A stretch of DNA of 64,000 nucleotides from an uncultured Akkermansia sp. (GTDB lineage: Bacteria > Verrucomicrobiota > Verrucomicrobiia > Verrucomicrobiales > Akkermansiaceae), in the NCBI GenBank assembly GCA_900548895.1, contig URLZ01000003.1, forward strand, positions 44,886 through 108,885. The letters are read 5' to 3'. This document shows, in pieces, positions 1 to 64,000 of the stretch. The notes under the pieces are model-generated. The model made no database searches, had not been told where the DNA came from, and saw only the letters and a program-made list of their open reading frames with translations. Position 1 is the first letter of the stretch. The number at the start of each line of letters is the position of its first letter. A program made the position numbers and the translations under genes.

Positions 1-615
1 AAAACCCAGCCCTATGCCAGCGGCTCGATTACCTCTCTTGGTACACAGAGTTTCACGCCGCCCTGCCGCTTGGAGTTTCGCGCCAAGGTGCCGAAGGGTC
101 GTGGCGTTTGGCCTGCCATCTGGACGATGCACCAGAACAAGTACGGCTGGCCGGCGAACGGAGAAATTGATATTCTCGAGCATATTTCGCAGGAGCCGAA
201 TCGCGTTTACTCCATCTTCCGCTGGGGTAAAAATGGCGGCAATCAGGAGTACAAGGTGATTCGGACGACGGATATTCGTGACTTGAGCAAGGATTTTCAC
301 ACCTATGTGCTGGAGTGGACGGATGAGTACATGTTCATGGAGATTGACGGTAAGGAAGTCGGCCGCATCAAGATTTCCGACGCTCAGTATCCGAATGGTG
401 ACAATCCTCTGCTGACGCCCTGCTACCTCATCATCAACACGGCTATCGGCGGTTGGGCGCAGGCTCCCGTGGCTGAGGATTATCCCGTTGAGTTCCTCAT
501 CGACTACGTGCGCTGCTACACCAAACCCGATCACCTCGACGCCTACCGAAAGGCTGATGAGGAGAGCGGACGAAAGAGCAAGGGGGGCAAGCGCAGTAAA
601 AACCGTCGCGACTGA
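1..615 (+). CDS. Secreted GH16-family glycoside hydrolase, 3' part only
   Basis: The reading frame is open from the first base of the window, so the 5' end (signal peptide and N-terminal beta-strands) lies outside. The remaining 204 codons hold the catalytic half of a GH16 jelly-roll enzyme: the signature GEIDILEH carries the nucleophile and acid/base glutamates (E-x-D-x-x-E), with WPAIWT just before it as in laminarinases and related beta-glucanases. It ends in a basic Lys/Arg-rich tail. A paralogue at 23657-24667 aligns over nearly the whole fragment, including the identical block around SDAQYPNGDNPLLTPCYLII. Substrate (beta-1,3-glucan, carrageenan, agar or other) cannot be decided. A good hairpin terminator follows. 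Confidence 0.85.
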   Translation, partial: KTQPYASGSITSLGTQSFTPPCRLEFRAKVPKGRGVWPAIWTMHQNKYGWPANGEIDILEHISQEPNRVYSIFRWGKNGGNQEYKVIRTTDIRDLSKDFHTYVLEWTDEYMFMEIDGKEVGRIKISDAQYPNGDNPLLTPCYLIINTAIGGWAQAPVAEDYPVEFLIDYVRCYTKPDHLDAYRKADEESGRKSKGGKRSKNRRD

Positions 616-640
616 TTTCTGAGCGTTCACGCCCTTTCGA

Positions 641-685
641 GCCCCGGCACCCGATCCTATCTTCTCGGGTGTCGGGGCCTTTTTC
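641..685 (+). terminator. Rho-independent terminator after the GH16 fragment
   Basis: A 14-bp GC-rich stem (gccccggcacccga paired with tcgggtgtcggggc) with an 8-nt loop is followed by a run of five T. It lies 25 nt after the GH16 stop codon. Confidence 0.85.
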
Positions 686-686
686 T

Positions 687-970
687 GACTCTCGGCAACT
701 CGCGCGCTGGCTCCCCCGCTGATACGCGCGCTGACTCCCGCGCTGCTCGTTGCCGAGAGGTATGCGGCGGAAGCCTCGGTCGTTGCCGGAGCTTGTCGGG
801 CTGAGGTGCAGCGGCGCAGGCGGGGGTGAGGCAAGGTGCAGAGGGGGGAGAAAAGGGAGCAAGAAACGGAGCAGGGGCTTCTTCATTCAGGGGGCGGTCG
901 TTGGCAGCTTCGGCAAGCGCCGGGTTCGGCAGCGCTTCATGCAGTAAAAAGCGCGAAAGTCAGCAACATT
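687..970. other. Intergenic stretch without a recognised gene
   Basis: Lies between the GH16 terminator and the rpsA promoter. Frames open here have no family resemblance and no plausible start signal. I see no RNA gene or clear repeat. Confidence 0.5.
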
Positions 971-974
971 AGAC

Positions 975-1003
975 TTGCAAGGCAATGCGGCAGCCGCTAT
1001 AAT
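975..1003 (+). promoter_or_regulatory. rpsA promoter
   Basis: TTGCAA at 975-980 and TATAAT at 998-1003 are separated by exactly 17 bp. The predicted transcript start near 1010 gives an S1 leader of about 90 nt. That leader contains a potential hairpin (cggtgg at 1020 with ccaccg at 1047), possibly relevant to S1 autogenous control. Confidence 0.8.
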
Positions 1004-1100
1004 CGCCGACCGCATTCCGCCCGGTGGCCTACAGGCGCCCTCTCAACCACCGGTGTAAGGGCCTTGAGGATATGCGGCAACATTAACCGAAACAATACTC

Positions 1101-2789
1101 ATGAGTAAATCCGAACTGGAAGCTTTGATTGACTCCAAGCTTCCGTCTTTCCGCAAGGGTGACATCGTCAACGGTACCATCCTTGAAATCCGCCCGCAGG
1201 TCGTCCTCGTCGACATCGGCTACAAGTCCGAGGGTGTCATCCCCATCTCCGAATTTGAGGATGAAGAAATTGAAGTGGGCCAGGAGATCGAGGTGCTCCT
1301 CGAAAGCCTCGAAAACGACGAGGGTCTCGTCGTCCTTTCCAAAGAGAAGGCTGCGCACAAGCAGAACTGGGATAAGATCGTCGCCGTCTACAAGGAGGGC
1401 GGTCTCGTCAAGGGTAAGGTTAAGAGTGTCGTCAAAGGTGGCCTTATGGTCAACGTTGGCGTTGAGGCCTTCCTTCCCGGCTCTCAGGTGGACATCATTC
1501 CGCCGAAGGATCTCAACGAATTCGTCGGCAATGTCTACGAGTTCAAGATTGTCAAGGTCAATGATGACCGCAAGAACATCGTGCTCTCTCGCCGCGAGGT
1601 CATCGAGGCCGAGCGCAGCGAGCAGCGCCAGCGCTTCCTTGAGACCGTCAAGGTGGGGGATCGCGTGAAGGGCACTGTCAAGAACATCACGGACTTCGGC
1701 GCTTTCGTCGATCTCTCCGGTATGGACGGCCTGCTGCACATCACCGATATGAGCTGGGGTCGTGTCAATCATCCCTCCGAGCTTCTTCACGTCGGGCAGG
1801 AGATCGAGGTGCTCATTCTCGAGGTGGATCGCGACAAGGAGCGCGTGTCTCTGGGCCTCAAGCAGCTCACCGAGAATCCCTGGGCCGATATCGAGAAGAA
1901 GTACCCGATCGGTTCCCGCGTCAAGGGCCGCGTCACCAAGCTTCTCGCCTACGGTGCTTTCGTGGAGCTCGAGAAGGGTGTCGAGGGTCTTGTGCACGTG
2001 TCCGAGCTTTCCTGGACGAAGCGCATTACGCGCCCCAGCGATGTGCTCTCTCTGGATCAGGAGATCGAGGCCGTTGTGCTCAACATCTCCGTCGAGGAGC
2101 AGAAGATTTCGCTCGGCGTGCGCCAGCTCGACGAGAATCCCTGGGATGCCATCGAGGCTCGCTTCCCCGTCGGTACGGTTATCTCCGGCGCTGTTCGCAA
2201 CCTGACGCCCTACGGTGCCTTCGTGGCGCTTGAGGAGGGTATTGACGGTATGATCCACGTGTCCGACATGAGCTGGACGCGCAAGATCAATCACCCCTCC
2301 GAGATTCTCAAGAAGGGTGATGTCGTGCAGGCTCGCGTGCTTAACATCGACAAGGAGAACCAGCGTGTTTCTCTCGGCATCAAGCAGCTTGAGGCCGATC
2401 CCTGGGAGTCCATCGACAGCCGCTTCAAGGTCGGTGATCTCGTCACCGGTCAGGTGGCCAAGATTGCTTCCTTCGGTGCTTTCGTCAACCTCGACGGCGA
2501 TATCGACGGTCTCATCCACATTTCTCAGCTCTCTGAGGATCACGTGGAGCGCGTCAAGGATGTCATCAAGGTGGGCGAGGAGATCAAGGCTCGCGTCATC
2601 AAGGTCGACAAGGTCGAGCGCCGCATCGGTCTCTCCATCAAGGCTGTTAACTACGATCCCGAGCAGCTCCGCCGCGAGACGGCTGCCTTCGAGACCGTTC
2701 GCGCCGGCGATATGGTGGGTCTGGAGCAGGCCTTCAACCTCGCTGCCCTTCAGGCCGAGGAGTGGAGCCCCTCCGGCGACCAGAAGTAA
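1101..2789 (+). CDS. rpsA: 30S ribosomal protein S1
   Basis: A 562-residue protein made of six consecutive S1 (OB-fold) domains, the family's usual length and organisation. Repeated motifs such as YGAFVxLExGxxGLxHxSxxSW and DKExxRxSLGxKQL mark domains 3 to 6, and the first two are the more divergent ribosome-anchoring domains. S1 binds mRNA leaders and helps the 30S subunit load structured or weakly Shine-Dalgarno-dependent messages, which is of interest here because many starts in this window lack that motif. The start is the ATG at 1101, about 90 nt after a strong promoter. The gene is monocistronic, with a terminator at 2832. Identity is secure. Confidence 0.97.
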   Translation: MSKSELEALIDSKLPSFRKGDIVNGTILEIRPQVVLVDIGYKSEGVIPISEFEDEEIEVGQEIEVLLESLENDEGLVVLSKEKAAHKQNWDKIVAVYKEGGLVKGKVKSVVKGGLMVNVGVEAFLPGSQVDIIPPKDLNEFVGNVYEFKIVKVNDDRKNIVLSRREVIEAERSEQRQRFLETVKVGDRVKGTVKNITDFGAFVDLSGMDGLLHITDMSWGRVNHPSELLHVGQEIEVLILEVDRDKERVSLGLKQLTENPWADIEKKYPIGSRVKGRVTKLLAYGAFVELEKGVEGLVHVSELSWTKRITRPSDVLSLDQEIEAVVLNISVEEQKISLGVRQLDENPWDAIEARFPVGTVISGAVRNLTPYGAFVALEEGIDGMIHVSDMSWTRKINHPSEILKKGDVVQARVLNIDKENQRVSLGIKQLEADPWESIDSRFKVGDLVTGQVAKIASFGAFVNLDGDIDGLIHISQLSEDHVERVKDVIKVGEEIKARVIKVDKVERRIGLSIKAVNYDPEQLRRETAAFETVRAGDMVGLEQAFNLAALQAEEWSPSGDQK

Positions 2790-2831
2790 GAGCTGCGCTT
2801 CGTTCGCAACTCGGATCTCACTCTGATTTGC

Positions 2832-2868
2832 ACCCGCTGCGGGAATGCCCGCAGCGGGTCTTTTTTTT
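2832..2868 (+). terminator. rpsA terminator
   Basis: A 12-bp stem (acccgctgcggg with cccgcagcgggt) with loop AATG is followed by C and eight T. This is a textbook intrinsic terminator 42 nt after the rpsA stop. Confidence 0.95.
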
Positions 2869-3192
2869 CGGGGCGAGAGATGGGGGCAATCCGGGAGCGA
2901 AGGGGGGAAAGGGGGAAAAGGGGGCGAAGGCGAGAGGCGACCTCGCGGGCGGGCGCCTGCTCCGCGCCTCGGTCGGCGGTGGAGTGTTGCTCGGTGCGGC
3001 GCGGGCTCAGGGAGGCGAGCGGGGGCCTTCTCTGCGCGCCGCCGCGAGGCCGTAGGACCGGGGCTCGTTGCGGCCGGAGTAGAGGGGAGGGTGGAGGACG
3101 CAGGAGCCTGCGGGGGCCGGGGTCTCGTTCAAGGAAGGGAGCTCTTGCTCGGGAATCTCTCGTCGCTCGGCGGGCAAGTCCCCGGAGGCCAC
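2869..3192. other. Purine-rich intergenic region
   Basis: Lies between the rpsA terminator and the terminator of the converging marR-type gene. It opens with G/A-rich low-complexity sequence. No gene or RNA is recognised. Confidence 0.5.
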
Positions 3193-3226
3193 AAAAAAGA
3201 GTGAGCGCAAACCTGCACTCACTCTT
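3193..3226 (-). terminator. Terminator of the MarR-family gene
   Basis: Read on the minus strand, an 8-bp stem (agagtgag/ctcactct, extended by inner GC pairs) is followed by six T. It sits about 40 nt beyond the MarR stop codon. Confidence 0.8.
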
Positions 3227-3267
3227 CAGAGAAAATCGGTGGGGAAGCGGAGCCGTCGGGGGGAGGT

Positions 3268-3747
3268 TCACTTCTCGTCGATGGCGGCGTAGAGCTTGTC
3301 GACGATGGTGGTGAAGACCTGCCGCTCCTCTTCGGTGAGGTTGGCGGCGAGGCGGTTGGCGGCGTCGAGCATGTTCTGCTCAATGAGATCGGAGGTCCGC
3401 GAGCCGACGGAAGTGAGGCTCAGCAGCACGCCGCGGCGGTCATGCGGCGATTGGCGGCGCCTCAGCAGGCCCTGAGAGACCAGCGGGTCGACGAGGCGGG
3501 TGATGGCCGAGGGCGTGAGGCGCATCTCTTGCGCGAGAGCTCCGTGGAGCACGCCCGTGCTGTTGTGGCGCGTCAGGCGCCGAACGGCCCCCAGCGTGGC
3601 AGCCTGCTGGACGGTCATGGCGCTGAGAATGCGCTTGCCCGAGTCCGTCAGGGCGTTGTAGCCGGCGCGCCTGATGTAGGCCTGCACGGCCTCCATCTTG
3701 TCGGTGGTTTCCAGTTTTTTCTCGCGGGGACTCGGCATGTCGTCCAT
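3268..3747 (-). CDS. MarR-family transcriptional regulator
   Basis: A 159-residue winged-helix protein. The centre shows the MarR pattern: a recognition helix (LTPSAITRLVDPLVSQGLL) followed by the wing with the characteristic DRRGVLLSLT. MarR proteins act as dimers, usually repressing adjacent efflux or stress genes in response to small aromatic ligands. No obvious target neighbour is present; the next gene upstream is a separately promoted metallo-hydrolase. The ATG at 3747 (MDDMPSPREKK) is preferred over the longer frame to 3825 because a TTGACA/TAGACT promoter lies directly upstream, with its -10 ending 7 nt before this ATG. The longer start would lie inside or upstream of that promoter. 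Confidence 0.9.
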   Translation of the reverse strand: MDDMPSPREKKLETTDKMEAVQAYIRRAGYNALTDSGKRILSAMTVQQAATLGAVRRLTRHNSTGVLHGALAQEMRLTPSAITRLVDPLVSQGLLRRRQSPHDRRGVLLSLTSVGSRTSDLIEQNMLDAANRLAANLTEEERQVFTTIVDKLYAAIDEK

Positions 3748-3754
3748 GGCTGCG

Positions 3755-3783
3755 AGTCTACCACGAATGTGAACCTTTGTCAA
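3755..3783 (-). promoter_or_regulatory. Promoter of the MarR-family gene (leaderless)
   Basis: On the minus strand TTGACA (3783-3778), a 17-bp spacer and TAGACT (3760-3755), then 7 nt to the ATG at 3747. The transcript would begin at or next to the start codon. Confidence 0.75.
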
Positions 3784-3947
3784 TATCAACCGCTCAGATG
3801 AAGTAACGTTTCGGGGCTGAAGCAATGCGCGGCAGGCGTCCCGAGGCTCGGGCTGCGAATCGAGCGGCGTCCTGAGCCCCGGTGGGGGCTTTCGCAGCCG
3901 TTCGCAGCGGTTGAGATGCGGCCTCAGCAGAGGATGAGGAGGCTGCT

Positions 3948-5207
3948 TCAGTGGCGGATGCGGCGGTCGTCCGCGGGCGGTTCGTCCTGAGGCTGACGGC
4001 GGCTCTCGGAGCCGCCTGCGGGAGAGGAGGAGCGGGGGTGGCGTTCGCTGACTCGGCCGCGGAAGCTGCGGCCGTTTTCCGCCGCGATGAAGCGCTCGCT
4101 GCGAATGCCGCGGCGGTGCAGGGCGGTGGAGAGGTCGATGAGGGTCTCATCGTAGCCCTCGTGGCCGAGTTGCCAGGTGCCGAAGTGGCAGCCGAGGGCC
4201 TGCTTCGCACGCAGGGCGAGAAAGATGTCGACGGCTTCATCGGGCGAGACGTGGTGGTGGCGCAGCCAGTCGGGGCGGTAGGCGCCGATGGGGATGAGGG
4301 CGAGGTCCGGCGCGCCGAGGCGGCGGCGGATGTGCTCGAAGGCGGGGCTGGCGGCGGTGTCGCCGACGTAGCAGATGCGCGGGCCGCCCGGCGACTCCAG
4401 CCAGTAGCCGCACCAGAGGGAGAGGTTGTGGTTGGATGAGCCGCGGTAGCGGTTGCTCCAGTGGTGGGCGGGCGTGAGGGTGATGCTGAGCTTGCCGGCG
4501 CTGACGCTCTCCCACCAGTCGCGCTCTTCGATGCGCGCGGGGCCGATGTGGTACTCCAGCAGGGCGCGCAGGCCGAGGGGGACGATGAAGAGGGGGTTGT
4601 CGCGCAGGCGGAGGCGCCGCAGGGTGGCGGCGTCAAAGTGATCGTAGTGGTCGTGGGTGAGCAGGCAGATATCGATGGGCGGCAGGTCCTCCCAGACGAT
4701 GCCGGGCGGGCGGTGCCGCGCGGGGCCGACGCCCTGCACGGGGCTCACGTAGTCGCTCCAGACGGGGTCGGTGAGGATGTTCAGCCCGGCGGTGCGGATG
4801 AGCATGGTGGAGTGATTGACCATGGTGCACTCCCAGTCCGGGCCGTCGACGCTCGGGGCGAGCTCGGGGCGGTAGGCGTTTTCGCTCACGCGGGGGTAGA
4901 GTCCGCGCTCACTCATGCCGAAGAGCCATTTGAAGCCGGAGCCGGTGCCGTGGATGACGGCGGTGCCGGGAAAGACGTTGTGAAAGCGCTTGCCGTCAAA
5001 GTGATCGGAGGGGGCGCCGCTCCAGCTGCCGCCGCGGCAGAGGGTGTGCGCCAGCAGGCGGTCGATGGAGTAGAGGGCGATGCCGACGGTCAGCAGGCCG
5101 AGCAGGGCGATGAGCAGACGCCTCCGTCCCTTGCTGAGGCGGCCGCTGCGGCGCTGCCTCCGAGGGGGGCTGAGCGGTGTGGCCGAGGCTCGTGCGGGGC
5201 TGTCCAT
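3948..5207 (-). CDS. Membrane-anchored metallo-beta-lactamase-fold hydrolase (NAPE-PLD/UlaG-like)
   Basis: 419 residues. A basic N-terminus is followed by one hydrophobic segment (about residues 29-50), suggesting an N-terminal membrane anchor with the enzyme in the periplasm. The catalytic domain has the metal motif THDHYDHFD (HxHxDH), a later GDT, and H/D ligands typical of the MBL superfamily. The order and spacing resemble N-acyl-phosphatidylethanolamine phospholipase D and UlaG-type lactonase relatives. True substrate unknown. The C-terminal 40 residues are low-complexity. The start is supported by a promoter whose -10 ends 6 nt upstream. The gene stands alone. Confidence 0.85.
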   Translation of the reverse strand: MDSPARASATPLSPPRRQRRSGRLSKGRRRLLIALLGLLTVGIALYSIDRLLAHTLCRGGSWSGAPSDHFDGKRFHNVFPGTAVIHGTGSGFKWLFGMSERGLYPRVSENAYRPELAPSVDGPDWECTMVNHSTMLIRTAGLNILTDPVWSDYVSPVQGVGPARHRPPGIVWEDLPPIDICLLTHDHYDHFDAATLRRLRLRDNPLFIVPLGLRALLEYHIGPARIEERDWWESVSAGKLSITLTPAHHWSNRYRGSSNHNLSLWCGYWLESPGGPRICYVGDTAASPAFEHIRRRLGAPDLALIPIGAYRPDWLRHHHVSPDEAVDIFLALRAKQALGCHFGTWQLGHEGYDETLIDLSTALHRRGIRSERFIAAENGRSFRGRVSERHPRSSSPAGGSESRRQPQDEPPADDRRIRH

Positions 5208-5213
5208 GTGTTT

Positions 5214-5242
5214 TGTCTACCACAGGCGGGCGCGGAACTCAA
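5214..5242 (-). promoter_or_regulatory. Promoter of the MBL-fold hydrolase (leaderless)
   Basis: Minus strand TTGAGT (5242-5237), 17-bp spacer, TAGACA (5219-5214), then 6 nt to the ATG at 5207. Confidence 0.65.
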
Positions 5243-5494
5243 GGGCAAACTCCGCCATGAGGCGTGGGCTCGCCTTCGCTCGGCTTCCCCGAGGCGGCGG
5301 CGCAGGAGGCAGGGAGAGGCGGTCGGGCGAGCTTCCGCGGGCGGCGAAGGAGGGCTCAAGGTGCCGTCTCGGGCCGCAGGGGCTCAGAGGCTGCGGCTAT
5401 GGGGCGTCTCTGTGTGCGTCGGCGGTGCGTCGGCGGTGCGCCGGTGGGGTGGCGTGTCAGGTGGCCGAGTGCGGCCGAGTGCAGCCGGCGGGTC

Positions 5495-6655
5495 TCAACT
5501 GAGGGCCAGCAGGCGCTCGCCGAGAAACCACCAGAGCGTGGCGGCGGTGATGAGGCAGGGGCCGAAGGGCATCGGGCGCCCGAAGCCGTGGCGCGCGGTG
5601 ATGGCGATGAGCAGCCCGAGCAGGGAGCCGGCGCTCAGGGCGATGAGGACGCCGTCCCAGCCGGTGAGGGCGCCGATGGCCATGGCGATCCAGGCGTCGC
5701 CGCTGCCCATGGCGCTGCTGCGCGTGGCGTAGCCGCGGCAGCTGCCCGTGAGCTGCTCGTGCGCTTCAAGGGGGATGCGCTGCCCGTCGGGCAGCAGGAG
5801 GGCGTCGGCGTGCAGTTGCAGCAGGCCCTCTTCGCGCGGGGCGCCGGGGAGCTCAAGGGTGGCGCCGCGCAGCAGGATGCGGTCGCCGATGTCGCGCAGC
5901 AGGCGGCTGAGCATGAGGCTTTCGCTGCCGATGCTCAGCTCGATGTCCTCACCGTCTGCCGCCTGGCGGAGCTGCCAGGTCTGCGGGCGGGCGTAGCGCT
6001 TGCTGCGCATGCCGAAGAGCAGCATACCGAGCGCGGCGGTGAGTTTGAGGAGCAGGTAGCCGAAGAGGGCGGATGCGGCGGCGTAGGGCAGCCCGGCGGC
6101 GGTGGCGGGGCTGAGCGGGTTTTGCAGCAGCCAGGGGTCGGCGGCGGCGGCCAGCAGGGCGGCGGCGGTGGCGGCCAGGGTGAGGCGGCGCATGACGGTC
6201 ATCGTCTCCAGATCGATGAAGAAGGTGGCTGTCATGGCGGCCATCCAGAGGGCGACCCAGAGGAGGGCGAGGAGGTGCGAGAAGCTCAGGCTGACGGCGA
6301 TGAAGAGGGCAGCGGTGAGGGCTTCGACGATGCAGTAGCGCGGCGAGATGGGCCGGTGGCAGCAGGCGCTGCGCCCGCGCAGCATCAGCCAGCTGATGAT
6401 GGGGATGTTGAGATACCAGGGGATGGGGGCTTTGCAGTTCGGGCAGAAGGAGCGCGCGGGCTGCGTGGTTTTCATCCCCCGCGGCAGGCGGTAGATGATG
6501 ACGTTGAGGTAGGAGCCGATGCAGGCGCCGATGAGTCCGAAGGCCGTGGGCAGGAGCCACGGGTGCAGCAGGCGCAGGGTGTTGGTGTAGTCGATGAGGC
6601 TCAGATACCAGCTTTCGGGTAGGGTGAGCGCATGGGTGAGGGCTTCGATGCTCAT
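5495..6655 (-). CDS. pilD: Type IV prepilin leader peptidase / N-methyltransferase (A24 family)
   Basis: 386 residues, polytopic inner-membrane protein. The N-terminal methyltransferase domain has RLPRG followed by the first cysteine pair (CPNC). The second pair, usually CRxC, reads SACC, so its first cysteine is replaced by serine. The two catalytic aspartates of the A24 protease are in FFIDLE and in GSGDAW (GxGD motif). Between them lies about 100 extra residues of soluble sequence, making the protein longer than typical PilD (about 260-290). It cleaves type IV pilin or type II pseudopilin leaders. The ATG at 6655 is chosen because the longer frame to 6757 would overlap the upstream gene by 65 nt. 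It is probably cotranscribed with the small membrane protein at 6693-7055. Confidence 0.9.
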   Translation of the reverse strand: MSIEALTHALTLPESWYLSLIDYTNTLRLLHPWLLPTAFGLIGACIGSYLNVIIYRLPRGMKTTQPARSFCPNCKAPIPWYLNIPIISWLMLRGRSACCHRPISPRYCIVEALTAALFIAVSLSFSHLLALLWVALWMAAMTATFFIDLETMTVMRRLTLAATAAALLAAAADPWLLQNPLSPATAAGLPYAAASALFGYLLLKLTAALGMLLFGMRSKRYARPQTWQLRQAADGEDIELSIGSESLMLSRLLRDIGDRILLRGATLELPGAPREEGLLQLHADALLLPDGQRIPLEAHEQLTGSCRGYATRSSAMGSGDAWIAMAIGALTGWDGVLIALSAGSLLGLLIAITARHGFGRPMPFGPCLITAATLWWFLGERLLALS

Positions 6656-6692
6656 GGCGGGGAGAGCGGGTGCCGGCGCGGATCGGCGGGGC

Positions 6693-7055
6693 TCAGTCCA
6701 TGCCGTGCACGGCGCGCCAGATGGCGTAGAGGTTGAAGAGTTTGAGCAGCAGGGCAAAGCTCATGCCCCAGGTGACGGCGATGGTGAGTTTGGTTTTGGG
6801 GCTCAGCTTGCGTGCGATGATGAGGGCGACGTAGCCCGTGCCGGAGAGCAGGGCGGCGACGATGAGGGCGGCGGTTTTGTTGAAGCCCAGCCAGTCCAGC
6901 GGCATGGAGATGGGCAGCATGAAGGCGAACATCAGAACGGCGGCGTTGCGGATGCCTTCGAGCCAGGCGACCACGGCAGAGGGAATCATGACACAAAGAA
7001 GTAGCGTAATTTTGGCCGCTTTGCTGTATCGTTCCTGCTGGGTGGGGATGTACAT
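6693..7055 (-). CDS. Small membrane protein of unknown function
   Basis: 120 residues with three to four hydrophobic segments (about residues 16-32, 37-54, 62-80, 90-106). No family is recognised. It is the first gene of a likely two-gene unit with the prepilin peptidase, 37 nt upstream of it, and is divergent from uvrB. A TTGACA/CATGAT promoter ends 11 nt before the ATG, so any leader would be only 4-5 nt. Confidence 0.7.
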   Translation of the reverse strand: MYIPTQQERYSKAAKITLLLCVMIPSAVVAWLEGIRNAAVLMFAFMLPISMPLDWLGFNKTAALIVAALLSGTGYVALIIARKLSPKTKLTIAVTWGMSFALLLKLFNLYAIWRAVHGMD

Positions 7056-7066
7056 GATGCTGCGCC

Positions 7067-7095
7067 ATCATGCCAGAGTTTCCCGCCTCTGTCAA
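7067..7095 (-). promoter_or_regulatory. Promoter of the membrane protein / pilD unit
   Basis: Minus strand TTGACA (7095-7090), 17-bp spacer, CATGAT (7072-7067). It lies in the 54-nt gap shared with the divergent uvrB gene. Confidence 0.65.
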
Positions 7096-7109
7096 TCGCT
7101 AGTTCCGCC

Positions 7110-9284
7110 ATGTCTCTTTTCAACCTCGTGACCGATTACAAGCCCTCCGGCGACCAGCAGCAGGCCATCGACAAGCTGCTCAAGTCTCTCGCCGCCGGCA
7201 ACAAGCACCAGTGCCTGCTGGGGGTGACGGGCAGCGGCAAGACGTTTACGATGGCGAATCTCATCGCGGCGCAGGATCGCCCGGTGCTGGTGCTCTCGCA
7301 CAACAAGACGCTGGCGGCGCAGCTCTACTCGGAGCTCAAGGCTTTTTTCCCGCACAATGCGGTGGAGTATTTCGTCTCGTATTTCGATTATTATCAGCCG
7401 GAGGCCTACATTGCGAGCACGGATACGTACATCGAGAAGGACAGCGCCATCAATGAGGAGATTGACCGCCTCTGCCTCAATGCGATGCGCTCGCTGCTGC
7501 TGCGCCGCGATGTGATTGTGGTGGCGAGTGTGTCCTGCATCTACGGTCTGGGCTCGCCGGAGGATTATCGCAACCTGACGCTGTCGGTGACGGTGGGGCA
7601 GGAGATGGGGCGCGATGCGATGCTGGAGTGCCTGACGGAGCTGCTCTTTGAGCGCAATGACTACGAGTTTCAGCGCGGGCGCTTCCGCGTGCGCGGCGAT
7701 GTGGTGGAGGTGTACCCGGCGCAGAGCGACGGTGAGGCGGTGCGCGTGGAGTTTTTCGGCGATGAGATTGATGCGGTGTCGCTCATCGACGCAGGCACGG
7801 GGCGGGTGCGCGAGAAGCTGCCGGGCTACATCTTTTTCCCGGTGAAGCAGTATGTGTCTGCCCCGGAGAAGCGCGAGGCGGCGATTCGCTCGATTCGCGC
7901 GGAGCTGGCGGAGCGCGTGGCGTGGTTCGAGCAGCACAACAAGCTGATCGAGGCGCAGCGCCTCAAGATGCGCACGGAGTATGATCTGGAGCTCATTAGC
8001 GAGATCGGCTTTTGCAAGGGTATTGAGAATTACTCGCGCCATCTGGCGGGGCGGGCTCCCGGGGCGACGCCGTCGACGCTTCAGGATTATTTCCCGGCGG
8101 ATCACTTGACGCTGATTGATGAGTCGCACGCGACGATTCCGCAGATCGGGGGGATGTATGAGGGGGATCGCTCGCGCAAGCAGGTCCTGATCGATCACGG
8201 CTTCCGCCTGCCGTCTGCGCTCGACAACCGCCCGCTGCGCTTCGATGAGTTCATGAACCGCCAGGCGCAGCTGGTGTACGTGAGTGCGACGCCCGGGCCG
8301 TTTGAGTATGTCAACTGCGTGCCGGGCAATCACAGTTTCATTCCGGTGATGAAGGCGAAGCGCGGCAACACGCACGCGCGCAGTCGCGAGGCGAGCCGGG
8401 CGGTGCGCGAGGCGCCCGCCGGCTTTACGGGGGTGTTTTTTCACAACATCGATGAGCTGCGGGTGCCGCCGAATCCCTCGTCCGCGCCGGTGGAGAGCTT
8501 TGACCCGACGCGCCTCGGCCAGCCGCTGATCGTGGAGCAGATTATCCGCCCGACGGGGCTGCTGGAGCCGAAGATTACGCTGCTGCCGCTCGAGGGGCAG
8601 ATCGACCGCACGATCGAGCTCTGCCACGAGCGCGTGAGCCGCCGTGAGCGCGTGCTGGTGACGACGCTGACGAAGCGCACGGCGGAGGATCTCACGGATT
8701 ATCTGCGCCGCGTGGGGCTGAAGGTGGCGTACATTCACGCGGATGTGGATGCGATTGAGCGCGTGGAGACGCTGCGCCGCCTGCGCGCGGGTCGCGTGGA
8801 TATTCTGGTGGGCATCAACCTGCTGCGCGAGGGCTTGGATTTACCCGAGGTGTCGCTGGTCTGCATTCTCGATGCCGACAAGGAGGGCTTTTTGCGCAAT
8901 GAGACGAGTCTCGTGCAGACGGCGGGGCGCGCGGCTCGCCACGAGCACGGTGAGTGCGTGCTCTTCTGCGATGTGGTGACGGATTCGATTCGCCGCCTGG
9001 TGGAGGAGAGCGACCGCCGCCGGGCGATTCAGCAGGCCTACAATGAGGCGCACGGCATTACGCCGCACACGGTGAACCGCGGGGATCAGGCGGCTCTGCG
9101 CCTCTACACGCCGGACGACGAGGAGGAGGAGCAGGCGCTGGAGGCCTGCGAGGATGGGGAGGCGGCGGATGCGGCTTCTCGGATCGAGCGGCTGGAGCGC
9201 GAGATGCGCGAGGCAGCGGCACGGCTCGATTTCGAGACGGCGGCGGTGCTGCGCGATCGTATCAAGGCGCTGCGGGCGGACTGA
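7110..9284 (+). CDS. uvrB: Excinuclease ABC subunit B
   Basis: 724 residues. UvrB is the damage-verifying helicase-like subunit of nucleotide excision repair. Visible elements in order: Walker A GVTGSGKT, the beta-hairpin region YFDYYQPEAYI, the DESH box (LIDESHATIPQ), the SATPG motif III, IRPTGLLEP, helicase motifs V-VI (GINLLREGLDLPEV, QTAGRAARH), and the C-terminal UVR motif that contacts UvrC (from residue about 687). It is about 50 residues longer than usual because roughly 70 residues (about 398-473) separate SATPG from IRPTG, where most UvrBs have about 15-20. Everything else is collinear, so function is probably retained. Divergent from the membrane protein gene. Confidence 0.97.
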   Translation: MSLFNLVTDYKPSGDQQQAIDKLLKSLAAGNKHQCLLGVTGSGKTFTMANLIAAQDRPVLVLSHNKTLAAQLYSELKAFFPHNAVEYFVSYFDYYQPEAYIASTDTYIEKDSAINEEIDRLCLNAMRSLLLRRDVIVVASVSCIYGLGSPEDYRNLTLSVTVGQEMGRDAMLECLTELLFERNDYEFQRGRFRVRGDVVEVYPAQSDGEAVRVEFFGDEIDAVSLIDAGTGRVREKLPGYIFFPVKQYVSAPEKREAAIRSIRAELAERVAWFEQHNKLIEAQRLKMRTEYDLELISEIGFCKGIENYSRHLAGRAPGATPSTLQDYFPADHLTLIDESHATIPQIGGMYEGDRSRKQVLIDHGFRLPSALDNRPLRFDEFMNRQAQLVYVSATPGPFEYVNCVPGNHSFIPVMKAKRGNTHARSREASRAVREAPAGFTGVFFHNIDELRVPPNPSSAPVESFDPTRLGQPLIVEQIIRPTGLLEPKITLLPLEGQIDRTIELCHERVSRRERVLVTTLTKRTAEDLTDYLRRVGLKVAYIHADVDAIERVETLRRLRAGRVDILVGINLLREGLDLPEVSLVCILDADKEGFLRNETSLVQTAGRAARHEHGECVLFCDVVTDSIRRLVEESDRRRAIQQAYNEAHGITPHTVNRGDQAALRLYTPDDEEEEQALEACEDGEAADAASRIERLEREMREAAARLDFETAAVLRDRIKALRAD

Positions 9285-9298
9285 GTCTGTTCGGATCC

Positions 9299-9320
9299 GC
9301 GCCGCTCGTTCCGGCGCTTT
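9299..9320 (+). terminator. Possible weak terminator after uvrB
   Basis: A 6-bp stem (gcgccg/cggcgc) is followed by only three T, 15-35 nt after the uvrB stop. Weak. Confidence 0.3.
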
Positions 9321-9370
9321 GGCTGCGTTGGTGGCGGTGCTCGACTGCACCCGGCTGCGCCCGGTCGCTT

Positions 9371-9410
9371 TCAACAGTGTTCAACGGTGTTCAACGGTGT
9401 TCAACGGTGT
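9371..9410 (+). repeat. Four tandem copies of a 10-bp repeat
   Basis: tcaacagtgt followed by three perfect copies of tcaacggtgt, with no spacing. The 10-bp period places each copy on the same helix face. It lies 69 bp upstream of the -35 box of the ribbon-helix-helix gene, a class of regulators known to bind short tandem operators. Confidence 0.9.
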
Positions 9411-9478
9411 TCGGTCGCGCACGGAGGCGGTTTGAGGGGTTCTGAAGGGTGTTCCGTGGGCTTTCTCTCGGATGGGGG

Positions 9479-9507
9479 TTGCCTTCTCGGGGGCAATTTG
9501 CTAAGAT
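9479..9507 (+). promoter_or_regulatory. Promoter of the RHH-mnmA unit (leaderless)
   Basis: TTGCCT (9479-9484), 17-bp spacer, TAAGAT (9502-9507), then 7 nt to the ATG at 9515. Confidence 0.65.
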
Positions 9508-9514
9508 GCCGGGT

Positions 9515-9772
9515 ATGGAGAGGCAGACGATTTCTCTGCGCATTGAGGCGAAAGAGCTCAAGCGCGTCGATGAGTTGTGCGCCGGCAACTGCATGGAGCG
9601 GACGACCTTCATCAATTTTGCCATTGAGAGCATGCTGGACTACGCCGAGCGTTGCGGCGTGGTGACGCCGGCCGGGCGCGTGCCCGCGCTCGTGGCGGCG
9701 GCTCAGGCGCGAGGCGCCGCGGCAGCCGAGGCGGATGCGGCGGCCATCACGACAGGGGAGGGAGGCTGCTGA
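9515..9772 (+). CDS. Ribbon-helix-helix-like DNA-binding protein
   Basis: 85 residues. The N-terminal 45 residues follow the CopG/Arc pattern: a short strand (TISLRI), then helix A (AKELKRVDELCAG), a turn, and helix B (TTFINFAIESMLDYAE). The C-terminal 35 residues are Ala/Gly-rich. The family acts as dimeric repressors, often autoregulatory or as antitoxins. The start at 9515 is chosen because a -10 box ends 7 nt upstream. Its TGA overlaps the mnmA ATG (TGATG), so translation is probably coupled. The 10-bp tandem repeat upstream is a candidate operator. No toxin gene is adjacent. Confidence 0.7.
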   Translation: MERQTISLRIEAKELKRVDELCAGNCMERTTFINFAIESMLDYAERCGVVTPAGRVPALVAAAQARGAAAAEADAAAITTGEGGC

Positions 9773-10866
9773 TGGCTCGCTTGCTGGTGGCGTTGAGCGG
9801 CGGTGTGGACAGCGCGGCGGCGGCGGCCCTGCTCGTGGAGCAGGGGCACGAGGTCGTGGCGGCCTACATGAAGAACTGGGTCAACGACGAGAACATCCCC
9901 GGCGAATGCCCGTGGGAGCGCGATATTGAGGACGCGCTCGCGGTGTGTCGACGCCTCGGAATCGAGTTCCGCGTGATCGATCTCATCGAGCAGTACCGGG
10001 CCCGGGTGGTGAATTATTTGCTGGAGGGCTATCGGCAGGGCTCGACGCCGAATCCCGATGTGCTCTGCAACCGCGAGATGAAGTTCGGGGTGCTGTTGGA
10101 CTACGCGCTCGAGCAGGGCTTCTGCGGCGTGGCGACGGGCCACTACGCGCGGCGCCTCGATGTGCCGGGTCTCGGCAGCTACGTGCTGCGCGGGCGGGAT
10201 GAGAACAAGGATCAGTCGTACTTTCTGGCGCTGATGCGGCCCGAGCAGGTCGCGCACGCCGTCTTCCCGGTCGGGGAGATGACGAAGCCCGAGGTGCGCG
10301 CGCTGGCGCGGCGCTTCGATCTGCCGAATGCCGCCAAAAAGGATTCGCAGGGTATTTGTTTCATCGGGCAGGTGAAGATGAGCGACTTTTTGCGCCACTA
10401 TCTGCCGGACAATCCCGGCGATATTGTGGATTTGCAGGGCCGGGTGCTGGGGCGCCACGACGGTCTGCATCTCTTCACGATGGGCCAGCGCAAGGGCCAC
10501 CATGTGGCGTCGCCGCGCGAGGGCGTGGCCTATGTGGTGGTCGGCAAGGATTTGGAGCACAACCGCCTCATCCTCGGCTTCGAGGGCGAGGAGACGCCGG
10601 GGCTCTACTCGCGCCGGGCGGTGGTGGGCTCAATCACCAATACGCTGGAGCCGCTGCCGGAGCGCGTGATGGCGCAGCCGCGCTACCGCGCGCCGGCTGT
10701 TCCGGCGCGCTGCACGTCGCTGGGCGAGGGGCGCGTGGAGCTGGAGTTCGACGAGCCGGTGCGCGCTCTGGCGCTTGGGCAGGTCTGCGCCTTTTACGCT
10801 CCCGATGCGGGGCGCGGTGAGCGCCTGCTCGGCGGGGGCTTTTTTGAGCGTTGCAGCGGCTGTTGA
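9772..10866 (+). CDS. mnmA: tRNA-specific 2-thiouridylase MnmA
   Basis: 364 residues, normal length. MnmA activates and thiolates U34 of tRNAs for Lys, Glu and Gln in the cytoplasm. The N-terminal PP-loop SGGVDS binds ATP. The two catalytic cysteines are in NPDVLCNREMKFG and DSQGICFIGQ. The ATG at 9772 overlaps the stop codon of the RHH gene by one base, which implies translational coupling and a shared promoter at 9479-9507. The longer in-frame extension upstream only reads the RHH gene in another frame and is discarded. Confidence 0.96.
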   Translation: MARLLVALSGGVDSAAAAALLVEQGHEVVAAYMKNWVNDENIPGECPWERDIEDALAVCRRLGIEFRVIDLIEQYRARVVNYLLEGYRQGSTPNPDVLCNREMKFGVLLDYALEQGFCGVATGHYARRLDVPGLGSYVLRGRDENKDQSYFLALMRPEQVAHAVFPVGEMTKPEVRALARRFDLPNAAKKDSQGICFIGQVKMSDFLRHYLPDNPGDIVDLQGRVLGRHDGLHLFTMGQRKGHHVASPREGVAYVVVGKDLEHNRLILGFEGEETPGLYSRRAVVGSITNTLEPLPERVMAQPRYRAPAVPARCTSLGEGRVELEFDEPVRALALGQVCAFYAPDAGRGERLLGGGFFERCSGC

Positions 10867-11032
10867 GGGCTGCTGCGAACAGCGGCGAACGGCGGCGTGT
10901 GGCCGTGGACGGCTGCATGCGGTTGGCGCTCTGCCGAGGCGTCTTTGACGGGGCCCTTTGGACGGTGCGCCGCCGCGCCTGAGGCGCCCGGGGGCCGCGC
11001 CGCTGCCGCGCGGGGTTTCCGCGGCTGCGGCT

Positions 11033-11725
11033 TCAGTGGCTGTAGTCGCGCTTGCCGAAGATGGCGGAGCCGACGCGCACGATGGTGGAGCCCTCTTCGA
11101 CGGCGACGACGTAGTCGTGGCTCATGCCCATGGAGAGCTCGGGCAGGGGAAGGGGCCCCCGCTCGCGCAACTGCTCGGCCAGCTCCCGCAGGCGGCGGAA
11201 GGCCGGGCGGGCGTCGTTCGGGTCCTCGGTGGGGGCCGGGATGCACATGAGGCCGCGGATGTCGAGGTTCGGCAGGGCGGTCAGCTCGTCCCAGCTCTCC
11301 AGCAGGCCGTCGGGGGTGAAGCCGTGCTTGCTGGCCTCGCCGTCGACGTTGACTTCGAGCAGGATGGCGGCGCTGCGGCCGAGTTCGCCGGCGATGCGCG
11401 AGAGGGCAGCGGCCAGCTTCAGGCTGTCGACGGCTTCGATGAGCGCGAAGCCCTGCTCGAGCGCTTTGCGCACCTTGTTGCGCTGCAGGGGGCCGATGAG
11501 GTGCCAGCTGCAATCGGCGGGCATGGCGGGGATTTTCTCCATCGCTTCCTGAAGGCGGTTTTCGCCGAAGAGTCGCTGGCCGTCGGCGTAGGCCTGCATG
11601 ATGTCGCTGACGGGGAAGGTTTTGCTGACGGCGAGCAGGGTGACGCTGCCCTCGGGGCGCCCGGCGCGCTGCTCAGCGGCGCGGATGGCTGCGCGGATTT
11701 CGTTGAGTTGATCTTGGATGTACAT
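11033..11725 (-). CDS. yggS: Pyridoxal-phosphate homeostasis protein (YggS/PLPBP family)
   Basis: 230 residues, the usual size. A fold III PLP-binding TIM barrel without known enzymatic activity that buffers PLP. Motifs: LLAVSKTFP with the PLP lysine, the FGENRLQE segment, WHLIGPLQRNK, LLEVNVDGEASKHG, and SMGMSHDYVVAVEEGSTIVRVGSAIFG, which holds the phosphate-binding residues. The start at 11725 gives the standard N-terminus. It follows the GT9 gene by 47 nt on the same strand and is probably cotranscribed. Confidence 0.95.
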   Translation of the reverse strand: MYIQDQLNEIRAAIRAAEQRAGRPEGSVTLLAVSKTFPVSDIMQAYADGQRLFGENRLQEAMEKIPAMPADCSWHLIGPLQRNKVRKALEQGFALIEAVDSLKLAAALSRIAGELGRSAAILLEVNVDGEASKHGFTPDGLLESWDELTALPNLDIRGLMCIPAPTEDPNDARPAFRRLRELAEQLRERGPLPLPELSMGMSHDYVVAVEEGSTIVRVGSAIFGKRDYSH

Positions 11726-11772
11726 GGTGTCGTGGAGAAGGAATTCGTGCGGCCGCCGGGCGGGCGGCGGTC

Positions 11773-12696
11773 TCAGGGGGTGTCGAGGCCGAGGCTCCGG
11801 CAGACGGCGTCGGGGCTGAGCTCGGCGAGGGCGCCCGGGGAGCGCAGGATGCGGGTGTCGCGGCCGCGGGCGACGGTTTCGGCGTCCTCCGCGCCGCAGA
11901 GCACGAGGGTGGGGGCCCCGCTCAGGGCCGCCAGCTGCGTGAGGCCGCTGACGTTGCCGATGCAGAAGCGGGCGCGGGTGGCGAGGGCCGGAACGGCGCT
12001 GAGGCTGCATTGCCCGCTGAGGTCGGTGCAGAGGCCGGGGTTGCTCCCGCAGATGGTGTCGATGATGCTGCGCTCGGCGTTGCTGCCGAGAATGACGCTG
12101 CGGATGCCGCGGCGGCCGAGTCGGGCGGCGAGTTCGGCGTAGTGCTCGGCCGGCCAGCGCGTGGAGCCTGCGGCGGCGGGGCCGCCGGGGATGAGCAGGG
12201 CGTAGCTCTCGGGCAGCTCGATGTCGCCGAGGCTGCTGCGCAGGAAGCTCAGGTCGGTGGGGCGGGGGATGAAGGTGCAGCCGGAGATGCTGACGCTGCC
12301 GCAGCCGAAGCGCCGCGTCTTGCGCAGCAGCAGATGGCGGTAGTCATCGCTCTCGCCGGGTACGGGCAACTGGTACCAGTGCAGCTCGCAGGGGGGCAGA
12401 ATCCAGCGCATGAGCCTCAGGTACTGGCGCGTGAGCGGGCTGCACTGCAGGTCGTAGATGTGCGTGTAGCCGCCGGAGGCGAGCCGATGCACGAGGGCGG
12501 GGGTGTTGACGGCCTTGCCCGTATCGGTGATGATTTCTCCGACGCCGGGGATTTGCTCGGCGAGGCTCAGATGGGCCGGCGAGGTGAGCAGGCTGATGCC
12601 GGCGCCCGGGTGCTCGTCGATGATGGCGCGGATGCAGCCCAAGGAGAGCACGAAGCGGCTGAGATTGCCCGGCTCGATGATGAGTACCTGATCCAT
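11773..12696 (-). CDS. Glycosyltransferase family 9 (ADP-heptose:LPS heptosyltransferase-like)
   Basis: 307 residues with a GT-B, GT9-type layout. The N-terminus reads VLIIEPGNLSRFVLSLGCIRAI (usually GDxxxxxPxxxxLR), and the C-terminal half has LLIPGGPAAAGSTRWPAEHYAELA and FCIGNVSGLTQLAALSGAPTLVL (usually NDSGxxHLAAALGxPTVALFG). Family members transfer heptose to lipopolysaccharide core at the inner membrane, which supports a Gram-negative envelope. Sequence is divergent, so the exact sugar is unknown. A -10 TATACT lies 16 nt upstream of the ATG. First gene of a unit with yggS. Confidence 0.85.
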   Translation of the reverse strand: MDQVLIIEPGNLSRFVLSLGCIRAIIDEHPGAGISLLTSPAHLSLAEQIPGVGEIITDTGKAVNTPALVHRLASGGYTHIYDLQCSPLTRQYLRLMRWILPPCELHWYQLPVPGESDDYRHLLLRKTRRFGCGSVSISGCTFIPRPTDLSFLRSSLGDIELPESYALLIPGGPAAAGSTRWPAEHYAELAARLGRRGIRSVILGSNAERSIIDTICGSNPGLCTDLSGQCSLSAVPALATRARFCIGNVSGLTQLAALSGAPTLVLCGAEDAETVARGRDTRILRSPGALAELSPDAVCRSLGLDTP

Positions 12697-12712
12697 GGTT
12701 GTCTTTTTACTG

Positions 12713-12741
12713 AGTATAGCTCAGTTGCCCGCCTTTGGCGA
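12713..12741 (-). promoter_or_regulatory. Promoter of the GT9-yggS unit
   Basis: Minus strand TCGCCA (12741-12736), 17-bp spacer, TATACT (12718-12713). Predicted leader about 10 nt. Confidence 0.55.
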
Positions 12742-12832
12742 GCCGGAAACTCAGCCGCGGCCGGCTTTTTCGCCGACGGAGTCCTCGGGCGGGAGTTTGT
12801 TTCTGCCGCGGGGGGAAAGGGGGCGGCTGTCG

Positions 12833-12872
12833 ACAAAAAAGAGGGGCGCCTGTGCGGCGCCCCTCTCACCTT
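12833..12872 (-). terminator. Terminator of the RRM protein gene
   Basis: On the minus strand a 10-bp stem (gaggggcgcc/ggcgcccctc) with a 5-nt loop is followed by six T, about 30 nt after the RRM gene stop. Confidence 0.92.
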
Positions 12873-12895
12873 GATGTTAGCTTTGCGGCGGTCGT

Positions 12896-13609
12896 TTAGC
12901 CTGGCTGCCCGCTCTCCTCGGCTGCGGGAGCCGCGGGGGCTGCTGCCTCGGGCGCGGGGGCTTCAGCGGCGGCCTCGGCGGGGCTGTTCTCGGTCGCGGC
13001 CTGCGGCGCGGCGTCCGCGGACTCGCCGTTCTCGCGGTTGCCGTGGTCGGTCTTCTCGCTGGCGGCGCTGACCATCAGCTCGCGGCCCATGAAGGGCTGG
13101 CCGTGCAGCACCTCGGCGGCGCGGCGGGCGTCGTCGATCTGATACATCTCGACGAAGGCGTAGCCCTTGCTCTTGTAGGTGCGCGGGTTGTAGATGATCT
13201 CAACGCTGCGCACGTTGCCGAAGCCCTTGAAGAGATCTTCAAGCTCGGCTTCCGTGGCCTCGTAGGAGAGGTTGCCGACGTAGAGGCGGGCGTTGCGCGT
13301 GGGCGGCGTCGAGGCGGGGCGACGGCGGCCGCTGCGAGCCGCGGCGGGGTTGCCGCCCTGGTTGGCGCGAGGCTTCGGCGCGCGCGTCTTTTTCGGGGTG
13401 ACGTTGCTGTTGCGGGCGGGCTCGCCGCTCAGTTCATCCTTCTTGCGGCCGATGCCGAAGAAGGCCAGAATGCGTTTGAGCAGGGAGGGCTTGCCGGTCG
13501 GTATATCCTCACGATGCGGCATGCGCTGGCGGCGATGCCCCTGGTGATGCACAGAGCGACGGCGGCGCGAACCCATGCCCTGACGGCCTTGTGTGTAGTG
13601 TTCTGCCAT
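12896..13609 (-). CDS. RRM-domain RNA-binding protein
   Basis: 237 residues with a single RNA recognition motif in the middle (about residues 97-175): RNP2 LYVGNLS and RNP1 KGYAFVEM, both with the aromatic RNA-contact residues intact. It is flanked by a basic, Arg/Lys/Pro-rich N-terminal region and an acidic Ala/Glu/Pro-rich C-terminal tail. Bacterial RRM proteins of this kind are often cold- or stress-induced RNA chaperones. The start MAEHY at 13609 is preferred; an alternative ATG lies at 13636. A strong promoter about 115 nt upstream leaves a structured leader (hairpin 13684-13720) suggestive of autoregulation. Specific RNA targets are unknown. Confidence 0.9.
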   Translation of the reverse strand: MAEHYTQGRQGMGSRRRRSVHHQGHRRQRMPHREDIPTGKPSLLKRILAFFGIGRKKDELSGEPARNSNVTPKKTRAPKPRANQGGNPAAARSGRRRPASTPPTRNARLYVGNLSYEATEAELEDLFKGFGNVRSVEIIYNPRTYKSKGYAFVEMYQIDDARRAAEVLHGQPFMGRELMVSAASEKTDHGNRENGESADAAPQAATENSPAEAAAEAPAPEAAAPAAPAAEESGQPG

Positions 13610-13683
13610 GTTATCTGTTTGGTTTTGTTGCGGCACCTGCCGCGCCCTCAGACATTCGAGCGCGGCGGCGGCTGTTGATCAGC

Positions 13684-13720
13684 GGAGCTCATCCGGGAAA
13701 AACTCCCGTGCATGAGCTCC
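13684..13720 (-). promoter_or_regulatory. 5'-terminal hairpin in the RRM gene leader
   Basis: Perfect 9-bp outer stem (ggagctcat/atgagctcc) enclosing a further 5-bp stem (cggga/tcccg). It begins at the predicted transcript start and lies 75 nt before the start codon. Confidence 0.7.
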
Positions 13721-13726
13721 ACTCTC

Positions 13727-13754
13727 ATCATAGCGGGCAAGGGGCCTTTGGCAA
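13727..13754 (-). promoter_or_regulatory. Promoter of the RRM protein gene
   Basis: Minus strand TTGCCA (13754-13749), 16-bp spacer, TATGAT (13732-13727). Transcript start predicted near 13720. Confidence 0.75.
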
Positions 13755-13815
13755 GCCCAAAATGCGACATGCGCGGCTTTATCTTCACTTTCGCGCGCGA
13801 TGGCGCTGAAAGTGC

Positions 13816-13844
13816 TTGACCCTGCCGCGCCGCTGTGACAGAAT
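13816..13844 (+). promoter_or_regulatory. Promoter of the SRP RNA gene
   Basis: TTGACC (13816-13821), 17-bp spacer, CAGAAT (13839-13844). Predicted start near 13851. Confidence 0.65.
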
Positions 13845-13850
13845 GGCGCT

Positions 13851-13955
13851 GCCGTCGGGATCCCCCGGAGGCATGGCTGGAAAACCCCGCCAGGACCGAG
13901 AGGTAGCAACGGTATTCAGTCCATGCTTGTCGGGTGTGGTCTCGGCGGTTTTTTT
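13851..13955 (+). ncRNA. ffs: Signal recognition particle RNA, small bacterial (4.5S) type
   Basis: About 100 nt. The conserved domain IV core that binds Ffh is clear: gccaggaccgagaggtagc around 13889-13907 (compare GUCAGGUCCGGAAGGAAGCAGC in E. coli), including the asymmetric CAGG and symmetric loop bases. The ends close: positions from 13852 (ccgtcgggatc) pair with the 3' segment near 13938-13948 (ggtctcggcgg) over about 11 bp with G-U pairs. The RNA ends in a run of seven T, which serves as its terminator. It lacks the Alu domain. It pairs with Ffh for cotranslational membrane targeting. Confidence 0.9.
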
Positions 13956-14215
13956 GTTTTGCATGTGGCGCCCGCCGTTGTGTTCGGCGCTCGTCGCGCT
14001 TTCTTTGGCTGGTCGCTTCCTTTGTTTGGACTGATCAGCATTTGCGGGCCTGACTGAGGCTCCTTCGACGGCGGTGCCCGACCGCAGCGCCCCTGAGTGC
14101 GGAGCGTCGGCCGCCGCGTTATTCGCTGGGGGTGTTGGAGAGTCCAAGGCTCCGGAAAGGGGGGGCGCGTGCAGGCTATGTCTCAAGGGCGCGATGTTGC
14201 CGCATCACACGACAA
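13956..14215. other. Intergenic region downstream of the SRP RNA
   Basis: About 260 nt between the SRP RNA and the terminator-like hairpin of the converging GH2 gene. No gene, tRNA or repeat recognised. Confidence 0.45.
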
Positions 14216-14244
14216 GGCCGGCAAGCCCGAGGGACTTGCCGGCC
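14216..14244 (-). terminator. Terminator-like hairpin after the GH2 gene
   Basis: A 10-bp perfect stem (ggccggcaag/cttgccggcc) with a 9-nt loop, about 60 nt beyond the GH2 stop. The T run is poor (ttgt), so it may be only partly effective. Confidence 0.5.
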
Positions 14245-14305
14245 GGTGTGTGCGAGCGTCGGGAAGGCGCCGGCGGTTGGGGCCGGCGCTCCGCGTCGCG
14301 GTCGC

Positions 14306-17300
14306 TTATTTGTCTTCGACGACGTCGAGCTCCGAGATGGCGCCGTAGTCGCCGCCGTCGTGCGAGGAGAGCGCCACGAGGCGGACGTAGCGGGCGTTCG
14401 CCGGGGCGAAGAAGAGCGCCTGCTGCACGCTGTTGTTGTTGCTGAAGGTGCCTCGGGCCACGGGCTTGCCCCAGTTCTGGCCGTCGAGGCTGGCGTAGAC
14501 CTCGTAGTCCTTGATGCGGCCCTCGGGCATGGGGGCACCCTGATAGGTGATGCCCTTGAGCTTGCGCTCAACACCCATGTCGATGCGGATGTCGTGCGGG
14601 TAGCTCGCGACCGTCACCCCGCGCATGCTGTGCCAGTAGGTGTTGGGGTTGCCGTCGAGCAGGTTGCGCGCGGCGCCCCCCTCCGGCAGCTCGGAACTGA
14701 CGTAGTTGATGGTGAAGAGCGCGTGCGGCGGGTACTCGCCGACGATGCGGTTGATGATGGGCGTGAACTCGGCCACGGCGGCGTAGGGCTCGCCGGCCTG
14801 CATGGGCTCCAGACACTTCATCTTGACGTACTGGGCCGTCTTGTAGTCGGGCATGAGCACGGACTGCTCGTTGTCGCCGTCCGCCATCTCAAGCTCGCAG
14901 TCCGGTTTCTCCGGCCAGGTCTTGCCGTCTTCGGAGAGGTAGAAGGCCAGCTTGCGCACGCGGGAGGAGGTGCGGGCCTGACGCGGCGTGATGGTGATGC
15001 CGCGCAGCTCGGAGAGCACGCCCAGATCGATGACGACCTCATGCGGGTACTGGGCGACGTTGGGCTCGTGCCACTGGGAGTGCCAGTAGGTGTCGCGGCG
15101 CCCGTCGATGAGGCTCCACGGAGACTCGTTGCGCCCCGAGGTGCTGGAGCAGGAGACGATGCGCAGCAGGTTGTCGGGCCTCCACGCGTCGAAGTGCTGG
15201 AGCGCGGTCGCCGAGTCGAGGCTGCCCTCGGAGTTGGCCCAGGCGCGGATGTAGCCCTCTTCGCGCAGCAGGAAGGGCTGGCTGTAGTTCATCTCCGTAC
15301 CGTCGGGCAGGATGAGGTGAATCGTCGCATTGCGGCTCGCACAGCTCGCCTTCACGTAGCCGAGCTCATCGCGCGAGAGCGTGACGGCACCCGTCAGCGG
15401 CAGGGCCTTGCGCCCGATCTCCTCAGCCTTGTCGCCGGGAAGCAGCGGGCGGAGGGAGAAGACGAAGGTCGTCGGCGTCGAGAGCGGGATGTCGCGCGCC
15501 AGCGGGATCGGGCCGCAGGAGGCGCCGCCCAGACCCAGCGTCAGCGCATCCACCGAGAGCACGGTGGCGTTGGCTCGCTCGAGCTCGTCGGGGTGCGGCG
15601 CGGCGAAGAGGGCCTGCGGCGTGTAGGGCAGGGCAGAGAAGTTCATCGTCTCATCCGTCGAGGCGGCAACGAGAAGGCCCGCGCCCTGCGCGTCGGTGAC
15701 GGCCACCCACTGGGTGTCCATGCGGTTGCCCATCTCCATGGGCCGCGGGTAGTCCTCCACCATGTCGTTGACGGTGCTGTGGTAGATGCCGACGGGGGAG
15801 CCGGTCTTGCGGTCCGGGTAGTTTTCACCGGGGCCGCGGCCGAGCCACTCGACCTTGTTGAAGCGCTCAGGCAGCTTGAGGATGAAGCCGAGCTTGGGCA
15901 GCACGAGCTTGTCATCGCTGGGCAGAATGCCGGCCTGCACGCTGATGTAGCCGTTGGGCATGATGGTGTAGACCATGCGCGTCGTGAACTTGAAGTCCTT
16001 CTCGGTGATGGGCCCCTGATCGCTGACGCTGAAGTACCCGGCATCGTATTCGCGGCTGTCGAGCGACTCCTTGCGCGTGCCCTGGCTGGTGACGTCGCAG
16101 GAGATGCGGACCACGCCGTTCTCCAGGCGCTCGACGAGCATGGGCGAGGCCTTGTGCACGAGGTTGCGCAGGCCGTTGTTCAGCCACTGGTTCATGGCCC
16201 ACTTGTCATTCGCGAGCGGGGCTCGGAAGGCGTTGAGGTGCAGGGTGGCCTTCTCGCCGATGATCTGCTGGCCGTTGACGATGTAGTTCTTGATGCCGCC
16301 GGTGGCCTTGTCAAAGCAGACGGAGAAGGCCGGGCCGATGACGAGCATCTGGCTGTTCTGGTTGCGCACCTCCGTCTTCGTGTTGGCCGGCAGCTTCATG
16401 ATGCGGCTCTTGGCGACAAAGCCCGTGAGCTCCTCCGGCAGGCTCAGTTGCTCGGTGGCGACCACGTAGCCCTTGTCGGCCCAGGCCGTCTTCTCGCGCA
16501 GGCCCAAATTGACGGTGAGGTAATAGTGGCAATCGGGGCGAAGGGTATTGAGCTTCAGCGCGCTCTTCGGGATCGTGAGCGTGGCGTTCTGCAGGGGGGC
16601 GCAGGGCAGGGTGAAGCTGCCGCCGGCGGCGAGGCCGCTGCCCTCTTCGCGAAGCTCCCAGCTGCCGTCGTATTCACCGAGATCGGTGAAGAGGTGCTTG
16701 TTGCGGATGTTCACGACGATGCCCTGGCCGTCCGGCGTCTCGCCGCCGTAGCGGAACTCGGCGTTCTGCTGCGCCTTGCGCACTTCGTTGTAGATCGGCG
16801 TGGGCGTGCGGTCGCTGTAGATGACGCCCTTGATGCAGAAGATGCCGTCGTTGGGGTATTCGCCGTGGTCGCCGCCGTAGCTCTGGCGCACGATCTTCGT
16901 GCCGTCGGGGCGGGTGATGACCTGATCATAGCTCTGGTGAATCCACTCCCAGATGCCGCCGCCGATGATCGAGTCGCTCGAGTCAATGGCCTCCCAGTAG
17001 TCGGCGAGGTTGCCCATCGCGTTGCAGAGGATGTGGGCGTATTCGGAGATGTACCAGGGCTTGTCGAGCTTGCGGGCGGCCGTCTCGCGCGCCCAGTTGA
17101 CGCTCGGGTACTGGTTGGAGTGCAGGTCGGCCAGATCGTTGTTGCGCTCATACTGCGTCAGGCGAGAGGGGTCGCGCTGCTTGATCCAGTCGCGCACGGC
17201 GGCAAAGTTGGCGCCGGGGCCGGCCTCGTTGCCGTAGGACCAGATGACGACGCAGGGATGGTTTTTGCTCTGTTCAACCATGTTTTTGTTGCGCCAGACG

Positions 17301-18733
17301 TGCTGCGCCTTCCACTCGGCGGGGTGCGAGAGGGACTCGGCGCCGTAGTAGTAGCCGTGCGATTCGATGTTCGCTTCGTCGCAGACGTAGATGCCTAGCT
17401 CGTCGCAGAGCTCGTAGAAGTAGGCCGGCTGCGGGTAGTGCGAGTTGCGGATGTGGTTGATGTTGCCGCGCTTCATGAGCAGGAGCTCCTGCCGGCACTC
17501 CTCCTTCGTGACGGTGTGGCCGTTGGCGTGCTGGCTCTCGTGGCGGTTGACGCCCTTGAGCTTGACGGGCATGCCGTTGACGAGGAAGCGGCCCTTGACG
17601 AGCTTCACGTCGCGGAAGCCGATCTTGCGCGAGATGGTCTCGGTGACCTCGCCGCGCCCGTTCTTCACGTAGATCATGAGGCGGTAGAGGTTCGGCTTCT
17701 CGGCGCTCCACAGAGCGGGCTTGGTGATTTCGGCGGCGAGGGTGACGCGCACCTCGGCGTCCTTGCCCACCTGTTTCGGCACGTCGCCGACGGGCTTGAG
17801 GTCGGCCACCTTGCTGCCGTCGAGATTCAGCAGCTCGGCCTCAACGCTGAAGGGGCAGTCGCTGCCGAAGCGGTTGCGGATGTCGGTCTCGACCTCCAGA
17901 GTGCTGCGGCTGTAGTCCGAGAGGCCGTCGGCCTTCTGCGGGAACTTGGTGTGCACGAAGAAGTCGCGCACGTGCACCTTCGGCGTGCTGTAGAGGAAGA
18001 CGTCGCGGAAGATGCCGGAGAGGCGCCACATGTCCTGACACTCGAGGTAGGAGCCGTCGCTGTAGCGGTAGACCTCGGCGGCGATGACGTTTTTGCCGGG
18101 CTTGACGTAGGGCGTGATGTCAAAGACGGCCGCAGTGCGGCTGTCCTTCGAGAAGCCGACTTTCTGCCCGTTAATGTAGAGGTAGAAAAAAGAGTCGACG
18201 CCGTCAAACTGCACGAAGACCTCGCGGCCGTTCCAGTCCGCCGGCAGATCGAAGTCGCGGCGGTACGAGCCGACGGCATTCGGCTCCGTCTTGGGCGTCG
18301 TGTACTTCTCCTCATCGTCGTTGCGCGGCGGAGTCATGACGCGCGGCCAGTCGCGGATGAAGGTGTAGCGCTGGTTGCTGTAGATCGGGGTGCCGTAGCC
18401 GCGCATCTGCCAGTTGCTCGGCACGTCGATGGTGGCCCAGCTGCTGACGTCCGTCTCGGGCTTGTAAAAGTCCGCGGGGCGGCTGGCGGGATCCGGCGAC
18501 CAGTGAAACTTCCAGTCACCGTTGAGCGAGCGGACGAGCGAGGAGTCCTCGCGCGTGCCCTTCAGAGCTTCGTCTCGGTTGGCAAAGGGGTAGAAAAAGG
18601 CGCGCGAGTCCTCGCGCCCCTGGCTGAGATTCTGGGGGTTTTCCCAGTCAGGGTTGGGTTGATACGCCTCCTGGCCGAGCACCAGCGACCCTCCCAGAGC
18701 GAGGACCGCCGTCATGGTCTTGAGCATGTTCAT
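14306..18733 (-). CDS. Secreted GH2 beta-galactosidase-like enzyme with two C-terminal discoidin (F5/8 C) domains
   Basis: 1475 residues. A signal peptide (about residues 1-20, ending GSLVLGQ) precedes the LacZ-type core: sugar-binding domain, immunoglobulin-like domain, the TIM barrel with acid/base Glu503 in WSYGNEAG and nucleophile Glu564 in YISEYAH, then the beta-galactosidase small-chain domain (LGRGPGENYPDRKTG). The last 300 residues hold two coagulation factor 5/8 type C-like domains (each with a DGxxxTYWHS motif), which usually bind glycans. Probably releases beta-galactosides from complex polysaccharide or mucin-type glycans in the periplasm or outside. Much longer than LacZ (1024). 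A promoter ends 9 nt upstream of the ATG. It stands alone, with no regulator or transporter beside it. Confidence 0.93.
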   Translation of the reverse strand: MNMLKTMTAVLALGGSLVLGQEAYQPNPDWENPQNLSQGREDSRAFFYPFANRDEALKGTREDSSLVRSLNGDWKFHWSPDPASRPADFYKPETDVSSWATIDVPSNWQMRGYGTPIYSNQRYTFIRDWPRVMTPPRNDDEEKYTTPKTEPNAVGSYRRDFDLPADWNGREVFVQFDGVDSFFYLYINGQKVGFSKDSRTAAVFDITPYVKPGKNVIAAEVYRYSDGSYLECQDMWRLSGIFRDVFLYSTPKVHVRDFFVHTKFPQKADGLSDYSRSTLEVETDIRNRFGSDCPFSVEAELLNLDGSKVADLKPVGDVPKQVGKDAEVRVTLAAEITKPALWSAEKPNLYRLMIYVKNGRGEVTETISRKIGFRDVKLVKGRFLVNGMPVKLKGVNRHESQHANGHTVTKEECRQELLLMKRGNINHIRNSHYPQPAYFYELCDELGIYVCDEANIESHGYYYGAESLSHPAEWKAQHVWRNKNMVEQSKNHPCVVIWSYGNEAGPGANFAAVRDWIKQRDPSRLTQYERNNDLADLHSNQYPSVNWARETAARKLDKPWYISEYAHILCNAMGNLADYWEAIDSSDSIIGGGIWEWIHQSYDQVITRPDGTKIVRQSYGGDHGEYPNDGIFCIKGVIYSDRTPTPIYNEVRKAQQNAEFRYGGETPDGQGIVVNIRNKHLFTDLGEYDGSWELREEGSGLAAGGSFTLPCAPLQNATLTIPKSALKLNTLRPDCHYYLTVNLGLREKTAWADKGYVVATEQLSLPEELTGFVAKSRIMKLPANTKTEVRNQNSQMLVIGPAFSVCFDKATGGIKNYIVNGQQIIGEKATLHLNAFRAPLANDKWAMNQWLNNGLRNLVHKASPMLVERLENGVVRISCDVTSQGTRKESLDSREYDAGYFSVSDQGPITEKDFKFTTRMVYTIMPNGYISVQAGILPSDDKLVLPKLGFILKLPERFNKVEWLGRGPGENYPDRKTGSPVGIYHSTVNDMVEDYPRPMEMGNRMDTQWVAVTDAQGAGLLVAASTDETMNFSALPYTPQALFAAPHPDELERANATVLSVDALTLGLGGASCGPIPLARDIPLSTPTTFVFSLRPLLPGDKAEEIGRKALPLTGAVTLSRDELGYVKASCASRNATIHLILPDGTEMNYSQPFLLREEGYIRAWANSEGSLDSATALQHFDAWRPDNLLRIVSCSSTSGRNESPWSLIDGRRDTYWHSQWHEPNVAQYPHEVVIDLGVLSELRGITITPRQARTSSRVRKLAFYLSEDGKTWPEKPDCELEMADGDNEQSVLMPDYKTAQYVKMKCLEPMQAGEPYAAVAEFTPIINRIVGEYPPHALFTINYVSSELPEGGAARNLLDGNPNTYWHSMRGVTVASYPHDIRIDMGVERKLKGITYQGAPMPEGRIKDYEVYASLDGQNWGKPVARGTFSNNNSVQQALFFAPANARYVRLVALSSHDGGDYGAISELDVVEDK

Positions 18734-18742
18734 ACGAGACTA

Positions 18743-18771
18743 CTACTAGCAGAAAGGGGGGGAGCTTTCAA
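18743..18771 (-). promoter_or_regulatory. Promoter of the GH2 gene
   Basis: Minus strand TTGAAA (18771-18766), 17-bp spacer, TAGTAG (18748-18743), then 9 nt to the ATG. Leader of at most 2-3 nt predicted. Confidence 0.6.
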
Positions 18772-18892
18772 GAAAAAAGAGCCTTTCGGACAGATTGTGC
18801 GGCGCTCTTTGTGTCATCGGCGCCATCTCCGGGTGCGGCGGGAAACTTTTTCTCGCAGGGGGGGCTTTTCGGGCTGAGGCAGCGCCGAGGCG

Positions 18893-18920
18893 AAAAAAGC
18901 CGCCCCAGGCGGGGCGGCTT
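18893..18920 (-). terminator. Terminator of the siroheme-decarboxylase-like gene
   Basis: 8-bp GC-only stem (gccgcccc/ggggcggc) with a short loop, followed on the minus strand by six T, about 50 nt past the stop codon. Confidence 0.85.
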
Positions 18921-18968
18921 TGAAACAGGAGAATCTCAGGGAGACTGGGGAATCTCAGGGAGAGGTGT

Positions 18969-20126
18969 TCAGCTCGCGCTTCCGGCGGCTTCGTGCTCGC
19001 TGAGCCAGCGGGTGTAGCGGCGCGGGTCAATTTCGCTCGGCCGCACTTCGGAGCGCAGGCTCCAGAAGACGGCGGTGTGGCGCACGCGGATGCCGCAGGC
19101 GGCGAGGTGCGCGTCGATGGCGGCCTTGTGCTCCAGCACGCCCTCGCGGCTGCGGCTGTGCACGACGCCCATGATCTGCGCGCCGCCGAAGCGCTCGCCG
19201 CCGCTGCGCCAGTAACAGTGCGTCATGCAGATGTGGCGCCCGCACTCGGCGCCGGCGCGCTCCTCCTCCCCGGGCTCGACGGCCCAGTGGAAGAGACCGC
19301 TGGCCCCCGTGCCGCCGGCGCTGCGGTTGCGGCGGTTGGTGTGGTCCAAGAAGGTGGCGAAGCGGCCGATGACGCGGCGGCGATCGAGATCTTCAGCCAT
19401 GCGGTTGAAGTCCTCGGGAGCCATGCCGATGGCCCGCGCACGGGCGGCCCAGGGATCGGGAACGAACTCGTCGGGCCGCAGGCTCTCCTTGAGCGTGAGC
19501 AGCACCTGCCACTCCTGCTCGCTGAGCTCGGGGCGCGCGGGGCGCTGCATCACCGGCGGAGTCTCAAGCTTGTCACCCGGGCGCAGCCCCGCACGGCGCA
19601 CGTGCCCGACGCCCAGCGCAAACATGCCGACAACGGGCAGCGGGGCAAAATCCTCCGCACCGATGATGCCGGCCAGCAGGCGGCAGTGCGAGGTGACGCT
19701 GCCGTAGCCCGTGGGTACCTTGAGCGTCGTCCAGAGGCGGTAGTCGCTGCCGGGGGAGGCGGCGTTGTCCGCCTCACGGATGACGACGTGCCCGGTGAAG
19801 GGATCATTGTCCCGCAGCCAGTCGTAGGCGGCCTCCAGCCGCTCCTCCGGCAGCTTCCAGGCGACGAGGGCGCCGTCGGCCAGGCTGGTGGAGAGCAGCG
19901 TCTGGCGCACGCGGCGGATGGTGCCGGCGCGCAGCATGGCGCTCAGGCGCTCGATGACGAGCTCTTCCGGCAGCTCGCAGGCGCGGGCAATGGCGAGAAA
20001 GGGGCGGGGGTTGAAGCCGTTGATGCGGTCCTCCGCCACGGCGAGAATGCGGCGGTTGACGGCGTCACTGCTGCCGGTCGGGATGGCGGACTCGGTGAGG
20101 TCCGCCTCGGGTGCTGGTGGAATCAT
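18969..20126 (-). CDS. Tandem AsnC/Lrp-like protein resembling siroheme decarboxylase (AhbA/AhbB, NirDL)
   Basis: 385 residues in two similar halves, each a winged helix plus an Lrp-like alpha/beta domain. Half one has a segment resembling the family's REHxYNLWFT signature (IREADNAASPGSDYRLWTTLKVPTG). Half two has RRRVIGRFATFLDHTNRR, resembling the GRxGAVxxHRxxG motif. AhbA-AhbB and NirD-NirL pairs convert siroheme to didecarboxysiroheme for alternative heme or heme d1 synthesis; here both would be in one chain. No other siroheme or heme d1 gene is nearby, so the role is inferred from sequence pattern alone. It could be a heme-responsive regulator. The start at 20126 is the first ATG that gives a domain-sized N-terminus. 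Confidence 0.65.
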   Translation of the reverse strand: MIPPAPEADLTESAIPTGSSDAVNRRILAVAEDRINGFNPRPFLAIARACELPEELVIERLSAMLRAGTIRRVRQTLLSTSLADGALVAWKLPEERLEAAYDWLRDNDPFTGHVVIREADNAASPGSDYRLWTTLKVPTGYGSVTSHCRLLAGIIGAEDFAPLPVVGMFALGVGHVRRAGLRPGDKLETPPVMQRPARPELSEQEWQVLLTLKESLRPDEFVPDPWAARARAIGMAPEDFNRMAEDLDRRRVIGRFATFLDHTNRRNRSAGGTGASGLFHWAVEPGEEERAGAECGRHICMTHCYWRSGGERFGGAQIMGVVHSRSREGVLEHKAAIDAHLAACGIRVRHTAVFWSLRSEVRPSEIDPRRYTRWLSEHEAAGSAS

Positions 20127-20403
20127 GGCGGTCGTCGAAGGGCGGTCGTCGGGGGAACTCGGGTGAGAGGGTGAGAGGGTGAGGAGGGGGAGGTTTCGGA
20201 CGGGCGTGTCGCGGGTCCGGGCGCTCCGCGGGCGGTGGGTGTAGGCCGTCGCTCGGGAAGCGCAGGGGGGGCAGCGGCGACCCTTGCTCGGGCGTCTCCT
20301 GCAGCGCCGGTTCGTCGGGAATGGGTTTAGCTGATCCGAATTTGGCTGGGGAGCTTTTGAGGCGTGTATGCGTTTGAGCCGCGTGTCCGAGCTCGGCGCT
20401 GCA

Positions 20404-21834
20404 TCAGGAGCGCTCGCGCTCCATCTGCTCGATGCGCTCGAGAGCCTCGCTGAGCTGCGCCTCCGCCTTGCGGACCTGCTGGTACAGCCCGAGGTAGACC
20501 TGAAGAAGCGCCGGGCGACGCCCGCGCCGCGGAACATTCGGATCAATCCCCGCCTCCTGCAACAGCTTGAGATGTTCGTCAACCTCGCGCTGCCGGGAGC
20601 GGAGCTGCTCGCGGAGCTCTTCAACCTCGGCCAGTGCTCGGCGGATGTACTCCGGCTTGCGCCCGCGCTTGCGCGGTGCGGCGGGCGCCTTCTCCTGCCT
20701 TGGGGCGGCGTAGGGGGCAGCTGCGCGGCTCATCGGGGAACGGGAGACCTTTGCCGCGGGGGAAGCGGGTGCCTCGGCGTCCAAAGCCTCCGGGGTCTCG
20801 GCCGCGGCGCTGCTCATGGCGGCGTCCTCGGCGTCAGAGCGGGCGCCGTCAGCAGACTCCGAACGGAGAATCAGAACCTCCGGCTCCGCGAAGGTAACCG
20901 ACGCATCCGTATTGTCGTCAGCGGTTGGTGCATCGTTAGCGACCGTGGTCACGCCCTCGCGCGAGCCGTCGACGGCCTCCTCCGCCTCCTCGCCGGGCTC
21001 GGGATTGACGGTGCCGTGCCACGTGAAGAGCGTCGGATCATAATCCTCGCGGGCCCGCTCGGCGATGAGCCGGGCCTGTTCGCTCGTATCCGTCAGGGCA
21101 AAGAGTGCCGAGCCCGATCCGCTCATCATCGCGGCGCGCACCCCGGGCTGGCAGAGAAGCCAAGACTTCAGCAGCCCGACGAAGGGGTATTTCGCAAAGA
21201 CGGGGCGCTCCAGATCATTGACAAGGCTGATGCCCGACACCTTCTGCACGCCGTAGGGCAGGCCGCGAACGCGCCGCGCGTCGTGCAGGCGCTTGTAGGC
21301 GTCGGGCGTCGAGACGCCGAAGATCGGCTTGAGCACGACAATGGGGCTGCGCCAGTTCGCCAGCGCCTCATCGGGCGCCACGATCTCGCCTCGCCCCGTG
21401 CAGCGGCTCGGCACCGGGTTGAGGAAAAAGGGAACGTCACTGCCGATGGCGGCGGCCATGGCCGACAGCTCGCTGAGGTCGTAGCCCGTCCCGAGTATCT
21501 CGTTGAGCGCGAGCAGCGTCGTGGCGGCATCGCTGCTGCCGCCGCCGAGCCCGGCCCCGTGCGGAATCCGCTTGCGCAGGCTGATGCGGCGGCGAACGGG
21601 GCGCCCGTAGGCCTTCTCAAACTCGCGCACGGCGCGCATGACGAGGTTGCTCTCATCGACGGGCAGGCTCGCATCATCGCAGACCAGCTCGGCGGCGTCC
21701 GCCGGGCTGAACTCCAGCTCATCGGCCAGATTCAGCCGGGCCATCAGCAGATCGACCTCGTGGTAGCCGTCGGGGCGCTTCGAGAGAACGCGCAGAGAAA
21801 GATTGATCTTTGCCGGTGCCGCGTAGATGCTCAT
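20404..21834 (-). CDS. ispE: 4-diphosphocytidyl-2-C-methyl-D-erythritol kinase with a long C-terminal extension
   Basis: 476 residues. Residues 1-285 are a complete GHMP kinase of the MEP isoprenoid pathway: the N-terminal APAKINLSLRV with the catalytic lysine, the ATP-binding PHGAGLGGGSSDAA loop, and the C-terminal MSGSGSALFAL motif. IspE is normally about 285-300 residues. Here about 190 more follow in the same frame: an acidic/Ala-rich low-complexity stretch, then a basic region with RKRGRKPEY and RRGRRPALL (AT-hook-like) around two predicted coiled coils (VEELREQLRSRQREVDEHLKLLQ and VRKAEAQLSEALERIEQMER). The start at 21834 is favoured because a TTGACG/TAGATT promoter ends 6 nt before it. 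Confidence 0.92.
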   Translation of the reverse strand: MSIYAAPAKINLSLRVLSKRPDGYHEVDLLMARLNLADELEFSPADAAELVCDDASLPVDESNLVMRAVREFEKAYGRPVRRRISLRKRIPHGAGLGGGSSDAATTLLALNEILGTGYDLSELSAMAAAIGSDVPFFLNPVPSRCTGRGEIVAPDEALANWRSPIVVLKPIFGVSTPDAYKRLHDARRVRGLPYGVQKVSGISLVNDLERPVFAKYPFVGLLKSWLLCQPGVRAAMMSGSGSALFALTDTSEQARLIAERAREDYDPTLFTWHGTVNPEPGEEAEEAVDGSREGVTTVANDAPTADDNTDASVTFAEPEVLILRSESADGARSDAEDAAMSSAAAETPEALDAEAPASPAAKVSRSPMSRAAAPYAAPRQEKAPAAPRKRGRKPEYIRRALAEVEELREQLRSRQREVDEHLKLLQEAGIDPNVPRRGRRPALLQVYLGLYQQVRKAEAQLSEALERIEQMERERS

Positions 21835-21840
21835 GCCCAT

Positions 21841-21869
21841 AATCTACACCAATTCTGAACTGACGTCAA
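21841..21869 (-). promoter_or_regulatory. ispE promoter (leaderless)
   Basis: Minus strand TTGACG (21869-21864), 17-bp spacer, TAGATT (21846-21841), 6 nt to the ATG at 21834. Confidence 0.7.
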
Positions 21870-22053
21870 CCGATGAGAGCGCCCGCCCGCCAAAAAGAGC
21901 GCGCAGGAAATCCCCGGCAAGCGGTGAGCCGGCCGCGCCGAGAAGCGGAGAGGGTTGCGAAGCCCCGCGCTGCCGCCGGCGCCGCAGGAAGCCGACGCGG
22001 CTCGAATAGGCCGGGCACGGAAAAAATAACCGCCCTGAAAACTGAAATTGGAC

Positions 22054-22080
22054 TTGCAAAACCCGAGCGGCTATTATAAG
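22054..22080 (+). promoter_or_regulatory. guaB promoter (leaderless)
   Basis: TTGCAA (22054-22059), a short 15-bp spacer and TATAAG (22075-22080) inside the AT-rich tattataag, then 7 nt to the ATG at 22088. Confidence 0.6.
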
Positions 22081-22087
22081 CTCCGCT

Positions 22088-23545
22088 ATGGCAGAAATTC
22101 AGCTTGGACTTACATTTGATGACGTGCTCCTGCTTCCGTGCCTGAGCTCCATTCTTCCCGGCGAGGCCGACCCCTCTTCTCAGCTCCTGTCGGGTTTCCC
22201 GCTCCGACTCCCGATTCTCTCCGCCCCCATGGATACCGTGACGGAATCCGACATGGCCATCGCCATGGCTCGCGAGGGCGGCCTCGGCGTGATTCACCGC
22301 AACAACCGCATTGACGATCAGGCCGCCATGGTGGCCAGGGTCAAGCGCTTTGAGAATGCCGTGATCACCCGCCCCATCACGGTGAGCAGCGACATGCGCC
22401 TCAGCCAGGTCAAGAGCATCATGCTCGAACACGGCTTCTCGGGCTTCCCCGTCGTGGATGCCGACAACAAGCTTCAGGGCATCATCACCGGGCGCGACAT
22501 GCGCGTGTTCGACGGCCATGACCTCGACACCATGCACGTGGCCGACGTGATGACGCCGCTGGCCCGCCTCATCACCGGCGCGCCGAACACCACGCCCGAG
22601 GAGGCCCGCAAGATTCTCTACCGCAACCGCATTGAGAAGCTCCCGCTCGTCGATGAGAACGGCCACCTCGCCGGCCTCATCACCGACACCGACATCCGCA
22701 AGCGCGAGGCCTTCCAGGAGTCGACGAAGGACGACTTCGGCCGCCTGCGCTGCGGCGCCGCCGTGGGCCCGGGCCCGGAGTTCCTCGAGCGCGCTCAGGC
22801 CCTCGTTGAGGCCGGTGCCGACGCTCTCTTCATCGATGCGGCCACGGGCCACACGACGCGCGTGCTCCACGTGATCGAGAAGCTGCGCGAGAGCTTTGAC
22901 CTGCCCGTGGTGGCCGGCAACGTGGTGACGCAGGAGGGCGCCCGCGACCTCATCTCCGCCGGCGCCAGCGCCATCAAGGTGGGTGTGGGGCCGGGCTCCA
23001 TCTGCACGACGCGCATCATCTCCGGCGTCGGTATGCCGCAGTTCACCGCCATTCAGGAGGTGGCGAAGGTGGCCCGCCCGGCCGGCGTCTCGGTGATCGC
23101 CGACGGCGGCATCCGCTACTCCGGCGACGCCGTCAAGGCCCTCGCCGCCGGTGCCGACCTCATCATGATGGGCGGCATGCTCGCGGGCTGTGAGGAAAGC
23201 CCCGGTGCCGTCGTGCACTATCAGGGCCGCAACTTCAAGACCTACCGCGGCATGGGCTCGCTGGGCGCCATGCGTGCCGGATCCAGCGACCGCTACGGCC
23301 AGAACGCCAGCGGCAAGCTGGTGGCCGAGGGCGTTGAAGCCCGCGTGCCGTACAAGGGCATGCTCGCCGACGTCATCTTCCAGCTCGTCGGCGGCCTGCG
23401 CTCCGGCATGGGCTACCTCGGTGCCAAAAACCTTCAGGAGCTGCGCGAGCACGCCCGTTTCGTCCGCATCACGACAGGCGGCCTCAAGGAGAGCCATCCG
23501 CACGATGTGACGATCACGGAGGAGCCCGGCAACTACAGCCGCTGA
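22088..23545 (+). CDS. guaB: Inosine-5'-monophosphate dehydrogenase
   Basis: 485 residues, normal length. It oxidises IMP to XMP, the committed step of guanine nucleotide synthesis. The N-terminus has TFDDVLLLP. Two CBS domains (about residues 93-205) interrupt the TIM barrel. The catalytic Cys306 is in GPGSICTTR, and the flap has [10 protein letters not shown]. No frameshift or missing residue is seen. The GH16 gene follows 111 nt downstream without a visible terminator, so some readthrough is possible. Confidence 0.97.
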
Positions 23546-23656
23546 TCCTCGCCGTCGCAAATCCTGCTGCGCTCAGAGGCAGCGGAACCCCCGCCTCCGG
23601 CCCCCCTCTCGCCTTCCCCTGTCTCTTTTCTCTTCCCCCATCCCCACACCTCTCCC

Positions 23657-24667
23657 ATGACATCCCGCATCCTTCTGCTCGCCGCTGCGGCACTCTGCGC
23701 GGCGTCCCTTCTGCAAGCCGCCGACGGCTCCTCCGCTGCCCCGGCGGCCACCGCCACAACCAAAAGCCCCGCGCCCCGTCAAGCCTCGCCCGCCCGGATG
23801 GCCCCCGCGCCCGCTCTTCCGGCGCCGCAGGGAGTCCCGGCCGAGCTGCCCGGCGGCTGGGTCTACAACTGGGGCGACGAATTCAACGGCGACGCACTCG
23901 ACGAGAGCAAGTGGAACTACGAGCTGGGCGTCGTCCGCAACCCCGGCAGCAAACAGGCCTACACCAAGGACTGCGTGAAACTGCGCGACGGCATGCTCGT
24001 CATCGAATCGCGCCACGAGCCCACGCCCAACATCAACCACCGCAAGCCGAGCCGCAACTGGATCGAAGCCATCGAGACCCAGCCCTACGCCAGCGGCTCG
24101 ATCACCTCGCGCGGCAAGCGCAGCTTCACACTGCCCTGCCGCATGGAGTTCCGCGCCCGCATCCCGCGCGGCAAGGGCGTCTGGCCCGCAATCTGGACGC
24201 TGCACGAGAACGCCTACGGATGGCCTGCCAATGGCGAGATTGACATTCTGGAGCACGTCTCGCAGGAGCCGAACCGCAACTACACCACCTTCCGCTGGGG
24301 TGAGAACGGCGAGCGCATTGAGCACAAGGTCATCGCCGTGAAGGACTTTGACGACTTCGCCCGCGACTTCCACACCTACGTCTTCGAGTGGGACGCGCAG
24401 CACATGAAGGTGTTCATCGACGGCGAGGAAATCGGCCGCATCAACATCAGCGATGCGCAATACCCCAACGGTGACAACCCGCTGCTGACGCCCTGCTACC
24501 TCATCATCAACACCGCGCTCGGCGGCGGTTGGGCCGAGGCCGCCGACCCGAAGGACTACCCGACGGAATTCCTCGTCGACTACGTGCGCTGCTACACCCG
24601 CCCCGCTGATTGTCCTCAGGCTGAAGGCGCGGAGAAGTGCCCGGCCAAGCCTGAGGCAGAGCACTGA
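23657..24667 (+). CDS. Secreted GH16-family glycoside hydrolase
   Basis: 336 residues. A signal peptide (about 1-21, ending LLQAA) is followed by a Pro/Ala-rich linker to residue 60 and a GH16 jelly roll: WGDEFNG near the start, WPAIWT, and catalytic GEIDILEH (E-x-D-x-x-E), ending with the last strand FLVDYVRCYT. Family members are endo-acting on beta-1,3/1,4-glucans, agar, carrageenan or similar polymers; the substrate is not determined. It is a close paralogue of the fragment at 1-615. The start follows a C/T-rich stretch with no Shine-Dalgarno. A terminator lies 75 nt downstream. Confidence 0.92.
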   Translation: MTSRILLLAAAALCAASLLQAADGSSAAPAATATTKSPAPRQASPARMAPAPALPAPQGVPAELPGGWVYNWGDEFNGDALDESKWNYELGVVRNPGSKQAYTKDCVKLRDGMLVIESRHEPTPNINHRKPSRNWIEAIETQPYASGSITSRGKRSFTLPCRMEFRARIPRGKGVWPAIWTLHENAYGWPANGEIDILEHVSQEPNRNYTTFRWGENGERIEHKVIAVKDFDDFARDFHTYVFEWDAQHMKVFIDGEEIGRINISDAQYPNGDNPLLTPCYLIINTALGGGWAEAADPKDYPTEFLVDYVRCYTRPADCPQAEGAEKCPAKPEAEH

Positions 24668-24740
24668 GTTTTCGTGAACAGGGGGAAGCTGCCGTAGCGG
24701 CCCGCGCCTCCTCGGCCTGCGCCCCGGCCCGGCCTTATTC

Positions 24741-24777
24741 GGGTTCGGGGCGCTGCGCCTTCGGGAACCTCTTTTTT
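24741..24777 (+). terminator. Terminator after the GH16 gene
   Basis: Outer stem ggttc/gaacc enclosing ggcg/cgcc, followed by T-C-TTTTTT, 75 nt past the GH16 stop. Confidence 0.75.
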
Positions 24778-24968
24778 CATACGTGATATCCGCACCGCGC
24801 GAGCCGCGCTCGCGCGGTGTTGCTGCATTCGGGGGCTGTTTCGCCGCGGCGCTCTTGCCTCCCGAGCTCGCGGCGGGAGGGGGCCACCTCTGCTCCGCAG
24901 GGATGGGGTGGACTCGGATGGAGTGGACTCAGCCACCTGCGGCCCGCCTTCGCGGCCTCCTTTAGCGC
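24778..24968. other. Intergenic stretch
   Basis: Lies between the GH16 terminator and the promoter of the chagasin-like gene. No gene, RNA or repeat recognised. Confidence 0.45.
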
Positions 24969-24997
24969 TTGACGCGCGCGGGCGCGCGTGCTAGGCT
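24969..24997 (+). promoter_or_regulatory. Promoter of the chagasin-like gene (leaderless)
   Basis: TTGACG (24969-24974), 17-bp spacer, TAGGCT (24992-24997), 7 nt to the ATG at 25005. Confidence 0.7.
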
Positions 24998-25004
24998 GAG
25001 CATC

Positions 25005-25445
25005 ATGATACCGATTCTCACCCTGTTCCTGAGCCTCCTCAGTCCGTCTTCCCCCGCTGCCCCCGCCGCCCGGGTCGTCATCGCTCCGCCGCCGCCCGCC
25101 GGTCTGGAGCAGAGCAACGGCGAAGAGCGCGAGCTGGAGATCGTTGTCAGCGCCGGCGGCTGCCACGAGGACACCCTGCTGCCCGCCAACTACACCACCC
25201 CCTTCCGCTGGTCCGTCATCGCCGAGGGAGACAGCAGCATCGCCACCGTCAAGCTGGAGTACGAGCCCCCGGCGCGCCGCCCGGGTCCCCCGATCTGCGG
25301 AGCCCCCGGCCAGCTGCGCGTGCGCGTCGCCGGCCTCCGCCCCGGAGAGACGGAGTACGTGCTCGGCTACAGCTACCTCGGTGACCCGAACGCCCGCCCC
25401 GCGCGGCGCGTCACCCTGCGCATCCTCGTCACCCCCTCGCGCTGA
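25005..25445 (+). CDS. Exported protein resembling chagasin (I42 cysteine-protease inhibitor) family
   Basis: 146 residues. An N-terminal signal peptide (about 1-21) precedes a single small beta-rich domain. The order of motifs recalls chagasin: NYTTPFRW for the NPTTGYxW loop, GAPGQLRVRV for the GxGG loop, then a final strand (RRVTLRILV). The third loop (RPW) is not clear. Chagasin-type proteins block papain-like cysteine proteases. Bacterial forms are periplasmic. The match is by pattern only and the protein may simply share the immunoglobulin-like fold. The start is fixed by the leaderless promoter. No protease gene is adjacent. Confidence 0.6.
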   Translation: MIPILTLFLSLLSPSSPAAPAARVVIAPPPPAGLEQSNGEERELEIVVSAGGCHEDTLLPANYTTPFRWSVIAEGDSSIATVKLEYEPPARRPGPPICGAPGQLRVRVAGLRPGETEYVLGYSYLGDPNARPARRVTLRILVTPSR

Positions 25446-25705
25446 GCTGTGGTGCCGTGAAGTGCCGCGGAGCAGCGGGGCCCGGAGCCGCGCAGGCGCA
25501 CCGAAGGAGCCGTGAAGGCCAAAGCCCGGCAACCCCTCGGGGAGCGACTCGCGGGGGCTGGGGGGCGCCCCGTGCTCTCCCGGCTCGCCGTGATTTCTCC
25601 GAGAGCTCTCCGAGAGATCTCCCTGAGCTGCCGGCGCCGCAGCCGCTGCATGAGGTGGCCGGCGCCGCATGACGGAGAGCGGAGGCCGGCGGAGCAGAGA
25701 AGGGC
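25446..25705. other. Intergenic stretch upstream of leuA
   Basis: 260 nt of high-GC sequence. No attenuator-like leader peptide with leucine codons and no T-box is visible. Nothing else recognised. Confidence 0.4.
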
Positions 25706-25733
25706 TTGCAATTTGGCGGCGCGCGTGTATAAT
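25706..25733 (+). promoter_or_regulatory. leuA promoter
   Basis: TTGCAA (25706-25711), 16-bp spacer, perfect TATAAT (25728-25733). Predicted leader about 21 nt. Confidence 0.8.
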
Positions 25734-25761
25734 ACCCGCGTCCAATCAACCCCAACAATAC

Positions 25762-27318
<1,557 letters not shown>

Positions 27319-27341
27319 GTGCCTTGAGCCTCTGCTTTCAG

Positions 27342-27379
27342 GCATGCGGCAGAGCCCGCCCGGCCCTGCCGCATGCTTT
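27342..27379 (+). terminator. leuA terminator
   Basis: 11-bp perfect stem (gcatgcggcag/ctgccgcatgc) with a 13-nt loop, then TTTG, 24 nt after the leuA stop. Confidence 0.75.
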
Positions 27380-27527
27380 GTCTAGAATCGGCGGCATCGG
27401 CGCGCACCTGAAGTAAGCCCTTCAATCCCGCCCCGCAGCCCGCTTCCGCAGCCGGCGGCCCGTCCCGGCGGACATCACTCCGCGGACCTCCGTATCACAG
27501 CTCTTTTCCCCCTGCAACACAAGCGCC

Positions 27528-28307
27528 ATGGAACGCATCTGCATCATCGTCGGTCTCGGCAACCCCGGCCGGGAGTACGCTGAAACCCGTCATAACGTCG
27601 GCTTCATGCTGCTGGATCGCCTCGCGGCCCACCTCAACAGCCCTTGGAAAAGCGATCGCGCTCACAAATGCGAGCTGGCCTCGGCTCCCGGCGTGCTGCT
27701 CGTTAAGCCGCAGACCTATATGAACAACTCCGGCGTGAGCGTAGGCCCCCTCATGCGTTACTTCAAGCGCAGCCCCGAGCAAGTCTTGGCCGTGTATGAC
27801 GACATCGCCTTTCCCGTCGGCACCATCAAGCTGCGCGCCGGTGGCTCCTCCGGCGGCCACAACGGCATGAAATCCCTCATCGCCCACCTCGGCACCGAGA
27901 AATTCCCCCGCCTGCGCATCGGCATCGGCGTGCCCGGGCAGAAGAGCATGGTCGGCCACGTGCTGGGCAAATTCAGCCCCGAGGAAGCCCCCCTGCTGCA
28001 GGAGAGCCTGCTGAAGGCCGAGGCCGCCGCCCTCATGATCCTCAACGAAGGCTTCGATAAAGCCGCCAACACCTTCAACCCCAAAAAGGAGAAAAAGGAG
28101 AAAAAGCCGCGCAGCAAGGACGCCGCCGCACCGGAAGAGACCGAAAGTCCCGACTCGGGCGCTGCGTCCCCCGATGCCGGCACCCCCTCGACGCAGACTT
28201 CCCCCGCCTCCGCTGCGGACGCCGCGGGCGCCGCGTCCCCGGAGCCGCAGGCCACTGCGCCCGGAGGGCAGGGGACCGAGCCCGGCGGCGCTCCCGCCTC
28301 TCGCTGA
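27528..28307 (+). CDS. pth: Peptidyl-tRNA hydrolase with a low-complexity C-terminal tail
   Basis: 259 residues; the enzyme itself takes about 190. It releases peptides from stalled peptidyl-tRNA. Motifs: VGLGNPGREYAETRHNVGF with the catalytic His, KPQTYMNNSG, VYDDIAFPVG with the catalytic Asp, and GGSSGGHNGMKSL. After the core comes a Lys-rich patch (PKKEKKEKKPRSK) and about 60 residues rich in Ala, Pro, Ser and Glu, absent from typical Pth and probably disordered. No promoter is evident in the 150 nt before it. Confidence 0.95.
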   Translation: MERICIIVGLGNPGREYAETRHNVGFMLLDRLAAHLNSPWKSDRAHKCELASAPGVLLVKPQTYMNNSGVSVGPLMRYFKRSPEQVLAVYDDIAFPVGTIKLRAGGSSGGHNGMKSLIAHLGTEKFPRLRIGIGVPGQKSMVGHVLGKFSPEEAPLLQESLLKAEAAALMILNEGFDKAANTFNPKKEKKEKKPRSKDAAAPEETESPDSGAASPDAGTPSTQTSPASAADAAGAASPEPQATAPGGQGTEPGGAPASR

Positions 28308-28431
28308 CGCGCGAGCGGTACCCAACGCTGCCGACGCCGGAGCGGGCGACCGCTGAGCGCCCTGAGCATCCCGCCGACTCGGGCGTCACGCCGAGCCCTT
28401 TTCCCACCATCCCCGAACCCGACCTCGCGCC

Positions 28432-30492
28432 ATGGATGCGCCCAAGCAGTTCCTCACCCACATCAACGGCCTGCGCGGCCTCGCCATCCTCGCGATCGTT
28501 CTCTATCACCTGAGCGCGAGCCTCAGCCCCTGCGGTTACTTCGGCGTCGACGTCTTTCTCGTCATCAGCGGCTACTTCCTCTTCCGCAACGACCTGCCGC
28601 GCCTCGCCGACGGTCGCCTGCGCCTGCGCGACTACGCCGCGCGCAAACTCTGGCGCATCGTGCCGCCCTGGATGGCCGTCGCCCTGCCCGTCACGCTGCT
28701 CTGCATCTACCTCATGGCCTATGAGCGCAACGTCACCATCGCCGGCACCGTCGGGGCCACCGCCTTCGGCTTCGCCAACGACTACGTTGCCTTCAGCGGC
28801 AGCTACTTCAACCCCCACGTTCAGCAGAACCCGCTGATGCACCTCTGGTACATCGGCCTCACCGAGCAAATCTACATCCTGCTCCCCCTGCTGGCGCTGC
28901 TGCCCGCGCGCTGCGGCAAGAGGGCGGTGCGCCTCTCCCTCGCCGCCGCCGGCCTCCTCTCCCTGCTCCTCTGCGCCTTCCTCAACTACGGTCAGCACGT
29001 GGCGGCCTGTGCCGACACCGTCGCAGAGCTCAATGCCGAGTGGATCCGCCCCTATTACAGCGTGTTCACCCGCCTCTGGGAGCCCCTGCTCGGCGCTGCC
29101 CTCGCCGGGCTGAGCCTCGCCCCGAGCGCCGCGGGCACCGGAAGCCGGGCCTCGCGCATCGTGCGGGGTACCCTTGGCCTCGCCGCGCTGGCTGCCTTCA
29201 TCGTCTCCTGTTACCTGCCCGAGACCGGCTCGGCCATGAGCCTGCCCGCCGCCCTCGCCGCCGCCCTGCTCATCCTCTTCGCCGCCGAAGGCCCCGCCGC
29301 GCGCCTGCTGAACCTCCCCCCGCTCCAGTGGCTCGGCAGCGCCTCCTTCTCCCTCTACCTCGTCCATTGGCCCGTCATTGTCATCTGGCAGTACTGCTGC
29401 CTCTGGCAGCCCGGCGCGTGGGACATGCTCGGCATGGCTCTGCTTTCCCTCCCCCTCACCTGGCTGCTCTACCGCGGCATTGAGACGCGCTGCGGGCGTT
29501 GGCCGGGCCGGCTGAGCCGCCGCGGTCGCCTCTTCCTCGCCCTCATCCCGCATGGCCTCATCGCCGCCTGGTCGCTGTGCATGACGCAGGGCAGCTTCAT
29601 GGAAGACGTGCTGCCCTCCGGCCTGCCCGAGCGCATCTCCGGCTACACCCATCGCTACCCCCGCGGCAGCACCGAGGGCATCGAACTGGGCGCCCTGCGC
29701 GAGCCCTACCCCGAAGGCGTCGCCGTGCTCGGGGAGAACCGCGAAGCCCCCCCGCGCTTCCTGCTCATCGGCGACAGCCACGCCTGGCACCTCGCCGACG
29801 GCCTCGACCGCGCCTGCACCGCAGACGGCAGCCTGCGCGGCCTCTACCTGCGCGCCGCCGTCGTGCCGGCCTGGAACTGCCGCATCGCCCTGCTCGCCGG
29901 CAGCTCCGTCTGGGAGCGCGCCCGCGGCGAAGCCCTCATGAGCTGGCTCGCCGGGCAGCCCGACATCCGCGCCGTCGTCATCTCCGACCACTGGTGGCTG
30001 CGCCTGCAGCCCGAAGCCATCCGCGACTGGAGCGGCAACAGCATCCCCGCCGAGCAGTACCTCAGCGCCGTTGAAGCCGGCCTCATTGAGACTTGCCGAC
30101 GCATCGCCGCCCTCGGCAAGACCCCCGTCATCTTGCGCGACAGCCCGAAATTCCTCGGCGAAGACCCCTTTGAGCGCGCCCTCATGTACAGCGTCACCGG
30201 CCGTCCCCTCCCCAACCCCGCCGTCAGCCCCGAGCAGCACGCCGCCAACACCGAGACCGAGCGCCGCCTCATCGCGCACATCGCCGCCGCCGTCCCCGAG
30301 CTGCGCGTGCTCGACTCCGCCCCCGCCCTCCTCATCGACGGGCATTACCCCTACCTCGATGAAAGCGGCCGCCTGCTCTACCGGGACACCAACCACGTCA
30401 GCCGCTACGGCTCGCAGCGCGTCGGCGCCGCCCTCCTGCGGGGCCTCCTCCCCCTGCTCGGGAGCCCCGCTGAGGAAAAACCGAATAAATGA
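28432..30492 (+). CDS. Acyltransferase 3 family membrane protein with C-terminal SGNH domain
   Basis: 686 residues. The N-terminal 360 residues are the acyltransferase-3 domain with about ten hydrophobic segments and the motif INGLRGLAILAIVLYH, followed by FFGVDVFxVISGY-type sequence (YFGVDVFLVISGYF). The C-terminal periplasmic part is an SGNH hydrolase-like domain with block I GDSHAW and the late DxxH-type block DTNHVSRYG. This OafA-like architecture O-acetylates surface polysaccharides or lipopolysaccharide. It follows pth by 124 nt and ends 21 nt before the str promoter. No glycan operon surrounds it, so the acceptor is unknown. Confidence 0.92.
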   Translation: MDAPKQFLTHINGLRGLAILAIVLYHLSASLSPCGYFGVDVFLVISGYFLFRNDLPRLADGRLRLRDYAARKLWRIVPPWMAVALPVTLLCIYLMAYERNVTIAGTVGATAFGFANDYVAFSGSYFNPHVQQNPLMHLWYIGLTEQIYILLPLLALLPARCGKRAVRLSLAAAGLLSLLLCAFLNYGQHVAACADTVAELNAEWIRPYYSVFTRLWEPLLGAALAGLSLAPSAAGTGSRASRIVRGTLGLAALAAFIVSCYLPETGSAMSLPAALAAALLILFAAEGPAARLLNLPPLQWLGSASFSLYLVHWPVIVIWQYCCLWQPGAWDMLGMALLSLPLTWLLYRGIETRCGRWPGRLSRRGRLFLALIPHGLIAAWSLCMTQGSFMEDVLPSGLPERISGYTHRYPRGSTEGIELGALREPYPEGVAVLGENREAPPRFLLIGDSHAWHLADGLDRACTADGSLRGLYLRAAVVPAWNCRIALLAGSSVWERARGEALMSWLAGQPDIRAVVISDHWWLRLQPEAIRDWSGNSIPAEQYLSAVEAGLIETCRRIAALGKTPVILRDSPKFLGEDPFERALMYSVTGRPLPNPAVSPEQHAANTETERRLIAHIAAAVPELRVLDSAPALLIDGHYPYLDESGRLLYRDTNHVSRYGSQRVGAALLRGLLPLLGSPAEEKPNK

Positions 30493-30513
30493 CGCTTTTT
30501 TCACAGAAAAGGC

Positions 30514-30541
30514 TTGCCAAACGGCGAAAATATAGTAACAT
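30514..30541 (+). promoter_or_regulatory. Promoter of the str-S10 ribosomal operon
   Basis: TTGCCA (30514-30519), 16-bp spacer, TAACAT (30536-30541). The 5' leader of about 138 nt holds a small hairpin (cacgc/gcgtg with a 5-nt loop, 30557-30571) and ends with the Shine-Dalgarno AAGGA at 30678-30682. Confidence 0.65.
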
Positions 30542-30685
30542 AGCTGCCCCTGAAACCACGCGAAAAGCGTGCAAGTGAAAGGATTTATCGGGTCCGCCGC
30601 CGGACAAACGGCAGGTTTCCTCCAGGTGAGAGGAGCTTGCTGACTGCCGCGCAAGCGCCTGAAAACAAACAAACTAGAAGGAAAC

Positions 30686-31090
30686 ATGCCGACCATCAAT
30701 CAGCTCGTCCGCAAGGGACGTATCGTGCCGGAAGAGAAGTCGAAATCTCGCGCTCTTCACAGCTGCCCGCAGCGTCGCGGCGTCTGCCTCCAAGTCATGA
30801 CGCGCACGCCCAAGAAGCCGAACTCCGCGCTTCGTAAAGTTGCTAAAGTCCGCCTTACCAACGGCGAAGAAGTCATCGCCTACATCGGCGGTGAGGGCCA
30901 TAACCTTCAGGAACACTCCATCGTGCTGGTGCGCGGCGGCCGTGTGAAGGACTTGCCCGGTGTTCGCTACCACATTGTTCGCGGCGCCCTCGACTGCCTC
31001 GGCGTCGACAAGCGTCGTCGCGGTCGTTCGAAGTACGGTGCCAAGCGCCCGAAGGCCGGCGCCGCTGCAACTCCCGCCAAGAAGAAGTAA
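30686..31090 (+). CDS. rpsL: 30S ribosomal protein S12
   Basis: 134 residues. S12 sits at the decoding centre. Signature [13 protein letters not shown] holds the lysine at which streptomycin-resistance mutations arise, and [17 protein letters not shown] follows. The C-terminus has an extra Ala/Lys tail ([11 protein letters not shown]). First gene of the ribosomal cluster. A clear AAGGA lies 4 nt before the ATG. Confidence 0.98.
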
Positions 31091-31114
31091 ATCAACGCTT
31101 TAAGAATTACTGTT

Positions 31115-31588
31115 ATGGCTCGTCGTAAACGCGTCTACAAGAAGATTGAACGTCGTGACTCCCGTTACGATTCCGTGCTCGTGGGCAAGCTCATCGGCAA
31201 GGTGATGCTCTGCGGCAAGCGCTCTCTGGCTGAGCGCATCGTCTACAAGGCCATCGATCTGGCCAACGAGGGCACCGACACCGTCAGCCCGCTCGAGGTG
31301 CTGACCCGCGCCATCGAGAACGCCAAGCCCCGCGTCGAGGTGAAGAGCCGCCGCGTGGGTGGTGCCACCTATCAGGTGCCGCTCGAGGTTGCTCCCGATC
31401 GCTCCGAGGCTCTCGCCATGCGCTGGATCATCGGCTATGCCCGCAATCGCAAGGGCATCCCCATGGCCAAGGCCCTCGCCAACGAAATCAAGGAAGCCGC
31501 CGCCAATCAGGGTGCCGCCGTTCGCAAGCGCGACGATGTGCACAAGATGGCTCAGGCCAACCGCGCCTTCGCCCACTTCCGCTGGTAA
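31115..31588 (+). CDS. rpsG: 30S ribosomal protein S7
   Basis: 157 residues, usual length. S7 initiates assembly of the 30S head. MARRKRVYKK at the N-terminus, RVGGATYQVPLEV and the C-terminal RKRDDVHKMAQANRAFAHFRW are diagnostic. 24 nt after rpsL. No Shine-Dalgarno is visible in that spacer (ttaagaattactgtt). Confidence 0.98.
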   Translation: MARRKRVYKKIERRDSRYDSVLVGKLIGKVMLCGKRSLAERIVYKAIDLANEGTDTVSPLEVLTRAIENAKPRVEVKSRRVGGATYQVPLEVAPDRSEALAMRWIIGYARNRKGIPMAKALANEIKEAAANQGAAVRKRDDVHKMAQANRAFAHFRW

Positions 31589-31648
31589 TCAGCCCGTGGA
31601 AGTTTTCTCGTAATCTCTGAAAATCAAGACATTCATATTACTAAGACT

Positions 31649-33829
31649 ATGGCTAGTGTCAGCAGCCCCAACCGCAAGGCCCCGCTTGAGCGCTACCGCA
31701 ACTTCGGTATCGCGGCTCACATCGACGGCGGCAAAACCACGCTTTCCGAGCGCATCCTTTTCTACACCGGCATGATCCACAAGATCGGCGAAGTGCACGA
31801 CGGCGCAGCGACGACCGACTGGATGGAACAGGAGCAGGAGCGCGGTATCACCATTACGTCCGCCGCTGTGACGACCAACTGGAAACAGCTCCCCGCTGAG
31901 GGCTGCTACAAGCTTTTCGAGAACGAGAACTTCCAGTTCAACGTGATCGATACTCCCGGGCACGTCGACTTCACCGCTGAGGTGGAGCGCTCCCTGCGCG
32001 TGCTCGACGGCGCCATCGTTGTCTTCTGCGGTGTCGCCGGTGTTCAGCCCCAGACGCAGACCGTCTGGCGCCAGGCCACCAAGTACAACGTGCCCCGCAT
32101 GTGCTTCGTCAACAAGATGGACCGCACGGGCGCCAACTTCGAGAACGTTCTCAACGACATCCGCACCAAGCTCGGTGCCAATGCCGCCCCCATCCTCATC
32201 CCCATCGGTGCGGAGGACAGCCTTCACGGCCAGATCGACGTCGTGAACCAGAAGGCGATCATGTACGCCGACAACGACCGCATGGGCTCCACCTACGAGA
32301 TCGTTGACATCCCCGAGGAGCTCAAGGAGCAGGCCGCTCTCGCTCTCGAGGACCTCAAGGAGCGCGTGGCCGACGTCGACGACGAGCTCGGCGAGCTCTT
32401 CCTCATGGAGGAGCCCATCGATGCCCCGACCCTCAAGGCTGCCATCCGCCGCGCCACCATCGCCAACAAGTTCGTGCCCGTGGCCGGTGGCTCCGCCTTC
32501 AAGAACAAGGGCGTGCAGGCCCTGCTCGACGCCGTTGTCGACTACCTGCCCTCCCCGCTGGAGGCCAAGCCCGCCGTCGTTACCTCGACCGTTCCCTCCG
32601 GCCTCGACGAGAACGGCTACGAAGTCTTCGACACCAAGGAGATCGTCCCCTCGGACGAGGACAAGCCCGTCGCCCTCGCCTTCAAGCTCTGGGCGGACAA
32701 GTTCGTCGGCTCCCTCGTCTTCATCCGCGTCTACACCGGCGTGATCCGCAAGGGCGACACCGTCTACAACCCCCGCACCCGCAAGCGCGAGCGCGTCGGT
32801 CGCCTCCTGCAGATTCAGGCCAACGTCCACACCGATGTCGATGAAGTCTTCTCGGGCGACATCGCCGCCATCGTCGGTCTGAAGAACGCCACGACGGGTG
32901 ACACCCTCGCCTCCGACGACTTCGACTACACCCTCGAGCCCCCGACCTTCCCCGACACCGTGATTTCCATGGCCGTCGAGCCGCTCACCAAGGCCGACCA
33001 GGAGAAGATGTCCAACGCTCTCCAGCGCCTCTCGGCTGAGGACCCGACCTTCCGCGTCAAGACCGACGAGGAGACCGGCCAGACCATCATCGCCGGCATG
33101 GGCGAGCTTCACCTCGACATCATCGTCGACCGCCTGCGCCGCGAGTTCAAGGTCGAGGCCAACACCGGCAAGCCGCAGATCGCCTACCGCGAAACCATCA
33201 CCAAGAGCGCCGATCGCGTGCAGGGCAAGCTCGTCAAGCAGTCCGGCGGCCGCGGTCAGTACGGTGACGTCGTCATCGCCATGCGCCCGGGTGAGCGCGG
33301 CTCCGGCCTCAAGATCGCCAACAAGATCGTCGGCGGTGCCATTCCGAAGGAGTACATGAACGCCGTCTACGCCGGCCTCAACGAAGCCATGAACTCCGGC
33401 TGCGTCGCGGGCTACCCCGTGGAAGACGTGGAAGTGGACGTCATCGACGGCTCCTACCACGAAGTGGACTCCAATGAAAACGCCTTCAAGATGGCGGCTA
33501 TCTTCGCCATGAAGAACGCCTTCGCCAAGTGCGGCCCCGTGCTGCTCGAGCCCATCATGAGCGTCGAAGTCACCACCCCCGCCGAGAACCAGGGCGACAT
33601 CATGGGCGACCTCAACCGCCGCCGCGCCCAGGTCAACAACATGGAGCACAAGGGCAACGAGTGCATCCTCACCGCCTCCGTGCCGCTGGCTGAGATGTTC
33701 GGCTACTCGACCGACATCCGCACCCTCTCCAAGGGTCTGGCCTCCTACTCCATGGAACCCTCTCACTTCGAACAAGTGCCCCCGAACCTCGTCGCTCAGA
33801 TCGTCAAGGCCCGCGGTGGCAACAAGTAA
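31649..33829 (+). CDS. fusA: Elongation factor G
   Basis: 726 residues, a translocation GTPase. G motifs: AHIDGGKTT (P-loop, with Gly where most EF-Gs have Ala), ERGITITSAA (switch I), DTPGHVDFT (switch II) and NKMDR (G4). A short insertion (KQLPAEGCYKLFENENFQ) precedes the switch II strand. Domains II to V are complete, including the RRAQVNNMEHKGN segment. It follows rpsG by 60 nt with no Shine-Dalgarno; tuf, often next in this operon, is absent. Confidence 0.97.
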   Translation: MASVSSPNRKAPLERYRNFGIAAHIDGGKTTLSERILFYTGMIHKIGEVHDGAATTDWMEQEQERGITITSAAVTTNWKQLPAEGCYKLFENENFQFNVIDTPGHVDFTAEVERSLRVLDGAIVVFCGVAGVQPQTQTVWRQATKYNVPRMCFVNKMDRTGANFENVLNDIRTKLGANAAPILIPIGAEDSLHGQIDVVNQKAIMYADNDRMGSTYEIVDIPEELKEQAALALEDLKERVADVDDELGELFLMEEPIDAPTLKAAIRRATIANKFVPVAGGSAFKNKGVQALLDAVVDYLPSPLEAKPAVVTSTVPSGLDENGYEVFDTKEIVPSDEDKPVALAFKLWADKFVGSLVFIRVYTGVIRKGDTVYNPRTRKRERVGRLLQIQANVHTDVDEVFSGDIAAIVGLKNATTGDTLASDDFDYTLEPPTFPDTVISMAVEPLTKADQEKMSNALQRLSAEDPTFRVKTDEETGQTIIAGMGELHLDIIVDRLRREFKVEANTGKPQIAYRETITKSADRVQGKLVKQSGGRGQYGDVVIAMRPGERGSGLKIANKIVGGAIPKEYMNAVYAGLNEAMNSGCVAGYPVEDVEVDVIDGSYHEVDSNENAFKMAAIFAMKNAFAKCGPVLLEPIMSVEVTTPAENQGDIMGDLNRRRAQVNNMEHKGNECILTASVPLAEMFGYSTDIRTLSKGLASYSMEPSHFEQVPPNLVAQIVKARGGNK

Positions 33830-33868
33830 TCCAACCTGAACTCATAACCCTAAACATACCGCACGTTC

Positions 33869-34177
33869 ATGCAAAGCCCGAAAATCCGCATTCGTCTCCG
33901 TGCCTTTGACAGCCGCGCGATCGACCGTTCCGCTTCCGAAATCGTCGAGACCGCCAAGCGCACAGGCGCCAAGGTTGCCGGTCCGATTCCTTTGCCGACT
34001 CGCATCGAGAAGTTCTCTGTGAACCGCTCGGTTCATGTTAACAAGAAATCTGCCGACCAGTTCGAAATCCGTACCCACAAGCGCCTGCTCGACATCATCG
34101 AGCCGACCTCCCGCACGGTGGAAGAGCTCAAGAAGCTCAACCTGCCGGCCGGTGTGGACATCTCGATCAAGATCTAA
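33869..34177 (+). CDS. rpsJ: 30S ribosomal protein S10
   Basis: 102 residues, standard size. S10 is a 30S head protein and, as NusE, a transcription antitermination factor. [15 protein letters not shown] at the N-terminus, [17 protein letters not shown] and the C-terminal [11 protein letters not shown] identify it. It directly follows fusA, joining the str and S10 clusters. The 39-nt spacer lacks a Shine-Dalgarno. Confidence 0.98.
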
Positions 34178-34233
34178 GTTGCCCACCGCACCTCGGATAC
34201 ATATTACGAACCTACAACACAGATTTCATCAAC

Positions 34234-34878
34234 ATGTCTTTAGGACTTATCGGTAAGAAGGTTGGCATGACCCGCGTCTTCAACAAGGAGACCGGCGCCA
34301 TGATCCCCGTGACCGTCATCGACGTCACCGGCAACACCTACGGCCAGATCAAGACGGCTGAGAAGGACGGCTACACCGCCATTCAGGTCGCCTTCGACGC
34401 TCAGAAGGAGAGCCGCCTCTCCAAGCCGGTTGCCGGCCACTTCAAGAAGCTCGGCATCGCCCCGGCGAAGCTCCTGCGCGAGTTCCGCGTCGAGGCCTCC
34501 GAGCTGCCCGCCGAGGGTGCCGCTCACCCCGGCTGCGAGCTCTTCGCCGAAGGCGCCTGGGTGGACGTCATCGGCACCTCCAAGGGTAAGGGCTTCCAGG
34601 GTGTTATGCGCCGTCATAACTTCCACGGCTCCCCCGCCGCCCACGGCTCCATGATGCACCGCCGCACCGGCGGCATCGGCGCCTGCGCCACGCCCTCCCG
34701 CGTCTGGAAGGGCCAGAAGATGCCCGGTCACATGGGCAACGAGCGCAAGACCGTCCAGAACCTGAAAGTCGTTCAGGTGCGCAAGGACGACAACGTCATT
34801 CTCGTCTCCGGCCCCGTTCCCGGTGCCAAGGGCTCCTACGTTGTCATCCGCCCGGCCAAGAAGAAGAACGGTAAATAA
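34234..34878 (+). CDS. rplC: 50S ribosomal protein L3
   Basis: 214 residues. L3 starts 50S assembly and reaches the peptidyl-transferase centre. LIGKKVGMTRVF, GKGFQGVMRRHNFHG, GSMMHRRTGGIGAC and PGHMGNERKTVQNL are conserved. 56 nt after rpsJ, again without a Shine-Dalgarno. Confidence 0.98.
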   Translation: MSLGLIGKKVGMTRVFNKETGAMIPVTVIDVTGNTYGQIKTAEKDGYTAIQVAFDAQKESRLSKPVAGHFKKLGIAPAKLLREFRVEASELPAEGAAHPGCELFAEGAWVDVIGTSKGKGFQGVMRRHNFHGSPAAHGSMMHRRTGGIGACATPSRVWKGQKMPGHMGNERKTVQNLKVVQVRKDDNVILVSGPVPGAKGSYVVIRPAKKKNGK

Positions 34879-34905
34879 AGAAATACGAACTAGGAGAACC
34901 TATCT

Positions 34906-35514
34906 ATGTCCGCTACAGAATTTACAATTGAGGCAGCCAATGCCGCCAACATCGTGACGGTGGGCCCCGAGAAGGGCAGCCAGGCCGTGCACGATCTGGT
35001 GACTGCCTATCGCGCCAACCGTCGCACCGGCTCCGCCAACACGAAGACCCGCGGCGAAGTGGCCGGTAACAACCGCAAGATGTATCGCCAGAAGGGCACG
35101 GGTAACGCCCGTCACGGCGACCACCAGTCCCCGATCTTCGTCGGCGGTGGTGTCGTCTTCGGCCCCCGTCCCTGCGACTACAGCAAGAAGGTGAACAAGT
35201 CCACCCGCAAGCTGGCCCTGCGCCGCGTGCTCGGTGACATCATCTCCGGCGGCAAAGTCGTGACCGTTCCGGCCTTCACCATCGAAGACGGCAAGACCAA
35301 GAGCTTCGTCTCCTGCGTCGCCTCCATCGCCGAAGGCAGCAAGATCCTCATCATCGCCAAGTGCTTTGATGAAATGACGAAGCGCGCCGGCCGCAACGTC
35401 GCCGGCGTGACGCTCATGTCGGCCGACGAAGTGAACGTCGAGCAGCTGCTCGGCGCCCGCAAGGTCGTGCTCGTCGAATCCGCTCTCGAAACCCTCGCCA
35501 ACCGCACCAAGTAA
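34906..35514 (+). CDS. rplD: 50S ribosomal protein L4
   Basis: 202 residues, usual length. L4 lines the exit tunnel and can autoregulate the S10 operon in enterobacteria. The tunnel-loop signature [29 protein letters not shown] is split here over residues 44-72 with the usual basic glycine-rich pattern. AGGAG lies 10 nt upstream of the ATG. Confidence 0.97.
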
Positions 35515-35515
35515 C

Positions 35516-35800
35516 ATGAACGACATCTACGACGTTATCAGGAAGCCCCGTGTCTCTGAGAAGGCAGCCGTGCTGCACGAAAGCACGGGTGAGCTTGTGC
35601 TGGAAGTGGCGGTCAAGGCCACGAAGATTGAGATCAAGCAGGCTGTGGAGAAGACCCTCGGCAAGAAAGTCGCCTCCGTTCGCACCGCGAACTACGACGG
35701 CAAGGAGCGCCGCAAGCGCACCAAGGACGCCGGCACCGCTCCTGCCTGGAAGAAGGCCTACGTGCGCCTCGCCGCAGGCGAAAGCCTCGACCTCGTCTGA
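35516..35800 (+). CDS. rplW: 50S ribosomal protein L23
   Basis: 94 residues. L23 sits at the tunnel exit and docks trigger factor and SRP. IRKPRVSEKAAVLHE at the N-terminus, EIKQAVEKTLGKKVASVRTANY in the middle. Only one base separates its ATG from the rplD stop, so translation is likely coupled. Confidence 0.97.
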   Translation: MNDIYDVIRKPRVSEKAAVLHESTGELVLEVAVKATKIEIKQAVEKTLGKKVASVRTANYDGKERRKRTKDAGTAPAWKKAYVRLAAGESLDLV

Positions 35801-35828
35801 TTATCGAACCCCTAACACGTAAGCTATC

Positions 35829-36662
35829 ATGTCCCTCAAGTCATTCAAGCCTACCACTCCGTCCAACCGCTACAAGGTTCTGCCCGGGTTCGACGAGATC
35901 ACCAAGAGCAAGCCTGAGAAGAGCCTGCTCGAGCCGCTCCGCAAGAGCGGTGGCCGCAACAACAACGGCCGCATCACCACCCGCCACATCGGCGGTGGCC
36001 ACAAGAAGCACTACCGCCTCGTCGACTTCCGCCGCACGAAGACGGAGCCCGCGACCGTGCTGGCCATCGAGTATGATCCGAACCGCACCTGCCGCATCGC
36101 GCTCGTGCAGTACACCGACGGCACGAAGAGCTACATCCTCGCCCCCGTGGGTCTCACCGTCGGCATGACGGTGCAGGCCGGTGAGAACGTGGCCCCCAAG
36201 GTCGGCAACGCCATGCCGCTCAAGAACGTCCCGCTCGGCACCGCCATCCACAACATCGAGGTGCGCCCCGGCACCGGCGGCAAGATTGCCCGCTCGGCCG
36301 GCCAGCAGGCCGTGCTCTCGAACCGCGACGGCGAGTACGCCCTCGTCAAGATGCCCTCCGGCGAGGTGCGCAAGTTCCGCGTTGACTGCTACTGCACCAT
36401 CGGTCAGGTCGGCAACACGCAGCACATGAACGAGTCCTCCGGCAAGGCGGGCCGCACGCGCTGGATGGGCATCCGCCCGACCGTGCGCGGTATGTGCATG
36501 AACCCCGTCGATCACCCCAACGGTGGTGGTGAGGGTAAGTCCAAGTCCGGTGGCGGTCGCCAGCACCTGAAGTCCCCGTGGGGTCACGTCAAGGGCCAGA
36601 AGACCCGCCGCATCCGCAAGCCCAGCGATGTCTTCATCGTGCAGCGCCGCAAGTCCAAGTAA
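35829..36662 (+). CDS. rplB: 50S ribosomal protein L2
   Basis: 277 residues, standard. L2 is needed for subunit association and peptidyl transfer. [28 protein letters not shown] near the N-terminus, and the C-terminal [20 protein letters not shown] with the catalytically relevant histidine, are intact. 28-nt spacer without a Shine-Dalgarno. Confidence 0.98.
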
Positions 36663-36688
36663 CCTAACCCTCAACATCATTACATACA

Positions 36689-36958
36689 ATGGGACGTTCC
36701 CTCAAAAAAGGACCCTTCGTCAGTCAGTCTCTTCTCGACAAGGTTGACGCCCAGCTTCAGAGCGGCGACCGCAAGCCGATCAAGACCTGGAGCCGCGCCT
36801 CGATGATCATCCCTGACTTCGTGGGCATCACCTTCCTCGTGCACGCCGGCAAGAGCTTTGCCACGGTGTACGTGACGGAGAACATGGTCGGCCACAAGCT
36901 CGGCGAATTCGCTCCGACGCGCATCTTCAAGGCGCACGGCGGCATCGGTAAGAAGTAA
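36689..36958 (+). CDS. rpsS: 30S ribosomal protein S19
   Basis: 89 residues, standard. [11 protein letters not shown] and the C-terminal [16 protein letters not shown] are diagnostic for this 30S head protein. In most bacteria rplV follows directly; here an unrelated 711-bp gene intervenes. No Shine-Dalgarno before the ATG. Confidence 0.98.
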
Positions 36959-36981
36959 GACCAACATCTGATCCTCACATC

Positions 36982-37692
36982 ATGCTCGCGCCTCATCGCT
37001 GCACGGCTCTGCTCGCCCTGGCCCTTCTCGGGGCAGGCGTGCCGGCCGCGGCAGACGGTGAGGCCGAGGATGCCAGAGACGCCAAAATCACCTCGCTTGA
37101 GCGTCAGCTCACCACCCTGCGTGAGAGCTACGCGATGGCGCGATCCGATGCGGATGCGGCGCGCAGCCAGCTGCGGGAAATCCGGGCACGCCTGGAAGCC
37201 CTCGGCGGCTCCGCCCTCGGGGACAGCGAAGAGCGGCTCATCGAAACGGTGGCCCAACTTCGCAGCACCCAGGAGCAGCTTGAGCTCACCCGGCAAAGCC
37301 TGCTTCGCCTCACCGCAGCACTCAGCACCTACCTCCAGTCCGCCCTCGTGGAGGACGCCGAGGCAAGGGCCGGCCTCGAAGCCGCGATGCTCGATGCTGA
37401 CGTAGCCCTCGGGCTCCGCCAGCCGCAGCAGGACGAGAACACCGGGACGCTCGATGAAGCCACCGTGCTGAGCATCGACGCCGAATCCGGCCTCATCGTC
37501 ATCAACGCGGGCCGCGAGGCCGGGGTGAAGGTGGGCATGCCCATGCTCATCACCCGGGGGGCCGAGACGGTGGCCGAGGCCATCGTCACCGACGTTCGCA
37601 AGAAGGTGGCCGGCATGCTGGTGCGCAAGCACCTCAACCCCACGCTCAAGGTCAGCGTCGGCGATCAGGCTTCTCTGACATCCAATGACTAA
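36982..37692 (+). CDS. Exported coiled-coil protein inserted in the ribosomal operon
   Basis: 236 residues, family not recognised. A hydrophobic N-terminus ending PAAADG looks like a cleaved signal peptide (about 1-24). Residues about 30-115 are heptad-rich coiled coil (ITSLERQLTTLRESYAMARSDADAARSQLREIRARLEAL and a second segment). The C-terminal 90 residues form a small beta-rich domain (VLSIDAESGLIVINAGREAGVKVGMPMLI) similar in pattern to the beta domain of MreC/FlgT-type proteins. It lies 23 nt after rpsS and 22 nt before rplV on the same strand, so it must be cotranscribed with ribosomal genes. Composition resembles its neighbours. Function unknown; envelope-associated by inference. Confidence 0.75.
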   Translation: MLAPHRCTALLALALLGAGVPAAADGEAEDARDAKITSLERQLTTLRESYAMARSDADAARSQLREIRARLEALGGSALGDSEERLIETVAQLRSTQEQLELTRQSLLRLTAALSTYLQSALVEDAEARAGLEAAMLDADVALGLRQPQQDENTGTLDEATVLSIDAESGLIVINAGREAGVKVGMPMLITRGAETVAEAIVTDVRKKVAGMLVRKHLNPTLKVSVGDQASLTSND

Positions 37693-37714
37693 TTCTTCAA
37701 CAAATACCATAACC

Positions 37715-38053
37715 ATGGAAGTGAAAGCAGTATACAAGAATGCTCGCATCTCTGCGAAGAAGATGCGCGATGTAGCCGCCGCCGTTCAGGGTATGTCTGT
37801 CTCGCAGGCGACCGACGTGCTGAGCTACTCCCCGAAGAAGGGCGCTTATCTCCTCAATAAGACGCTCAAGGCCGCCGTGGCCAATGCTGAGAACAACAAT
37901 GGCCTTGCCGCCGATGAGCTCGTGCTCAAGAGCGTCATGGTTGACGAAGGTCCGACCTTCCGCCGCACGATGGCTCGTGCCCGCGGTTCTGCGAACATGA
38001 TTCGCAAGCGCACCTCGCACATCACCGTCATCCTCGCTGACTCCAAGGCATAA
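37715..38053 (+). CDS. rplV: 50S ribosomal protein L22
   Basis: 112 residues. L22 lines the exit tunnel. VYKNARISAKKMRDVAAAVQGMSV and the C-terminal RARGSANMIRKRTSHITVIL identify it. The ATG at 37715 gives the normal N-terminus; an in-frame ATG at 37685 would overlap the preceding gene by 8 nt and adds a non-conserved peptide. No Shine-Dalgarno. Confidence 0.96.
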   Translation: MEVKAVYKNARISAKKMRDVAAAVQGMSVSQATDVLSYSPKKGAYLLNKTLKAAVANAENNNGLAADELVLKSVMVDEGPTFRRTMARARGSANMIRKRTSHITVILADSKA

Positions 38054-38074
38054 CCTACACATCTACATAACACT

Positions 38075-38797
38075 ATGGGACAGAAAGTTAATCCGATCGG
38101 TTTCCGTCTTGCCGTTACCAAAGACTGGCGCTCCAAGTGGTATGCGACGGGCAAGGACTATGCCACGAAGCTCCACGAGGACCTCAAGATTCGCAAGTTC
38201 ATCAAGGACTTTACGACGAACCTCAACAGCGATCTCAAGGGCTCGACGCCCGCCATCTCGCGCATCACGATCGAGCGCGCTTGGAACAGCGTCCGCGTCA
38301 CGATCGCCACGGCTCGCCCCGGCCTCGTCATCGGCCCGAAGGGCAAGAACATCGAAGAGATGACCACCGCGCTCAGCAAGCTTTGCGGAGGCGCTCAGGT
38401 CAAGCTCGACATCATGGAGATCCGCCAGCCCGAGCTCGACGCTCAGCTCGTGGCCGAGAACATCGCCGCTCAGCTCGAGCGCCGCGTCTCCTTCCGCCGC
38501 GCCATGAAGCGTGCCGTGCAGGTCGCCATGGACTTCGGCGCCGAGGGTATCCGCGTGCGCTGCGCCGGCCGCCTCGGCGGTGCGGACATCGCCCGCGCCG
38601 AGCAGTACCGCGAAGGCAAGGTGCCGCTGCAGACGCTGCGCGCCCCCATCGACTACGGCTTCGCTGAGGCCCGCACGCTCTACGGCGTGATCGGCGTCAA
38701 GTGCTGGATCAACAAGCGCCCCGACCTCGCCGGCTCGGCTCCCTCCGGCCGCAGCGGTCGCCCGCAGCGCCGCCGCGACTCCCGTCGCGATGCCTGA
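38075..38797 (+). CDS. rpsC: 30S ribosomal protein S3
   Basis: 240 residues. S3 contributes to the mRNA entry site. [14 protein letters not shown] at the N-terminus, the KH domain motif [13 protein letters not shown], and the C-terminal [10 protein letters not shown] are conserved. The tail is Arg-rich. 21 nt after rplV, without a Shine-Dalgarno. Confidence 0.98.
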
Positions 38798-38836
38798 ACC
38801 CCATGAACCTTTAACGAGTAACAGGAGAATAAGACT

Positions 38837-39271
38837 ATGCCTTTAATGCCTAAACGAGTCAAGGGCAACCTCCGCAAGATGCACCGCGGCAACCGCGGCG
38901 GCAACGCAACGAGCGGTGATTATGTTGCCTTCGGTGAATTCGGCCTGCAGGTTCTCACCCGCGGCTGGGTCACCAACAACCAGATCGAAGCCTGCCGTAT
39001 CGCCATCAACCGCTATCTGCGCCGCCGCGGCCGTGTCTTCATCCGCATCTTCCCGCAGAAGTCCTTCACCAAGCGTCCGCCGGACACCCGTATGGGTAAG
39101 GGTAAGGGTGCCGTTGAGGGTTGGGTGGCCGTCTGCCGCCCCGGCAACATCATGTTCGAGGTCGGTGGTGTGACCGAGTCCGCCGCCCGTGAGGCCCTTC
39201 GCCTTGCTTCGAACAAGCTGGGCATCCGCACGCGCTTCGTCTACCGCCAGGGCTTTGAGCCCCAGGGTTAA
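38837..39271 (+). CDS. rplP: 50S ribosomal protein L16
   Basis: 144 residues. L16 supports the A-site tRNA region. [51 protein letters not shown] and the [12 protein letters not shown] segment are typical. AGGAG precedes the ATG by 10 nt. Confidence 0.97.
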
Positions 39272-39300
39272 TCCTTAACACAACACCGAATTTTATCACT

Positions 39301-39510
39301 ATGCCTGTCAAGAAAGCCAAAGACTTCCGCGGCATGACCGCCAAGGAACTCGCCGCCCACATCCGCGGGCTGCGCGAGGAGTACTTCCAGCTTCGTCTTC
39401 AGCATGCCACCGGGCAGCTGGAGAACAACCAGCGTATCCGCATCGTCCGCAAGGAGCTCGCCTGCGCCCTGACTGTTCAGGGCGAGGGCTGCTGCGCTGA
39501 CGCCGAGTAA
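39301..39510 (+). CDS. rpmC: 50S ribosomal protein L29
   Basis: 69 residues, usual size. A helical hairpin at the tunnel exit. [31 protein letters not shown] and the second helix [13 protein letters not shown] match the family. The C-terminus is cysteine-containing (GEGCCADAE), which is unusual. No Shine-Dalgarno. Confidence 0.93.
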
Positions 39511-39533
39511 ACACGAACCCCCAGAGGACCAAT

Positions 39534-39806
39534 ATGAGCGAAGAAAATACTACGAGCAAGCCCCAGGGCCTTCGTAAGACCCGCGTCGGCGTTGTTGTCT
39601 CGACGAAGATGAGCAAGACCATCGTCGTTGAGTACGTGGCCCGCGTTCCGCACCCCGTCTTCAAGAAGATCGTCAAGAAGAGCAAGAAGTTCTATGCTCA
39701 CGACGAGAAGGAGCTGGCCAAGGTCGGCGACAAGGTGCGCATCCGCGAAACCCGCCCCCTCTCTGCGCTGAAGCGCTGGGAGCTGGTTGAAATCATCAAC
39801 AACTAA
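39534..39806 (+). CDS. rpsQ: 30S ribosomal protein S17
   Basis: 90 residues, standard. An OB-fold primary 16S rRNA binder. [58 protein letters not shown] are typical. A GAGGA motif lies 7 nt upstream of the ATG. Confidence 0.97.
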
Positions 39807-39826
39807 GCAGAAAGGACACAACTGAC

Positions 39827-40192
39827 ATGCTTCAGATGGAATCCCTCGTCCAGGTCGCCGATAACACCGGCGCCCGCACCGCCAAGATGATCGGCGTGAT
39901 CGGCAAGGCTACCGCCCACGCCCACATCGGCGACATCATCACCATCCACATCCGCGAGTCCATCCCCACGGCTTCCGTCAAGAAGGGCTCCGTGGTGAAG
40001 GCTGTCGTGGTGCGCACGGCCGCCCCCATCCGCCGCGAAGACGGCTCGGTGCTGCGCTTCGACTCGAACGCCGTCGTGGTGATCGACAAGGACAACAACC
40101 CCCGCGGCACCCGTATCTTCGGGCCGGTGGCTCGCGAGCTTCGTGAAAAAGGTTTCATGAAGATCGTCTCCCTCGCCCCCGAGGTGCTGTGA
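39827..40192 (+). CDS. rplN: 50S ribosomal protein L14
   Basis: 121 residues, standard. [26 protein letters not shown] and [33 protein letters not shown] are diagnostic. It is the last ribosomal gene here: rplX, rplE and the rest of the spc operon, which normally follow, are absent. AAAGGA lies 11 nt upstream of the ATG. Confidence 0.98.
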
Positions 40193-40539
40193 CAGGGAAC
40201 GGTATTTGTTGAAGTTCTCACTTCCCTGACCAGTCGGGCCGCGAAAGCTGCCGGCCCTTCGCGTTGTCGTTTCTCGGAATGGTTGGTGTCGATATGCGTT
40301 CATTACCGTCGAACTCGGCGGGGAATGATCAATATTGGCCATTTGTGCGCGGAAGCTATGAGCCTTTCACCATCCGTCAAATAAGGCTTTTCTTTTTGCA
40401 AAGTGGTGTTAAAATCTCTCTGTGAACTTTGGGCTTATCGACGAGGAAAAGAGGGACGGATTAAACCTCCGGACAGGGAGGTGAAAGGGCGTCGCATTTC
40501 GGAGTCGAGAGTTTCCGATATCCATTTGCCTTTTGTGCG
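40193..40539. other. Junction between rplN and the FAD oxidoreductase gene
   Basis: 347 nt with lower GC than the operon. Contains a possible rplN terminator (gggccg/cggccc stem at 40236-40257, weak T run) and a small hairpin acctcc/ggaggt at 40466-40483. No rplX or other ribosomal gene is found in any frame. Confidence 0.5.
40236..40262 (+). terminator. Possible terminator after rplN
   Basis: 6-bp GC stem with an internal gc-gaaa-gc element, 44 nt after the rplN stop. The T tract is poor. Confidence 0.35.
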
Positions 40540-41790
40540 ATGAAAACCGCCGCTATCATTGGTGCAGGAGTTTCAGGTTTGGCTTCGGCGCATGTTCTTT
40601 CCGATCGCTTTGATGTAACCGTCTATGAGAAGGCAGAACGACCCGGTGGTCTCATTCGTTGCGAGTACGTTGGCGGCGTGCTTTATCATCTCGTTGGAGG
40701 ACATGTTTTTAATTCTCGTCGAAAAGACGTCCTAGAGTGGTTTTGGAGGAGGTTTGATCAGGCGGGGAATTTCACGAAGGCTGTTCGAAAGGCTGTCGTT
40801 GCTCTTGATCGTGGTGTTTTCGTGGATTATCCCATCGAGAATCATATCTATCAGATGCCGAATGAGATGGCGGATGCCGTCATTCGTGATTTGTTGCGGA
40901 TTGCGGCGGAGGGATATGGAGCCCCCGGCAATTTTGACGAGTTTTTACAGAATCGTTTTGGCACTACGCTCTATCGGGAGTACTTCAGACCGTACAATCA
41001 GAAGATATGGCAATGCTCTCTCAGCAGTATCCCCTTGGACTGGCTGGACGGCAAACTCCCCATGCCCACGGTCGAGGAGATCATGAGCGCGAATATTCTC
41101 CGTTCGCAGGAGATGAACATGGTGCACAGTACCTTCAATTATCCGCTCCGAGGAGGCTCTCAGTTTATTGCCGACACCTTGGCAAAGGGGCTCAAAATCG
41201 TTTACAACGCGCCGGTTCAACGTTTGGAGCGCCGTGAGGACGGCTCTTGGTTGGTGGACGGTACTCCGTACGACTTGGTCGTCTTTTGTGGCAACATCCG
41301 GCAGCTCCCGGATATGGTGAGAGGGAGCGTCTCTTGGGGAGGGGGGCTTGAACAAGACATTCTCTCTCTTCAAGCCCACGGGACGACCTCGGTGCTTTGC
41401 GAGGTGGACGCTAATCCGTACAGTTGGATCTATTTGCCGGGCGAGGGCTGCGCTTCGCACCGCATGATCTGCACGGGCAATTTTTCTCCCTACAACGCTC
41501 CGAGTGAAAAACATACGGCTACTGTTGAGTTTACGGGGCAGTTGGACAAGGAAACGATTCTGAAGCAGCTGGCTCGTATACCTTACGCTCCGCATTATAT
41601 GGCTCACCACTACGAGTCTTGCACCTATCCCATTCAAAACGGGAATACGAGGCAGTGCGTTCAGGCGGCCAAAAGGCTGCTTGCCCCGATGGGCCTTCAC
41701 CTGATCGGCCGTTTTGCCGAGTGGGAGTACTACAACATGGACGCTGCGATCGGGGCCGCCTTGGATCAACTGAGCTCGCTTCCTGATTGA
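40540..41790 (+). CDS. FAD-dependent oxidoreductase, UDP-galactopyranose mutase / protoporphyrinogen-oxidase-like
   Basis: 416 residues. The N-terminal Rossmann motif GAGVSGLASAHVL binds FAD, and ERPGGLIRCEYVGGVLYHLVGGHVF is the usual second glycine-rich segment. FRPYNQKIWQ recalls the YTxKxW region of UDP-galactopyranose mutases, and the C-terminal HLIGRFAEWEYYNMDAAIGAAL closes the FAD site. Related proteins act in surface sugar synthesis. Codon use and GC are visibly lower than in both flanks, suggesting recent acquisition between rplN and hemL. No sugar-nucleotide gene is adjacent, so the substrate is open. Confidence 0.8.
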   Translation: MKTAAIIGAGVSGLASAHVLSDRFDVTVYEKAERPGGLIRCEYVGGVLYHLVGGHVFNSRRKDVLEWFWRRFDQAGNFTKAVRKAVVALDRGVFVDYPIENHIYQMPNEMADAVIRDLLRIAAEGYGAPGNFDEFLQNRFGTTLYREYFRPYNQKIWQCSLSSIPLDWLDGKLPMPTVEEIMSANILRSQEMNMVHSTFNYPLRGGSQFIADTLAKGLKIVYNAPVQRLERREDGSWLVDGTPYDLVVFCGNIRQLPDMVRGSVSWGGGLEQDILSLQAHGTTSVLCEVDANPYSWIYLPGEGCASHRMICTGNFSPYNAPSEKHTATVEFTGQLDKETILKQLARIPYAPHYMAHHYESCTYPIQNGNTRQCVQAAKRLLAPMGLHLIGRFAEWEYYNMDAAIGAALDQLSSLPD

Positions 41791-41960
41791 TGCGGTCGCA
41801 AGATGTCGCCTCTCACTGCGGTCGCTCAGTGCAGGAGAGACGGGCTGCGGATAGGCTCGGTGTACCTCTTTCATCGTGCTCCAAAACGTACCTCGACGAT
41901 GGAGGGTGCAGGGGTGACGGGTTGTGTCAGATCCTGCTCGTCACAAGTCGGGCTCGGGGC

Positions 41961-41989
41961 TTGCCTGCGGGGCGACTTCGCTGTATAAT
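41961..41989 (+). promoter_or_regulatory. hemL promoter (leaderless)
   Basis: TTGCCT (41961-41966), 17-bp spacer, perfect TATAAT (41984-41989), 7 nt to the ATG at 41997. Confidence 0.82.
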
Positions 41990-41996
41990 GCGCGGT

Positions 41997-43283
41997 ATGT
42001 CGATTTCCGAGGAGCTTTTTGAGCGGGCCTGCCGGGTGATTCCCGGCGGGGTGAATTCTCCCGTGCGCGCATTTCGCCGTCTGGAGCGCGCGCCTTTTTT
42101 CGTGACGCGGGCGCAGGGCTGCCATCTGTGGGATGAGGACGGTCGTGAGTATATCGACTACGTGGGTACCTGGGGGCCGGCGATTCTCGGGCACGCGCCT
42201 GAGTGCGTTATCAGCGCGGTGCAGAAGGCGATACCGCAGGGGCTCGGCTACGGCATTCCGACGCGCGTGGAGGTTGAGATGGCCGAGACGGTTTGCCGCT
42301 GGGTGCCGTCCATTCAGAAGGTGCGCATGACCAACAGCGGGACGGAGGCTACGATGAGCGCGATTCGCCTCGCGCGCGGCTATACGTCTCGCCCCTACAT
42401 CATTAAGTTTGCCGGCTGTTACCACGGGCATGCGGACAGTCTCCTCGTGGCGGCCGGCAGTGGGGCGCTGACGCACGGTGAGCCGGACAGCGCGGGCGTG
42501 CCGCGCGCGTTTGCGGAGTTGACGCTGGTGCTGCCTTACAATGATCCCGAGGCGGTGAGCGCGGCTTTCGCCCGCTACCCCGGGCAGATTGCGGCGGTGA
42601 TTGTCGAGCCCTATCCGGGCAATGCGGGTTTTTATTTGCCGAAGCCGGGCTATCTGGAGTTTTTGCGCGAGGTGACGGAGCGCGAGGGGGCTTTGCTGAT
42701 TTTTGATGAGGTGATGACGGGATTCCGCATTTCTTCGGCGGGTGTGCAGGGCAAGATCGGGCTGACGCCGGATCTGACGACGCTGGGCAAGATTATCGGT
42801 GGCGGGCTTCCCGTGGGGGCTTTCGGTGGTCGGCGCGAGATTATGGATTGCGTTTCACCGCTGGGCGCGGTGTATCAGGCGGGCACGCTTAGCGGCAATC
42901 CGGTGGCGATGACGGCTGGCCTTGCGCAGCTGCGTGAGTTGGAGGCATGCGACGCCTACACGCGCCTCGAGATGCTGGGTGCGCGTCTGGAGGAGGGTGT
43001 GCGGCGCATTCTGCACGACTGCGGGCATCCGCTGACCTTCAAGCGCAGCGGCTCGATGTGGTGCCTCTTCTTTACGGAGCGCGATGTGACGGATCTTGAT
43101 TCGGCGATGAGCGGTGATTTTGATCTGTTCCGACGCTACTTCCTCTCGATGCTTGAGCAGGGGGTCTATGTGGCTCCGTCTCCCTATGAGACCGGGTTTA
43201 TTTCGACGGCGCATACGGAGGCGGATATCGATGCGACGCTCGCGGCGATGCGCGTGGCGATTCCGAAGGCGCTCGGGTGCTGA
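41997..43283 (+). CDS. hemL: Glutamate-1-semialdehyde 2,1-aminomutase
   Basis: 428 residues, normal length. A PLP enzyme converting glutamate-1-semialdehyde to 5-aminolevulinate in C5 tetrapyrrole synthesis. MTNSGTEATMSAIRLARGYTSR, the PLP aspartate in LLIFDEVMTGFR, and the Schiff-base Lys265 in LGKIIGGGLPVGAFGG are present. The start at 41997 is set by the promoter immediately upstream; the longer frame to 41787 runs through that promoter and the preceding intergenic DNA. Single-gene unit. Confidence 0.96.
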   Translation: MSISEELFERACRVIPGGVNSPVRAFRRLERAPFFVTRAQGCHLWDEDGREYIDYVGTWGPAILGHAPECVISAVQKAIPQGLGYGIPTRVEVEMAETVCRWVPSIQKVRMTNSGTEATMSAIRLARGYTSRPYIIKFAGCYHGHADSLLVAAGSGALTHGEPDSAGVPRAFAELTLVLPYNDPEAVSAAFARYPGQIAAVIVEPYPGNAGFYLPKPGYLEFLREVTEREGALLIFDEVMTGFRISSAGVQGKIGLTPDLTTLGKIIGGGLPVGAFGGRREIMDCVSPLGAVYQAGTLSGNPVAMTAGLAQLRELEACDAYTRLEMLGARLEEGVRRILHDCGHPLTFKRSGSMWCLFFTERDVTDLDSAMSGDFDLFRRYFLSMLEQGVYVAPSPYETGFISTAHTEADIDATLAAMRVAIPKALGC

Positions 43284-43456
43284 GGTTTGTGGCGGGCCGG
43301 GCTGCGCTGATGAGGCTTGAGGCAGCGAGCTTTGCCCGGTGTGCCGGCGGCCGGCCGGGGCTGCGCTTCTCTGCTCGGGGGCGGCCGGCTCTGCTTCTCT
43401 CGGCGGCAGGGCCGGGGGGCGCGGAGGTCCGGTGGCTCGCATGTCGTGCAAAAGTC

Positions 43457-43485
43457 TTGCCATGGTGTTGACAAGAGGTTATTAT
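43457..43485 (+). promoter_or_regulatory. Promoter of the exported protein gene (leaderless)
   Basis: TTGCCA (43457-43462), 17-bp spacer, TATTAT (43480-43485), 6 nt to the ATG at 43492. Confidence 0.72.
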
Positions 43486-43491
43486 ATCGTC

Positions 43492-44016
43492 ATGAGGAAT
43501 CGTCTTTTCGCCTGTCTGCTGCTGGGGTTTGCGTCTGTCGGGGCGGTGTCTGAGCTTGCGGCTCAGAGTGCTGACTTGACGGAGCAGGAGCGCGATGTGG
43601 TGCGCGTGCTGCGCCACCCCGATGGTACGCGCTCGTTTTACAAGCGTCAGGCCGGGTGGAAGGGGATGCAGTGTGCGACGTACACGGCCAGCGGCAAGTT
43701 GGCGGCTATTAATGATTACACGGAGGGGCGTTACGGACAGCTCATGGGCTGTGTGATTTATAACAATAAACGTGAGGTGATCTACAAGGTTTCTTACGGC
43801 TATGATCGCAAGGCTCGCCTCATTGAGGAGCGTATGTATTCGTACCCGGAGCAGAAGTTGGTGCAGCGTGTGATTTACAAGTATGATGCGCGCGGCAAGC
43901 GCTCGAAGCCTCTCATTATTTCTCTCAATCCGAATGCGGCGGCGATTGCGCCGACCATGGATGAGGATGCGACGCGTATGCATCAGGAGCTCAATCGCCG
44001 CGGCGGCAGGCGCTGA
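43492..44016 (+). CDS. Exported protein of unknown function
   Basis: 174 residues. A signal peptide (about 1-25, ending SELAAQS) is followed by a domain rich in Tyr/Lys/Arg strands (CVIYNNKREVIYKVSYGYDRKARLIEERMYSY and VIYKYDARGKRSK), reminiscent of the short beta-hairpin repeats of YD/MORN-like proteins, though no named family is recognised. The start at 43492 is supported by the signal peptide and by a promoter ending 6 nt upstream. Confidence 0.7.
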   Translation: MRNRLFACLLLGFASVGAVSELAAQSADLTEQERDVVRVLRHPDGTRSFYKRQAGWKGMQCATYTASGKLAAINDYTEGRYGQLMGCVIYNNKREVIYKVSYGYDRKARLIEERMYSYPEQKLVQRVIYKYDARGKRSKPLIISLNPNAAAIAPTMDEDATRMHQELNRRGGRR

Positions 44017-44117
44017 CGGGCGGTGCGCGTGGCCTGTGCGTCGGCTGTGTGCGGCGCTTGGATGTCGTTTCGGATTGGCTTTCAGTTTTAATTTTAACGC
44101 AGATTAGGCAGAGTTCT

Positions 44118-44414
44118 ATGGAGGTTTTTTCCTGGCAGGATAAGGATGCGGACGGCAACAAGGTTGTCTATGAGGCGTCGTATTTCGGCGGTTGGTGGCA
44201 GTTGGCTTCGGCTCCGAAGCTTGGGCGCTCTCATCGCGATGAGGTGGTGTTTACGCCGGTGGATTTCACGGAGGAGACGTGGACGGCGCTGCGCGATTTG
44301 CTCTGGCGCAAGTATCAGCGCCGGCGCGTTTCGTGGGACATGGTGCAGCATATCGATGACATTTTAGCCGGCAAGGCGCGCAATGAACGGCGCGACCGCC
44401 GCGGCAACAAGTGA
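44118..44414 (+). CDS. Small protein of unknown function
   Basis: 98 residues, no signal peptide or membrane segment. The N-terminal half is aromatic-rich (SYFGGWWQLASAPKL) and the C-terminal half is charged and helical, ending in a basic tail (ARNERRDRRGNK). Family not recognised. It lies 101 nt after the exported protein and 66 nt before mazG, in the same direction. Confidence 0.6.
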   Translation: MEVFSWQDKDADGNKVVYEASYFGGWWQLASAPKLGRSHRDEVVFTPVDFTEETWTALRDLLWRKYQRRRVSWDMVQHIDDILAGKARNERRDRRGNK

Positions 44415-44480
44415 TTGGCCGGGTGCCGAGCTTGAGTCTGCTGCGTTGATTTTTCCCGCTTTACTTTTTTGTTCACGCAC

Positions 44481-45326
44481 ATGAATACGGATGGGTCTCT
44501 CGTGACGATGACGGATGATGAGATGATGCACTGTCAGCAGCCCGAGCGGCAGCTGGAGCGCGCGATTGCGATTATGCATCGGCTGAGGGCGCCGGGCGGT
44601 TGTCCCTGGGATGCGGAGCAGACGCATGAGAGTTTGGTGCCGAATCTCATTGAGGAGTGCTACGAGAGTATTGACGCGATTCGCGCGCACGACTGGCCTC
44701 ATTTGCGCGAGGAGCTCGGCGATGTGCTGTTGCAGGTGCTCTTTCACGCGGAGCTGGCGCAGGAGAACCCCGAGGCGGGCTTCGGCATCAATGAGGTGGC
44801 GGCGGAGCTTTGCGAGAAGCTGGTGCGCCGCCACCCGCACGTTTTTGCTCAGGCTGAGGCCGATGATGCCGATGCGGTGATCAGCCAGTGGGATCGCATC
44901 AAGCGCCGCGAGCACGCGATTGAGGACAAGCCCTACCTGCAGGATTGCGGCAAGGGGCTGCCTTCGATGCTCCGCGCGTTCAAGCTGACCCGCAAGGTGG
45001 CGAAGGTGGGCTTTGACTGGCCCGATGATGCGGGGGTAGTGGACAAGATCCGCGAGGAGACGGATGAGGTGGCGGAGGCTCTTGCGCAGCCGGATGCGGA
45101 TGCACATGTGGAGGAGGAGCTGGGCGATCTGCTCTTCACGGTGGTGAACCTCTGCCGCCGCCGCCGCGTGGATCCGGAGCTGGCTCTGGATGCGGCGAAT
45201 CGCAAGTTTGAGCGCCGCTTCAATGCGCTGGAGGCTGCCTTGAAGGCTCGGGGAATCGGTCTGGCTGAAGCGTCGACGGAGCAGATGGAGCAGGCCTGGC
45301 AGCAGGTGAAGGCTGAGGAGGGCTGA
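44481..45326 (+). CDS. mazG: Nucleoside triphosphate pyrophosphohydrolase MazG
   Basis: 281 residues, the two-domain house-cleaning form that hydrolyses NTPs and dNTPs to monophosphates. The first domain has PGGCPWDAEQTHESL and the metal-binding EExxE/EExGD pattern (LIEECYESIDAI, REELGDVLLQVLFHA). The second has EETDEVAEAL and VEEELGDLLFTVVNLCRR. The exact start is uncertain among ATGs at 44469, 44481 and 44508. Only 4 nt separate it from the lipoprotein gene, so they form one unit. Confidence 0.94.
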   Translation: MNTDGSLVTMTDDEMMHCQQPERQLERAIAIMHRLRAPGGCPWDAEQTHESLVPNLIEECYESIDAIRAHDWPHLREELGDVLLQVLFHAELAQENPEAGFGINEVAAELCEKLVRRHPHVFAQAEADDADAVISQWDRIKRREHAIEDKPYLQDCGKGLPSMLRAFKLTRKVAKVGFDWPDDAGVVDKIREETDEVAEALAQPDADAHVEEELGDLLFTVVNLCRRRRVDPELALDAANRKFERRFNALEAALKARGIGLAEASTEQMEQAWQQVKAEEG

Positions 45327-45330
45327 GGCG

Positions 45331-46296
45331 ATGAAATGGCGCGTTTTCACGGCGGTGGCGCTGGCTTCTCTGCTGCTGAATGCCTGCTCGGTGTTTTCGG
45401 GCGGGGAGAAGAAGGCGGAGGACAGCGAGCCGCGTCAGCTGGCTCCCGATGAGTTGCCGCAGCTGGGCAATCCGCTCTTGGCGAACAAGGGCGATATCAA
45501 TGCCGTCAACGTGAATGTGGCGACGGAGGAGGAGCTGCGCAGCTTTGACAATGGCGCGGAGGGGGAGCTGGTGTTCTCGAATCCGGATGACATTGAGTCG
45601 AGCGAGGCGCAGATCAATGCGCTGTTTGAGAATCGCCGGCAGGGCAATAGCTGGATGTCCGACTACAATGCGGCGCTGGCTCTGGCGCGCCGCACGGAGC
45701 GCCCGATGCTCATCTGGTTTCACGATTCGATTGCCAGCCCGAAGAGCAATGCGCTGGCGGAGACGGTGCTCAATTCGGCGCATTTCGATGAGTGGTGCCG
45801 CGACCGCGTGATTCGCGTGCTGCTCGATGACGGCGAGACGACGGATGAGTTCACGGGGCGCAAGTCGCGCTATTCGCTGAGTGATCTGCGGGCGATGGGG
45901 CGCAATTTCGGGGTGAGCCGCCGCCCGGCGGTGGTCGTGGTGTCGATGTCCGGCAAGGTGACGCCCGTCATTGACGGCATCGATGACGCGGACTGGAAGG
46001 CGCGCGAGGCTGAGATTTGCAAGGCGCTGGAGAATGCGGAGCAGGATTACGAGAGCTACAAGGATACGCTGCGCGACAAGGGTTACCGCGACTGGACGCG
46101 CTCGAACCGCCGCGGCACGGTGTTCGCGAAGCTTCAGCGCTATGACCGCCGGCAGGGCTACATTTATCTGCGCCGCGTCGGCGGGCGCATTCTGCGCATG
46201 AAGTTCAAGAATCTCACGCCCGAGGATGCGGCGGCGGTGGAGGAGGCAGTCGGCGGCGCGAAGGCCTCCGCTCAGGAGTCAAAGGCTGAGTTCTGA
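45331..46296 (+). CDS. Lipoprotein with a thioredoxin-like domain lacking the CxxC pair
   Basis: 321 residues. A lipoprotein signal peptide with lipobox LLNAC (Cys19) is followed by a linker. Residues about 100-225 resemble the thioredoxin-like/DUF255 fold (ALALARRTERPMLIWFHD, the cis-proline context SRRPAVVVVS). Where an active-site CxxC would sit the sequence reads SPKS, so disulfide chemistry is unlikely. A basic C-terminal region follows. Probably anchored to the inner or outer membrane; function unknown. Cotranscribed with mazG. Confidence 0.65.
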   Translation: MKWRVFTAVALASLLLNACSVFSGGEKKAEDSEPRQLAPDELPQLGNPLLANKGDINAVNVNVATEEELRSFDNGAEGELVFSNPDDIESSEAQINALFENRRQGNSWMSDYNAALALARRTERPMLIWFHDSIASPKSNALAETVLNSAHFDEWCRDRVIRVLLDDGETTDEFTGRKSRYSLSDLRAMGRNFGVSRRPAVVVVSMSGKVTPVIDGIDDADWKAREAEICKALENAEQDYESYKDTLRDKGYRDWTRSNRRGTVFAKLQRYDRRQGYIYLRRVGGRILRMKFKNLTPEDAAAVEEAVGGAKASAQESKAEF

Positions 46297-46420
46297 GGTC
46301 GAGTCTCGCCGCTGCGCTGCCGTCGAAGGGGCGAGGCCTGCGGGTGCTGCTCCCGATGCAGGGTGCTTGGCTCGCTGTGCGGCTCTCCCTCCCTCATAGT
46401 CTGTTGAAGATACGCGAACG

Positions 46421-47041
46421 ATGAACAAGTCCGAAGCCACGAAGGCGCAGATTATGCGCGCTGCCATTGCTCAATTTACCGCTCTCGGCTACCGCGGGGC
46501 GGCGGTGCGCGATATTGCTCAGGCGGCCGGGGTGAATATCGGTCTGATCCGCTACCATTTCGGCAGCAAGGCGGATCTCTACCGCGACACGCTGGCCTAT
46601 CTCTCGGTGCAGTACAATGAGGTTTGTCTCGAGGCGCTGGAGGAGGCGCGGGAGTCGGGGGATGCCCGGCAGATCATTTACTCGTGGCTGGCGGCGCCGA
46701 TCACGCGCTGGCGCGATGCGACGGTGGCTGACGGGGTGCAGCTGCTCTGCTTCCTCAACAAGATGGGCTATGAGAGCCCGGAGCTCACGCGTGATGTCTA
46801 TGAGTCGCACTACGCTTGGGCGCAGCAGGAGTGGCAGCAGGCGGTGCAGTCCTGTTTCCCGGGGCTGTCCCGCACGGATTGGCTCTGGTGCCTCACGAGT
46901 CTGCGCGGGATGTATTTCAACCTCGTGGCGCACGACGAATTTACCCTGTGGGGTCTGCCCCGCATCGGGGATCGCGAGGCGGCGATTTTTCGCCTCTCGT
47001 CGGATATGGTGGCGTTGCTGAACACCTACGCGCGCGCCTGA
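46421..47041 (+). CDS. TetR-family transcriptional regulator
   Basis: 206 residues. The N-terminal HTH is canonical: AQIMRAAIAQFTALGYRGAAVRDIAQAAGVNIGLIRYHFGSKADLYRDTL. The ligand domain has a layout like CecR/YbiH-type regulators (long helix pair ending in SLRGMYFNLVAHDEF). It probably represses an efflux or metabolic operon, but the neighbour downstream is convergent and the upstream gene is a separate unit, so the target is not evident. Confidence 0.92.
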   Translation: MNKSEATKAQIMRAAIAQFTALGYRGAAVRDIAQAAGVNIGLIRYHFGSKADLYRDTLAYLSVQYNEVCLEALEEARESGDARQIIYSWLAAPITRWRDATVADGVQLLCFLNKMGYESPELTRDVYESHYAWAQQEWQQAVQSCFPGLSRTDWLWCLTSLRGMYFNLVAHDEFTLWGLPRIGDREAAIFRLSSDMVALLNTYARA

Positions 47042-47139
47042 GCGGGGGCGCGTGCCTGAGCTGGGGCGCGTGCTAGACCGTGGGTGCGCTGAGGAGCGCG
47101 ACAAGGCGCACTAAGGGGAGGCCAAGGGGAATCCGGATT

Positions 47140-48180
47140 TCAGTCCCCTGATGGGGTGGCGGGCTTGGGTGCCCGAGCATGTGCCAGCAGCGGAAGGAGG
47201 CGAGGGGCGCGTGTCTGCATCAGGCGGAAGGCGGCAACGGAGCCGGCGAAAATCAGCAGGGGTAGCGCGAGGGCCGGCCAGCTCTGCGAGGCTAATGCCG
47301 GGCACAGGCGTTTAGCTGCCAGGCCGAGAACAAGCAGGGCAGGGGCATGCACGGCATAGCAGAGGAAGGTGGCATTGGCCGACAGGCGCAGAGCTTCGTT
47401 TGCCTGTGGCTGGCCTTTTATTGCTTTCTCCAGAAGTATGCCGGTGGCGAGCAGGCTGAAGATGTTGATGAAGGCGAAGAGCTCAGGGTGGGGTGCGGCC
47501 ATGAAGAGGGAGACTAGGGAGAGACCCAGCCAGAGCGGGGCGCTTGCCAGAATCAATCGCCGCCAGGTTTCGGAAGGGAGGCGTCGCGCCAACAGCCCGG
47601 CACTGAAGAATAGCCATGACTCGGCTCGAGGAAGAGGGATGGAGGCCGCAAACTCCGGCATGAGGCGGGCCTGTGGGATGAGTATCAGCAGGGCAGATGC
47701 GGCGGCGACAAGGGCACTGAAGCGCTCGTAGAGCGGCAGGAGGAGCAGTAAAAAGATCAGGTCACGCACGAACCACAGTGGATAGTCGGCACACAGGGCA
47801 TCCGGTGAACCGAGACCGAAGATGCGCCCGAGGCTCAGTTCATCTCGGAGTCCCGGGGCGCAGATGAGATTCCAGATGATGTAGGGGATGACCAGCGCTA
47901 CGACCTTGCTTGCCACCTTGCGCAGGTGGGGGCGAACAGGTGTCAGATAAGCCGAGATGGCGAAGAAGAAGGCGATGGCAGCACCGGCGGAGCCATAGAA
48001 ATGGAGCAGGCACCAAGCGGGGTCATGGGGTGAAGCACCTCGGAAGAAGGCCGAGGACGGCACGTGAAAGAGGACAATTAGCAAGGTCGCTAGGACGCGC
48101 GCGATATCTAACCAAACCATTCGCCTTTTTGCGGGGCGTCCTTCGGGGATGGACTGTGAGTATTCGATAGTCATGGTCAT
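47140..48180 (-). CDS. Acyltransferase 3 family membrane protein
   Basis: 346 residues with about ten hydrophobic segments. The N-terminal motif RMVWLDIARVLATLLIVLFHV carries the family arginine and histidine. Such proteins transfer acetyl or other acyl groups to extracellular sugars. There is no SGNH domain, unlike the other member at 28432-30492. Start chosen at MTMTIEY (48180); 48174 and 48258 are alternatives. GC is somewhat lower than its flanks. Unrelated neighbours. Confidence 0.85.
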   Translation of the reverse strand: MTMTIEYSQSIPEGRPAKRRMVWLDIARVLATLLIVLFHVPSSAFFRGASPHDPAWCLLHFYGSAGAAIAFFFAISAYLTPVRPHLRKVASKVVALVIPYIIWNLICAPGLRDELSLGRIFGLGSPDALCADYPLWFVRDLIFLLLLLPLYERFSALVAAASALLILIPQARLMPEFAASIPLPRAESWLFFSAGLLARRLPSETWRRLILASAPLWLGLSLVSLFMAAPHPELFAFINIFSLLATGILLEKAIKGQPQANEALRLSANATFLCYAVHAPALLVLGLAAKRLCPALASQSWPALALPLLIFAGSVAAFRLMQTRAPRLLPLLAHARAPKPATPSGD

Positions 48181-48284
48181 CTGGCGGGGCAAGGGGCGGC
48201 TCAGGGCTGTGCTGCGTTCCCTCTCGGCTCCCTCTGTGCGATTTCTCCTACCGAACACTGTTGCTCCATGTGTCGCGCCGAGCT

Positions 48285-49226
48285 TCAGGCCTCGGGCAGC
48301 TGCTGCATGAGGGCGTCCCAGCGGATTTTGGCTTCCTTGATGTGCTCGGCGGTGACGGAGGGGGAGAGCTCCCAGGTCAGCGGCATGCTGCGCTTGAAGA
48401 AGCGCGGCAGCAGGTGATCAAAGTCGACGTCGCCGCCGAAGAAGGGGGCTCGGTGGTCGCGCGCGGGCCACTGCACGTCGTTGATGTGGGAGCCGTAGAG
48501 CCAGGGGCTCAGCGCTTCGAGATACTGCTCGTGGTCGAGCAGCAGGAGGTTGTGTTTGCGCTGGATGTGGCCGAAGTCATGCCAGTAGCGCACGTGGGGG
48601 TTGTCGCGGAACTCGGCCATGAGTTGCAGCATTTCGGATTCTCCCGGCACTTGCTCCATGTGGCTGCGCCCTTCGACGGCGAGGACGAGACCGAGCTCGC
48701 GCGCCTCTTCTGCGAGGCTGTGCAGGGCTTCGCGGGCGCGGTCGCAGTAGAGGGCGCCGAGGCGCTCGCGGCGCCGCACGAGCTGCCCTTTGAACTTCAG
48801 GTAGGCGGGGCTGCCGAGCTGGCAGTTGCGAGCCATGCGCTCCAGAAGCCGCGTGCCTTCGCGCCTCTTCATGATTTCGACGGTGCCGAGGTGCAGCACG
48901 ACGTATCGGGCGCCGAGGCGGGCCGCCGTTCGCAGGCTTTCCTGCGTGAGGCGCAGGGCTCGGGCGCGCTGCTCGGGGCGGTGCGAGGTGAAGCGGTAGG
49001 CGTCCGGCGCGTCTCCCTGAATCTCGATGGGCGCGGGGCAGAAGTTGTGCACGCCCGCGACGCGGATGCGCTTTTCATCCACCGCGCGCACGAGGCCCGG
49101 CAGCATGGTGAGCGGGAGCCCGTGCGAGGCTTCGATGGTGTCGAAGCCGAGGCTGAGGATCTCGTCGCACATGGCGCCGCCGTCTTCGTGGCGCTTGCTG
49201 TTCCAGCAGGTGGAGAAAACGTTCAC
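48285..49226 (-). CDS. Sugar phosphate isomerase/epimerase-like TIM-barrel protein
   Basis: 313 residues, xylose-isomerase-like (AP endonuclease 2) barrel: ILSLGFDTIEASHG, ARLGARYVVLHLGTVE, LGLVLAVEGRSHMEQVP with the metal glutamate, VRYWHDFGHIQRK and LYGSHINDVQW supply the expected metal ligands (E, D/H, H). The GTG at 49226 is proposed as start because a TTGAAA/TACACT promoter ends 7 nt upstream; the ATG at 49262 would lie within the -35 box. Substrate unknown; no sugar operon adjacent. Confidence 0.82.
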   Translation of the reverse strand: MNVFSTCWNSKRHEDGGAMCDEILSLGFDTIEASHGLPLTMLPGLVRAVDEKRIRVAGVHNFCPAPIEIQGDAPDAYRFTSHRPEQRARALRLTQESLRTAARLGARYVVLHLGTVEIMKRREGTRLLERMARNCQLGSPAYLKFKGQLVRRRERLGALYCDRAREALHSLAEEARELGLVLAVEGRSHMEQVPGESEMLQLMAEFRDNPHVRYWHDFGHIQRKHNLLLLDHEQYLEALSPWLYGSHINDVQWPARDHRAPFFGGDVDFDHLLPRFFKRSMPLTWELSPSVTAEHIKEAKIRWDALMQQLPEA

Positions 49227-49233
49227 GCGGGGG

Positions 49234-49262
49234 AGTGTAGCGGCTCCTGTGCTCTGTTTCAA
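49234..49262 (-). promoter_or_regulatory. Promoter of the TIM-barrel gene (leaderless, GTG start)
   Basis: Minus strand TTGAAA (49262-49257), 17-bp spacer, TACACT (49239-49234), 7 nt to GTG at 49226. Confidence 0.65.
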
Positions 49263-49480
49263 GCCTTTTTTGCGGCCGCATGCGGCAGGGGTGGGCGTTT
49301 ATTCTGCTGTGCCTTGCTGCCGCTGTTCCGCCGGGCGCTGCGGCGGACGCCGGTGGGCAACCGATGTCGCGCCGCTGACGACGATGGCTCAGCTCCCGGC
49401 GCCTCCTCCGCCGCGGATGGCGCCGGGGGGATTCGCTCGGGCTCGGCTGCGTCATGCAGCGCCCAGAGGTGAAAATATCC

Positions 49481-49509
49481 TTCCCTCACGCCTCTTCCTG
49501 TGGTATACA
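49481..49509 (+). promoter_or_regulatory. Promoter of the LolA-like gene (leaderless)
   Basis: TTCCCT (49481-49486), 17-bp spacer, TATACA (49504-49509), 6 nt to the ATG at 49516. Confidence 0.6.
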
Positions 49510-49515
49510 ACAGCC

Positions 49516-50253
49516 ATGAACTCGTGGACCAAGTGCTTTCTGATTTCCGGCTGCGTCGCTGCCGTGATTTGCCCCTCTCTCGCTTCGGCTGAGGAGGGAA
49601 CGCCCCGTGCGGATGATTTGCTCGCCGCCATGCGCGAGATGACCGTCAGTCAGGGTGAGCGCGATGTGCTCGGCACGATTCGCAAGGGGCGTGACAAGGT
49701 TCCCTTCAGCCTCAGTGCTCGCGGCGACACCATCGTCTTTCAGTACAAGAAGGACAAGGCTTGGGATCGCTTCGACGTGCGCATCCGCGAGACGAACGTC
49801 AGCCTCTACCGTGTGCAGAACAACCGGGCCGTGCAGATGTCCCCAGCGGACTATGACAAACCCATTGCCGGCACCGATGTCTGCTATGAGGATCTCTCCC
49901 TGCGCTTTCTCTACTGGAAGGGCGGCAAGGTGATGCAGAATACCTCGGATTCCCGCATCAAGGGGCGCGACTGCTACATTGTCGAGGTGCCTAACCCCAA
50001 CGCGTCTGTCGGGCAGTTCGCTTGGGTGCGCGTGTGGGTGGACAAGGAGAACGGCACGGCTTGGCAGATCGATGGCTACGGCCGCGACGGCAAGCTCCGC
50101 AAGCGCTTCTCAATCACGTCCATCCAGAAGCTCTCGGACGGTACGTGGTTTTTCAAGCAGATGAAGCTGGAGGTGCGCAACCCCGAGAATCCGAATCGCA
50201 CCATCGCTCTCAATTATCTCGAGATGGAGGATCTGCCGGAGTCCCGCAAGTGA
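49516..50253 (+). CDS. Exported outer-membrane lipoprotein-sorting (LolA-like) protein
   Basis: 245 residues. A signal peptide (1-25, ending SLASAEE) precedes a domain of antiparallel strands: LRFLYWKGGKVMQNTSDSRIKGRDCYIVEVPNP and FAWVRVWVDKENGTAWQIDGYGRDGKLRKRFSI, the pattern of the half-barrel 'outer membrane lipoprotein-sorting protein' family. Such proteins are periplasmic and bind lipidic cargo; this group is often separate from the true LolA-LolB route. Start set by the promoter and signal peptide. Confidence 0.8.
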   Translation: MNSWTKCFLISGCVAAVICPSLASAEEGTPRADDLLAAMREMTVSQGERDVLGTIRKGRDKVPFSLSARGDTIVFQYKKDKAWDRFDVRIRETNVSLYRVQNNRAVQMSPADYDKPIAGTDVCYEDLSLRFLYWKGGKVMQNTSDSRIKGRDCYIVEVPNPNASVGQFAWVRVWVDKENGTAWQIDGYGRDGKLRKRFSITSIQKLSDGTWFFKQMKLEVRNPENPNRTIALNYLEMEDLPESRK

Positions 50254-50353
50254 GCTGAGCGCCGCTGCCTGCCCGCCGGCCGCTGCCGGGGGCTTTGCTC
50301 TCGCTCTCCCGGTGGCCCTCCCTCTCCCCTCCCTCATCTGTTCCTGTCTGACG

Positions 50354-50959
50354 ATGCGCCGCCCCTTGGTGATTATCTGTGCGCTGCTGCTGCCCTTTGC
50401 CCTCTTCGGGCTTTGGGTGCGCTGGGGGCAGGAGCCCATCGATGAGAACGCCGGTCCGCTCGCCGGGTTGCCGCTGCTCAAGCGTGTGTTGCCGGCGCTG
50501 GTGCTGCTGGTGTTCATTGTCTCCTTCGTCCTGCGGCGCTGGGTGCTGCCGCGCTGGGGTCAGAAGATTGTTGAGAAGATCTACATGGGCAGCTACTTCC
50601 CCGGTGAGGATAAGCTGCTGACCCTCATTGCCGAGGTGGAGAAGAGCAAGGATGAGGCTCTCATGGCGGAGCTGGTGCTGACGGTGCGCGCCGATGCCAG
50701 ACGCGTGCGCGGATGGCAGGAGCTCGCCCGCCTCTACGAAGAGACCTTTCACCGCATCCCGGCGGCTCTCGATGCTCTGACGGAGGGCGCTGAGGCCGTG
50801 AGTGACCCTCAGGACAAGGCCTTGCTTTATTACCGCGCCGCGCAGTTGTCTCATCGCGACGCCCCCGACAACGTGCTGCGCGAGCGCCGTTTTTTGGAGC
50901 GCGCCGCGGCCTTCGATCAAACCGTCTACGGGAAGATGGCGGCTCAGCGCCTCTCGTGA
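50354..50959 (+). CDS. Membrane protein with a TPR-like C-terminal region, unknown function
   Basis: 201 residues. Two hydrophobic segments (about 5-23 and 44-62) are followed by a helical region with paired helices of TPR/HEAT character (RRVRGWQELARLYEETFHRIPAALDALTEGAEAVSDPQDKALLYYRAAQL). No family recognised. It follows the LolA-like gene by 100 nt on the same strand, so the two may be one unit. Confidence 0.65.
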   Translation: MRRPLVIICALLLPFALFGLWVRWGQEPIDENAGPLAGLPLLKRVLPALVLLVFIVSFVLRRWVLPRWGQKIVEKIYMGSYFPGEDKLLTLIAEVEKSKDEALMAELVLTVRADARRVRGWQELARLYEETFHRIPAALDALTEGAEAVSDPQDKALLYYRAAQLSHRDAPDNVLRERRFLERAAAFDQTVYGKMAAQRLS

Positions 50960-51258
50960 GGGCGTTCGCCGTCGGCATCCCTTCCCGAGCCTCTGCGGGT
51001 CGGCTGAAATCTCGGCTCGAAGAGCGCCCGCTGGGGAGCTGCTGAGGGCGATTGGTTCGCTCTTCATCCACCCACCGCCATGCACCCCTCGCCGCGTTGT
51101 CGGCGCCGCTCTCCCCGAGGAAAGACGCGATGCCGCTTTGGACGATGAAGTGGTTCTCACTTAGGAGCTTATAATAAAGAGAATAGGGGTATTGAAAGCG
51201 CGGAAAATCGTTGTTCGTTATGTGTAATATCTCTGCTGGATAATTCTTTATTAAACAC
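50960..51258. other. Transition from high-GC to AT-rich intergenic DNA
   Basis: The first 200 nt are GC-rich without a gene. From about 51165 the sequence becomes strikingly AT-rich, beginning with a TATAAT at 51170-51175 that has no good -35 partner. Confidence 0.5.
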
Positions 51259-51293
51259 TTTTTGTCAGATGTTTGTGTAATTTATGACAAAAA
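51259..51293. repeat. Inverted repeat in the AT-rich leader of the tandem-HTH gene
   Basis: Perfect 9-bp arms TTTTTGTCA (51259-51267) and TGACAAAAA (51285-51293) separated by 17 nt. The arm centres are 26 bp apart, an operator-like geometry. It lies 124 bp upstream of the HTH gene start. Confidence 0.8.
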
Positions 51294-51417
51294 CTTTGAA
51301 GATCTGATGTATAAAAAGTTATTGATGCGGCAACCAACCGCGTCAGCCATGACACAATGTCTGAGAACTCTAAAACTTTCAAGAATACCTCGATTGCAGA
51401 AATAGAAGTACAGAATT

Positions 51418-52032
51418 ATGTTGAGGCCTGATCAATTGCCTCGAACGCTGGTGGGGGCCGGCGGCATCCGCCTCATAGACATGCCGGGTGTGATTTATCC
51501 GCCTGAGGTGATTCTCGGGAGGAAGGATTGGAATCGTCGCAGCGGGCGCCCCTATACGAAAGTTCCGGACTGGGGAATTTCGTCGCGTGAGGCAGCGGGT
51601 TTGTTACAGTGCACGGTCTCCGCTGCTCGGGCGACGCTCGCGCGGCACCGTGTGCGACATCGCAAGGTGCAGGGTGAAGACAAGGTGATGCGCCTTTACT
51701 GGAAAAAAGACCAGGTGCTCGCTCTTGTGCAGAGCCGAGCACCTGTGACGGAGGCTCCCTCAAACAAGCTGATTGAGGTGCCGGAGGCGGTTCAAATTCT
51801 CGGTGTGGCGCGCAGTTCGCTCTACCGCTATGTGCAGAAAGGGCGACTCAAGGAGGTGAAGCTGCGCTTCCTCTCCCCGACAAGGGGCCTGAAGCTCAGA
51901 AGTTATTTCATCCGGGCGGAGGTGGTCAAGCTGGCCGGTTACCTCCGAATGGTACGCGAAAAGGAGCGCGAGCTCCATTGCCTGCGCTGCCACCAAAACA
52001 CCGGGTCTCGGAAGGATGCCCCCCGAAGCTGA
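51418..52032 (+). CDS. Protein with two excisionase/MerR-like helix-turn-helix domains
   Basis: 204 residues. Two similar HTH units: GISSREAAGLLQCTVSAARATLARHRV (about residues 53-79) and EVPEAVQILGVARSSLYRYVQKGRLKEVKL (about 119-148), each followed by a wing-like segment. The C-terminus has a CxxC (HCLRCHQ). The layout suggests a DNA-binding regulator or recombination-directionality factor that reads two half-sites. The inverted repeat at 51259-51293 is a candidate site. No integrase gene accompanies it. The AT-rich upstream DNA suggests a foreign origin. Confidence 0.6.
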   Translation: MLRPDQLPRTLVGAGGIRLIDMPGVIYPPEVILGRKDWNRRSGRPYTKVPDWGISSREAAGLLQCTVSAARATLARHRVRHRKVQGEDKVMRLYWKKDQVLALVQSRAPVTEAPSNKLIEVPEAVQILGVARSSLYRYVQKGRLKEVKLRFLSPTRGLKLRSYFIRAEVVKLAGYLRMVREKERELHCLRCHQNTGSRKDAPRS

Positions 52033-52036
52033 GAAA

Positions 52037-52264
52037 TCAGCGGTATCGGGCAAAAATAGCTTCGCTCTCCGTGGGGCGAAGCTTGAGCTCGTCGATGATG
52101 CTGTTGCGCATCGTCAGAGCTGCCTGCAGGGCCGCCTCCGGACTTCCGAATTGTTTATCGGAAAAATATTTCGTAAACTGCCGACTGTTGCGACAGATGT
52201 TGAGCCGCCAGCCTTGAAAGGCTGTCGTGTCGTAGGTGTATCTGGTAATGTTTTTGATCTTCAT
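52037..52264 (-). CDS. Small AP2/integrase-arm-like DNA-binding protein
   Basis: 75 residues. The sequence GWRLNICRNSRQFTKYFSDKQFGSPEAALQAALTMRNSIIDEL follows the AP2-type pattern of three strands and a helix (GWxVxIxRxGxxxxxxFSDxxYGGxxxALxxAxxxRD). It is convergent with the tandem-HTH gene (stops 5 nt apart). A stem (aaaccc/gggttt, 52279-52312) lies just upstream of the start. A distantly similar small protein is at 55341-55568. Function unknown; DNA binding inferred. Confidence 0.6.
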   Translation of the reverse strand: MKIKNITRYTYDTTAFQGWRLNICRNSRQFTKYFSDKQFGSPEAALQAALTMRNSIIDELKLRPTESEAIFARYR

Positions 52265-52324
52265 GGGGCCTATACATAAACCCCGTGCTTGAGCAGGAGT
52301 TTCACCGGGTTTCCGTAAAAATGC

Positions 52325-52386
52325 AAAAAAAAGACCCTCAGCGCGCTTTTTTTACGGCCGCAGGGCGGTGAAGGGTGCGCTGAGGG
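52325..52386 (-). terminator. ruvC terminator
   Basis: 10-bp stem (ccctcagcgc/gcgctgaggg) with a long, partly structured loop. On the minus strand it is followed by TCTTTTTTTT, about 60-120 nt past the ruvC stop. Confidence 0.7.
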
Positions 52387-52444
52387 GGAGGCATCCGCGG
52401 TATGGCCTCATTGACCCGGGGCGATGCCGGGGTCGCGCGCTCTC

Positions 52445-52951
52445 TCAGATGAGCTTGCGCTCGCGGAAGAGGTGGGCCCTCAAGGGGTCGGTGGCGGCCA
52501 GGTGGGTGTAGCCGATGGCGAGGGCGTCAGCGGCGTCGGGCTGCGGCGTTTCAGTGAGGTGCAGCAGGGCGCGCATCATGTAGGCGACTTGCTGCTTGCC
52601 GGCGCTGCCGCGCCCGACGGTGGCCAGCTTGACGCAGGTGGGCGGGTATTCGACGATGGGCAGGTCGTGCAACGCGGCGGCGAGAACGCCCGCGCCGCGC
52701 GCCGAGCCCATGGCGATGGCTGTGCGGTGCGACTGCACGTAGATGATGGCCTCAATGGCGAGGCTGTCGGGCTGCCAGCGCTCGATCAGCGAGCAGAGAT
52801 GCTCGTGGACGGCGCGCAGGCAGGCGCTCTGCCTCGCCGAGGAGGGCATGCTGAGGGTGCCGTAGGCCAGCGCGCGGGCGTCGCGGTAATCGCCTTCCAG
52901 AACGGCGAATCCGGTGTTGCGGATGGCCGGGTCGATGCTGATGACGCGCAT
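52445..52951 (-). CDS. ruvC: Crossover junction endodeoxyribonuclease RuvC
   Basis: 168 residues, normal length. A Holliday-junction resolvase with an RNase H fold. The four catalytic acids are present: Asp7 (ISIDPA), Glu67 (LAIEAI), Asp139 and Asp142 (PDAADALAIG). Its ATG is 5 nt after the helicase stop codon, so it is the second gene of that unit. ruvA and ruvB are not in the window. Confidence 0.95.
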   Translation of the reverse strand: MRVISIDPAIRNTGFAVLEGDYRDARALAYGTLSMPSSARQSACLRAVHEHLCSLIERWQPDSLAIEAIIYVQSHRTAIAMGSARGAGVLAAALHDLPIVEYPPTCVKLATVGRGSAGKQQVAYMMRALLHLTETPQPDAADALAIGYTHLAATDPLRAHLFRERKLI

Positions 52952-52956
52952 GCTGA

Positions 52957-54156
52957 TCAGCGGCGACGGCGGGGTTTGGGCGCGGGGCGCGGCTTGCGGA
53001 TGGGCTTGAGATCCGTGTCGAGCAGGGCCGTGTAGGCGTAGTTGAAGCCCTCGAGGCGCCGGCGCTCGATCTTTTGCTTGATGAAGGCTTCGACGCTCTT
53101 GGCGAAGTCGATTTCGTCAGCCGTCAGCAGGGTGAAGGCGTCGCCGGTAGCCTCGGCGCGGCCGGTGCGGCCGATGCGGTGGACGTAGTCCTCGGGGTTC
53201 TCCGGCACGCGGTAGTTGATGACGTGCGTCACGCCGCTTACGTCGATGCCGCGCGCGGCGACGTCCGTCGCGACGAGAATGCGGTATTTGCCCTCCTTGA
53301 AGCCGCGCAGGGCTTCCATGCGCTCTTTCTGAGGGATGTCGGAGTGCATGACGGTGACTTGATCGCCCCAGCCGTTGTTGCGCAGCATGCGGCTGACGGT
53401 GTCGGCCTCTTTGCGCGTGCGGGTGAAGATCATGAGGTTGTGGAAGTCCGTGGCGCGCACGAGGGCGAGCAGCAGCTCATCGCGCTGGTCGAGGCCGACG
53501 GGGTAAAAGGCGTGCGAGATCGTGGCGGCCACTTCGCTGCGCGCGATGGCGATTTCCACCGGGTCCTTGAGGCACCACTTGGCGAAGCCTTGGAGGATCT
53601 GCGGCATGGTGGCCGAGAAAAAGAGGGTCTGGCGGCCTTCCCAGGGGCAGAGGTTGACAATTTTGCGCACGATGGGCAAAAAGCCCATGTCCGTCATGCG
53701 GTCCACTTCGTCGAGCACGAGGTGGCGCACCTTCTTGAACTTCATGTTGCCGCGGTAGAAGTGGTCGACGAGGCGGCCGGGGGTGGCGACGACGACGTCG
53801 GCGCCGGCTTTGAGGGCTTCGGACTGGGCGCCGTAGCCGACGCCGCCGTAGAGCAGGGCGACGCTGATGTCGGTGTGCGCAGCGTAGGTGCGGAAGGCTT
53901 CCGCCAGCTGGTCGGCGAGTTCGCGCGTGGGCTCGAGGACGAGCACCTGCGGCTCGCCCGTGTGCTGGATCATCGAGAGGAGGGGAAGGGCAAAGGCGGC
54001 GCTTTTGCCGGTGCCCGTCTGCGAGGCGCCGATGACGTCGCGGCCTTGCAGGACGTAGGGGATGGCCTGTTCCTGAATGGGGGTGGGGTGTTCGTAGCCG
54101 CAGTCGTTGACGGCTTCCAGAATGGGGGCCGAGAGGCCCAGTTCTTCAAACTTCAT
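52957..54156 (-). CDS. rhlE: DEAD-box ATP-dependent RNA helicase, RhlE-like
   Basis: 399 residues. Motifs in order: Q motif (TPIQEQAIP), Walker A ASQTGTGKS, PTRELA, TPGRL, DEVD as motif II, SAT, then ARGIDVSGVTHVINYRVPENPEDYVHRIGRTGR. A short basic tail (KPRPAPKPRRRR) matches RhlE-type proteins involved in ribosome assembly and RNA decay. MKFEELGL at 54156 gives the family N-terminus; 54195 is an alternative. Cotranscribed with ruvC, which follows after 5 nt, an unusual pairing of RNA helicase and DNA resolvase. Confidence 0.93.
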   Translation of the reverse strand: MKFEELGLSAPILEAVNDCGYEHPTPIQEQAIPYVLQGRDVIGASQTGTGKSAAFALPLLSMIQHTGEPQVLVLEPTRELADQLAEAFRTYAAHTDISVALLYGGVGYGAQSEALKAGADVVVATPGRLVDHFYRGNMKFKKVRHLVLDEVDRMTDMGFLPIVRKIVNLCPWEGRQTLFFSATMPQILQGFAKWCLKDPVEIAIARSEVAATISHAFYPVGLDQRDELLLALVRATDFHNLMIFTRTRKEADTVSRMLRNNGWGDQVTVMHSDIPQKERMEALRGFKEGKYRILVATDVAARGIDVSGVTHVINYRVPENPEDYVHRIGRTGRAEATGDAFTLLTADEIDFAKSVEAFIKQKIERRRLEGFNYAYTALLDTDLKPIRKPRPAPKPRRRR

Positions 54157-54264
54157 CGTTTCTTCTGTTCTTCGTGTGTCTTCTTTTGTCTTCATCTCGA
54201 GGGCCCGTCCGACGCGGCGGCGAGGAGCTCTCGTGTCGGGCGCGCCGACGCGCGCCGCGGCTCT

Positions 54265-54897
54265 TCAGCAGAGCCAGGGGTTGTTGAGCAGCTCTTCCTT
54301 GAGGCTGCTGGCCGGCCCGTGGCCGCTGAGAATGCGCAGCTGCGGGTCGAGTTGGGAGAGTTTGGTCTCGATGCCGTGCAGGAGGTCCTTCTGGCTGCCC
54401 CCGGGAAAGTCGGTGCGCCCGACGGAGCCGGCGAAGAGTACGTCGCCGGTGAAGAGGGTCTGCCGGGAGTCGAGGCGGTAGACGATGCTGTCGGGCGAGT
54501 GGCCGGGCAGGGCAATGAGGTTCCAGCGCAGGCCGCCCCAGTCTCCCTCGCTGCGGTCGCTGCCGAGGACGTCGTCGACGCGGTAGGGCTCGACATGCAG
54601 GTTGAGCCCCCAGCCGAGGCGCGCCATGGATTCGAGCGTCAGGTCGGTGCTGTAGGGCGAGTGGGCATGGATGCGGCAGCCGGTTCGGGCCTTGAGTTCA
54701 GCGGCGTCCTGCACGTGATCAAAGTGCTGGTGCGTGAGCAGGAGGTGGCTGAGCTTGGCACCCTCGGGCAGCCAGCGGCAGGCCCAGGCGGCAAAGCCTT
54801 CGGGGGCGTCGACGGCCACGAAGCCGTCCGGCCCCTCGACGAGATAACCGTTGCACATGGTGGCGCCGCCTGTAAAGACTCTGATGCCGTCGCTCAT
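54265..54897 (-). CDS. Metallo-beta-lactamase-fold hydrolase, glyoxalase II-like
   Basis: 210 residues, cytoplasmic. The metal motif LTHQHFDHVQD (HxHxDH) is followed by the third histidine in LPGHSPDS, the bridging aspartate in LFTGDVLF and the last histidine in LSGHGPAS. This order is that of glyoxalase II/YcbL-type thioesterases. Substrate unknown. The ATG at 54897 is 6 nt after a TATACT box, so leaderless; the alternative at 54912 lies inside the promoter. Confidence 0.88.
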   Translation of the reverse strand: MSDGIRVFTGGATMCNGYLVEGPDGFVAVDAPEGFAAWACRWLPEGAKLSHLLLTHQHFDHVQDAAELKARTGCRIHAHSPYSTDLTLESMARLGWGLNLHVEPYRVDDVLGSDRSEGDWGGLRWNLIALPGHSPDSIVYRLDSRQTLFTGDVLFAGSVGRTDFPGGSQKDLLHGIETKLSQLDPQLRILSGHGPASSLKEELLNNPWLC

Positions 54898-54903
54898 GGC
54901 GGC

Positions 54904-54932
54904 AGTATACACCGTTTGACGTCATTTGACCA
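54904..54932 (-). promoter_or_regulatory. Promoter of the glyoxalase II-like gene (leaderless)
   Basis: Minus strand TGGTCA (54932-54927), 17-bp spacer, TATACT (54909-54904), 6 nt to the ATG at 54897. Confidence 0.65.
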
Positions 54933-55271
54933 GCCCAAATTCAGCGCCTGTTAGCCGAAATCGGTCGGCGGTGAGGCTTGCGGGTGAAGGCGTCTCGGCA
55001 GGATGGCGCCGCCGCTCGTGCGGAGTTTGCTCGCCGTTCGTGCGAAGATTGTGCGGAGCCTGTCAAGACCGTGCGGAAGGCGTAGCTTCGCGCGGGAATT
55101 CGTGCAGGAATGCGCGCAGAGCTTCCCGCAGGGACGAGGGGCAGGGGTGGAGCGCTTCGCCACTCTCGGCCGACGGGCGTGATCGGGGAGCGGACGGGCG
55201 TTCTGCTGCGGCAACGGCGCCGCCCGTAACGAGGGGCAGGGGAGAGCCGGAGGTGGAGCCCCTCCTCAGAT
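54933..55271. other. Intergenic region without recognised gene
   Basis: 340 nt between the MBL promoter and the terminator of the small arm-like protein gene. It contains short degenerate repeats of the type gtgcgga-g, none well ordered. Nothing else seen. Confidence 0.4.
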
Positions 55272-55315
55272 AAAAAAGACAGCGGCACAGCCCTCATTGC
55301 TGAGAGCTGTGCCGC
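55272..55315 (-). terminator. Terminator of the small arm-like protein gene
   Basis: 10-bp stem (gcggcacagc/gctgtgccgc) extended by ctc/gag, followed on the minus strand by TGTCTTTTTTA, about 30 nt past the stop codon. Confidence 0.85.
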
Positions 55316-55340
55316 CGCAAGGGGTTGGCCGAGCCGCGCG

Positions 55341-55568
55341 TCAGGCCGTGATGCCGAAGTGGCGCTGGATATCAGCAAAGATGCGATCGCGCAGGGAGCG
55401 GGCCTTGTTCAGGTCTCGCGTCTTGAGCGAGAAGCGCAGGCGCTCTGCCGTGGCATCGGGCTTGTGCACGGTGACGTGGCACCACCAGACACCGCGGTTG
55501 TTCCACAGGTGGTGATTGACGTTGTCGTCATTGATTCGCAGCGCGATCTTGGTCTGTCGTTTGCTCAT
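55341..55568 (-). CDS. Small protein resembling the arm DNA-binding domain of tyrosine recombinases
   Basis: 75 residues. GVWWCHVTVHKPDATAERLRFSLKTRDLNKARSLRDRIFADI has the pattern of an integrase N-terminal arm domain: three strands, a TRD-x-x-x-A turn and a helix. No catalytic domain follows. Similar in size and layout to the AP2-like protein at 52037-52264. It lies 153 nt downstream of rpmB on the same strand. DNA binding is inferred, function unknown. Confidence 0.6.
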   Translation of the reverse strand: MSKRQTKIALRINDDNVNHHLWNNRGVWWCHVTVHKPDATAERLRFSLKTRDLNKARSLRDRIFADIQRHFGITA

Positions 55569-55721
55569 AATTGTATAGCCGTTGAAGATTCTGATGGTCG
55601 GGGTCTCGCTCGGGGGGATCCGCCGTCAGGTGACGCACGCGGCGCGTCGTTTAACAGTCGATGCCTCGAGACCCTTTAATAGGGACACACGAGGCGTCGA
55701 ATTGTTCAAAAAAAGTGAACG

Positions 55722-56003
55722 TTAGCCAACGATGATGCCGGCCTTGCGAAGGGTCGTGAGAGCCCCGTTGCGGGAGATGGAGCGCAGAGCCTTGCAGGTC
55801 AGCTTCAGGCGGAGGTAACCACCCTTGCCGTTGTTCAGCTCGGGAACCCAAATGCGCTTCTCCTGAAGGTTCGGGTAGACAACGCGATTGACCGTCTTGG
55901 TGACGTGACGACCGATACCGCCCTTCTTCTTGGCGAGACCGGAGCGATGGATGCGGCGGCCCTTGTGGGGGGTGGCAAGTGTGAGATCGCAGATTCTGGA
56001 CAT
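55722..56003 (-). CDS. rpmB: 50S ribosomal protein L28
   Basis: 93 residues. MSRICDLT at the N-terminus, then HRSGLAKKKGGIGRHVTKTVNRVVYPNLQEKRIWVPELNNGKGGYLRLKLTCKALRSISRNG follows L28 closely. The usual CxxC zinc site is absent. A TTGACT/TAAAAT promoter gives a leader of about 32 nt. rpmG is not next to it. Confidence 0.95.
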   Translation of the reverse strand: MSRICDLTLATPHKGRRIHRSGLAKKKGGIGRHVTKTVNRVVYPNLQEKRIWVPELNNGKGGYLRLKLTCKALRSISRNGALTTLRKAGIIVG

Positions 56004-56041
56004 AAGCTTGTAATTCGGTTAAAGGTGTTTCGCGGGGCGAT

Positions 56042-56069
56042 ATTTTACATGAAAACAGAGCTGAGTCAA
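56042..56069 (-). promoter_or_regulatory. rpmB promoter
   Basis: Minus strand TTGACT (56069-56064), 16-bp spacer, TAAAAT (56047-56042). Confidence 0.75.
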
Positions 56070-56161
56070 GTAAAACTGCGACTTTTGATCAAAAATTGTC
56101 GGGCAGGCCCTGCGCTGACACATAAAGTTATAGTTATTTAAGAAAAAGACGGATTCGGGGC

Positions 56162-56190
56162 TTGAACTCGTCCGCGCCCTGCGCTAGCAT
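56162..56190 (+). promoter_or_regulatory. Promoter of the repeat lipoprotein gene
   Basis: TTGAAC (56162-56167), 17-bp spacer, TAGCAT (56185-56190). Predicted leader 55-70 nt depending on the start chosen. Confidence 0.6.
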
Positions 56191-56268
56191 GCGATTTGTG
56201 CGGAAGAGCGGGGACGTAACGGTGCGCTCCGCCCGTTTCCGAGGTTCAAAGTGAATGATATTCAGACG

Positions 56269-57135
56269 ATGGAGAAGATGAACGGAAAAGGTTTGTCGGT
56301 GGCGCTGCTCGCGGCGCTGTGTCTCGGCGGGATGACCTCCTGCGGCTGGGATGATGACTATTACTACGGCGGCTACAGTCCCTATTACGGTTCAAGCGCC
56401 TGGAATTCGGCCTGGTACGATTCCAGCGGTTACCCGATTTACGGCTACAGCAACGGCCGCCCGGTGTACGGCTACACCTCGTCCGGGCAGGCCATTTACA
56501 CGCTGGCGGGGCTCGGCGCCGGCTGCTTTGTGCCGTCTTGGAGCCCGGCCCCGTGGTACACGAGCAACTACCACTATGTGCACAACGTCGTGCGCACGGA
56601 TCGGCCGCGCCACGTTCCGGCGGATCATCGCCCGACCGTGCGCCCGCCGCGCCCGGTGAGTCGCGTCGATAACGACCGAATTTTTCAGGAGCACCGCAAA
56701 ATCTGGAACGAGCGCAAGCCGGGTGCCGCGCCCAAGCCGGGTGACCGCCGCCCCGATTTCAGACGCCCGGAGCCCGGTAAACCCGATGCAAAAAAGCCAG
56801 GCTCTTGGCGGCCGGAGTTGAATCGCCCGGGCTCCGGCAAGCCGCTGGCCGGCCGTGAGGATCACCATGCCCAGCGCCCGATCGGTTCGACGCGCCCGAA
56901 TGTCGGGGCGGACCGCCCGTCTCGGCCGGGCGTCGGTTCGAATCGACCGTCGCGACCTGAGGCCGGTGCCAGCCGCCCGTGGAGGCCGAGTTTCGGCTCG
57001 GATCGCCCGTCGCGTCCCGATGCCGGTGCTAGCCGTCCTTCTCGTCCGAGCGCCGGCCCCAGCCGCCCCTCGCGCCCTGATGCCGGTGGCGCCCGCCCGC
57101 CGCGTCCCTCGGGCCCGGAGCCGAAAAAGTCCTGA
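56269..57135 (+). CDS. Proline/arginine repeat lipoprotein
   Basis: About 288 residues. A lipoprotein signal ends in lipobox GMTSC. The next 80 residues are Tyr/Gly/Ser-rich (DDDYYYGGYSPYYGSS). From about residue 115 the protein is Pro/Arg-rich, ending with at least six 10-residue repeats of the form RPSRPxAGxS. This region is highly basic and probably unfolded, suited to binding acidic polymers or cell wall. Start uncertain among 56251, 56269 and 56278. No family recognised. Confidence 0.7.
   Translation: MEKMNGKGLSVALLAALCLGGMTSCGWDDDYYYGGYSPYYGSSAWNSAWYDSSGYPIYGYSNGRPVYGYTSSGQAIYTLAGLGAGCFVPSWSPAPWYTSNYHYVHNVVRTDRPRHVPADHRPTVRPPRPVSRVDNDRIFQEHRKIWNERKPGAAPKPGDRRPDFRRPEPGKPDAKKPGSWRPELNRPGSGKPLAGREDHHAQRPIGSTRPNVGADRPSRPGVGSNRPSRPEAGASRPWRPSFGSDRPSRPDAGASRPSRPSAGPSRPSRPDAGGARPPRPSGPEPKKS
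56913..57110 (+). repeat. 30-bp in-frame coding repeats
   Basis: Degenerate 30-bp units encoding RPSRPxAGxS-type decapeptides, about six to seven copies at the 3' end of the lipoprotein gene. Units differ at many third positions, so the array is old or selected at the protein level. Confidence 0.75.
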
Positions 57136-57210
57136 GCTCGCTCGCGGTGATCGCGCGGAGCCCTGACGGGGGCGTTGAGCCGCCCGCGTCGGCGCGTTCG
57201 TGTTGACGTT

Positions 57211-57246
57211 AATCCCCGGCCTCACCTGTTCGTGAGGTCGGGGATT
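57211..57246 (+). terminator. Terminator of the repeat lipoprotein gene
   Basis: 15-bp stem (aatccccggcctcac/gtgaggtcggggatt, one G-U pair) with a 6-nt loop. The T run is interrupted (gttgttgg). It may also stop the converging phage-type unit. Confidence 0.7.
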
Positions 57247-57447
57247 GTTGTTGGCGGGCGCTGTCGGCCCCGACAGTCGGCGTTACGCTGTCTGCACCCC
57301 TGCGGCACTGAGCCGAGTCCGTGTGCGGCGGCGTTGCGCTTATGCCGTGGCGGGACGGCGCTGCGCTCGTGCGGTGCTGCGCCGAATCTCATGCGGCGCC
57401 GTGTCTGTCCGGATCAAGCGCTGGTGGAGCGGAAGCCGTTGCGGCGA
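57247..57447. other. Region downstream of the scaffold-like gene
   Basis: 200 nt between the lipoprotein terminator and the scaffold-like stop codon. A major capsid gene would be expected after the scaffold gene on the minus strand; none is here. Confidence 0.5.
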
Positions 57448-58644
57448 TCAGAGGCGGCGCCCGAAGGCGAGGCGGTCGTACTGCTCGTTGGCGTAGCGGT
57501 GCTGCGGGTGGTTGCTGCGCATGTAGGCCTCGTGCAGGGGGTGGCTCGGGTCTGCCGCGATGCGGCGGGCCTCCGCCGGGCCGTCCGGCGTGCTGCCTGT
57601 GTGCAGGGGAGCCTCGTGCGTGCGCCTGGCGGCGGTGAGCATGAGGCGCGCGAAGTCCGCATTGGCTCGCAGGGCGGGGTTGTCCATGAGGCCGGCGACG
57701 TCCACGCCGGCTTCGTCGCCGAGGCGGCTGAGGAAGTTGCCGATGTCCTGCATGTTGTCCTCGTACTGCTCGCCCCACTCCTGCTGCAGGCTGGCGTCGG
57801 CCTGTTCGATGGCCTGCTGCTCAACCTCGCGGCTGTGTTGCAGCATGCGGGTGCCCAGAGCGCTGTAGCGTTCGCTGAGGGCCTGCATGGCGCGCGGCGG
57901 CACGCCGTAGCGGTAGGCGACGCCGGCGAGGTCTTCCGCAAGGGCGTCATCCCAGATTTCATCCGCAGCGCCCTCGGGGCGCGTGAGGTGGTAGTCCTCG
58001 GCTTTTTCGGGCAGGCCCACGGCGAGGCGGAAGGCTTCCATGCGCCGCGGGTCGGCGGGGTCCGGGTAGCCTTTGAGGCGCTCGAGGTGGGCGTAGCTCT
58101 TGGCGAGGGCTTCGGGGCGGCGGAACTTGGCGAGGCTTGCGGCGTAGGGCTCGAGGTCGCTAAACTGCTTGTACCACTCGGGGCAGAAGCTGCCGTCTCC
58201 CTCCAGAAGCCCGGGGGCTCCCGACACGGGGGCGCCGGAGGGGCCGGCGGGGGGCTGGGCTCCCGGCTGCGGGGGCAGGGGGGCTGCGCTGCCGTCTCGC
58301 CGAGCGATCAGGGCGCCTGCGGCGTCCATGGCCGCCGCCTCGCGTGCGGCGCGCGGGCTCGGGTAGCCGGCTTCGCGGGGCGCGGCGCTCGGGGAGCCCG
58401 GGCCGCGGTTCGCCAAGGCGGAGCGGGGATCTGCGTTGTCCGGGTAACGTTCGCCCGGGTAGGCGTCGCCCGTGTAGCGGCTCCCGGGGTCGTGATAGTC
58501 GAGGTAGCGGCCCTCGGCTGCGGCTGCGCTGTCCCCGGGGTAGGTGCCTGGGGCGTCGGGTGCAGCTGTTGCGTCGGCTTCGGCTGCGCCGCGGCGCAGG
58601 CGTGGATCAGTTGTTGTCCGAATCATGGTCGTGTTCGTATTCAT
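57448..58644 (-). CDS. Phage capsid-assembly scaffold-like protein
   Basis: 398 residues. The first 170 are low-complexity (Pro, Ala, Gly, Tyr). The rest matches the pattern of scaffold-like proteins of podoviruses: EALAKSYAHLERLKGYPDPADPRRMEAFRLAVGLPEKAEDYHL, then long helices (VEQQAIEQADASLQQEWGEQYEDNM) and a C-terminal basic segment that would contact capsid protein. Start is MNTNTTM at 58644 or MIRTTT at 58626; either overlaps the preceding gene's 3' end by 20-38 nt, as in compact phage operons. The major capsid gene that should follow is missing. Confidence 0.7.
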   Translation of the reverse strand: MNTNTTMIRTTTDPRLRRGAAEADATAAPDAPGTYPGDSAAAAEGRYLDYHDPGSRYTGDAYPGERYPDNADPRSALANRGPGSPSAAPREAGYPSPRAAREAAAMDAAGALIARRDGSAAPLPPQPGAQPPAGPSGAPVSGAPGLLEGDGSFCPEWYKQFSDLEPYAASLAKFRRPEALAKSYAHLERLKGYPDPADPRRMEAFRLAVGLPEKAEDYHLTRPEGAADEIWDDALAEDLAGVAYRYGVPPRAMQALSERYSALGTRMLQHSREVEQQAIEQADASLQQEWGEQYEDNMQDIGNFLSRLGDEAGVDVAGLMDNPALRANADFARLMLTAARRTHEAPLHTGSTPDGPAEARRIAADPSHPLHEAYMRSNHPQHRYANEQYDRLAFGRRL

Positions 58645-58912
58645 TGTTGTTTTCTGTGGCTTCCTGCCGGGCCAGATCGAGCTGGCGGCGTATGACGAGG
58701 AAGACTTCTCGCTGGGCGTCCCGGCGCATGGCGTCGAGGGCGTCGTAGTGGCCGGCCTTGCCCTGAAAGACGGGCAGGTCGGTTTCAAATCGGTCTTCGA
58801 GGCGTTGCAGGACGGCTTCTCCGTCGGCTGTGCCGAGTACGGAGAGCAGGCGCCGCCTGTCGCTGCGGGCTTGTAGCGCGAGTTCGCGCAGGGTTCGGGG
58901 TTGCAGGTTCAT
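58607..58912 (-). CDS. Small phage protein, Bbp19-like
   Basis: 101 residues. VLGTADGEAVLQRLEDRFETDLPVFQGKAGHYDALDAMRRDAQREVFLVIRRQLDLA resembles the Bbp19 family found between portal and scaffold genes of podoviruses. The tail is acidic and Asn-rich. It overlaps the start of the scaffold-like gene and lies 125 nt after the portal gene. Role unknown. Confidence 0.65.
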   Translation of the reverse strand: MNLQPRTLRELALQARSDRRRLLSVLGTADGEAVLQRLEDRFETDLPVFQGKAGHYDALDAMRRDAQREVFLVIRRQLDLARQEATENNNEYEHDHDSDNN

Positions 58913-59037
58913 GTCTGCGTAGGTGTCGGGTGGGTTTTGTGTTGGTGTGGGTTGTGGCGGAGCCGATCCCGCTCAGCGTCGGCCCGGGTTCATCGGATGC
59001 GGCTCGAGTTCATCAGAGGCGTTCATAGAGGCGTTCG

Positions 59038-60693
59038 TCAGAGGAGGCCGGCGCCTGCTCCCGAGGCGGCGGCTCCCGCCATGCCGGCGGAGGCGGCTCC
59101 GGAGCTCCCGGTGCTGCCGGCGGCGGAGGCGTCGCTGCTCGACGCGCTGCCGTTCAGGGCGCTCAGGGCGTTCTGTCGCTGTTTGCGCAGGCGCTTGACG
59201 CTGCTGAGCGAGCGCAGGATTTCCTCGGGGGCGCCGTTGAGGCGGGCGGCGAGGCGGAAGCTGCGCTCCAGGTCGATGTGGTCGCTGATGGTGGGGTCGA
59301 GATTGCTGAGCTGCTGCATGAGTTGCAGGGTGTTGCTGATGCCTTCGCTCTGAATGCGACGCATGATGGTAGCGATGCGCCCCTGATAGACGACGTGGGG
59401 CTCGGCGATGCTCAGCTCGCCCCGGCGATCGGCTTTCATCACGCTGGATGGGGGCTGCGGGAACTTGCCCTGCCGGAAGAGCAGCGCGAAGAGTCGCTCC
59501 ATGAAGGGCTGAAAGTCGGTGGCGAAGAGGGTGAAGGAGGGCGAGAAGAGCATGACGCGCTCGTTCTCTCTCGCGTAGACTTCCGTGGCGCTCATCTGCT
59601 GCTTGCGCTCGCTCCAGAGCTCGAGCATGGGGACGAAGAAGGCGCGGTTGATGGCGTCCTGTTTCTGCTTGAGGCGATCCATGCCGACGTCGTAGCGCCC
59701 CTGTGTGGCCCATTCGCGCGGGAAGCCGAGGCTGGCGCTCTCCGGGTTGATGAGGGTGCGCCCGCCGGCGCGCAGATCCACTTCGCCGACCTGATTGGCC
59801 AGCTCGAGGATACGCGGGAAGGCGGCGATTTCTCCCAGGGTGTCGAGGATGCGGTTGAGGAACTGCGCCTGCCGGATGTCGGGGTAGACGAGTCGCGCGG
59901 GGGCGAGCCCGTAGGGGCCGTCGCCCCATTTGAGGAAGCGGGTGACCATGTAGGGCAGTTCGCGGTAGCCGCCTTCTTCGACGACGCAGGAGTCGTCGAG
60001 GCTGTAATAGATGCTGCTCCAGGGCATGTTGCCGGCGTTGTCGCGGCGGCGATCCCGCTTTTCGCGCGGGCGCACGATGTGCAGAAAGCGCAGGCTGCCC
60101 TCGTGGGGCCTGCGACCGCTGTCCAGCAGGGCGCGGGCGCGCGGGCCGAGGGCTTTGCGGCCGAACTGGCCCGCGGCCTGATGCGGGGTGAGGCAGAATT
60201 CGCGCATGTAGGTGTCGATGCTGCCTTCGTCGTTTTCCGCACAGACGAACTGCCCGCAGGGGATGTGGCGGAAGAGCAGGCGCCCGCTGCGGCTCGTGCC
60301 GCTGAAGAGGGAGCCCGTGCCGAGGCCGACTCGGTCCAGAAAGCACTCGTGCAGCTCGGTGTAGAAGTTGCTGAGAGCGAGCTCGCGGTTGGCGATTTCC
60401 GAGCAGCTGGCGTACCAAGACTCGGCCTCGTCGCCGGCGTCGGCGTCCGGGCTGCTCCACTTGAACCACAGTTCGTTGCTCGGGGTCATGTACGACATGT
60501 GGCCGCTGGCGAGCTTCTGGCAGGCTTCGACGGCGGTGGTGTCGCTGAGGTCGCGGCTGCGGTCGGCGTCCGGCAGCTCGCCGCGATCGCTCGGGCGGCC
60601 GGGCAGCACGTAGCGGCGCAGCTCGTCCCACCAGCTTTCCCAAGGCGCGCGGATGGCCTTGAGGGCGTTGTAGTCGGCAAGGATGGTGTCCAT
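59038..60693 (-). CDS. Phage portal (head-to-tail connector) protein, podovirus type
   Basis: 551 residues, the typical size for T7-like connectors. Recognisable blocks: WWDELRRYVLPGR, ASGHMSYMTPSNELWF, FGTGSLF-type LGTGSLFSGT, PYMVTRFLKWGDGPYGLAPARLVYPDIRQAQFLNRI, and the C-terminal MSATEVYARENERVMLFSPSF. The dodecameric portal is the DNA entry and exit channel. No frameshift or stop. Its ATG is 5 nt after the preceding small gene. The C-terminal 40 residues are Ser/Ala/Gly-rich. Confidence 0.88.
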   Translation of the reverse strand: MDTILADYNALKAIRAPWESWWDELRRYVLPGRPSDRGELPDADRSRDLSDTTAVEACQKLASGHMSYMTPSNELWFKWSSPDADAGDEAESWYASCSEIANRELALSNFYTELHECFLDRVGLGTGSLFSGTSRSGRLLFRHIPCGQFVCAENDEGSIDTYMREFCLTPHQAAGQFGRKALGPRARALLDSGRRPHEGSLRFLHIVRPREKRDRRRDNAGNMPWSSIYYSLDDSCVVEEGGYRELPYMVTRFLKWGDGPYGLAPARLVYPDIRQAQFLNRILDTLGEIAAFPRILELANQVGEVDLRAGGRTLINPESASLGFPREWATQGRYDVGMDRLKQKQDAINRAFFVPMLELWSERKQQMSATEVYARENERVMLFSPSFTLFATDFQPFMERLFALLFRQGKFPQPPSSVMKADRRGELSIAEPHVVYQGRIATIMRRIQSEGISNTLQLMQQLSNLDPTISDHIDLERSFRLAARLNGAPEEILRSLSSVKRLRKQRQNALSALNGSASSSDASAAGSTGSSGAASAGMAGAAASGAGAGLL

Positions 60694-60698
60694 AGTGC

Positions 60699-60929
60699 TC
60701 AGCCGAGGGTGCTGTTGCCGCCGGGGGTGTTGTTGCTGCCCGCCGTGTTGAGCGAGCTGCGCTTGTTGCCGCTGCGCGACAGGATGGTGGAGAGCAGCCC
60801 GCGCCGCGTCGAGTCCTTCTGCTGCTGGCCGGCGGCGACGTTCTCGTCTTGGCTGACGGTGACAACGGGAGGCTCGGTCTTGACGGTGGTCGGTGCCGAG
60901 GGCGTTTTGAACAGGTTGGAGAATCCCAT
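60699..60929 (-). CDS. Small phage-type protein of unknown function
   Basis: 76 residues, hydrophilic, rich in Ser, Thr, Asn and Gly (MGFSNLFKTPSAP at the start, SNNTPGGNSTLG at the end). Similar short Gly/Ser-rich proteins often precede the portal gene in podoviral cassettes. It is 14 nt after the previous gene and 5 nt before portal. Confidence 0.6.
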   Translation of the reverse strand: MGFSNLFKTPSAPTTVKTEPPVVTVSQDENVAAGQQQKDSTRRGLLSTILSRSGNKRSSLNTAGSNNTPGGNSTLG

Positions 60930-60943
60930 GGTGGTGTTTTGTG

Positions 60944-61351
60944 TTATGCGTTGGTTTCGGTGTCGGTTTCGATGTTGTTGCCGGGGCGGGGAGCGCCGCC
61001 GTGGCGCAAGGCGCGCCGCCAGCTGTGCCGGTGAGGGCGGCCGGAGCGGCTTCCCCGCTGAAAGCAGAGCAGGGGCAGGGGAGGCAGCGTGTGCCCAAGT
61101 TGCAGGGCGAGCTGCAGGTCGCCGACCAGCAGGTGCACGTACCAGGCGTCCGCCGCGGGCTCGTCCTGTGCCAGCTGCTCGGCCCAGCTCTCGGGCCGAT
61201 GGCTGCAGACCGGGCGCATCAGGGCGAACAAGCGCGGCGTGCTCATGACGATTCCCCGCGGGTTGCGGCAGAGCGCGGCCACGTCGGCGGCCATGCTGCG
61301 TCCGCTCCCCGCGTAATAGCGGGCGGCGAGCTCTCTTGCGTCCTTGCTCAT
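60944..61351 (-). CDS. Phage-cassette protein of unknown function
   Basis: 135 residues. The core (residues about 1-100: ELAARYYAGSGRSMAADVAALCRNPRGIVMSTPRLFALMRPV and DAWYVHLLVGDLQLALQLGHTLPPLPLLCFQRGSRS) looks like a compact folded domain with an HLLVGDL motif. No function is known to me. First gene of the minus-strand unit. A TGGAAA/TATGCT promoter ends 6 nt before the ATG at 61351. Confidence 0.6.
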   Translation of the reverse strand: MSKDARELAARYYAGSGRSMAADVAALCRNPRGIVMSTPRLFALMRPVCSHRPESWAEQLAQDEPAADAWYVHLLVGDLQLALQLGHTLPPLPLLCFQRGSRSGRPHRHSWRRALRHGGAPRPGNNIETDTETNA

Positions 61352-61357
61352 GCCTCC

Positions 61358-61386
61358 AGCATATCCCGTGTCGCCGCGCTTTTCCA
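61358..61386 (-). promoter_or_regulatory. Promoter of the phage-type unit (leaderless)
   Basis: Minus strand TGGAAA (61386-61381), 17-bp spacer, TATGCT (61363-61358), 6 nt to the ATG at 61351. Confidence 0.5.
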
Positions 61387-61511
61387 GCATGCGAGGGGGC
61401 TGCGCTTCACCTGCCCGCACTGGGGGCGGTGAGGCCCTGCCCCCTCGGGAAGTTGCTCGGACGCGATCTTTGTGACACTCTGATGATGCGCGCTCTGCGC
61501 GCCTTTGCCAT

Positions 61512-62219
61512 ATGAGTACAGTACAGAATAACACAATTGACGATACGGCCCCTCCGGCCGTTCCGCTCACCGCGCTCGGCATCTGCAACCTCGCTCTCTC
61601 CAAGCTCGGTGAATCTCCTCTGGAAGCCATCGACGCCAACGGCTCCCCTGCGTCGCGCATGTGCTACATGCACTACCACCCGGTGCGCCGCGAGGTGCTC
61701 ATGGCGCATCGCTGGTCCTTCGCCACACGCCTGGCGCAGTTGGACTGCTCGGACGAGGGCGTCGACGGATCCGGCGCGGCCTCACAGACGGATCTCGAAG
61801 CCTCGGGCGAGAGCAGCAGCGGTACCCCCGAGTCCGTCAACCCGCCGCCCGGGGCTCTGTTGCCCCACTCGCTGCCGCAGGACTGCCTGCGCGTGCTCGA
61901 GGTCAATCGGCACAACTGGGTGCTGCGCGGGCGCGCGATTTTCTGCCCCGGGCAGCGCGTTCGCCTCCTCTACATCGCTGACGTGGAGGATCCCGCGCTC
62001 TTCGATCCTCTCTTTGCCGAGGCGCTGGCGTCCAAGCTCGCCATCCGGCTCTGCATCCCGCTGACCAGCAGCACCACGGCGCGCAAGGCCCTCACCGAGG
62101 AGTATCGGAGCATGGTCCTTCCCGAGGCGGCGCACTTCAACGCCGTGCAGTCCTTCTCGAATGACACGCACCCGCTCTACCGCTTCTGGAGGGACAGTCA
62201 CCGCGGTGTTGAATGGTGA
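61512..62219 (+). CDS. Phage tail tubular protein A / gp11-like
   Basis: 235 residues. GICNLALSKLGESPLEAID, MHYHPVRREVLMAHRWSFATRLAQL and the late FAEALASKLAIRLCIPL are the hallmarks of the T7 gp11 / P22 gp4-type tail adaptor that binds beneath the portal. A Ser/Gly/Glu-rich stretch of about 35 residues interrupts the usual sequence. It is divergent from the portal unit, and the expected following tail gene (gp12-like) is absent. Confidence 0.78.
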   Translation: MSTVQNNTIDDTAPPAVPLTALGICNLALSKLGESPLEAIDANGSPASRMCYMHYHPVRREVLMAHRWSFATRLAQLDCSDEGVDGSGAASQTDLEASGESSSGTPESVNPPPGALLPHSLPQDCLRVLEVNRHNWVLRGRAIFCPGQRVRLLYIADVEDPALFDPLFAEALASKLAIRLCIPLTSSTTARKALTEEYRSMVLPEAAHFNAVQSFSNDTHPLYRFWRDSHRGVEW

Positions 62220-62302
62220 ATAACTCGGTGGATAAATGAAGTAATCCGTTCGAGTTCAGTCGATAAGCTATGTGAATAACTTTGTGGATAAATTGTCGAT
62301 AA
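62215..62302 (+). repeat. Array of six DnaA-box-like 9-mers
   Basis: Same-strand copies of the pattern NGT(G/C)(A/G)ATAA start at 62215, 62227, 62258, 62271, 62283 and 62294. The copy at 62283 (TGTGGATAA) is the exact complement of the DnaA box TTATCCACA, and 62271 (TGTGAATAA) fits TTATNCACA. Starts are 11-13 bp apart except one 31-bp gap. The region is much more AT-rich than its surroundings and ends at the ATG of the winged-helix gene. Confidence 0.75.
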
Positions 62303-62305
62303 ACA

Positions 62306-62602
62306 ATGAAAGCGATTGATTTTGCCTGCCGTCTGCTGATGCGCGTCGAGCAGGATTCGATGCCCTCGGGTTGCCGTCTCGTTCTGCTGATGGTGGCGGC
62401 GGGGGTGGACAACGCGCAGGATATCGCGGCGATGACGGGGCTTCGCCCGTCGAGTTGCACGAACCTGCTGCGCAAGCTGGCTCGCGAGCGCTACCTCAGG
62501 GGGGTGGGGAACGCTCAGGACGTTTACCTGCTGGCCCCGGCCGGCAAGGAGTACGTGCGCCACCTCCTGACCTTTTTCTCCAGCCCGCCTCCATGCGCCT
62601 GA
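62306..62602 (+). CDS. Small winged-helix protein
   Basis: 98 residues. A MarR/LexA-like winged helix: LVLLMVAAGVDNAQDIAAMTGLRPSSCTNLLRKLARERYLRGVGNAQDVYLLAPAGKEYVRHL. Probably a DNA-binding regulator of the phage-type cassette. Its start codon lies 3 nt after an array of DnaA-box-like repeats that may be its operator or a replication site. It overlaps the next gene by 10 nt. Confidence 0.65.
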   Translation: MKAIDFACRLLMRVEQDSMPSGCRLVLLMVAAGVDNAQDIAAMTGLRPSSCTNLLRKLARERYLRGVGNAQDVYLLAPAGKEYVRHLLTFFSSPPPCA

Positions 62603-62886
62603 AACGACACCTGACAATCGACGAGAAGCGCGACTGGCTCGCCGGCATCTTCCGCGATGAGAGCGGTGAGGTGAGCCACGCGGACAAGTTCAAGGCCATG
62701 GCGGAGGACACGCGCCTCGCCATGCTGGAGGAGGAGAGCCGCCGCGAGGAGGAGAGCCGCCGCCGCAAGGATCGCGCGGCTCAGCTCGATGCCTCGCTGC
62801 TCGATTTGCTGCCGCCTCCCCTGCCTCCGCAGGAGGACGCCGGCGGCGGGGGATCCGGCCTCACCGGGCCTCCCCGCTGCGGCTGA
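62593..62886 (+). CDS. Small charged coiled-coil protein
   Basis: 97 residues. LTIDEKRDWLAGIFRDESGEVSHADKFKAMAEDTRLAMLEEESRREEESRRRKDRAAQL is helical and highly charged; the C-terminus is Pro/Gly-rich. The first part recalls small terminase-associated or DNA-packaging accessory proteins, but I do not recognise a family. It overlaps the winged-helix gene by 10 nt and runs 26 nt into the convergent yraN gene. Confidence 0.5.
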   Translation: MRLKRHLTIDEKRDWLAGIFRDESGEVSHADKFKAMAEDTRLAMLEEESRREEESRRRKDRAAQLDASLLDLLPPPLPPQEDAGGGGSGLTGPPRCG

Positions 62887-63259
62887 CGGCTCCCTCGCGC
62901 AGCGTGAAGGCGGCTCGGTGCAGCTGGATTTGCGGCCGCTCGCCGCCTCGGAGGGTGACTTCGACGATGTCGAAGCGGATGGGCACGCGCTGCCCGAGCA
63001 GACGCAGCCAGTTGAGCGCCCCGCAGCGCAGCCTCCGGCGCTTGCGGGCGTCGACGTGCTGCCCCGGGGCGCCGTAGCGCTCCGTTGAGAGGCTCTTGAC
63101 TTCCGTGAAGACGAGCGTGTCGCCGTCCCGGCACACCAGATCGAGCTCGCCGATGCGCCCCCAGCGGAAGTTTTGACGCAGCACCTTCATGCCCTGTGAG
63201 CGCAGCCACGATGCCGCGACGAGCTCACCGTAGGCGCCGAGCTTGCGCCTGCCGGGCAC
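62861..63259 (-). CDS. yraN: YraN/UPF0102 family putative endonuclease
   Basis: 132 residues from the proposed GTG start, the usual size. KLGAYGELVAASWLRSQGMKVLRQNFRWGRIGELDLVCRDGDTLVFTEVKS holds the PD-(D/E)xK-type residues (E of GE, D of LDLV, E and K of EVK). The family is restriction-endonuclease-like, with uncertain role. GTG at 63259 is 4 nt after the rnhB stop; an ATG at 63334 would overlap rnhB by 71 nt and adds unconserved residues. The rnhB-yraN pairing is common in bacteria. Confidence 0.85.
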   Translation of the reverse strand: MPGRRKLGAYGELVAASWLRSQGMKVLRQNFRWGRIGELDLVCRDGDTLVFTEVKSLSTERYGAPGQHVDARKRRRLRCGALNWLRLLGQRVPIRFDIVEVTLRGGERPQIQLHRAAFTLREGAVSRSGEAR

Positions 63260-63263
63260 CGTC

Positions 63264-63920
63264 TCAGAGGTCCAGGGGCAGCGACATCTGTGCAACAGGT
63301 GCAAACGAGCGGCGATGATGCGGAGTAATTCCATATTCCCGCAGAGCTTTGAGGTGGGCGGCCGTGCCGTAGCCGGCGTGGCGGGCAAAGCCGTACATCG
63401 GGTATTCGTGATCCAGCTCCTGCATGAGGCGGTCGCGCGTGACTTTCGCCAGAATGCTGGCGGCTGCGATGCAGAGGCAGCGCGCGTCCCCCTTCACGAC
63501 GTTCTGCGAAGGCAGCGGAAAATCCGGCACAGGCAGCCCGTCGATGAGGCAGAAATCGGCCGGGGGATTCAGCCCCTCCGCCGCGCGGCGCATCGCGAGA
63601 TGCGTGGCGCGCAGGATGTTGAGCTTGTCAATCTCCTCCACCGAAGCCTGGGCGACACTCTTGATGATGCGATCATCGCCCATCAGAGCCTCGTAGAGAC
63701 GCTCGCGCTTCGCCGCGCTGAGCTTTTTGGAGTCATTGAGCCCCGGCAGCTCGATATCCGGCGGCAGCACGACGGCCGCCGCAACAACGGGCCCGGCCAG
63801 CGGGCCGCGCCCGGCTTCGTCGATGCCGCAGACGCGCGCATAGCCCGCGGCGTGGGCCTGCTCCTCCGCCTCGCGGTCGGGAACGGAGCTCGGTTGATGG
63901 GGGGGGCGTCGTGCTGTCAT
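63264..63920 (-). CDS. rnhB: Ribonuclease HII
   Basis: 218 residues. It removes ribonucleotides from DNA and RNA primers. [19 protein letters not shown] contains the first catalytic Asp-Glu pair, LNDSKKLS and [11 protein letters not shown] supply further conserved residues, and [15 protein letters not shown] with [34 protein letters not shown] closes the active site. Upstream sequence to the window end is purine-rich, with no gene seen. Confidence 0.96.
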
Positions 63921-64000
63921 CGGAGTCCTTGGGTTGGTGTTGGAGACATGGGGAAAGAGAGAGAGAAAAGGGGAAAGGGGCGCGGGGAAACGGAGACGAA

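What the first reader, a model, noticed from the sequence alone, without database searches (positions are those of the whole stretch)
3748..61386. Leaderless promoter architecture in at least eleven unrelated genes
Seen directly: the -10 hexamer ends exactly 6 or 7 nt before the start codon at 3747 (MarR), 5207 (MBL), 9515 (RHH-mnmA), 21834 (ispE), 22088 (guaB), 25005 (chagasin-like), 41997 (hemL), 43492 (exported protein), 49226 (GTG, TIM-barrel), 49516 (LolA-like), 54897 (MBL) and probably 61351 (phage unit), and 9 nt before for the GH2 gene. Nearly all have a matching -35 box at 17 bp. Since bacterial transcripts start about 6-8 nt after the -10 box, these mRNAs should begin at or within a base of the start codon. 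Such constant spacing across both strands and functions argues against chance. It implies that leaderless initiation is a default mode in this genome, in contrast to rpsA, leuA, rpsL and rpmB, which keep leaders.
Basis: partly seen in the sequence, partly recalled or inferred. Interest (0 to 1): 0.8.

Follow-up and report, generated by a model that had tools for sequence, protein, structure and literature searches.

The report
Leaderless promoters in an uncultured Akkermansia
In this gut bacterium a dozen genes have their promoter so close to the start codon that the messenger RNA should begin at, or within a base or two of, the protein-coding sequence; this is a known way of starting genes that looks unusually common in this branch of Akkermansia.

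Summary
The window is an uncultured Akkermansia (guaB 97% identical to Ca. A. intestinigallinarum). With a promoter model trained only on relatives, 12 of 12 listed starts have their best promoter 5-7 nt upstream, spacer 17 bp. Twelve ATGs lie 5-8 nt after a strong site; 100 simulated windows gave mean 0.48, maximum 3. An annotation-free distance plot over 700 kb of four close relatives peaks at 6 nt (39, against about 7 per distance); 150 kb of E. coli shows no peak. Promoter-to-ATG spacing is conserved for guaB (56 of 56 Akkermansia-like loci) and ispE (15 of 16), even where the protein N-terminus moved. Leaderless or nearly leaderless transcription is the best reading. It is a known kind: Cappable-seq found 10% of A. 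muciniphila start sites leaderless (PMC4782308). "Default mode" overstates it: about 12 of 22 gene-linked promoters in the window, about 13% of called genes in relatives. Apparently new is a gradient: gap-6 sites are three to five times denser per Mb in this branch than in A. muciniphila. No transcript 5' end was measured.

The parts
3755..3783 (-). promoter of MarR gene (start 3747), -10 TAGACT, gap 7
   Evidence: score 21.7, spacer 17
5214..5242 (-). promoter of MBL-fold gene (start 5207), -10 TAGACA, gap 6
   Evidence: score 14.5, spacer 17
9479..9507 (+). promoter of RHH-like gene upstream of mnmA (start 9515), -10 TAAGAT, gap 7
   Evidence: score 16.7; in the one relative found (L138) the box TAGAAT is at gap 9
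21841..21869 (-). promoter of ispE (start 21834), -10 TAGATT, gap 6
   Evidence: score 16.9; gap 6-7 in 15 of 16 homologous loci
22054..22082 (+). promoter of guaB (start 22088), -35 TTGCAA, -10 TAAGCT, gap 5
   Evidence: score 14.8; TTG at -34 and TA of the box at gap 5 in 56 of 56 Akkermansia-like loci
24969..24997 (+). promoter of chagasin-like gene (start 25005), -10 TAGGCT, gap 7
   Evidence: score 17.5
41961..41989 (+). promoter of hemL (start 41997), -10 TATAAT, gap 7
   Evidence: score 19.8; gap 6 in L117 and L109
43457..43485 (+). promoter of exported-protein gene (start 43492), -10 TATTAT, gap 6
   Evidence: score 15.8; TAGAAT at gap 6 in L005
49234..49262 (-). promoter of TIM-barrel gene with GTG start (49226), -10 TACACT, gap 7
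   Evidence: score 17.7; L005 also has GTG, with TATGCT at gap 6
49481..49509 (+). promoter of LolA-like gene (start 49516), -10 TATACA, gap 6
   Evidence: score 13.3
54904..54932 (-). promoter of second MBL-fold gene (start 54897), -10 TATACT, gap 6
   Evidence: score 12.3
61358..61386 (-). promoter of the 'phage unit' ORF (start 61351; no Pfam hit), -10 TATGCT, gap 6
   Evidence: score 13.9
18743..18771 (-). promoter of the GH2 gene (start 18733), gap 9: predicted leader of 2-3 nt
   Evidence: score 13.6; GH2 by Pfam
975..1003 (+). leadered contrast: rpsA promoter, gap 97 to start 1101
   Evidence: score 19.8; S1 domains
25706..25733 (+). leadered contrast: leuA promoter, gap 28 to start 25762
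   Evidence: score 17.7; LeuA domains
30514..30541 (+). leadered contrast: rpsL promoter, gap 144 to start 30686
   Evidence: score 15.6; S12
56042..56069 (-). leadered contrast: rpmB promoter, gap 38 to start 56003
   Evidence: score 13.6; L28

Best explanation
The twelve genes are read from ordinary sigma-70-type promoters (TTG..., 17 bp, TANNNT) placed so that RNA polymerase starts at, or within a base or two of, the first base of the start codon. The mRNA then has no leader and no Shine-Dalgarno site, and the ribosome must bind the 5'-terminal AUG directly. Shown here: promoter motif, fixed spacing, its conservation, and the lack of room for a Shine-Dalgarno site. Inferred: the transcription start position (from the usual 6-8 nt distance) and the mode of ribosome binding (established knowledge of leaderless mRNAs). 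In this Akkermansia branch it is a large minority mode beside leadered genes, most of which lack a Shine-Dalgarno motif.
For: 12 of 12 starts have their best promoter at gap 5-7, spacer 17. 12 ATGs at gaps 5-8 against Markov mean 0.48, maximum 3 of 100. In 700,100 b of four close relatives ATG counts by gap are 5:7, 6:39, 7:14, 8:14, against 7.4 per gap at 21-45. At gap 6, 34 of 39 ATGs open a frame of at least 60 codons or run off the stretch, and 33 of 34 have a pyrimidine at -1, against 34 of 51 at gaps 9-15 (P = 0.0004). All 11 Akkermansia-like genomes searched have more gap-6 than gap-12 sites. guaB TTG lies at exactly -34 in 56 of 56 Akkermansia-like and 22 of 23 other loci; ispE keeps gap 6-7 in 15 of 16 loci, in 8 of them with the ATG 1-14 codons further upstream in the protein. 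hemL, the exported protein and the GTG-start TIM gene show gap 6 in the one or two relatives found. A. muciniphila: 10% of mapped start sites leaderless, E. coli 0.4% (PMC4782308, passages read). Shine-Dalgarno-like 4-mers upstream of 6% of 447 genes in relatives (distal control 11%), against 47% of 128 (control 4%) in E. coli.
Against: No transcript 5' end is measured here. The peak has a tail to 11 nt, so some of these genes may carry leaders of 1-5 nt; RHH is at gap 9 in its one relative. Gap 5 for guaB is at the short edge for a start exactly at the A. In A. muciniphila itself, the species with transcript data, the motif peak is weak (25, 31 and 12 sites at gaps 6, 7 and 12). The pyrimidine at -1 is common before ATG starts in general here (246 of 309 first-start ATG genes). 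A gene-first count with crude calls showed little in the window.
Confidence: 0.9

Rival explanations
1. The genes have very short leaders (1-6 nt) rather than none, because polymerase often starts 7-9 nt after the -10 box or the true box lies slightly further upstream (as TATTAT at gap 10 for guaB).
For: Tail of ATG counts at gaps 7-11 in relatives (14, 14, 15, 19, 11); GH2 at gap 9 and another gene at gap 11 in the window; RHH at gap 9 in L138.
Against: The peak is exactly at gap 6 (39), with a pyrimidine at -1 in 33 of 34, the usual YR start context, placed at the A of ATG. A leader this short could hold no Shine-Dalgarno site, so the biology would hardly differ.
Confidence: 0.25
2. Chance matches of a loose motif, or an artefact of in-frame stop codons: TAG or TAA inside the -10 box forces the called start to lie just downstream.
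For: TANNNT is degenerate and often contains a stop codon in frame at gap 6. At low score cut-offs the window's excess at gaps 5-8 is small.
Against: The distance plots use no gene calls and gap 12 is frame-matched; gap 6 exceeds gap 12 in 95 of 115 genomes. The -35 element at 17 bp is independent of stop codons. Markov control, conserved spacing, no peak in E. coli.
Confidence: 0.03
3. The true starts lie further downstream and the genes have normal leaders.
For: Start codons were not tested by proteomics.
Against: guaB, ispE, hemL, the exported protein, TIM and RHH align from residue 1 with relatives; in ispE the promoter-proximal ATG is kept even where the N-terminus is extended.
Confidence: 0.04

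Closest known systems
Leaderless transcripts of Akkermansia muciniphila (Cappable-seq, PMC4782308)
   Same: Same genus; start sites at annotated start codons, -35/-10 promoters and YR initiator (passages read).
   Different: Experimental there, 10% of start sites (886 high-confidence positions); here prediction in an uncultured species whose branch has three to five times more gap-6 promoters per Mb.
TA-led leaderless genes (Zheng et al. 2011, PMC3160421)
   Same: TANNNT with its first T around 12 bp before the start codon, which is gap 6 here (passages read).
   Different: Their list of phyla with leaderless genes does not name Verrucomicrobia; a -35 element is not mentioned in the passages I read.
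Leaderless genes of Actinobacteria and Deinococcus-Thermus
   Same: Large minority of genes (around 20% and around 40% in PMC3160421, passages read), many functions, -10 next to the start.
   Different: Another phylum; here Shine-Dalgarno-like motifs are not enriched upstream of starts in relatives.
SD-scarce genomes with kept CCUCC, including Akkermansia (PMC10783764)
   Same: Few mRNAs able to pair with the anti-SD (passages read); depletion in relatives also seen here.
   Different: The passages I read say nothing of promoter position in Akkermansia.

Membership tests
Leaderless (TA-led) bacterial genes | -10 box (TANNNT) around 12 bp (first T) before the start codon | tested here: met
   Gap 5-7 in 12 of 12; two of the 12 hexamers end in A
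Leaderless (TA-led) bacterial genes | Excess over chance and a position-specific peak | tested here: met
   E. coli without a peak
[quoted passage not shown]
   No RNA data; inferred from spacing and YR context
Leaderless (TA-led) bacterial genes | Translation from a 5'-terminal AUG or GUG | not testable with these tools
   Needs reporter or ribosome profiling
Sigma-70-type promoter | -35 TTG(ACA-like) at 16-18 bp from the -10 | tested here: met
   Spacer 17 best in 12 of 12 (the model favours 17); 28 of 34 gap-6 sites in relatives have spacer 17
Shine-Dalgarno-led genes | GGAG-like motif a few nt upstream of the start within the mRNA | tested here: not met
   No room at gap 5-7; in relatives 6% of 447 genes against 11% control

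The most novel reading that the evidence does not exclude
One branch of Akkermansia (the window's, seen here only in genomes assembled from gut metagenomes) has expanded leaderless promoters to the commonest identifiable promoter type, three to five times denser per Mb than in A. muciniphila, alongside Shine-Dalgarno motifs reduced below background, so that much of its core gene set (guaB, ispE, ispG, aroB, fabD-like, bamA-like) depends on leaderless initiation.
Probability: 0.4. Interest if true: 0.55.

Novelty: new member of a known kind. Interest (0 to 1): 0.37.

Why it matters
It extends a known but little-studied initiation mode to a mostly uncultured gut lineage, names conserved core genes that use it, and suggests that its frequency changes several-fold within one genus whose cultured member can be tested directly. 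It also warns that start-codon and promoter predictors built on Shine-Dalgarno motifs may misplace starts here.

Tried and rejected
Chance and the in-frame-stop artefact were tested and rejected. The gene-first distance count with my own gene caller was too crude: three of the 12 listed genes are absent from its list and it gave broad shapes elsewhere. In Persicirhabdus and Roseibacillus that count showed TANNNT at gap 6 in 5 of 130 and 6 of 102 genes, but the annotation-free plot showed no clear peak there; I leave those two genera open. An A-rich leader in place of Shine-Dalgarno in leadered genes: upstream regions are G-poor and C/A-rich rather than strongly A-rich; not pursued. Kept anti-SD: GGATCACCTCC occurs in 11 of 13 genomes searched, but I did not check that the hits lie in 16S genes. 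Paper searches for Akkermansia, Verrucomicrobia or Planctomycetes with leaderless, start-site, Shine-Dalgarno, dRNA-seq or promoter-motif terms listed 16 of 16, 20 of 341, 12 of 134, 7 of 7 and 1 of 1 papers; one search listed 1 of 1. Among the titles listed, PMC4782308, PMC10783764 and PMC3160421 looked on the subject, and I read passages of those three only.
Full report
Where it comes from. No whole genome is held for the window. guaB is 97% identical to Candidatus Akkermansia intestinigallinarum (L045, G001) and 85-94% to many Akkermansia genomes assembled from gut metagenomes, so the window is taken as an uncultured Akkermansia; its G+C is 64.7%.

Observation. I read the upstream sequence of all 12 listed starts and scored them with a promoter model trained on 61 sites from four relatives (G001, G002, G003, G005), none from the window. 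The best site in the 60 nt upstream lies at gap 5 (guaB), 6 (both MBL genes, ispE, exported protein, LolA-like, phage unit) or 7 (MarR, RHH, chagasin-like, hemL, TIM-barrel), always with a 17-bp spacer (12 of 12; the model favours 17). The window holds 38 sites above score 12 where simulated windows hold 11.2 on average (maximum 21); 12 ATGs lie at gaps 5-8, simulated mean 0.48 and maximum 3 of 100. At lower cut-offs the contrast is weaker: above 9, 16 ATGs at gaps 5-8 against 6-12 in the other four-base bins. Promoters of rpsA, leuA, rpsL and rpmB lie 97, 28, 144 and 38 nt from their starts. By my reading of that list, protein-gene-linked sites of score about 12 or more number about 22: 12 leaderless, 3 with gaps of 9-16 and 7 with longer leaders.

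Distance plot. In 700,100 b from the four close relatives the counts are 5:7, 6:39, 7:14, 8:14, 9:15, 10:19, 11:11, 12:5, and 7.4 per gap at 21-45. Of the 39 ATGs at gap 6, 34 open a frame of at least 60 codons or run off the stretch, 28 of 34 with spacer 17. The base before ATG is a pyrimidine in 33 of 34, against 34 of 51 at gaps 9-15 (Fisher P = 0.0004), as expected if transcription starts at the A in a YR context; among all first-start ATG genes it is 246 of 309, which includes leaderless ones. E. coli, 150 kb, has no peak (2.00 per gap at 5-8, 1.73 at 9-45). Weaker or against: A. muciniphila (400 kb) has a small rise (gap 7: 11), A. glycaniphila (120 kb) a modest one, Persicirhabdus and Roseibacillus none clear, and a gene-first count with crude calls gave little in the window.

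Genome-wide counts. With a fixed 17-bp spacer, gap-6 counts in whole genomes are 65-85 for G001-G006, 39 and 62 for G007 and A. glycaniphila (G008), 25-36 for three A. muciniphila-like genomes (G009-G011), and 2-35 for five other Verrucomicrobia (G012-G016). In the first eight, gaps 7 and 12 are both lower than gap 6; in G009 gap 7 (31) exceeds gap 6 (25). Net of the backwards-pattern control, gap 6 gives 26-36 per Mb, 15-17, 7-9 and -0.3 to 4.4. G+C alone does not explain it: the G003 stretch is 56.9% G+C and the A. muciniphila stretch 55.9%, yet the densities are 31.7 and 7.2. Other promoter shapes in A. muciniphila could explain part of the difference. Across 115 genomes drawn from the phylum, four of them Akkermansia genomes already named above, gap 6 gives 2900 sites, gap 12 gives 1561 and the backwards control 907; gap 6 is higher in 95, equal in 5 and lower in 15; 59 reach P < 0.05, 18 survive division by 115, and 2 go the other way at P < 0.05.

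Conservation. In the 79 of 80 guaB loci with enough upstream sequence, the first T of the -35 TTG lies exactly 34 nt before ATG in 56 of 56 with guaB identity of at least 74% and in 22 of 23 more distant ones; the TA of the -10 box is at gap 5 in all 56. In the 23 distant loci the -10 region has changed (consensus TCTATTGACT). For ispE, 15 of 16 loci have TANNNT at gap 6 or 7 before an in-frame ATG, with a TTGAC- or TTCAC-type -35 at 17 bp; in 8 of them that ATG lies 1-14 codons upstream of the point aligned to the window's start, so the protein's beginning moved with the promoter. The miss is L068. hemL (L117, L109), the exported protein and the GTG-start TIM gene (L005) show gap 6; RHH in L138 shows gap 9. 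The chagasin-like, LolA-like, MarR and phage-unit genes had no match in the loci I held, and the two MBL genes only partial ones, so for those six conservation is untested.

Function. The genes concerned are unrelated. Of 34 gap-6 ORFs in relatives, 30 are complete and 28 were scanned; in the 25 families shown of 55, each is hit by one member only. They include GcpE (ispG), DHQ synthase (aroB), Acyl_transf_1 (fabD-like), Omp85 and POTRA (bamA-like), Dus, GHMP kinase (ispE) and aminotransferase III (hemL) (the gene names in brackets are mine).

Initiation context. Shine-Dalgarno-like 4-mers (GGAG, GAGG, AGGA) occur at -18 to -5 in 6% of 447 genes of the close relatives (11% in a distal control) and in 5% of 284 A. 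muciniphila genes (10%), while the same pipeline gives 47% of 128 (4%) in E. coli. In the window it is 12% of 57 (control 7%), and 27% of its 15 operon-internal genes, so the depletion is not visible in the window itself. The relatives' figures agree with the report that Akkermansia is SD-scarce (PMC10783764, passages read).

Mechanism. A sigma-70-type promoter is placed so that its start point falls on the start codon; the mRNA begins with AUG (or GUG) and is taken up by the ribosome through that terminal codon. Promoter, spacing and, for the genes with relatives at hand, conservation are shown; start point and ribosome uptake are inferred from established knowledge.

Comparison with the known. 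Zheng et al. 2011 define such genes by TANNNT around 12 bp upstream; their list of phyla with leaderless genes does not name Verrucomicrobia (passages read). The Cappable-seq paper PMC4782308 reports 10% leaderless start sites in A. muciniphila, from 886 high-confidence positions, against 0.4% in E. coli (passages read). So the phenomenon is known in the genus. In the listings of the searches (two of them capped) I saw nothing on the several-fold gradient inside Akkermansia or on the fixed promoter-to-ATG distance of guaB.

Verdict. Observation confirmed, interpretation partly supported: real leaderless or near-leaderless genes, a large minority mode rather than a default, a new member of a known kind.

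Noticed in passing
window 35821-39290, minus strand: Promoter-like sites above score 12 point against the S12-led gene run (35821, 35848, 36661, 37692, 37729, 39290), between genes. Possible antisense transcription, or chance in A+T-richer gaps.
   Followed up: no
window 13844-13949: The SRP RNA (13854-13949) has a promoter-like site whose -10 box ends at 13844, 9 nt before the Rfam match: a rough local check that transcription starts within about 10 nt of the box.
   Followed up: partly
ispE loci L011, L018, L019, L021, L022, L026, L033, L047: ispE homologues carry N-terminal extensions of 1-14 codons that begin at the promoter-proximal ATG: start-codon shifts that track the promoter.
   Followed up: partly
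G001-G011 against G012-G016: Shine-Dalgarno-like motifs are below the distal control in the stretches of G001, G002, G003, G005 and G009, and gap-6 promoter density falls from the window's branch to A. muciniphila to other Verrucomicrobia.
   Followed up: partly
window 1-615 (cut at the window's start) and 23657-24667: Two genes look like relatives of one secreted glycoside hydrolase (similar stretches; family not tested by a call).
   Followed up: no
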